The notes under the pieces are model-generated. The model searched no databases. It was not told the DNA's origin and saw only the letters and a list, made by a program, of their open reading frames with translations. From Flavobacteriales bacterium UBA2426 (GTDB lineage: Bacteria; Bacteroidota; Bacteroidia; Flavobacteriales_F; PHOS-HE28), in contig DDRC01000110.1 of assembly GCA_002342985.1 (NCBI GenBank), forward strand, positions 4,176-31,486: a stretch of DNA of 27,311 nucleotides, read 5' to 3'. Of the stretch, positions 1 to 27,311 are shown in pieces (the first letter of the stretch is position 1; every line of letters starts with the position of its first letter). Made by a program: the position numbers and the translations under genes.

Positions 1-300
1 TCCTTCATCGGTCTGGCCGTTGTCCAGGTAGGGCGCGCCCACGATCACATCGCTGTATCCGTCGCCGTTCACATCACCGGCCGTGGATACGCTATACCCG
101 AACTGCGCCGATGCGGAATTGGATTCGTAGGTCCAGCTGGGGGTTGTGGATGGCCCCGAAGCGCTGCCATGGTACACCACCACGCGGCCTTCATTGGTCT
201 GGCCATTGTCGTAGAGGTGCTGCCCCACGATGATGTCGCTGTATCCGTCGCCGTTCACATCACCGGCGGAGGCCACGCTCCAGCCGAACTCGCTGTTGGA
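1..300 (-). repeat. FG-GAP coding repeats, 186-bp period
   Basis: The segment gtatccgtcgccgttcacat occurs at 55 and again at 241, exactly 186 bp apart, with similarity continuing on both sides. It encodes the GDVNGDGYSD calcium loop of successive FG-GAP blades, so it is a protein-level repeat and not a mobile element. Confidence 0.8.
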
Positions 301-1065
301 CTGTCCACCGTCCATGGTCCACACCGGTGTGGTCACCAGTGGATCCACGGTCACGGGGTAGTGTGCCAACGCATCATCCACGGTGATGCGGATGGTATCA
401 CCGCTAAGGGTCATCTGGGCGGGCAACGTATCGCCATCGGCGTCCCAAACGCACAGTTCGCTGTAGTGAAGGACCTTGACCGATCGGGCGTTGGTGAACG
501 AGATCGAGTTCTGCCCATCATCCATGGGGTGAAGGCCACCGGCCACGGACAGGAACAGTTCCACAGGTCCGGTGCCGTGCAGCCGTTCATGCAGGATGAA
601 ATTCTGGCGAATGCCTTCGGCGGTGTTCACATGCTCCACATCGAAAGGGCCGTGCCGTGCCAGCGTGCGCTGTTCCGATCGCTCCACCACGGGCGTGGTC
701 ACCGGAAGGAACCGATCATCGGAGCGACCGATGCGATGCAGCAGGATGGACACGGACCATGGCGCCTCCCCTTCATCTGTGGGCGAAAGGAGCATGCCGT
801 CGTTCCGAATGGAGGCCTTCAGCCCTTGCGGATCGGTCCACTCCACATGCTTGGGCGAGGACCCACTGACCGACCGTTCCTCCAGGGCTGGCAACGCGGG
901 CAAGTCGGGCTGGGCTGCCAGGTGTTCCGATAGGCCTTGTTGAAGCGGATCCGGTTCCTCGGTCACGCTACGCACGGCCGGAGGTGCCGTTCTGGCGCAC
1001 GCAGTCAAGGCCAACAGCAGCCCTGTGGACCAAAGCAACGAAGTCGAAGATGATCGCGGGCGCAT
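1..1065 (-). CDS. FG-GAP repeat lipoprotein, 3' end cut off by the window edge
   Basis: Translating the minus strand from the ATG at 1065 gives 355 open codons running off the window. Residues 1-23 form a lipoprotein signal: Arg near the start, a hydrophobic stretch, and lipobox LTAC with Cys at residue 23. Residues ~25-250 are a region I cannot name that precedes FG-GAP repeats. From about residue 255 there are two FG-GAP (integrin alpha-type) blades with the calcium-binding loop motif GDVNGDGYSD, spaced 62 residues apart (186 bp at DNA level, with near-identical codons in the loop); more blades probably follow outside the window. FG-GAP repeats normally build beta-propellers on extracellular proteins, so an outer-surface lipoprotein with a Ca-binding propeller is inferred. 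The gene lies 72 bp beyond the stop of the collagen-like gene and has its own copy of the shared palindromic promoter (1094-1140). The ligand is unknown. Confidence 0.85.
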   Translation of the reverse strand, partial: MRPRSSSTSLLWSTGLLLALTACARTAPPAVRSVTEEPDPLQQGLSEHLAAQPDLPALPALEERSVSGSSPKHVEWTDPQGLKASIRNDGMLLSPTDEGEAPWSVSILLHRIGRSDDRFLPVTTPVVERSEQRTLARHGPFDVEHVNTAEGIRQNFILHERLHGTGPVELFLSVAGGLHPMDDGQNSISFTNARSVKVLHYSELCVWDADGDTLPAQMTLSGDTIRITVDDALAHYPVTVDPLVTTPVWTMDGGQSNSEFGWSVASAGDVNGDGYSDIIVGQHLYDNGQTNEGRVVVYHGSASGPSTTPSWTYESNSASAQFGYSVSTAGDVNGDGYSDVIVGAPYLDNGQTDEG

Positions 1066-1093
1066 GGCCTTGCAGGTCCGGTCTGATCCGGGT

Positions 1094-1140
1094 GCAAGCT
1101 CCGTTAGCGCACAGCGCGGGGCAATAACCCGTGCGGGTTA
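1094..1140 (-). promoter_or_regulatory. Palindromic promoter module, copy A (FG-GAP lipoprotein)
   Basis: Minus strand 5'-3': inverted repeat TAACCCGCACGGGTTA (1140-1125; 7-bp arms around a 2-bp centre), then TTG, 20 nt, then GAGCTTGC (1101-1094) at the -7 position. This is the weakest -7 match of the five copies but keeps the AnCTT core. The palindrome begins with the TAA stop codon of the collagen-like gene and ends 59 bp before the ATG at 1065. Confidence 0.7.
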
Positions 1141-4122
1141 ACGTCGCTCCAGCTCTGCGATGCGCTTCTCCAGCCGTTCAATGATCGCTTGCTGCTCCTG
1201 CACCGCTTTCACCAGGGGAACTACGAATTCGGCGTAGCGGAGGCCGAGCATGGCGTCGCCGTCGCTCATCTTGTCCACCCCGCTGAAGTCGAAGCCCACG
1301 GCTTGTGCGGCAGCATCCACCTCTTGGGCGATGAAGCCGGTTTGGCGCACGGCGGCTTTCTCCGCTCGGGCGGCGATAGTCTCCGGACTTGGCAGCACGG
1401 TCTCCACCTTGCCGTTGGCATCCACTCGGCGGTCTTCACCGAGGTGTTCTGCCAGCGCCTGCACATTCACGTTGTAGGTCACAGGTCGCAGGCGCAGGAT
1501 GAAGTCGAGGCCCTTCACATCGGCGAGCACATTGCTCTTGAAACGGCCATCGCTCGGCAGGGTGGTCCAGCTCGCGTAGCCGCCGATGCTGGTGACGGCG
1601 GTGTTGCCCACGCGCGCTGAGTTGCTTGCAGTGGGCCGTGCTTGGTAGCCAAGTCCTGTGGCATTGCTCAGTCCTGCAACGGTCGGATAAGCATTGTTGC
1701 CCACATAAGAGCTGTTCGTCATGGTAAGGCCACTGCCCGCGTAAGATCCCAGGGCGGTATTCCCGCTCTGTGTTGCCACGCTGCTCAATGCGTTGATCCC
1801 AATACCCGTATTGGAGCCGCCGCTGGTGTTCAGGCGCAAGGCATTGCGGCCCACCGCCACGTTGGCATCGCCGCTTACGTTGTTGCGTAGGGCTTCAAAG
1901 CCCACGGCCACGTTGCGCGTACCCGTTGTGTTCGCATACAGCGCCTTGCTTCCGACCGCGGTCTGCTCCACTGCTTCTGCAGGGCCGTCGATCGGGTCGT
2001 AGGTGGCGCCGATGCCGTTATTGAGCAGTGCACTATCGCCAACAGCAACGCAATTCCAGCGTGCTACGGCGTTGCGCATGGCACCTGCTCCAACCGCCAC
2101 GTTGGAGAATCCATCCACGTTGCTGCGTAGCGCGTTGCTGCCGAGTGCCGTGTTGTTTGCACCGGTGATGTTGCCCTCTTGGGCGAATGCACCCATGGCC
2201 GTATTCCCTGATGATGTGGTATTGGCCATCAGCGTGTTCTTGCCTACGGCGGTGTTGTTGCTTCCGCTGTTCGCCATCAGCGCGCGGTGACCGAAGGATG
2301 TTGAAGTGCCGCTGGGCGTCACGAAGCCGCCGCGTTCATTGTTCACGCGGAACTCGAGCTGTGCATTGTCCGTGTTACCAATGAAGTTGGTGCCCAACAC
2401 CATGCCCGTGTTGCCCGTGATGCCCCATGCGTTCGAGCTGCCAGCAGGTCCAGCAGGGCCTTGCGGACCAACAGGCCCGATGAGCGCAACACCGGCAGGC
2501 CAAGCGCCCGCTGCCTTCGGGCCGAAGAGTGTGCTGGTGGTGGTGTTGAGGTAGAAGTCCCCATTGGAACCAACAGCGCTGGCCGGGTTCGTCGTACCAT
2601 TCAGCACAGTCTTTCCATCCGTTCCGTTGGAACCATTAGTACCCGGAGTTCCTTGTGGGCCTGTTGCACCAGTAGGGCCTGCAACACCTTGTGGGCCTTG
2701 TGCTCCGGTCGCGCCTGTGGCACCCGGAGGGCCTTGTGCTCCCGTGGCACCAGCAGCACCCTGTGGACCTTGAGGGCCGGTAGCACCCGGAGTTCCAATA
2801 GGACCTTGCGGCCCTTGTGGACCCACAAGAGAAGTTCCGACGCCCCAGTTGCCAGCCGTCTTCGGGCCGTAGATCATAGTGCTCGCGGTGTTGATGTAGA
2901 AGTCGCCGTTGGCACCGATGGCACTGGCTGGTGCGGTTGTTCCGTTGAGCACGGTGCGGCCGTCAGCGCCGGCGGCCCCGGTCGCACCCGTAGCACCTTG
3001 TGGACCGGTAGCCCCGATGGGCCCTGTCGGTCCTGTTGCTCCGGCCGGGCCTGTATTTCCCGTAACCCCCTGTGGACCTTGAGGACCAGTAGCACCCGCA
3101 GTACCAGTAGGACCTTGCGGCCCCTGTGGACCCACAAGCGATGTTCCGACGCCCCAGCCACCAGCGGTCTTCGGGCCGTAGATCATAGTGCTCGTGGTAT
3201 TGATGTAGAAGTCGCCGATGGCACCGAGGGCACTGGCCGGTACCGTCGTTCCATTGAGCACGGTGCGGCCGTCAGCACCCGCGGCCCCGGTCGCACCTGT
3301 GGCGCCGGTCGCCCCTTGCTGGCCCGCTGGCCCTGTGGCGCCCGTGGCACCGGTAGCACCGGCTGGCCCCGTGGCTCCTTGTGGTCCCGCAGGTCCTTGC
3401 GGCCCGGTCGGCCCTTGAATGGAGCCGACATTCTCCCATGTATTGGTGTTGTTGCTCCACACATACAGGCTGCCGTTCACCAGGTAGGCATCACCGGGGT
3501 CGCCCGTACCAGGTAGTTGGTTCACGTTGGTGAGCGAGCCGAGGATGGTTACCCCGGTCCCATCCGCACCTGCGGGTCCTTGCGGCCCTGCAGGTCCTTG
3601 GGCACCTTGAGGCCCCTGTGGTCCTTGCGCACCTGTGGCGCCTGTGGGTCCAGTAGCGCCGGCGGGCCCGGTAGCGCCTGTTGCTCCGGCGACCCCCTGC
3701 GGACCTGGAGGGCCTGCAGGACCTATCGGCCCGGGTGTGTTGCTGGTCTCTGCGAACAAGGCGTAGGGCACGCTCATCAGTTGTGTGGTGCCCATCGGTG
3801 TGCCGTTCACGCTAGTGCGGACGAACCAGGGTCCATTGCTCCAATCGATACTGGCGAACGAGCCACTGACCACCGTGCCACCACCGATCGCCACGTTGGC
3901 CAGGCCGAAGGTGTTGGTGGTCACCGCATGGTTCTCGTTGTACACCACGGTGCCGCTACTGCTGCCCTGCAGCACGGCGATGCCCAGCGTCGCGGCGGTG
4001 TTCGCTTGAATGGTACCACTTGCATCGCGCAGGATCGCTTGGTAGTTGATGCGTTGCGGTGCTTGGGCCCACATGGCCGTAGCGAGTGCGAAGGCGAAGA
4101 GGAGGGAAATAGACTTCTTCAT
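1138..4122 (-). CDS. Secreted collagen-like protein with YadA-like head repeats and S74 intramolecular chaperone
   Basis: 994 residues. A Sec signal peptide (1-20, ending WAQ) is followed by an N-terminal beta-rich domain (~21-125, [10 protein letters not shown]...) typical of Bacteroidota collagen-like proteins. Residues ~130-560 hold several Gly-X-Y collagen-like blocks interrupted by a GTGVTILGS insert (~187) and three copies of a roughly 50-residue module beginning DG[RK]TVLNGTT (~279, ~384, ~497). Residues ~590-840 are about 14-residue repeats such as [12 protein letters not shown], resembling trimeric autotransporter (YadA) head repeats. The C-terminus is a Peptidase_S74-type chaperone: the SDGRFK motif puts the nucleophile at Ser857 and its Lys at 862, followed by GFIAQEV and a final coiled coil. 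S74 domains trimerise fibres and then cleave themselves off, so a homotrimeric surface fibre is inferred. It follows the T9SS-tagged gene after a 3-bp gap, so the two are co-transcribed. Confidence 0.88.
2465..3309 (-). repeat. Three direct repeats inside the collagen-like gene
   Basis: Blocks 2801-3000 and 3110-3309 are near-identical over about 200 bp with a 309-bp offset (103 codons). A third, more diverged copy lies at about 2465-2635. Each encodes the DG[RK]TVLNGTT...GDFYINT...YGPK module plus the start of the next Gly-X-Y block, so the gene appears to have grown by in-frame tandem duplication. Confidence 0.8.
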
Positions 4123-4125
4123 GGC

Positions 4126-4599
4126 TTAGTGGGTGATGGAGATCTTGAAGGACTTCAGGGTGGTATCGTCGTTGCCTAGCACACGCAGGATGTAACCTCC
4201 ACTAGCGTAGGCTTCCATATCGAGATCGGTGATCGCGGATGTGATGCGTCCTTCGTTCACCAAGCGTCCTGCAGCGTCGTGCAGGAAGTACTGCTGTGCG
4301 TCCGCAGCGTCTTCACATGCGATGTGCAGGGTGTGCGATACCGGGTTCGGGTACACGTTGATGACGCTGGTGTTCGCCGGGGTATCATGGACAGGGGTGG
4401 AGATGTCGGCCCAGGGTTGATGAAAGCCTTGGGTGAGAACCACATTGCTGGCACCTGCCGTGGCGATCACCGGTTCCCCGATGGTGTAGGAGATACGGGT
4501 CGTGGCATTGGCATGATGACCACCACCGCCGGAGACCACGGTCTGTGCAGTTCCGGCGATCGGAGCTGCGAGCGGAAGGAGAACGAGTAGGGATCGCAT
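4126..4599 (-). CDS. Small secreted protein with type A T9SS C-terminal sorting domain
   Basis: 157 residues. The signal peptide ends near residue 19 (GTAQ). Residues ~20-70 carry the SYTIGEPV...LTQGFHQP segment that often precedes sorting domains in Bacteroidota. Residues ~80-157 form a T9SS type A C-terminal domain (INVYPNPVSHTLHI, HDAAGRLV, YASGGYILRV, LKSFKISI). Such domains direct transport by the type IX system and attachment to the cell surface. The protein is unusual in having essentially no cargo domain. It is the first gene of an operon with the collagen-like fibre gene, whose ATG follows its TAA by 3 bp, which suggests a partner or anchor role for the fibre (inference). The ATG at 4599 directly abuts an inverted repeat (4600-4629). 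Confidence 0.85.
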   Translation of the reverse strand: MRSLLVLLPLAAPIAGTAQTVVSGGGGHHANATTRISYTIGEPVIATAGASNVVLTQGFHQPWADISTPVHDTPANTSVINVYPNPVSHTLHIACEDAADAQQYFLHDAAGRLVNEGRITSAITDLDMEAYASGGYILRVLGNDDTTLKSFKISITH

Positions 4600-4629
4600 G
4601 GTACTTCGCTTTGGATGATGCGAAGTACC
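4600..4629 (-). promoter_or_regulatory. Perfect 10-bp inverted repeat abutting the start codon
   Basis: GGTACTTCGC (4629-4620, minus strand) and GCGAAGTACC (4609-4600) are perfect complements around a 10-nt loop, and the second arm ends immediately before the ATG at 4599. The first arm overlaps the predicted -7 box of promoter copy B. It could be a second operator blocking the promoter, or, if transcription starts further upstream than predicted, an RNA hairpin hiding the ribosome-binding region. Confidence 0.6.
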
Positions 4630-4667
4630 CGGGTTGCCGAGAGCGCATCAATACCACATGCGTAGTA
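4621..4667 (-). promoter_or_regulatory. Palindromic promoter module, copy B (T9SS/collagen operon)
   Basis: Minus strand: TACTACGCATGTGGTA (4667-4652; 6-bp arms with one mismatch), TTG, 20 nt, then GTACTTCG (4628-4621). It starts 4 bp after the TAG stop of the FN3 gene and its palindrome ends 52 bp before the ATG at 4599. It belongs to the TACTAC sub-type together with copy C. Confidence 0.7.
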
Positions 4668-4671
4668 CATG

Positions 4672-6708
4672 CTATTTCACCTCTACGGGGCCGGGCATTT
4701 CAACGATGCGAGATGAGCCGCCATCAGCATACACGGCTTTGACGGCATAGCGGTAGCTACCGTTACCGGGCACGCGCACATCGGCGAAGGTGGTGGCATC
4801 CGATCCGGCCGAACCCACCGTGTTGGCCATCGCGCCGTTCTTGGAGCGGTAGATCACATAGTGCTTCACCGGTCTGGTCGGTGGCGCCCAGCTCACTTGT
4901 ATGACATCATCGACCACCACTGCTTTGACCGCTTCAGCCGCAGGATGCTCCTGGCGCTGCGGAATGCGCACTTCCAAGGGCACCGAACGTGGCGATCGGT
5001 TGCCGGCGCTATCCACGGCCTGCATCAGATAGGTGTATGCTGCGGCAGCCGTCACCGTTCGGTCGGTCCAGGTGCGCCGCTGTTCACTGGCATTCCAAGC
5101 GACCACCTCGCGCCATGTGGTGTCCACTGGGGAGCGGCGCAGCAGAATGTGCCTTGCAACGTCATCGCTACTACTGGGGATGAAATGGATCACCACTGCA
5201 CTGTCGTTCACCGCATAGCGCTCGATAACGGGGGCGACCGGTGCCACCTGGTCCGGCTTCACCAGATGGAGAACCGCGCTGAGTGGGCTATGGTTGAAGT
5301 TCCTGTCCACTGCCACCACCTTGTAGTAGATGTGTTTGGTGAGCGTGCGCAGTGGAATGGTATCGTGGAACACGGTGTCCTGCTGAGGTTCGGGTGAAAG
5401 GTTGTTGAAGTTGTGATCGGCGGCGTTGGCGAAGAAGACACGGTAGCCCAAAAGGTCCTGCTCTTTCCCCCATGGCCAATGGACCGTCACCACGCCAGCG
5501 GTGTCTATGCTTCCCTTCAGGCCGATGGGTGGTGCGGGCGCGACGGAGTCCGCAAGCACACCATATCCACTCATGGAAACGGAGGCATTGCCTGCGGTAT
5601 CCACGGCCCACACCCTGAAGTGGTTCTGGCCGATCAGGAAGGAGGAGGTGTCCGTGAATTGCCGGGTGGAAGGTGGTAGCAGGTCCCGGTGCAAGGGCTG
5701 GTAGGCAGCATTGGTATGGTAGGTCTTCTCCACGCGGAAGCCTTTCAGGTCCGCTGTTGTTCCGGGCAGATCCCAATACACCACCAGTTTGCCCTTCTCA
5801 TCGTTCACGCGCTGCATCACTGGGTTCGGTGGCGCGGTGCGATCGCGGCCCATCGCGGTCACCACCGGTGCTTCACTGCTGATCATCCCGAAAGGCGTGA
5901 TGCCCAGCACCCTGTACTGGTAGGCAACATAGTCGCGAATGATGGTGGTGTCCGTATACGCATGGTGGGTGGCCGCACCGCGTTCATTGTCCATGGGCAC
6001 GAAGGGCACATTGTTCAAGCGCTGCCAGGCGCCGGTCCCTTGTCGGCGTTCGATCCAGAAGGCGCTGAACGAACTCTTCACCTGCTCGCGCTCCCAGCGC
6101 AGGGTGATTGTGTGTTCCTTCTCCTGCGCGCTGAGCGCGGGCCCATGCGGTATGGTATGCGCACCGTCTTTCCGGTCGATGGCGATCATGGCCGTGTCCG
6201 CTTGTTGGGGGTCCAGTGTGATCACCCGGTACAGGTAGTAGCCGGTCGCGCTCATGTTCTTGTCCACCCAACGATAGCCAAGTGCATTGGCGATCTCGGG
6301 ATCGATATCGGCATACAACGCACACAGCGACCAGCGCATGGTGGCCTGGTCGGCGGCGTCCATCTGCGCGCGCACATCACCGGTGTTGGGTCGTATATCA
6401 GCGCCATAAAGGGCTTGTGCGATGATGGGTGCATGGCTGTTGGCAGCGAGGCGTTGTTTCAATGCCTCCAAGGACATTGGTTTGAGCGTGTCGGCATTCA
6501 GTCGTTGGACCTTCCGCTCTGGAGTGGCCACGTCCACACGTTCGATACGGCAGCCGTAGCGGTTGAAGCGCTCCCAAGCCTGTACGCTGCTAGGTGCCCA
6601 GCGCACGATGACGGAATCGGCGGTGTTGAAGGCCGTGGTCTGTAAGCTTTGACCGGCGACCGTTCGGCAAAGTGCGAAGCAGAGGAGGGCAAGGATGGAA
6701 GGGCGCAT
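4672..6708 (-). CDS. Secreted fibronectin type III domain protein
   Basis: 678 residues from the ATG at 6708, which lies 2 bp after the TGA of the upstream giant gene; a TTG two codons earlier is less likely. The signal peptide (MRPSILALLCFALCRTVAGQ) ends at about residue 20. The rest is a chain of FN3-like domains from about residue 190 to the end. Recurrent signatures are ITLRWEREQ, YQYRVLGI, LVVYWDLPG, DTAGNASVS, VVTVHWPWG, YYKVVAVDRN, DSAGNRSPRS and VIQVSWAPP, each marking the Trp and Tyr positions of the fold. An N-terminal ~170-residue region (SVIVRWAPSSVQAWERFNRYG onward) looks like a further degenerate copy. No T9SS C-terminal domain or membrane anchor is visible. It is the last gene of the barrel/giant/FN3 operon, so a periplasmic or surface partner of those two is inferred. 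Substrate unknown. Confidence 0.82.
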   Translation of the reverse strand: MRPSILALLCFALCRTVAGQSLQTTAFNTADSVIVRWAPSSVQAWERFNRYGCRIERVDVATPERKVQRLNADTLKPMSLEALKQRLAANSHAPIIAQALYGADIRPNTGDVRAQMDAADQATMRWSLCALYADIDPEIANALGYRWVDKNMSATGYYLYRVITLDPQQADTAMIAIDRKDGAHTIPHGPALSAQEKEHTITLRWEREQVKSSFSAFWIERRQGTGAWQRLNNVPFVPMDNERGAATHHAYTDTTIIRDYVAYQYRVLGITPFGMISSEAPVVTAMGRDRTAPPNPVMQRVNDEKGKLVVYWDLPGTTADLKGFRVEKTYHTNAAYQPLHRDLLPPSTRQFTDTSSFLIGQNHFRVWAVDTAGNASVSMSGYGVLADSVAPAPPIGLKGSIDTAGVVTVHWPWGKEQDLLGYRVFFANAADHNFNNLSPEPQQDTVFHDTIPLRTLTKHIYYKVVAVDRNFNHSPLSAVLHLVKPDQVAPVAPVIERYAVNDSAVVIHFIPSSSDDVARHILLRRSPVDTTWREVVAWNASEQRRTWTDRTVTAAAAYTYLMQAVDSAGNRSPRSVPLEVRIPQRQEHPAAEAVKAVVVDDVIQVSWAPPTRPVKHYVIYRSKNGAMANTVGSAGSDATTFADVRVPGNGSYRYAVKAVYADGGSSRIVEMPGPVEVK

Positions 6709-6710
6709 GA

Positions 6711-9700
6711 TCAAGGTGCTGTTTGCATGACGCCACTGCCCGGCGGTGAGAGCGGTGACTGGCTCACGGGTGCCACTGGACCCAGCGTGTGGTTGAACAC
6801 CGCTTCGCCGTGGCTAACCGCCGCCTGCTGGTTCCAGTCGGTGAAGGGCATGCATGTGGGTGGAGGGTGGAAGCTGAAGCGCACGCGGTAGTTGCCGCGA
6901 TAGGCGCGCTTGAACCCGGAGTTCTGGAAGCGGATGACCATGCTGCGGAGAGGCTCCTGCATCGTTCCGTAATCCTCAGCGGGCGGCGGTGGTGCTTGCA
7001 GAGGGCCACAGTTCGCGATGACGTCGGCTGTGATCGTGAGCAACCGTTGATGGTCGTTGCGTACCACAATGGCCGTGGTGTGGTCCAGCCGCACGGATGC
7101 TGTAGAAGCCCCGGTGCTTACTGCGAGGTTGTTCGTGTTCTGGGCCACAAGGCCATTGGCGGGTAACGGCACGGTCTCGTCAGGTGTGAGCGGCTGTCGG
7201 GTCGGGTTTCCAACGCGCCATTTCACTGTCTGGAACGGCGGGATCCCCGGAGCGGAAGGTGTATCGCTGTAGCGCGGTACACCGAATGCGTTATAGGTGA
7301 CACTGCGCATCAGATCGATGGAGCTGCAATTGCGTGCTTCGATCTCCGCGTAATAGTCATACAACACGGGGTCGCTCCATTGCATGGACCATACATCGGT
7401 CAACGCATCGCTGAGAGAGATCAGCGGGGGTAGAATGAAGCTGGTGTTCTGGGGTGAGGTATAGCCGTTGACATCGAACACATCGAAGGACTCACCTTGG
7501 AGATCCGGGCGCAGTGTCTCCCTAGGTGGTGTTGCGCCATCGCTTTCGAGGAAGGTGGTGCTGTTGGTGAGCGCGGCCGCCTTGGCAGCGATGGTGTTGT
7601 GCGCCGATGTGCGGAAGTAATAGGTGAAGAGCAGCTTCTCGTTCGCCCTCACGGAGTACCCGGTCAACCTTCGCTGCCGAAGGTGGAAGGTGTGGCCTTG
7701 TTGACTGGTGGTGCTCGTGCTGCTGGATGCGGTGGACATCATGCCCAGGTCGGCCAACGGGACGTACGCTTGTGGCCCGGTGCCAGACTGCACCAGACTA
7801 TCCCGGTAGATCACCTGCGCCACATAGGTCTTGCTGTTCAGCAATTGCGGCAATGCGAAGGAGAGCGTGGTCGGTGTGTTCTCGTTCAGGTAAGGCGCAA
7901 TGGGGCAGGTGATCGTTGGCCCGCCGGCGAGCGGTGTCAACATCATCTTGTAGATCCGGACCCGGCCCGCTACCGCCTGTCCGAAGATCGCATCCTGCCC
8001 GGACAGATCGGCCTTGCAATGGATGATCGCGGAGCGGCATTCGTCCTGAAGCACATAGCGTTGGCCGATGAAGGGATAAGTGTACAGCAGGTCCTGTTCG
8101 CGGATCTCCTTCAAACCTTCGCCGGTCTTGAACGTGACGGTGGTGTCCCAAATGGCCTGCTCACCTTGGGTGATTGCCGTTGCCCAAACACCTTCGCTGT
8201 TGCGCTCTTCTGCACGCAGCCGCACGTTGAACGTGTATCTGGTCAGTGGGTCGAGGTAACGAGAGGGGATGGCCAGGACTTGATCCTTCGAAGGAGCTAT
8301 CGCCTGGGTGGTCTGCTGTTCGCTACCCGACTTCTTCAAGCTCACACCATCGAGCACCAATCGGAACGTACGCCAGTATGAGCTTCCATTGGAGCGATAT
8401 TCCTTCATGTTGAACGGTGTGTCGAGCTTCATGTTCAACGCTACTTCACAATTCGCGCCCACATCCACGGGCGTGCTGCCCGGTGTGATGCCGTCGTTGT
8501 GTCGTGGAGTGATGTCGCCTATGGGATCAAGACCTGCTAAAGCGCCCGCACCGAAATTGTCGCAGGGATGGCCCGCGGAGAACGGGAAGTTGAACGATCC
8601 GTCGATCATTCCGCCCAGGATGCTGTAGCGTCCGCCCACTTCGCCCCGTACCCAGTTGGGGTCCGCGAAGCCTCCTTGCAGCAGGGTTGCGGCAGCGATG
8701 TTCATGATCTCAAAATCGCCCTCGGCGAACCACACGTCCACATGAAGGCTCACACTTCCGCCGAGGTAGGCGAATACTTGACCGGTGGCGTAGAATCCCG
8801 CAATGCCTGGATCGGCGATGCCCTCACAGGTCATGTTGGCGGCTGAAACGAAGGCCATGTCGAAGCCCAGGCCTGCTTGCAAATGCATGCGGAGGAGGTA
8901 GAAGTCGAACTGCTGGTCCAGGGCACCACGCGCGCCGAATGCGATGCCATTCGCTTCATCCACGCCAGCAGGCCAGTTGAAGTCGGTGCTGCCGAGCAAC
9001 GCGAGCACGGCGGCTGAGTCCGGTGGCAGCGGATCGGGGAGCCCTTTGCCTACCATGAAATAGCTGGTGGTGGAGAACAGACCGAGGAAGTCCAGCCCCA
9101 CCGGCGTCTGCGGTGTGCCCACGAAGAGGTGCCAGGTATCGGGCGTGATCAACAATTCTGCCGCACCTGCGAGGTCGTCCGGCCCGGTCCCCGTGACAAG
9201 GCCGCTGCCGATGGTGACCTTCATGGCGAAGTTGGCCTGGAAGACATCATTGGGGAAGTCGAAGGTGATCTCCGCGCTGCCACGAATGGGCACGTAGGTG
9301 CGATCGTTCCGTTCGCTCATCATGTACACGTTGCCGTTGAGGAAGGCCGTGTTCACGCCACCGCTTTCGCTGAATGACATGCCAGCTGTGAGATCGCCAT
9401 TGTACGCGAGACCACTGGCGCCATCGCCGAAGATGACGGTGGCCTGGAATCCGAAGCTGATGGCGGCGTCGGGCACGAACCGGATGCTGGTGAGCGTGAG
9501 GCCAGGAGTGTAGTCGTCATCATCCTGAGCGGCGATCGTCGCTTGTGTAACCTGTTGTGCGCTCGGCAGGTCAGTGGTCCGGCGCATATGGTACCACGCA
9601 CCACCACCGAAGCCGTAAACGTTGAAAGGTTGCCCGGGCGAGAAGCCACCCTCCTTGGCGAACATGGCATCGGCGTACCAGTAACGCATGCTGTTCACCG

Positions 9701-12700
9701 TTCCGAATTGCGCGGCGGCACGCACTTGCAAAGCCCCTTTCATGAACCAGGCGTTCACCAGCCCGTTGATGCCGTTGCCATAGACGGGATCATCGTGGTA
9801 CCAGCGCAGGCCACCGATGATCTTCACCGCACCGGTCTCGCCGGTCACACCGATCGAATCCAACTCGATGCTGTGATGGCCCCATTGGTGGATGGCCGTG
9901 GTGTTGAGCTGCCCGAGCACCGCGATGCGCGTGGTGGCTACGAAGATGTTGGTCTGCCCGCTTAGGTCCAGGTTGATATCGAACCCGATGCCTGCCATCA
10001 CGCCCCCTTCGGAATTGCGCCGTTCGGTGGTCACCCGGGTGATGCTTACCGGGAAACCGCCGGAACTTCCGCCGGAGCTGTCTTCCTCGTCATCCAGTTC
10101 CGGACTGTCATCCGCCAGGAATTTCTGCGGGCTCACAAGCGAGAATACACCGCTCTGGTCCACGTTCGTGTACGGGTCGTTGGTCTGGAAGTAGAGTTGT
10201 TGGAAACCGATGTCGCGGAAGTTGATCTTCAGTTGAGCGGGTGCGTTCACATCGATGCTCAACTTCCCGTTCAGTTCGGCACGCGCGCTGTTGCCGGTGC
10301 TGGCATCTCCGAAGATGGCGCGCACGGTGCTGGTTTCGTAAAGTTCGGCGTGCGCCACGTACATCGGAACGTTCAGCGTACCATCCGGGTGCAGCAGGAA
10401 TTCCATGCGCACATCCTCCGTCTGCGGATCGTGCTGGATCATACCGGTGTACACGAGCAACGTATCGGTGAAGGGCATCTTGATGCGTCCTTTGAATCCG
10501 CCTTGGCTGAAGGTGTTCACCACGATGTCCATCTGCAACGTGTCAAGCGAGAAACCCCAACCATCGAGGTTGCCTTCGTTGGCGTCGAGGATGTTGGCCA
10601 CCTTGAACTGCGCCGAAACACCTGTTCCGAACTCGTAGATGAAGTCGTCCACCTGCGCGGTGACGCGACCGGTGCCTTGGAAACGTTCGATGGTCGGTGG
10701 CAGGCGCAGCATGGTGCGTTCCACGTACACGCCGGTCCACGCGGGATCCACGGTGCCATCCTCCTGCATGTGCGCGCTGGCCAGGAAGTGTGCAGGTGGC
10801 AACTGCATGTCCGGTGGGTTGGTGTAGCTCGCCAGATCGATCCACGCTTCCTGGACATCGAATCCCCAACTCTTCGCCTCATTCAGATGGAAGGCTGTGT
10901 TCATGTCCATGCGACCCATGAGACCACCACGTCCGGTGCGCACACGTAGCGCACCGATCACTTTCCGCGGTCCATCTTCGCCGTTCGCGAGGTCTTCGCG
11001 CAGCTTCTCACGGCTGAAGCGGTATTCCGCATCGAACGTCACGGCGCGGAAGCCGTTGCAGTCCCACGCCACGAAGGTGCCGCTATCCTGTACGGTGGTG
11101 AAACCGTCGGAGAAGCGGGCGCCTTTGAACTTCAATGTGTCGTCGCCGAGGTCGATGTTAAGGTCGCTCAGTAGGTAGAGCGTGGCTTCTTCGGTGAGGT
11201 CGCCGAAGCCGCCTGGGTGGAAGGGCATCGCCATGTTGCCCAAGCTGAGCGAGGTGCCCAGTTCATGCACGGGTAAGGACATGCCTGCGTTCATCCGCGC
11301 GATGGAGTCCGTGAACTGCATGCCAAGGATGCCGATGACCACGCGACCGATGCCTGGTACTTCCTTATCCACGCCGAGCGGCAACCCCATGGGTGCAGCA
11401 CCGCTGAATTGGCTGATCAAACGGCCGGCGGTATTCAGGTAGTCGTCCAACGCCTGCGCAGCTTGCGGACTGAAGCCCGCTGCCAACGAGCCACCTTGGA
11501 TGAAGGCCGGCGGGATCACGCCTTCGTTGTCGTACAATGCGTTCACTTCGCCCTGATACAGCCGTTTGTTCGCGTTGATGAGCGCCTGGCTGAACCGGAC
11601 ACGGAGCAGCGCGTCCATCACTGGCACGGAGATCAAACCTTCGCCAGAAGCCAGGTTGCCAGCCCCGTGCAGGATGCTGGTGATGCGCATGTGGAACATG
11701 CCCACCTGCACCGTGTCGCCCACCTGGGTGGTATTCACGGCGTTGCGCTCAATGATGGGCGTTGGTGCGCGTCGGCTTTCGGCCAGGCATTCCGCTGCGG
11801 GGATCTCTTCTTCTTGCGCCGCTCCTCCACCTCCGTCAGTGTCCCAGTCCTCTGGTTCGCCGATGGTGAAACTATACGTGGGACCAGCGCGGTAGTGAGC
11901 GCTGAACGCGTTGTTGTGGTCGGTCACCCAGACGATACGCCAGTAATAGGTGCCCTCCGCGTTCGGTGTGAAATCGTAGGTGACCTCCTTGTACAGTTCG
12001 GCCAGCATGCAGGGCAGGTCGCAACTGCTGTTGAGCAGGCTCAATGTGTTCCCGATACGCTCGCTGTGCGTGGCTTCGGTCTGGTCGAAATCAGCGGTCC
12101 TCGAAACATCGATGCGCCAGCGTTGGTAGATGCGGCCGTCGGTCTGGGTGCTCAGCCCATCCACGTTCTGGATGATCGGGAAGGGCGGAAGCAGGCTTAC
12201 TGGTGGTTCGGCGGTCTTGAAGCGCAATGGCACAGCGGCGAAGCCGGACTGTTCTGCATTACCGCCGTTGCGTGGCAGCACGGCTTGGTGCGCGGGGCTG
12301 ATCATGCGTGGCGTGCCCATGCCGGAGGCGAACCCTCCATCGATGTATCCGCTGATGGGATCACCGTTGTCTGGGCTCAGCGTGATCTGTGCGTTCATCA
12401 CGTGTTCCTCGCCGCTCTCGAAGTACATCACGCTCTCTTCTCCAGGCCGTTTGTACACGTTGATGTGGCGCGCTTGGTCCTCGGTCACAGGGGTGCCAAG
12501 CACATCCTCCTGCGACTCGCGCGGCCCATCGGCCCAGATCACCTCGCGTTGGTAAGTGGCTTGTTCACCGCCCACATGGATCAACGTGAGCTCGCTATTG
12601 AACTGTGTGATGTCATCGCGGTACGGATCGAAGCGGGCTACGATGGGCAGGAAGTCCCAGGGGAGCGTATCACCAACGACAGGAAAGGCGAAGGAGAAAC

Positions 12701-13595
12701 CGGCATCGCCGCTCCACGTGAAGGTGCAGGGCATGGACCAGCCATCGTTCTGGAACACATGCACTCCGCTCACGTCCACCGCGCGCACGTACCACGCGTA
12801 CCGACGACCGGTCAACAACGCGGGCATGAGCTGTGTATACAGCACCTGCGCACTCATCACATCATCCTCCCAGACCGGATCATTGGAGCTTTGCAAAGCC
12901 GACAGGGGATCGATGGCGTTCTCCTCTGACAGCAGTACGAGTTTGAAGTGGTACTGCATGATGGCCCCCATCGGCGGACCGGAGGGTAGGATCCAGTTGA
13001 AGAGCAGCGATTGGGGTTGGGCACCCTGCACCATTTGGTCGCATGCCGGAGCGAGCAACTGTGGCGGTGGGGGATAGGCCACGGTGAATACATTGGAGCA
13101 GCCATTGCTGGGCGCACCTGCACTCAGCGGGGCGTTGGTGAAATAGTCGAATGCTTGGAGGCAGATCTGGTATTCACCTTCCGGGAGGAGCCCGAGCCGG
13201 ATATCCTCTTCGGTGATGCCGGTATACTGGAGTTGGCCGCCTGCATTGGAAACGAAGGGTTGGAGGTCCGTGCCCGAGATCGCTGTGAACCCGACCGGGA
13301 CGTTGAGCGGTGGAGCGTTCCACGGCTGGCCACCCTCGATGGTGACCGAGATGCTGCCATCCATGGTGCTGATGGAACCAGCGAGGTAGATATCGTGCGC
13401 AACGGCTCCTGGCAGATCGTTGTGGATCAAGACCGAGATCTGCTGCGGGTTCTGGAAGTATTGTACGTAGCTCGCGGTGTACGGCGGGTTCACCGTGGTG
13501 CTCAACGTCAGCGGGTTCAGCTGAGCGCGCACGCCGATGATGGTGAGGAGCGCGAGAGCGGTCAGCGAAGAGCGCAAGGCATCTCGGTAGGCCAT
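6711..13595 (-). CDS. Giant secreted protein, possibly TANFOR-type
   Basis: 2294 residues from the ATG at 13595, chosen because it follows the upstream TAG by 4 bp and begins an ideal signal peptide (cleavage after GVRAQ, about residue 25); an upstream in-frame start at 13628 would overlap the barrel gene. The N-terminal ~150 residues after the signal (LSTTVNPPYTASYVQYFQNP ... LLPEGEYQICLQAFD) resemble, from memory, the TANFOR (Tannerella forsythia) domain of very large Bacteroidota proteins. FN3-like segments follow to about residue 600 (SLLFNWILPSG, RYAWYVRAVD, YYWRIVWV). The central ~1200 residues are long repetitive beta-strand sequence that I cannot assign. The C-terminal third has further FN3-like strands and no T9SS tail. 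It sits between an outer-membrane barrel gene and an FN3 gene with spacings of 4 and 2 bp, so a shared envelope complex is inferred. Enzymatic function: none recognisable. Confidence 0.8.
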   Translation of the reverse strand: MAYRDALRSSLTALALLTIIGVRAQLNPLTLSTTVNPPYTASYVQYFQNPQQISVLIHNDLPGAVAHDIYLAGSISTMDGSISVTIEGGQPWNAPPLNVPVGFTAISGTDLQPFVSNAGGQLQYTGITEEDIRLGLLPEGEYQICLQAFDYFTNAPLSAGAPSNGCSNVFTVAYPPPPQLLAPACDQMVQGAQPQSLLFNWILPSGPPMGAIMQYHFKLVLLSEENAIDPLSALQSSNDPVWEDDVMSAQVLYTQLMPALLTGRRYAWYVRAVDVSGVHVFQNDGWSMPCTFTWSGDAGFSFAFPVVGDTLPWDFLPIVARFDPYRDDITQFNSELTLIHVGGEQATYQREVIWADGPRESQEDVLGTPVTEDQARHINVYKRPGEESVMYFESGEEHVMNAQITLSPDNGDPISGYIDGGFASGMGTPRMISPAHQAVLPRNGGNAEQSGFAAVPLRFKTAEPPVSLLPPFPIIQNVDGLSTQTDGRIYQRWRIDVSRTADFDQTEATHSERIGNTLSLLNSSCDLPCMLAELYKEVTYDFTPNAEGTYYWRIVWVTDHNNAFSAHYRAGPTYSFTIGEPEDWDTDGGGGAAQEEEIPAAECLAESRRAPTPIIERNAVNTTQVGDTVQVGMFHMRITSILHGAGNLASGEGLISVPVMDALLRVRFSQALINANKRLYQGEVNALYDNEGVIPPAFIQGGSLAAGFSPQAAQALDDYLNTAGRLISQFSGAAPMGLPLGVDKEVPGIGRVVIGILGMQFTDSIARMNAGMSLPVHELGTSLSLGNMAMPFHPGGFGDLTEEATLYLLSDLNIDLGDDTLKFKGARFSDGFTTVQDSGTFVAWDCNGFRAVTFDAEYRFSREKLREDLANGEDGPRKVIGALRVRTGRGGLMGRMDMNTAFHLNEAKSWGFDVQEAWIDLASYTNPPDMQLPPAHFLASAHMQEDGTVDPAWTGVYVERTMLRLPPTIERFQGTGRVTAQVDDFIYEFGTGVSAQFKVANILDANEGNLDGWGFSLDTLQMDIVVNTFSQGGFKGRIKMPFTDTLLVYTGMIQHDPQTEDVRMEFLLHPDGTLNVPMYVAHAELYETSTVRAIFGDASTGNSARAELNGKLSIDVNAPAQLKINFRDIGFQQLYFQTNDPYTNVDQSGVFSLVSPQKFLADDSPELDDEEDSSGGSSGGFPVSITRVTTERRNSEGGVMAGIGFDINLDLSGQTNIFVATTRIAVLGQLNTTAIHQWGHHSIELDSIGVTGETGAVKIIGGLRWYHDDPVYGNGINGLVNAWFMKGALQVRAAAQFGTVNSMRYWYADAMFAKEGGFSPGQPFNVYGFGGGAWYHMRRTTDLPSAQQVTQATIAAQDDDDYTPGLTLTSIRFVPDAAISFGFQATVIFGDGASGLAYNGDLTAGMSFSESGGVNTAFLNGNVYMMSERNDRTYVPIRGSAEITFDFPNDVFQANFAMKVTIGSGLVTGTGPDDLAGAAELLITPDTWHLFVGTPQTPVGLDFLGLFSTTSYFMVGKGLPDPLPPDSAAVLALLGSTDFNWPAGVDEANGIAFGARGALDQQFDFYLLRMHLQAGLGFDMAFVSAANMTCEGIADPGIAGFYATGQVFAYLGGSVSLHVDVWFAEGDFEIMNIAAATLLQGGFADPNWVRGEVGGRYSILGGMIDGSFNFPFSAGHPCDNFGAGALAGLDPIGDITPRHNDGITPGSTPVDVGANCEVALNMKLDTPFNMKEYRSNGSSYWRTFRLVLDGVSLKKSGSEQQTTQAIAPSKDQVLAIPSRYLDPLTRYTFNVRLRAEERNSEGVWATAITQGEQAIWDTTVTFKTGEGLKEIREQDLLYTYPFIGQRYVLQDECRSAIIHCKADLSGQDAIFGQAVAGRVRIYKMMLTPLAGGPTITCPIAPYLNENTPTTLSFALPQLLNSKTYVAQVIYRDSLVQSGTGPQAYVPLADLGMMSTASSSTSTTSQQGHTFHLRQRRLTGYSVRANEKLLFTYYFRTSAHNTIAAKAAALTNSTTFLESDGATPPRETLRPDLQGESFDVFDVNGYTSPQNTSFILPPLISLSDALTDVWSMQWSDPVLYDYYAEIEARNCSSIDLMRSVTYNAFGVPRYSDTPSAPGIPPFQTVKWRVGNPTRQPLTPDETVPLPANGLVAQNTNNLAVSTGASTASVRLDHTTAIVVRNDHQRLLTITADVIANCGPLQAPPPPAEDYGTMQEPLRSMVIRFQNSGFKRAYRGNYRVRFSFHPPPTCMPFTDWNQQAAVSHGEAVFNHTLGPVAPVSQSPLSPPGSGVMQTAP

Positions 13596-13599
13596 GGCA

Positions 13600-15300
13600 C
13601 TAGGTCTTGGGTTGGAACACGAACACATAACCGGCCAGCAGGCGTATTTCGGTGAATTCGCGGGAGGCCACGAACGTGGTACTGTTCAACAGGCCGTTCA
13701 CCGTGAGTTGAAAGCGATGCATCGCCGTTACACGATACTGCCAAGTGGTGTTGGCGTTCACGGTGTTGCCCGCGTTGGCGCCATCCTGCAGGGCGGCGTT
13801 CCATGAAGCGGAGAGCGCACCGGTGAGCCTCTGCCTGGCCATGGTGCGGGAGATGCCGAATGTGGGCCCTACGAGGATGTAGCTGCTGATGGCCGAGGTG
13901 TTGCGGCTGAAGTTGATGCCCCCGTTCACCGAAAGGTTGTCTGCATTTCGGGTGCGATTGAGGAAGAGGTTGCCGTAGATCACTTCATTCTCGGCGGTGA
14001 CGAAGGTGTTGTAGGGATTGAGGTCCTGCAGTTGTTGCAGGCCACCGGTGAGGCTGATGGTGAACGTGCGGTGGCTGTTGGTGCGCACATAGCGCTGCGA
14101 AAGCGTCATGCTCCGGTTCACCTGTGCTACGCGGAACGTATCGCTGAGCGCGCGCAGACCGGCTTGTTGTTCAATGCCGTAGTTGCTGAGGTTGATATCC
14201 GCACCGTACGTGCGTGAAGGGTTCCAGCTCACGTTGGCCGAGCCGATGCGACGGACCGAGGTGGCCATTTTGCGGCCGCTCAAGTTGTCCTGCTGCTGGC
14301 CGTAGCTGCCGCTCAGGCGTAGTTTGTTCTTCCACAGGCGGAGGCTCGGTGCAACGGTGATGGCGCGCAGATCGGCCGCTTGGTAGTAGGCGCCGAGTGA
14401 ACGGTAGTCCGGATCCACTTGCTTCACTTCGCCGCGCAAGCTGAAGATCTTGTACGCATAGGTGAGGGAGGTGTGGCCGGCGAGCAACAGTTTCGCACCC
14501 AGGCGTGGGTTGAAGATGCCCTGCAAGGAAGCGGGCACATCGGTGGCCACGATGGCTGGTGCGCGCAGGTCCTCGTTCATGGCGCTGCCTCCTGCATTGA
14601 ATTGCCAGGTGATGCGTTTGCCTAGAGTGAGTCTGCCGCTAACGCCGAGCGCCACGTTCTGTTTAGGTGCCGATGCGGGATCGTTGCTCACCACCTCGGG
14701 AATGGAGGTGGTGTCATCCTCGGCCTGGAAGACCATCACGTCGAAGTAGTTCCGCCGGTTGCCTACACCCACCTTGACACCGTAGCCGGTGCGTTCGTAA
14801 GCCGGCCGTGGAGCGATGGAGGCGAGCGTGTCCTGCGCCACAGGCTTGTTGAAGCGGCCGTAGAACGCGGCGAAGCGGAACCCCTTCGGCTCCAGCTCCA
14901 CGCCTGCGCCGAAGAACTGCACCCCGGCCATGGTGTACGGGTTGAAACGAATGCTGCGGTAGCCCAAGTGCAGCTTTGCCCACTTGTAATAGGGGCTCAT
15001 GCCATAGCGGTTGAAGGGCTGTGTCCACGTGCGCTGTTGCGAACCCACGTTGAAGCTCACCGGCACCTGCCAGCCATAGAGGCTCAGGGTAACAGCACCG
15101 GTGGTGTTCCACCAGAAGGGCTCGTTGCGCGGGGTGCCGTCACCGCTGTAGAAGTAGGGCCCGCCCATCACCGAAAGGCTGCCGTTGATCCGCACCGGCT
15201 TCTCCTTGCCGATGGCGCCCAGGTCCTGTGCGGTAACGCTCAGCACCATGGCCCATGCGAGGAGGGCGGCTAGGAGGTGGTGCCGGGTACGACGGTACAT
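13600..15300 (-). CDS. Outer-membrane beta-barrel-like protein
   Basis: 566 residues from the ATG at 15300. This start gives a clean 25-residue signal peptide (MYRRTRHHLLAALLAW... ending VTAQ); the upstream in-frame TTG at 15333 would lie in the predicted -7 box of promoter C. The mature protein is almost entirely alternating amphipathic strands rich in aromatic residues and Gly/Asn/Ser (for example LHLGYRSIRFNPYTMAGVQFFGAG, FRFAAFYGRF, YGVKVGVGNRRNYFDVMVFQ). It ends in a strand with a terminal aromatic stretch (LLAGYVFVFQPKT), as expected for a transmembrane barrel. No plug or SusC/SusD signature is present. As first gene of the operon with the giant and FN3 proteins, it may be their outer-membrane anchor or channel (inference). 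Its expression is probably set by promoter module C, just upstream. Confidence 0.78.
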   Translation of the reverse strand: MYRRTRHHLLAALLAWAMVLSVTAQDLGAIGKEKPVRINGSLSVMGGPYFYSGDGTPRNEPFWWNTTGAVTLSLYGWQVPVSFNVGSQQRTWTQPFNRYGMSPYYKWAKLHLGYRSIRFNPYTMAGVQFFGAGVELEPKGFRFAAFYGRFNKPVAQDTLASIAPRPAYERTGYGVKVGVGNRRNYFDVMVFQAEDDTTSIPEVVSNDPASAPKQNVALGVSGRLTLGKRITWQFNAGGSAMNEDLRAPAIVATDVPASLQGIFNPRLGAKLLLAGHTSLTYAYKIFSLRGEVKQVDPDYRSLGAYYQAADLRAITVAPSLRLWKNKLRLSGSYGQQQDNLSGRKMATSVRRIGSANVSWNPSRTYGADINLSNYGIEQQAGLRALSDTFRVAQVNRSMTLSQRYVRTNSHRTFTISLTGGLQQLQDLNPYNTFVTAENEVIYGNLFLNRTRNADNLSVNGGINFSRNTSAISSYILVGPTFGISRTMARQRLTGALSASWNAALQDGANAGNTVNANTTWQYRVTAMHRFQLTVNGLLNSTTFVASREFTEIRLLAGYVFVFQPKT

Positions 15301-15330
15301 GCTGGCCTTGGTGGATGATCCACGCTTGGC

Positions 15331-15377
15331 CAAAAGTGCCTGCGCCGTGCTGGCCCGGCAATACCCCGTGTGTAGTA
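15331..15377 (-). promoter_or_regulatory. Palindromic promoter module, copy C (barrel/giant/FN3 operon)
   Basis: Minus strand: TACTACACACGGGGTA (15377-15362; arms with two mismatches), TTG, 20 nt, then CACTTTTG (15338-15331), the copy closest to the Bacteroidota -7 consensus TAnnTTTG. It begins 4 bp after the TAG stop of the response regulator gene and its palindrome ends 61 bp before the ATG at 15300. Confidence 0.72.
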
Positions 15378-15381
15378 CGCG

Positions 15382-16020
15382 CTATCGCCCGGGGTAGACC
15401 TTGCGCACGGCCTCCATACGCCCGTTCACCTGCAGTTTGCTGTAGATGCGCCGCACGTGCACACGTACGGTCTCCGTGCTGATACCCGCTTTTGCGGCGA
15501 TCTCTTTATACTGCAATCCGGAGGCGAGGCCATCGAGTACGCCTTTCTCCCGGTCGGTGAGCAGCTCGTCGTTGATCTGTTGCCGGGTCTCCTGCTGGAA
15601 GCTGCTCACCACCAAACGAGCGATGGCGCTGTTCATGGGCGATCCTCCATTGTGGATGTCGTGGATCGCTTCGAGCAGTTCTTCTGTGGTGGTGCTTTTC
15701 AACAGGTAACCCGTGGCACCGGCACAGAGGGCCTGGAAGATGTAGGCCGGGTTCTCGAAGATGGTGAGCATCAGGTATTGCACCTCGGGCTTCACCACCT
15801 TGGCTTCGCGCACGCAATCGATCCCGCTCTTACCGGGCATATTGATGTCCATCAGCACCACCTGCGCCGTCAGCTCTTCGATGTGTTCCAGGAACGCATC
15901 GCCACTGGCATACGTACGCACGAGTTGAAGCCCATCGGCCCGTTCGATACGGCGACGTAGCAATTCGCGCAGTTCATCATCGTCCTCCACGATGACGATA
16001 CGGACCGGGGCGCTTGCCAT
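15382..16020 (-). CDS. LuxR/NarL-family response regulator
   Basis: 212 residues from the ATG at 16020 (an in-frame TTG at 16053 would overlap HK3's stop). The receiver domain is residues ~6-125, with acidic pocket EDD at 12-14, phospho-acceptor Asp58 (VVLMDINMPG), Thr86 and Lys108 (GYLLKST). The LuxR/GerE helix-turn-helix is ~152-205 (LTDREKGVLDGLASG, KEIAAKAGISTETVRVHVRRIYSKLQV), complete and with the usual spacing. It lies 29 bp downstream of HK3, so it is co-transcribed with that kinase. It is the only response regulator in the left block, whereas three HisKA_3 kinases, the class that normally partners NarL-type regulators, stand upstream. I infer that it receives phosphate from all three and binds the palindromes that precede every transcription unit of the block. 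Confidence 0.93.
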   Translation of the reverse strand: MASAPVRIVIVEDDDELRELLRRRIERADGLQLVRTYASGDAFLEHIEELTAQVVLMDINMPGKSGIDCVREAKVVKPEVQYLMLTIFENPAYIFQALCAGATGYLLKSTTTEELLEAIHDIHNGGSPMNSAIARLVVSSFQQETRQQINDELLTDREKGVLDGLASGLQYKEIAAKAGISTETVRVHVRRIYSKLQVNGRMEAVRKVYPGR

Positions 16021-16049
16021 GTGGGCAAGATAGCGTTTCCCGCTGGATA

Positions 16050-17900
16050 TCAAGTGGTGAGGGCAAGGTCCAGCTGGAGCCGGGTGCCCTTGGTACCATC
16101 TAAGCTCAAGCGTGCACCGATGCGTTCGGCACGTGCCCGCATATTGGACAGACCATGACCACTCGCCTGTTCCTTGTCGCCCATTCCTTTGCCATCATCC
16201 TCCACCACCAGGCGAATGGACCGTTGGTCGGTACGCATCACCACCCCGATATGCTCCGCCTTGGCATATTTGATCGCATTGTTCAGCCCTTCCCGCAGGA
16301 TGAGGTAGACGTCCCTTTTCGTTCCTGGATCAAGGGTCACATCGGGCCCTTCATGCACGCAGTCTATCGTGTACTTGACGTGGCTCCATTCGAGCATCCG
16401 TTCGGCATGGGCACGCACCCGTTCGGTAAGCCCGGCGAGCGAGTCGTGGTGCGGGTCGATGGCCCAAACGATATCGCCGAGCGATCGATTGGCTTCGGCA
16501 GCGACACGTTCGATATCCCGTGCGGTACGTGCCAGCGCAACGGGATCGTTCTTCAGTACGATGCCCACCTCACTGCTCAGCATGGCGAGTTTGGTAAGGT
16601 CGCTGCCGAGTTGGTCGTGCACGTCGCGGGCGATACGGGTGCGCACTTCGGAGGCTTCACGTTCCTTTTCGCTGATGATCAATTGCTCCTGTGCGCGCAC
16701 CAGTTCTTCATTCTTGGCGCGCATGGCAAGGGCGCTGCGTGCGCTGTTGCGGTAGAGGCCGAACCCGAGCGCGGCGATGACAAGAATTAGACCGCCGCCG
16801 AGCAGTGCATTGCGCTTCTTGCGCTTTTCCTCAGCCAGTTCAGCGGCCACCCTCTCGGCCTCGCGTTCCTGCTCCGCCTTCATGCGCACTTCGGTGATCG
16901 CCTGTGTCTTTTCGATATCGAGGTCGTTCGTGTGAGCTGTTCGGGCTTTGTCCAGATAGGACAAGGCCTGTGCACTTTCTCCGGTGGCGCTTGCCACCAG
17001 CGCGAGCAGTTCGTAGGTACGGGATCGGTACTCGTTGTTCTCCAGCTCAAGGGCGATACGTTCGGCTTCCAGCAGTATCGAACGCGCCTCTTGATACTTG
17101 CCGACGCCACAAAGGGCTCGTGCCAACTGACCGAGGTAGATGCACCGTTGGCCGAGATTCTCATCGTTCCGGAGCTCCGCGGCGGCCATTCGCAAGTAGT
17201 GCAAGGCACTGTCGAAGCGCTCCTCTTTCATGTGGATCTCGGCGATGTCCATGCGGCACAGCGCCGCATGGTTGAGGAGCTCCATACGCTCGGTGATGGC
17301 GAGAGTCTTGCGTTGAATGAGCAATGCGCTATCCCGGTCCGCCTCATCGAAGAGGATGGTCCCGAGTCCCGAATAGGTGTTGGCCAGGTTACCATCCTCG
17401 GGCAGCTTGTCCAGGATGGCCAACGCTTGGAGCGTGAGTGATTTCGCACGGGGGATGTCGTCCGTGGCGCGGTATTGATAGGCCTGGTAGTTCATGGCGG
17501 CCGCCCGCAACTTGTCATTGCCCATGCGCTCGGCCACACGTTCCATGGTGGTGAAGGCCGCCAAGGCTTCGGCATACCGGCCGGCATAGTGGTGGGCGAC
17601 CCCTTCGACCTTGGCGGCTTGCAAGGCGCGCTGGTCCAGCAGCCTCTTGTCACCGCCGTCGTCGATGGCGGTGATCGCGTCGGCAGCGAGGCGCGCTGCC
17701 CTGTACGATCGTTCCGTTTCGCCGGTGGCCACCCACGCTTTCGCACTGTCCAACAGCTGATCGACCCGCACGGTATCGGTCCATCGGCCCGCCTTTCCGT
17801 TCGCGGGGAAAAGCGACTCCACTGCGATGAGGGTACTGTCCTGTGCAAGGACTGATGCTGCTGCGCAAAGCAGGAACAGGACAGGAGCGAGCATCCTCAT
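16050..17900 (-). CDS. TPR-containing sensor histidine kinase HK3 (HisKA_3)
   Basis: 616 residues from the ATG at 17900 (a longer frame to 18014 runs back through the promoter and HK2's end). The signal peptide MRMLAPVLFLLCAAASVLAQ precedes about 330 residues of helical TPR-like repeats (for example ALAAFTTMERVAERMGNDKL, LANTYSGLGTILFDEADRD), then a transmembrane helix at ~364-386 (LLGGGLILVIAALGFGLY). Next come a short coiled coil, a HisKA_3 dimerisation domain with His428 in RDVHDQLGSDLTKL, and an HATPase_c domain (N-box REGLNNAIKYAKA at ~540; DDGKGMG; GHGLSNMRARAERIG). The TPRs would be periplasmic and the kinase cytoplasmic. It is the shortest sensor of the three paralogues and is followed after 29 bp by the response regulator. 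All catalytic motifs are intact. Transcription probably starts from palindromic promoter D. Confidence 0.92.
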   Translation of the reverse strand: MRMLAPVLFLLCAAASVLAQDSTLIAVESLFPANGKAGRWTDTVRVDQLLDSAKAWVATGETERSYRAARLAADAITAIDDGGDKRLLDQRALQAAKVEGVAHHYAGRYAEALAAFTTMERVAERMGNDKLRAAAMNYQAYQYRATDDIPRAKSLTLQALAILDKLPEDGNLANTYSGLGTILFDEADRDSALLIQRKTLAITERMELLNHAALCRMDIAEIHMKEERFDSALHYLRMAAAELRNDENLGQRCIYLGQLARALCGVGKYQEARSILLEAERIALELENNEYRSRTYELLALVASATGESAQALSYLDKARTAHTNDLDIEKTQAITEVRMKAEQEREAERVAAELAEEKRKKRNALLGGGLILVIAALGFGLYRNSARSALAMRAKNEELVRAQEQLIISEKEREASEVRTRIARDVHDQLGSDLTKLAMLSSEVGIVLKNDPVALARTARDIERVAAEANRSLGDIVWAIDPHHDSLAGLTERVRAHAERMLEWSHVKYTIDCVHEGPDVTLDPGTKRDVYLILREGLNNAIKYAKAEHIGVVMRTDQRSIRLVVEDDGKGMGDKEQASGHGLSNMRARAERIGARLSLDGTKGTRLQLDLALTT

Positions 17901-17933
17901 GGTCGGTGGTCGGATCTTACACGTCGGATGCAA

Positions 17934-17980
17934 CGAAGGTCCAACTTCATTCCGATCGTGGAAATAACCCACGTGGGTTA
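17934..17980 (-). promoter_or_regulatory. Palindromic promoter module, copy D (HK3-RR operon)
   Basis: Minus strand: TAACCCACGTGGGTTA (17980-17965), a perfect 16-bp palindrome, then TTT, 20 nt, then GACCTTCG (17941-17934). The first three bases are the TAA stop of HK2. The predicted transcription start near 17928 would leave a leader of about 28 nt before the ATG at 17900. Confidence 0.75.
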
Positions 17981-20050
17981 AGCGGGCGATAGGTCCACGC
18001 GGAACCGTATGCACGTTCCTGATCCGGCATCGCTGGCAATGGTCAATGAGCCGCCGATGTGTTCAGCCCGATGGCGCATGTTCTTGAGTCCATGACCGCT
18101 CATGGGGGCACCGCTCATTCCAATGCCATCATCGCACACCTCGAACTGGACGAACGATGCGGATGTCTTGAAGACCACACGGATGTGTTCTGCATTCGCG
18201 TATTTGATGGCATTGTTCAGGGCCTCGCGGAGGATCAAGTAGATATCGCGTTTGGTGGCAGGGTCCAAGGATGTGTCGGGACCTTCATGCCCGCAATCGA
18301 TGGTATGGGCCACATGGCTCCACTGGAGCATACGTTCACAATGGGCGCGCACACGTTCGGTGAGTCCCGCCAGCGAATCGTGATGGGGGTCCACGGCCCA
18401 GACGATGTCGCCAAGTGAGCGGTTCGCTTCAGTGGAAACGCGTTCCATGTCTGCGGCCAATTCGGAAAGCGCCGTCGGGTCCTCGTTGGCCAAGGCCTTC
18501 GCTTCACTGCTGAGCAGGGCGAGTTTCGTGAGGTCGCTACCCAATTGGTCATGTACATCACGAGCGATGCGCGTTCGCACTTCGGCGGCTTCGCGTGCGC
18601 GTTCGCTCACCACGAGTTTCTCCTGTGCGGCTTCGATGGCGCGTTTGGCCCGGGCCGTGTACCGCCAGCGCAGCCAGGCTGCAGTGCCCAGTATTGCGGC
18701 GATCGCCAGCAAGGCGAGTAGCCACGTCCGTTGTTCACGATGCTTCGCTTCGGTCCACCTTCGTTCGGCCACATGGCGCAGGCTGTCAGATTCCGCAGCG
18801 CGCTCATAGGCGTACTTGAACCCGCTGCGCAACAATTCGCGCTGGTTCTCTTCGCGGAGGATGCTATCGTTCAGCAGCACGACCCGCTCGTGCACCGTTA
18901 GTGCTTCTTGCCAGCGACCGAGCGCCTTCAAGGCCGCATATCGCGCAGCGGCAGCATCGCGCTGCAGGTTCAGCTCCTCGGCGCGTGTAGCGGCGCTATC
19001 GGCGGCTTCGGCCATTGCGAGCGCACGGGCGGGGTTGCCTTCCCGAAGCAGCATAGTGCTCAAGCCCACCAGCGCATTGCCCAACCCGTATGGCAGGTCT
19101 TCTGCACGGGCCATCGCCACGTTCTGCTCGAAGAGGGCTTTGGCTTCACTGGGCCGGTGTTGTTCGAGCAGAAGCGTTGCCAAGCGGTTGCGCACGTTCA
19201 CCAGTCCGTGGTGGTCGCCGATGGCCAGTCTGATCACTTCGCTGCGGCGGTAGGCTTGCATCGATCCGGTGGTATCGCCCAGCTCTTCGAGGCATGAGCC
19301 GATCTCCTCCAGTTGCTTGCCCAGTTGATGCTGGTCATCGAGTTCCTCCGCCATCGCTGCTGCACGACGGTAGTACCCGAGCGCCTCGTTCCAGTCGCTC
19401 TGATTGAGGTACAGGCCGCCGAGGTTGGCCAGCGAGGTGCAGATGCCGCGCTTGTTGCCAAGCAGTTCCTGGATATGCAGGCTTTGTTGGTAGAGGTCCA
19501 CGGCCTTGCCATGATCGCCGCGGAGCATTTGCACGCGTCCGATAGCGTTGAGGTCGTTGGCGATGCTGGTGCTGTCGGCCAAACGCTCATGAAGTGCGAG
19601 GCCTTCTTCGTAGAGCGTAAGCGCGGAGTCCAATTCCCCGAGGTACGAGAGCATACTGCCCATGTTGCTGATCACGTCGGCCTGTCCTTCGGCATCGCCA
19701 TTGCGCCGATGGAGTACGAGCGCCGTGTCGTAATGCGACAATGCCGTGCGCATATCGCCACGCACGTACCACACGGCAGCGAGGAGTTCACTGGCCCTGG
19801 CTTCGAAGACGGTGTTGCCCTTCGTCCGGGCATCGCGTTGCAGGTTGCGCGCCATCACCTCGGCGGTATCCGGAGCGTTGAAGAGGTAACCGTCCCAGGT
19901 GAGGTCGTAGAATGCGGTGAATCGGATGCTGTCCGGCCTGGACCGGTCCAAAAACACCGATCGGAGGGAATCGAGGTCAGCTTGAGCGTTGCAGCACAAC
20001 GCTGCGATGAGCCAAAGCGCAGTGATCAACGAGCGGCACGGTTCACGCAT
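17978..20050 (-). CDS. TPR-containing sensor histidine kinase HK2 (HisKA_3)
   Basis: 690 residues from the ATG at 20050. This start gives a signal peptide (REPCRSLITALWLIAALCCNA) and overlaps the TGA of HK1 by 8 bp, suggesting translational coupling. The periplasmic region to about residue 440 has clear TPR repeats (ALSHYDTALVLHRRNGDAEG, ALTLYEEGLALHERLAD, AVDLYQQSLHIQELLGNKRG, ALGYYRRAAAMAEEL). A transmembrane helix follows at ~442-462 (WLLALLAIAAILGTAAWL), then a coiled coil, HisKA_3 with His500 in RDVHDQLGSDLTKL, and HATPase_c (REALNNAIKYANA at ~610; CDDGIGMSG; GHGLKNMRHRAEHIGG). The kinase core is closely similar to HK1 and HK3 while the sensor differs in length and sequence, which points to different inputs into one output. 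Its TAA stop is part of palindrome D. Confidence 0.92.
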   Translation of the reverse strand: MREPCRSLITALWLIAALCCNAQADLDSLRSVFLDRSRPDSIRFTAFYDLTWDGYLFNAPDTAEVMARNLQRDARTKGNTVFEARASELLAAVWYVRGDMRTALSHYDTALVLHRRNGDAEGQADVISNMGSMLSYLGELDSALTLYEEGLALHERLADSTSIANDLNAIGRVQMLRGDHGKAVDLYQQSLHIQELLGNKRGICTSLANLGGLYLNQSDWNEALGYYRRAAAMAEELDDQHQLGKQLEEIGSCLEELGDTTGSMQAYRRSEVIRLAIGDHHGLVNVRNRLATLLLEQHRPSEAKALFEQNVAMARAEDLPYGLGNALVGLSTMLLREGNPARALAMAEAADSAATRAEELNLQRDAAAARYAALKALGRWQEALTVHERVVLLNDSILREENQRELLRSGFKYAYERAAESDSLRHVAERRWTEAKHREQRTWLLALLAIAAILGTAAWLRWRYTARAKRAIEAAQEKLVVSERAREAAEVRTRIARDVHDQLGSDLTKLALLSSEAKALANEDPTALSELAADMERVSTEANRSLGDIVWAVDPHHDSLAGLTERVRAHCERMLQWSHVAHTIDCGHEGPDTSLDPATKRDIYLILREALNNAIKYANAEHIRVVFKTSASFVQFEVCDDGIGMSGAPMSGHGLKNMRHRAEHIGGSLTIASDAGSGTCIRFRVDLSPA

Positions 20051-22409
20051 GCGGTTCGGGCGGCAAAACGACCGCGAAGGTGAGCAATGTTCCAGTTCCA
20101 GCCCCGCTCCGTACCTGGAGCGTTCCACCCAGGCGCTCTGCCCGCGCCCGCATGTTCCCCATGCCGTTCCCGTGACCGCGGTTCGCATCCATTCCGATCC
20201 CGTCGTCCTCCACCTGGAACTCGGCGCGCGTGGCCGAGGTTCGGAACATCACGCGGATATGCGCGGCCTTGGCATACTTGATCGCGTTGTTCAGTGCTTC
20301 GCGGATGATCAGGTAGATGTCGCGCTTCACCGCCGGGTCCAGCGTCCGATCCGCGCCTTCGTGCGTGCATTCGATGCTGTGCAGCACCTTGCTCCACTTG
20401 AGCATGCGCTCGGCATGGGCGCGCACGCGCTCGGTGAGCCCCGCGACCGAGTCGTGGTGCGGGTCGATGGACCAGACGATGTCGCCCAGGGAGCGGTTGG
20501 CCTCCCCGGCGATGCGCTCGATGTCGTCGGCCAGGGCGGGCACGGCCCGTACATCGCTCTGCGCGAGCTCCCTGGCCTCGGTGCTCAGCAGCACAAGCTT
20601 GGTGAGGTCGCTGCCGAGCTGGTCGTGCACGTCGCGCGCGATGCGTGTGCGTACTTCGGAGGCCTCGCGCGCCCGCTCGCTCTCCAACAGCCGGGCCTGC
20701 GCCTCCAGGATGGCCGCGTTCTTCTCCGCGAGCGCACGGCGGCTGCGGCGTGCGTTGCGCAGGAGCAGGAAGAGGAGCGCACCCACCACGGCCACCACGC
20801 CGAAGCCCGCGGCAAGCACGAGGTTACGCCGGCGGTGGGCCGCGAGCTCGCTTTCCTGCGCGGCGTTCGTGGCGGACAGCTCTTCCAGTTCGGCATCCTT
20901 GCGTTCCGAGGCGAAGCGGACGTTCAAGGCGTTCAGGTCCTTGATGCGTTCGAGGTCCAACAGGCTGTCCTTGGCGGTGAGGTAAAGCCGCAGGGAAGCG
21001 AGTGCCTCCGGCGCGCTGCCATTCGCCTGGTGCACTTCGTGCTGTGCGAACAGGGCATCGCGCCAGGTCTCCAGCCAGCCTTCGCGGGCAGCTAGGGTGA
21101 TGAGGGTGTCCAGGTCGCCAAGCGCGGCACGGCGATCGGCCGCATCGCCATGCGCCAGGATCCGCGCTTGTTCCACCCGCAGCCACGCCCGATCGATGCG
21201 CAGCCCGGGATGTTGGGCGAGCGCGAGGCCCTCCTCGATGTAGGCCCGGGCCTGCCCGAAGCGCCCCAGCCGACGGCATACCTTGCCCAGGTCCAACAGG
21301 ATGGCCGCTTCCTCCACGCGCTCGCCCTGCACCATGTAGATCGCCTGCGGGCCGCGCACCAGTTCCAGCGCCCGCTGCAGGGACCGCAACGCGGTATCCA
21401 GCCTGCCCAGCTCCAGGAGGCAGGCACCATAGGTGCCCAGCAGCGTCGCCTTGACGTGCGCCTGTTCGACCCCCTCCAGGAGGTCGAGCGCCTCCTTCAG
21501 ATGCTCCAGCGCTGAGGCGCGATCACCGAAGTCGATGTGGAGCTCCGCGAGCTCCCGGCCGGTCTCCACGATCATGGCGTTCGACCGCAGCGCCTTGGAC
21601 AGTGTGTGTGCCCGAAGGGCGTTCCGCAGGGCCAGGTCCTGATCGGCCAGTTCGTTCGCGGCGAAGGCGCGCATGCGGCAGGCCGCGCGCTCGTGCAGGA
21701 GCGCGCCGGTGCGCTGGATGAGCGCTTCCGCAACGGCGCAATGGTGCAGGGTGCGCATGAACGCCTCGGTGGTGATGGCCTCCATGGCACTGTCCAGCTG
21801 CAGCTGGATGAGCAGGAAGGTGTCGCGCGAGGCGGTGATGACCTCCGCGATGCGATCGCTGGCACGTTGCACCGTTTCCGGGTCGGCCGATCCACCATAC
21901 TTGGTAACGCTCAGTGCCCAGTAGAGGCCCGTGGCCGAACGGTGGCGCTCGAACGCTTCGAGCGCCTTGGCGTAGTGCACAAGCGCCACGCTGTCCTCGC
22001 CAGCTTCCTCGCAGCGGTCGATGTGCAGGCACCAATGCGCGTAACCCAGGTCCTCCTGTGGTCCGTGCTGGGTGAGCAGTTGCACGGCCCGTGCCAGCTC
22101 CGCCGCCTCGCCGCCATAGTATCCGCTCGTCTGCCTGGCCGCCACCCGGCGCGTGATCGCACTACCCAGCAACGAAGGGTCGTTGAGGCGCTCGGCTAGC
22201 GCGATCGCCTCCTGTGCGGCCTCCATCGCGCTCACCGGGTCCGTATCGCGCTGGTACCACGCCAGGCGTTCCAGCTTGCGCGTCCGGTCGGCATCGCTCA
22301 GGCGCGTGTTGGCCAGCTCTCGTTGCAACCGGCCGATGTTGCCGGCTTGCGACCTTACGCCGTTCCAGGGTGTTAGCAGAAGCAGGAGTAGGAGGGCACG
22401 ACCGGTCAC
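20043..22409 (-). CDS. TPR-containing sensor histidine kinase HK1 (HisKA_3)
   Basis: 788 residues from a GTG at 22409. No ATG lies between the upstream in-frame TAA (22460) and the signal peptide, and GTG gives a plausible leader (TGRALLLLLLLTPWNGVRSQ). The sensor is the largest of the three, about 500 residues of helical TPR-like repeats (SALEHLKEALDLLEGV, ALRSLQRALELVRGP, RFGQARAYIEEGLALAQ). A transmembrane helix lies at ~527-548 (LVLAAGFGVVAVVGALLFLLL). The HisKA_3 domain has His595 in RDVHDQLGSDLTKL, and HATPase_c follows (REALNNAIKYAKA ~704; EDDGIGMD; GNGMGNMRARAERLGG). It is translationally coupled to HK2 (8-bp overlap). Base composition is clearly more GC-rich than HK2 and HK3 despite the shared kinase core. 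Promoter E ends so close to the GTG that the mRNA may be leaderless. Confidence 0.9.
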   Translation of the reverse strand: MTGRALLLLLLLTPWNGVRSQAGNIGRLQRELANTRLSDADRTRKLERLAWYQRDTDPVSAMEAAQEAIALAERLNDPSLLGSAITRRVAARQTSGYYGGEAAELARAVQLLTQHGPQEDLGYAHWCLHIDRCEEAGEDSVALVHYAKALEAFERHRSATGLYWALSVTKYGGSADPETVQRASDRIAEVITASRDTFLLIQLQLDSAMEAITTEAFMRTLHHCAVAEALIQRTGALLHERAACRMRAFAANELADQDLALRNALRAHTLSKALRSNAMIVETGRELAELHIDFGDRASALEHLKEALDLLEGVEQAHVKATLLGTYGACLLELGRLDTALRSLQRALELVRGPQAIYMVQGERVEEAAILLDLGKVCRRLGRFGQARAYIEEGLALAQHPGLRIDRAWLRVEQARILAHGDAADRRAALGDLDTLITLAAREGWLETWRDALFAQHEVHQANGSAPEALASLRLYLTAKDSLLDLERIKDLNALNVRFASERKDAELEELSATNAAQESELAAHRRRNLVLAAGFGVVAVVGALLFLLLRNARRSRRALAEKNAAILEAQARLLESERAREASEVRTRIARDVHDQLGSDLTKLVLLSTEARELAQSDVRAVPALADDIERIAGEANRSLGDIVWSIDPHHDSVAGLTERVRAHAERMLKWSKVLHSIECTHEGADRTLDPAVKRDIYLIIREALNNAIKYAKAAHIRVMFRTSATRAEFQVEDDGIGMDANRGHGNGMGNMRARAERLGGTLQVRSGAGTGTLLTFAVVLPPEPHA

Positions 22410-22413
22410 GCTG

Positions 22414-22460
22414 CGAAGGTGCGTGGGCCGAGCGGTACCGTCAATAACCCACCGGGGTTA
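22414..22460 (-). promoter_or_regulatory. Palindromic promoter module, copy E (HK1-HK2 operon)
   Basis: Minus strand: TAACCCCGGTGGGTTA (22460-22445; perfect 6-bp arms), TTG, 20 nt, then CACCTTCG (22421-22414). The HK1 GTG lies only 4 bp past the -7 box. The first three bases of the palindrome also end the open frame of the asnS fragment. Confidence 0.72.
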
Positions 22461-22667
22461 GTGCCACGATCGCCGGCCATGCCATGATGGGGCCGATGGG
22501 GCGGCTTGTTCCGGATCGATCACGCACGGCAGGTTGCGGATGGTGCTGCCGTCGTTGAGCGCGATGAAGCAGTCGTTGCGGAAGGTGCGCACCCAGCCGG
22601 CCACAGCAAGGGTGGTGCCGGTGAGGGCGATGTCGTCGAGGACGGACTTGATGGGCGTGGGCTGCAT
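22458..22667 (-). pseudogene. asnS: Truncated 5' fragment of asparaginyl-tRNA synthetase
   Basis: The 69-codon frame from the ATG at 22667 reads MQPTPIKSVLDD...VAGWVRTFRND, then FIALNDGSTIRNLPCVID. This is the N-terminal OB-fold anticodon-binding domain of bacterial AsnRS, and matches the Bacteroidota form closely as I remember it. Similarity stops after about residue 51-54 (near 22506-22515), and the remaining 16 residues (AAPSAPSWHGRRSWH) are unrelated. The catalytic class II synthetase core (about 400 residues) is absent. A candidate promoter remains upstream (CATCTTTG at 22708-22701), and the ATG at 22667, not the earlier one at 22703, fits it. It is probably a relic of rearrangement or insertion that brought the kinase block next to asnS; a full asnS must exist elsewhere. 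Alternatively it could be a free-standing OB-fold protein. Confidence 0.75.
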
Positions 22668-22700
22668 GGGGTTGGCCGCGCGCTCAACGCGCATGGCCGG

Positions 22701-22708
22701 CAAAGATG
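22701..22708 (-). promoter_or_regulatory. asnS: Candidate -7 box upstream of the asnS fragment
   Basis: CATCTTTG on the minus strand matches 7 of 8 positions of the Bacteroidota -7 consensus TAnnTTTG and lies 33 bp before the ATG at 22667. The -33 region is weak (CTTC about 20 nt upstream). It suggests the fragment kept the parental asnS promoter. Confidence 0.4.
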
Positions 22709-22796
22709 CTGACGCGCGGGCGACCGGCGAAGGCGGGTCCGCGCTGCCCCGTTGCCACGGGCCTTGTCGAAATCCGTTGCCTTTTGGTCTAATGCC

Positions 22797-22828
22797 CTTG
22801 CGGTTGGCCGGCTGGGGGCGTATCGTTG
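22797..22828 (+). promoter_or_regulatory. Candidate promoter of the LytTR response regulator
   Basis: CTTG (22797-22800), exactly 20 nt, then TATCGTTG (22821-22828), one mismatch from the Bacteroidota -7 consensus. It would start transcription about 50 nt before the ATG at 22886. No 16-bp palindrome is present, so this gene seems to lie outside the left-block regulon. Confidence 0.45.
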
Positions 22829-22885
22829 CGGTGGCTTCCGGTGCAGGCAGGAGCGGCGGCCGCGGTACTTAACCCAGATCACAGC

Positions 22886-23632
22886 ATGCCGGTACGGATC
22901 CTGGTGGTGGAGGATGAGGCCATCGTGCGCCGCGACATCGAGCAGACCCTGCGGCAGCTGGGCCATGCGGTGGTAGGCACGGCTGCTGACGGGCAGGGGG
23001 CCATTGACCGGGCGGAGGCCGACCGGCCTGACCTGGTGCTCATGGACATCATGCTCAAGGGCGACATGAGCGGCATCGAGGCGGCCATGGTCATCGGCGA
23101 GCAGCTGGGGATCCCCGTCATCTTCCTCACGGCCTATAGCGACGAGACGACCATCAGCCGGGCGCGCATCGCCGAGCCCTATGGATATATGGTGAAGCCG
23201 TTCAAGGCGGTGGAGGTGCAGGCGAGCATCGAGATGGCCCTCCACAAGCACGCCCACGATGCGGAGCTGCGCCGGGAGCGCGATCAGCTGCACGAGCTGG
23301 CCACCCGGGAGGCCGCCGGTCCGCTCTTCCTCAAGCACGGCGGCCGCCAGGTGCGGGTACCGCTTGAGGATGTCTACTACATCTCGGCCCTGAAGGACTA
23401 CTTCTCGGTGCATGTGAAGGACAAGCGCTACATCGTGCATGGCACCATGAAGAGCATCGAGTCGCGGCTGCCAGCGGACAAGTTCTTGCGGGTGCACCGC
23501 AGCTTCATCGTTCGGCTCGACCGCATCGAGGCCATCGAGGCACCCCATGTGATCATGGAGGATGGCAAGGGCTCCATCCCCATCGGCGACTCCTACTACG
23601 CCAAGCTCCTGGAGCGGGTGGCGGGCTCCTGA
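22886..23632 (+). CDS. LytTR-family response regulator
   Basis: 248 residues from the ATG at 22886; the open frame extends back to 22826, but the receiver domain begins exactly at [11 protein letters not shown]. The receiver domain spans residues 1-~120, with acidic pocket ED (10-11), phospho-acceptor Asp54 ([14 protein letters not shown]), Thr82 (FLTAYSDE) and Lys104 (YMVKPF). A short helical linker (~120-143) leads to a LytTR DNA-binding domain at ~145-245 ([56 protein letters not shown]). LytTR regulators bind paired direct repeats upstream of target promoters. No kinase gene is adjacent in the same orientation; the nearby HisKA_3 kinases are of the class that partners LuxR-type regulators. 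It is therefore probably an orphan. Confidence 0.92.
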
Positions 23633-23708
23633 GCCATCGCTCCCGCTCCTGCTGGCGCGCCGGCCCCGCCCCGGAGGCGCTGGCCTGCCTTGGAATGTGA
23701 TGAGCGGT

Positions 23709-23737
23709 GGAAACGAATGATGGGGTAAAACGTTTCC
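23709..23737. promoter_or_regulatory. Candidate TetR operator
   Basis: Perfect 7-bp inverted repeat GGAAACG (23709-23715) and CGTTTCC (23731-23737) with a 15-bp spacer. The right arm overlaps the -33 region of the promoter that precedes the TetR gene, a usual position for autorepression. Confidence 0.5.
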
Positions 23738-23761
23738 ATCGTGTTTTGCGGTCTACTTTTG
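23732..23761 (+). promoter_or_regulatory. Promoter of the tetR-RND efflux operon
   Basis: TACTTTTG (23754-23761) is a perfect match to the Bacteroidota -7 consensus TAnnTTTG. A weak -33 element, GTTT (23732-23735), lies 18 nt upstream. The ATG of the TetR gene follows 49 bp after the -7 box. Confidence 0.6.
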
Positions 23762-23810
23762 CGCCCGCTTTCGCCGGACCTCCCTTCCGCCGCACCTGCA
23801 ACCTGAACGC

Positions 23811-24425
23811 ATGGACCCCAAGAAACAGGAGATCCTGGACCAGGCGCTGAAGCTGTTCATGCGCCTGGGAATCAAGAGCCTGGCCATGGATGACGTGGCC
23901 ACGCAGCTGCGCGTGAGCAAGAAGACGCTTTACGGGCACTTCACGGACAAGAACGACCTGGTGGAGCAGGTGGTGACGGCGGTGTGCGGCTTCCATCGCG
24001 ACACCATCAACGCCATCTGCGCGCGCGGGCTCAACGCCATCGATGAGAACGAGGAGATCACCCGCTTCATCGTGGCGCAGGTGGGCAACATGCACCCCAG
24101 CGTGCAGTTCGACCTGCAGAAGTACCACCCCAGGGCCTGGGAGATCATGGAGCAGCGCGAGCAGGAAGACATCCACACCTGCGTGAGCACCAACCTGCGC
24201 AAGGGCATCGCCGAAGGGCTATACCGCGAGGACCTCGATGTGGAGGTGATCACGCGCCTCTACATCGCCCGCATCGATTCCACCTGGGACGGCCGGGTGT
24301 TCCCCACCGACCGGTTCAACCTGAGCGACGTGCTCTGGAAGCACTTCGAGTATCACATCCGCGGCATCGCCAGCAAGAAGGGCGTAGCCTACCTGGAGAA
24401 GAAAGCCAAGAAAGAACGCGCCTGA
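23811..24425 (+). CDS. TetR/AcrR-family transcriptional regulator
   Basis: 204 residues from the ATG at 23811. The N-terminal TetR helix-turn-helix spans about residues 5-52 (ILDQALKLFMRLGIKSLAMDD, VATQLRVSKKTLYGHFTDKND). The C-terminal helical region (~60-200) is the ligand-binding/dimerisation half and is not specific enough to name a ligand. It is the first gene of an efflux operon: its TGA overlaps the ATG of the TolC-like gene by one base (TGATG), and the adaptor and RND pump genes follow. It is therefore probably the local repressor of the pump, acting through the inverted repeat at 23709-23737. A basic tail (YLEKKAKKERA) ends the protein. Confidence 0.93.
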   Translation: MDPKKQEILDQALKLFMRLGIKSLAMDDVATQLRVSKKTLYGHFTDKNDLVEQVVTAVCGFHRDTINAICARGLNAIDENEEITRFIVAQVGNMHPSVQFDLQKYHPRAWEIMEQREQEDIHTCVSTNLRKGIAEGLYREDLDVEVITRLYIARIDSTWDGRVFPTDRFNLSDVLWKHFEYHIRGIASKKGVAYLEKKAKKERA

Positions 24426-25753
24426 TGAGAACGCCATTGACCACGATCGTGATCGCAGCAGGCCTCGCCGCCAGCGCCCAGGGCCCCGTGCGGCTGAGCC
24501 TGCAGCAGGCGCAGGACATGGCCGCGAAGCAGGCCTATGCCGTGCAGGCAAGCGAGCTGGAGGCCGAGAAGGCCCGCCACAAGGTGAAGGAGATCACCGC
24601 CATCGGCCTGCCGCAGATCAACGGCGAGGCGCAGCTGCAGAACTTCATCGATGTGCCCACGCAGCTCATCCCGAATTTCTTCGCACCGGGCCAGGGCCCC
24701 GATTACATCGCGGCGCAGTTCGGCCTGCCCTGGAATGCCAGCGCGGGCGTCACCCTCTCGCAGCTCATATTCGATGGCAGCTACCTCGTGGGCCTGCAGG
24801 CTACCAAGGCGCTGGCGCAGCAGAGCCGCGAGGACCTGGAGAAGGCCCGCGCCGATGCGCGCAACCAGGCGGCCAAGGCCTATTTCGGGGTGCTCGCCGC
24901 CGAGGAGGGCGCGCGCCTGGCCGGCGAAGGGATCCCCCTGATCGAGCAGAGCCTGCGCGAGGCACAGGCCATGCTCGACGCCGGCTTCATGGAGAGCACC
25001 GATGTGGACCGCCTCACCATCCAGCTGGATCAGACCAAGGCGCAGCAGCGCAGCTTCCAGCAGCAGGCCCAGGTGGCGCGTATGCTCCTGGCCCTCACCC
25101 TCGGGGTTCCGCAGGGCACGCCCATCGAGCTCTCCGACGACCTGCGCACCATCGTGAACGACCCGGGTGAATCCGCATTGAGCGAACAGGACTTCAATGC
25201 CGGCCAGCACATCGAACTGCAGGGCGCTGAGACGACCATACGCCTGCAGACGCTCAATATGCGCAACGAGCGCGCGAAGGCGCTGCCCAGCCTTGCCGGT
25301 TTCCTCAACCACCAGCAGGTGTGGAACGGCCCCGATTTCGACCCCGGAGGCGCCTATCCGTTCTATCCTACCACGCTCTGGGGCATGAAGCTGACCGTAC
25401 CCATCTTCAGCAGCGGCAACCGCCACCACAAGGTGAAGCAGGCCCAGGTGGCGCTGAAGCAGGTGGAGGTGAACCGCACGGCCACCGAGCAGCGCCTGCT
25501 GGCCGAGGTGGAGCGCACCCGCAGCCAGGCCCGCACCGCCTTCGACAACTACCGCGCGGAGGAGCGCAGCCTGCTGCTCTCGCAGAGCATCCTGGACCGC
25601 ACCAGCATCAAGTTCACCAATGGCGCGGCCAGCAGCTTCGAGCTCACGCAGGAGCGCGCCAACAACCTCATCGCCCAGCAGCAGTACGTGCAGCGCCTGG
25701 TGGAGCTGCTCACCGCGCGCGCCGACCTGCGCAAGGCCCTCGACCTCTACTGA
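24425..25753 (+). CDS. TolC-family outer-membrane efflux protein
   Basis: 442 residues, starting at an ATG that shares one base with the TetR stop. The signal peptide ends at about residue 19 (LAASAQ). Two OEP repeats of long amphipathic helices follow (ALAQQSREDLEKARADARNQ and VEVNRTATEQRLLAEVERTR), with barrel-strand segments between them (WNASAGVTLSQLIFDGSYL; LWGMKLTVPIFSSGNRHHKV). This is the usual TolC layout and length. It would form the outer-membrane channel of a tripartite pump with the adaptor and RND transporter encoded downstream. No N-terminal lipobox is present. The substrate is not predictable from sequence. Confidence 0.93.
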   Translation: MRTPLTTIVIAAGLAASAQGPVRLSLQQAQDMAAKQAYAVQASELEAEKARHKVKEITAIGLPQINGEAQLQNFIDVPTQLIPNFFAPGQGPDYIAAQFGLPWNASAGVTLSQLIFDGSYLVGLQATKALAQQSREDLEKARADARNQAAKAYFGVLAAEEGARLAGEGIPLIEQSLREAQAMLDAGFMESTDVDRLTIQLDQTKAQQRSFQQQAQVARMLLALTLGVPQGTPIELSDDLRTIVNDPGESALSEQDFNAGQHIELQGAETTIRLQTLNMRNERAKALPSLAGFLNHQQVWNGPDFDPGGAYPFYPTTLWGMKLTVPIFSSGNRHHKVKQAQVALKQVEVNRTATEQRLLAEVERTRSQARTAFDNYRAEERSLLLSQSILDRTSIKFTNGAASSFELTQERANNLIAQQQYVQRLVELLTARADLRKALDLY

Positions 25754-25761
25754 ACCGGACA

Positions 25762-26937
25762 ATGAACATCCACATGACCATGCGTCGTTCACTCCTCATG
25801 CTCCCGCTCGTGGCGCTCATCGCTGCCTGTGGCGGCGGCAACGCCGATGCTGATGCGCGGCTCTCGGCGAAGCGGGCCCAACGAGATTCGCTGAAGGCCG
25901 AGCGCGACAAGCTCAACAAGGCCATCGCGGAGATCGATGGCTGGCTGGCGGTCAATGACCCCAGTTTGAAGCGCACCCTCCCCACCGTGACGACCTACGC
26001 GCTGCAGGCACGGCCCTTCGCGCACTGGACCGAGGCGCATGGCAGCGTGCGGGCCGACCAGAACGCCTTGGTGTACACCACCGCGGGCGGCGAGGTGCGC
26101 CGCATCCTGGTGCAGCAGGGCCAGAGCGTGGCCAAGGGCCAGCTCATCGTGGACATCGACACCGATGCGCTGCGTGAGAGCATCCGCCAGGCCGAGGCGC
26201 AGGTGGAGCTTGCGCGCAAGGTGTACGAGAAGCAGGCCGGCCTGTGGCAGCAGAAGATCGGCAGCGAGGTGCAATACCTGCAGGCCAAGGCGAACAAGGA
26301 TGCCTGCGAGGCGCAGCTCCTCTCCCTGAAGGAGCAGCTGCGCGGCGCCGAGGTGCGCGCCCCCTTCGCCGGCGTGGTGGACGAGATCTTCCCGAACCTG
26401 GGTGATATGGCCAACCCCATGCAGCCCGTGGCGCGCGTGGTGGCGCTGGGCAAGGCGAGCATCGAGGTGGACCTCGCCGAGGACCTGCTCACCAAGGTGA
26501 AGGCCGGCGATCCGGTGGAGGTGCTGATCCCCGAGACGCGCGAGAAGCTCACGGCCGCCATCGATCAGTGCGGACAGTACATCAACCCCAACAACCGCAC
26601 CTTCAAGGTCACCCTGCGCTTCAGCGACAATGCCAAGCTGCGCCCCAACCAGCTCGTGAACGTGCGCATCCGCGACCTGGATGAGCCCGCGGCGCTGGTG
26701 GTGCCCAGCCGCTTGGTGATGGAGAACAGTGCGGGACAGCCTTACGTGTTCGTGCTCGAGGAGAAGGATGGCCAGGCCCGCACGCGCAAGCAGTTCGTGA
26801 AGGTCCTGAGCACACAGGGCGGCGAGCTGCTGCTGCAGCGCGAGGAGAACGGCCTCAAAGGCGGTGAGCTGCTCATCGATCAGGGCGCGCGCCTGGTGGT
26901 GGACCAGCAGGAGGTGCAGGTGATAAAGGGCGCATGA
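25762..26937 (+). CDS. RND efflux membrane-fusion (adaptor) lipoprotein
   Basis: 391 residues from the ATG at 25762, 8 bp after the TolC stop. A lipoprotein signal (RRSLLMLPLVALIAAC, Cys at residue 22) is followed by a short coiled coil (~30-60, KRAQRDSLKAERDKLNKAIA). Then come the first half of a biotinyl/lipoyl-like domain (GGEVRRILVQQGQSVAKGQL), a helical hairpin (~135-185, LRESIRQAEAQVELARKVYE), the second lipoyl half (AEVRAPFAGVVDEIF), and the beta-barrel and membrane-proximal domains (ASIEVDLAEDLLTKVKAGDP, LRPNQLVNVRI, LVVPSRLVMEN). This is the standard HlyD/AcrA-type order. It links the inner-membrane pump to the TolC-like channel and should be anchored by lipid on the inner membrane facing the periplasm. 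Confidence 0.93.
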   Translation: MNIHMTMRRSLLMLPLVALIAACGGGNADADARLSAKRAQRDSLKAERDKLNKAIAEIDGWLAVNDPSLKRTLPTVTTYALQARPFAHWTEAHGSVRADQNALVYTTAGGEVRRILVQQGQSVAKGQLIVDIDTDALRESIRQAEAQVELARKVYEKQAGLWQQKIGSEVQYLQAKANKDACEAQLLSLKEQLRGAEVRAPFAGVVDEIFPNLGDMANPMQPVARVVALGKASIEVDLAEDLLTKVKAGDPVEVLIPETREKLTAAIDQCGQYINPNNRTFKVTLRFSDNAKLRPNQLVNVRIRDLDEPAALVVPSRLVMENSAGQPYVFVLEEKDGQARTRKQFVKVLSTQGGELLLQREENGLKGGELLIDQGARLVVDQQEVQVIKGA

Positions 26938-26939
26938 GC

Positions 26940-27054
26940 TTCACCGCAGAGGCACAGGGAACACAGGGAAAGCACAAGAAAGATGACCGCAGCGAGGACA
27001 GGCCATGTGCGGAGGGATGGATTCCCTCCGTGCCCTCCGTGCCTCTGTGGTGAA
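26940..27054. repeat. Imperfect long inverted repeat between adaptor and pump genes
   Basis: The left arm starts at TTCACCGCAGAGGCACAGGG (26940-26959, similarity continuing to ~26970). The right arm (27022-27054) is, on the other strand, TTCACCACAGAGGCACGGAG followed by similar sequence. The arms match at roughly four positions in five. The TTCACCACAGAGGCACGGAG theme is familiar to me as a dispersed intergenic repeat in many bacteria, so this is probably a REP-like unit. Inside it CGGAGGGA (27010-27017) and TCCCTCCG (27023-27030) form a perfect 8-bp stem with a 5-nt loop. It separates the adaptor stop from the pump start by 129 bp within an otherwise tight operon. Confidence 0.7.
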
Positions 27055-27066
27055 AAGTAGGACCCC

Positions 27067-27311
27067 ATGTCACAGGACAACGGACAACACATCACGGACG
27101 ACAAGCGCTTCGGCATCGCCTCCTGGGCGGTGGACAACCGCGCCACGGTGATGGTGCTCACCATCCTCATCGCCCTCATCGGCTGGAACGCCTATCAGGG
27201 CATGCCCCGGGAGGCCTTCCCCGAGGTGGTGACCCCGGAGATCTTCGTGAGCACCGTGTACCCGGGCAACTCGCCGGAGGACATGGAGAAGCTCATCACC
27301 CGTCCGCTCGA
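27067..27311 (+). CDS. RND-family efflux transporter, 5' end only
   Basis: 81 complete codons from the ATG at 27067 to the window edge. A polar N-terminus (SQDNGQHITDDKRFGIASWA) leads into the first transmembrane helix (ATVMVLTILIALIGWNAYQG). The conserved start of the porter domain follows (MPREAFPEVVTPEIFVSTVY, then PGNSPEDMEKLITRPLE), a hallmark of AcrB-like RND pumps. The full protein should be about 1000-1100 residues. It is the inner-membrane proton-driven pump of the tripartite system whose regulator, outer-membrane channel and adaptor lie just upstream. The 38-residue cytoplasmic/TM start is slightly longer than in AcrB but normal for Bacteroidota-type members, as far as I can judge. 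Confidence 0.92.
   Translation, partial: MSQDNGQHITDDKRFGIASWAVDNRATVMVLTILIALIGWNAYQGMPREAFPEVVTPEIFVSTVYPGNSPEDMEKLITRPL

Follow-up and report, generated by a model that had tools for sequence, protein, structure and literature searches.

The targets of NarL-type regulators in Bacteroidota are, to our knowledge, mostly unknown, and the locus described here raises the question of what purpose a promoter-like module might serve that recurs five times around the gene of one such regulator. The window analyzed (27,311 nt of contig DDRC01000110.1, Flavobacteriales bacterium UBA2426) belongs to an assembly of 3.64 Mb in 256 contigs that is 83.6% complete (G000). We put a probability of roughly 0.8 on the modules being operators of the local NarL-type regulator, through which it would activate its own kinase genes, its own operon and surface-protein operons, with positive feedback. 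A fixed operator-promoter geometry would let the targets of such a regulator be predicted from sequence and then tested, and the arrangement connects surface proteins of Flavobacteriales, T9SS-type ones among them, with TPR sensor kinases.

The original prediction described five 47-bp modules with a common layout, and its letters and coordinates proved exact for all five. All are on the minus strand and follow one plan: a 16-bp inverted repeat, TAnnnC-N4-GnnnTA; directly 3′ of it TTG (TTT in module 2, at 17980); exactly 20 nt, without exception; and an 8-nt box. Module 1 (22414 to 22460; palindrome 22445 to 22460, TTG 22442 to 22444, box 22414 to 22421) is 5′ of the kinase gene HK3, whose GTG at 22409 is 4 nt past the box. 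Module 2 (17934 to 17980; palindrome 17965 to 17980, TTT 17962 to 17964, box 17934 to 17941) is 5′ of HK1 and the regulator gene (ATG 17900), and module 3 (15331 to 15377; palindrome 15362 to 15377, TTG 15359 to 15361, box 15331 to 15338) is 5′ of a gene for a 566/577-amino-acid protein. Module 4 (4621 to 4667; palindrome 4652 to 4667, TTG 4649 to 4651, box 4621 to 4628) precedes a T9SS-tail gene (ATG 4599), and module 5 (1094 to 1140; palindrome 1125 to 1140, TTG 1122 to 1124, box 1094 to 1101) precedes an FG-GAP gene (ATG 1065). The box ends in TT[TC]G in four modules and in GCTTGC in module 5. Read as two inverted 7-mers with 2 bp between them, the plan of a NarL-type operator, the palindromes of modules 1 to 5 have 6, 7, 4, 5 and 7 complementary outer pairs out of 7, respectively, which would make all five candidate 7-2-7 sites. 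Three of the sites have TAACCC-type half-sites and the other two have TACTAC-type ones.

Between 22409 and 1065 the minus-strand genes adjoin or overlap one another, and only four gaps of >60 nt interrupt them. The claim that each minus-strand transcription unit has one module holds if the longest ORFs are used: the four gaps contain modules 2 to 5, and module 1 stands before HK3. Three TPR sensor kinase genes with HisKA_3 and HATPase_c domains (Pfam), HK3 (20043 to 22409), HK2 (17978 to 20188; start codon uncertain, ORF overlapping the end of HK3) and HK1 (16050 to 17900), adjoin the response regulator gene (15382 to 16020). Its product combines a receiver (Response_reg, 81.8 bits) with a GerE/LuxR helix-turn-helix (GerE, 62.3 bits), as in the NarL/FixJ (LuxR-type) class, and is the candidate binder of the palindromes; its best solved-structure matches are DesR, NarL and VraR, and its score against the NarL equivalog NF007935 of NCBIfam (126.5 bits) is below the cut-off of 250. 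Beyond module 3, on the same strand, lie the genes for the 566/577-amino-acid protein (13600 to 15300; no Pfam match, N terminus resembling a signal peptide by eye), a 2,305-amino-acid protein without a Pfam match (6711 to 13628) and a 680-amino-acid protein with an fn3 domain (4672 to 6714). They are followed by genes for a 157-amino-acid protein with a T9SS sorting domain (Por_Secre_tail; 4126 to 4599), a 994-amino-acid protein with collagen-like repeats and Peptidase_S74, a chaperone of endosialidase (1138 to 4122), and an FG-GAP repeat protein (1 to 1065) that extends beyond the window edge. Scans of the window for Rfam families and tRNAs returned nothing.

Four of the modules lie close to the ends of genes: the first three bases of the palindrome coincide with a stop codon in module 2 (that of HK2) and in module 5 (that of the collagen-like gene), and modules 3 and 4 sit 4 nt past the preceding stop codon, which for module 3 is that of the regulator. 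Palindromes so placed could be terminators or RNA-processing hairpins that end the upstream genes, a reading that leaves the fixed distance to TTG and box unexplained. We rejected it as extremely improbable, since no T-run follows the palindromes (by eye) and since, in genome G023, back-to-back modules lie between the starts of divergent kinase and beta-propeller genes (L042, 6425 on the minus and 6438 on the plus strand).

Sigma-ABfr promoters of Bacteroides have TTTG near −33 and TAnnTTTG at −7, and the modules resemble them in carrying TTG and, about 20 nt away, a YTTYG box (PMC7366714, in the part of the article consulted). The TTG-type triplets fit the −33 element. The palindrome adjoins the upstream edge of that element. 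The window boxes differ from the canonical −7 element in that none of the five contains TA, and the spacing is 20 rather than the 19 favored by the canonical TAnnTTTG promoters of the species; some palindrome-bearing relatives (L031, L274) do carry TAnnTTTG. In G058, a single-contig genome of the same species that carries these same five 47-mers, canonical TTG-N19-TAnnTTTG had 17 matches versus 0 for the reversed pattern, and the N20 form had 11 versus 4. A count of distinct T...A palindromes with TTG and then TT[TC]G behind them, in 1.37 Mb of collected DNA (overlaps included), gave 1, 5, 49 and 2 for spacings of 18, 19, 20 and 21. TA was present in the box of 0 of 45 distinct GC-rich modules with spacing 20, versus all 3 GC-rich ones with spacing 19. 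A smaller excess at spacing 20 was seen without a palindrome in 375 upstream regions (8, compared with 0 to 3 at other spacings). TTG-N20-YTTYG may therefore serve more generally as a promoter form in these genomes. Geometry and the conservation of the elements (see below) support the modules as putative promoter-associated operators.

We then asked where else the module occurs. The pattern TANNNCNNNNGNNNTATTG had 4 matches in the assembly, all in the window and all on the minus strand (1 for the reversed pattern), and TAMYMCNNNNGKRKTA occurred exactly at 6 places, the five modules and C29:10295, where no TT follows the palindrome, with about 35 one-mismatch places. A genome-wide scan had been named beforehand as a check, and the strict motif is not common: the full module has 4 exact matches in 3.64 Mb, all at this locus (reversed control, 0), and module 5, with its GCTTGC end, needs 2 mismatches to fit. 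At ≤2 mismatches there were 10 matches, 5 in the window and 5 elsewhere (C23, C82, C142, C237 and C246), with 1 in the reversed control. Loosening the palindrome letters alone added two sites outside the window, both GATC-centered, one ahead of a TonB receptor gene (C23) and the other ahead of a FeoA gene (C237). The statement that no copies exist elsewhere stands for the strict module in this assembly and has to be qualified for these two GATC-centered ones.

The GATC-centered class apparently marks an iron regulon. Twelve such places were found among the matches listed, and of 10 downstream proteins scanned, 8 were FeoA, TonB receptor, imelysin, solute-binding or HemS/ChuX proteins and 2 had no match. 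All 12 sites use the N20 geometry, and 10 have no TA in the box. The proposal that dependence on an activator follows from a poor −7 box is therefore only half supported: the modules do have N20 spacing and boxes without TA, but so do most of these iron-linked sites, and the palindrome-free N20 excess points the same way. Because the apparent iron regulon shares the geometry, the geometry by itself identifies neither the class of regulator nor activation, and the same position may serve a repressor. Iron regulons are usually repressed when iron is plentiful. It is conceivable, though unlikely, that the palindromes are the regulator's operators for repression, with a dimer beside −33 blocking RNA polymerase until a signal frees it; operators that adjoin −33 would fit this equally well. 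The boxes without TA (0 of 45 GC-rich N20 modules) suggest weak basal promoters and so argue for activation, yet most GATC-class boxes also lack TA. A further argument against repression is that at the yeaR-yoaG and ogt promoters E. coli NarL activates from 7-2-7 inverted repeats that touch −35 or lie immediately 5′ of it, NarL II of ogt being centered at −44.5 (PMC7419079, in the part consulted). Regulator-dependent activation is favored here because the layout matches that of NarL at these promoters and the promoter elements fit the −33/−7 type.

The link to this particular regulator was examined in 45 genomes from the same genus. Its nearest named relatives are metagenome-assembled genomes titled Flavobacteriales, Bacteroidetes or Bacteroidia bacterium. 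With ≤2 mismatches, 44 of the 45 genomes match and many reversed controls are nonzero, and for this reason only exact matches were counted. The exact module occurs 43 times in 18 genomes (reversed control, 0); 6 matches are GATC-centered and the other 37 are spread over 14 genomes. Regulator homologues at ≥60% identity were found in 17 of the 45 genomes, part of the search having used an E-value limit of 1e-60. An exact non-GATC module was present in 14 of these 17 and in none of the 28 others (Fisher P of 4e-9, at an identity threshold chosen after the data were seen, with two genomes at 59%); the three homologue-bearing genomes without an exact module are G011, G025 and G060. Thirty-three of the 37 modules share the contig of the homologue, within about 12 kb, and four do not (G003:C187, G026:C7, G065:C314 and G065:C349). 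Since the modules adjoin the regulator gene, the co-occurrence is partly the presence or absence of one locus. Among 11 regulators at ≥70% identity, the start of a palindrome falls within −3 to +33 nt of the stop codon in 9 (L007 included), three of them near-identical; the exceptions are L011, without a good palindrome, and L054, with a weak one at +92.

A different regulator, encoded elsewhere, could still bind some or all of the palindromes. Regulator-type matches number 10 to 37 per genome in G000 to G034, with 31 in G000 itself, and two kinds of half-site in a block with one regulator might mean two regulators. The palindrome near the stop codon in 9 of 11 close homologues and the co-occurrence, mostly on the same contig, of modules with this regulator make that quite improbable, and the proposed assignment to the LuxR-type regulator at 15382 to 16020 gains support from the 14-of-17 versus 0-of-28 distribution and the shared contigs.

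In orthologous promoters the palindrome, TTG and box are kept while the spacer and flanks drift. For 8 orthologous T9SS-tail promoters, mean pairwise identity was 0.83 and 0.78 in the palindrome halves, 1.00 in TTG and 0.97 in the box, compared with 0.45 in the spacer and 0.25 upstream. The kinase, 577-amino-acid-protein and collagen-like promoter groups gave the same pattern with some elements lower (box, 0.64 to 0.90; right half, 0.56 in the collagen-like group). These observations bear on the idea that the modules are chance occurrences or a duplicated, functionless repeat. The three kinases are related, so their promoters could have been copied along with them; nevertheless, spacers and flanks are dissimilar among the modules while the elements match, the downstream genes are of unrelated kinds and the modules are conserved across species, and we give this idea hardly any weight.

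When the window and 38 large loci were scored for modules, 61 were listed, chance matches and near-identical strains included. The ORF after the module matched a window protein in 40 cases: kinases (14), T9SS-tail proteins (8), the 577-amino-acid protein (7), collagen/S74-type proteins (7), FG-GAP proteins (3) and the regulator (1). Eight such ORFs of relatives were compared with Pfam, which returned DUF5122 beta-propeller repeats for 4, FGE-sulfatase for 1, Peptidase_S74 for 1 and nothing for 2; two of the four DUF5122 proteins also match the T9SS tail, one of them below its cut-off. Genes after modules are thus often those of TPR kinases or secreted or surface-type proteins. In 6 of the 14 kinase cases the ORF starts 4 to 5 nt past the box, which suggests that these kinase messages may be leaderless.

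The positions, geometry, conservation, regulator co-occurrence and gene content of the modules are established directly, and the sequence evidence supports the prediction that kinases, regulator and surface proteins form one autoregulated local regulon. Each module would be a Bacteroidota housekeeping-type promoter with TTG near −33 and a degenerate YTTYG box near −7, to whose −33 element a 16-bp 7-2-7 operator is fused at the upstream edge. HK1 to HK3 would phosphorylate the regulator, a dimer of which would bind the operator and most likely contact RNA polymerase from a class II-like position. Activation, rather than repression, would switch on the kinase genes, the regulator's own operon and the adjacent surface-protein operons and so close a positive feedback loop.

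In E. coli NarX-NarL, likewise, a NarL-family regulator uses two inverted 7-base elements 2 bp apart, with the operator touching −35 or immediately 5′ of it (PMC7419079, same part). The module half-site, TAMYMCR, resembles the NarL half-site TACYYMT, as given in the part of PMC4886647 consulted. The modules differ from that system in their −33/−7 promoter type, their genes, the half-site TAMYMCR itself and a fixed geometry common to many paralogues. FimS/FimR of Porphyromonas gingivalis, in which FimR binds the promoter region directly and activates the surface-fibre gene mfa1, is like the present locus a Bacteroidota two-component system linked to surface protein genes (PMC1974823, in the part consulted). 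It differs in that mfa1 starts 434 bp ahead of its start codon, and the strings "palindrom" and "inverted repeat" are absent from the text of that paper (PMC1974823). HK3, the one kinase compared, scored 41.4 bits against the FimS family NF053520 of NCBIfam (cut-off, 600). We noticed no description of the module arrangement in the titles and abstract openings of the open-access articles listed.

The hidden regulon of the original prediction is supported as a local one; as a description of the arrangement it was too narrow, the same geometry flanking many paralogous regulators with other half-sites. The locus appears to exemplify something broader: many NarL-type regulators are each accompanied by a palindrome of their own, placed as it is here. 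A regulator set was assembled from previously collected loci and 80 more from the upper part of the matches listed, a few skipped, excluding 56 loci (L073 to L124, L126, L127, L129 and L131), matches of <110 amino acids and those without an in-frame stop; its 152 matches gave 133 regulators after removal of identical C termini, 132 of them with ≥100 nt downstream. Within 250 nt downstream of these 132 genes, we counted palindromes (≥5 of 7 pairs) that lead into TT and a TT[TC]G box. There were 19 at spacing 20, compared with ≤2 at each of the other spacings between 8 and 32 and 0 at 20 in reversed sequences (L007, whose palindrome overlaps its own stop codon, counted as a miss here and in the Mantel tests below). 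After clustering at 80% identity, 13 of the 99 representatives had a spacing-20 site. On the upstream side of the regulators, 9 sites had spacing 20 and 5 had spacing 19, so spacing 20 is not the sole one. A site scoring ≥13 on either side at spacing 19 or 20 was found for 56 of 133 regulators (2 to 6 in ten dinucleotide shuffles); at ≥14, the figures were 7 of 30 outside the genus (mean of 0.1 in mononucleotide shuffles) and 34 of 103 within it (0 in shuffles).

Half-sites vary with the class of recognition helix, for example STETVRVHVRR with TAACCC, STETVRKHVRN with TACTAC, TVRTHIRH with TCACCC or TCATCC, and KQHIHR with AAC..GTT. The window regulator breaks a strict rule of this kind, having both TAACCC and TACTAC sites nearby. 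In Mantel tests on 64 regulator-site pairs, which include poor rows (e.g., L016, L163, L071 and L186), r was 0.32 for helix and site, 0.42 for receiver and site, 0.07 for helix and spacer and 0.17 for receiver and spacer; among the 1,899 of 2,016 pairs with distant receivers, the values were 0.18 for helix and site, 0.24 for receiver and site and −0.02 for helix and spacer. The covariation is significant but does not single out the recognition helix, and it is confounded by descent, because the receiver correlates with the site more strongly than the helix does. A column scan of 46 nonredundant pairs ranked V187 second of 212 and placed 5 of the top 20 columns within the 16-residue helix (P of 0.01), with receiver columns 85, 82 and 81 also high; a link of recognition-helix columns to half-site bases is suggestive only.

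On this basis we lean toward a class-wide operator code, in which NarL-type regulators of Bacteroidia, and perhaps Ignavibacteria, would be encoded beside a promoter with a regulator-specific 16-bp palindrome fused to −33 at near-invariant spacing. If the code is true, sequence would directly reveal which genes many orphan regulators control, and it would become possible to pair half-site bases with residues of the recognition helix, V187 in the window regulator being one example. TACYAC-N4-GTRGTA followed by TT and, at spacing 20, TTTG occurred at 17 sites when 395 genomes of the class were scanned, 16 of them having at least one (1 in the reversed control); one base shorter, the pattern was found in none of the 395 (only spacings 20 and 19 were compared). 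A NarL-type regulator lies within about 300 nt upstream on the same strand, preceded by a kinase match, at 6 of the 17 sites. Outside the genus the count is 5 of 16, and L282, among the six, covers the same site region as L027. The regulator match at L286 is weaker and partial. At 11 of the 17 sites the ORF that follows begins, as judged by eye, like a signal peptide.

Palindromes of the TCCCCC/TCACCC type were found upstream of FETVRSH-class regulators at five loci (L204, L206, L208, L231, and L236), with a spacing of 19 and a canonical TAnnTTTG box. Judged by sequence, these sites form a second predicted promoter sub-type, which perhaps serves self-regulation of the FETVRSH-class regulators.

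The TT-N20-box geometry of the window modules was shared by TACCnCGATCGnGGTA and its variants, which are 16-bp palindromes with a GATC center (loci L262-L273; G000:C23:20929 and G000:C237:14801 in the source assembly). Genes downstream of these sites encode FeoA, a TonB receptor, imelysin, solute-binding, and HemS/ChuX proteins, and the sites probably represent an iron regulon of the genus. An imperfect palindrome followed by TT, N20, and a TA box was located 13 to 46 nt past the NarL-type regulator in Stygiobacter, Melioribacteraceae, and BMS3Abin04 loci (L065, L066, and L130); all site scores were <13, each weak taken alone. The Melioribacteraceae locus is of the Ignavibacteria type.

Module 1 is adjoined by a minus-strand 81-amino-acid ORF (22458-22703) whose likeness is limited to the asparagine-tRNA ligase N terminus (residues 17 to 66). 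Its TIGR00457 score, 22.7 bits, is far under the family cut-off, and the ORF is perhaps a truncated remnant. By eye, the plus strand within 22826-27311 carries genes for a LytTR-type response regulator, a TetR-type regulator, and TolC-type and membrane-fusion proteins, and the start only of an RND pump gene.
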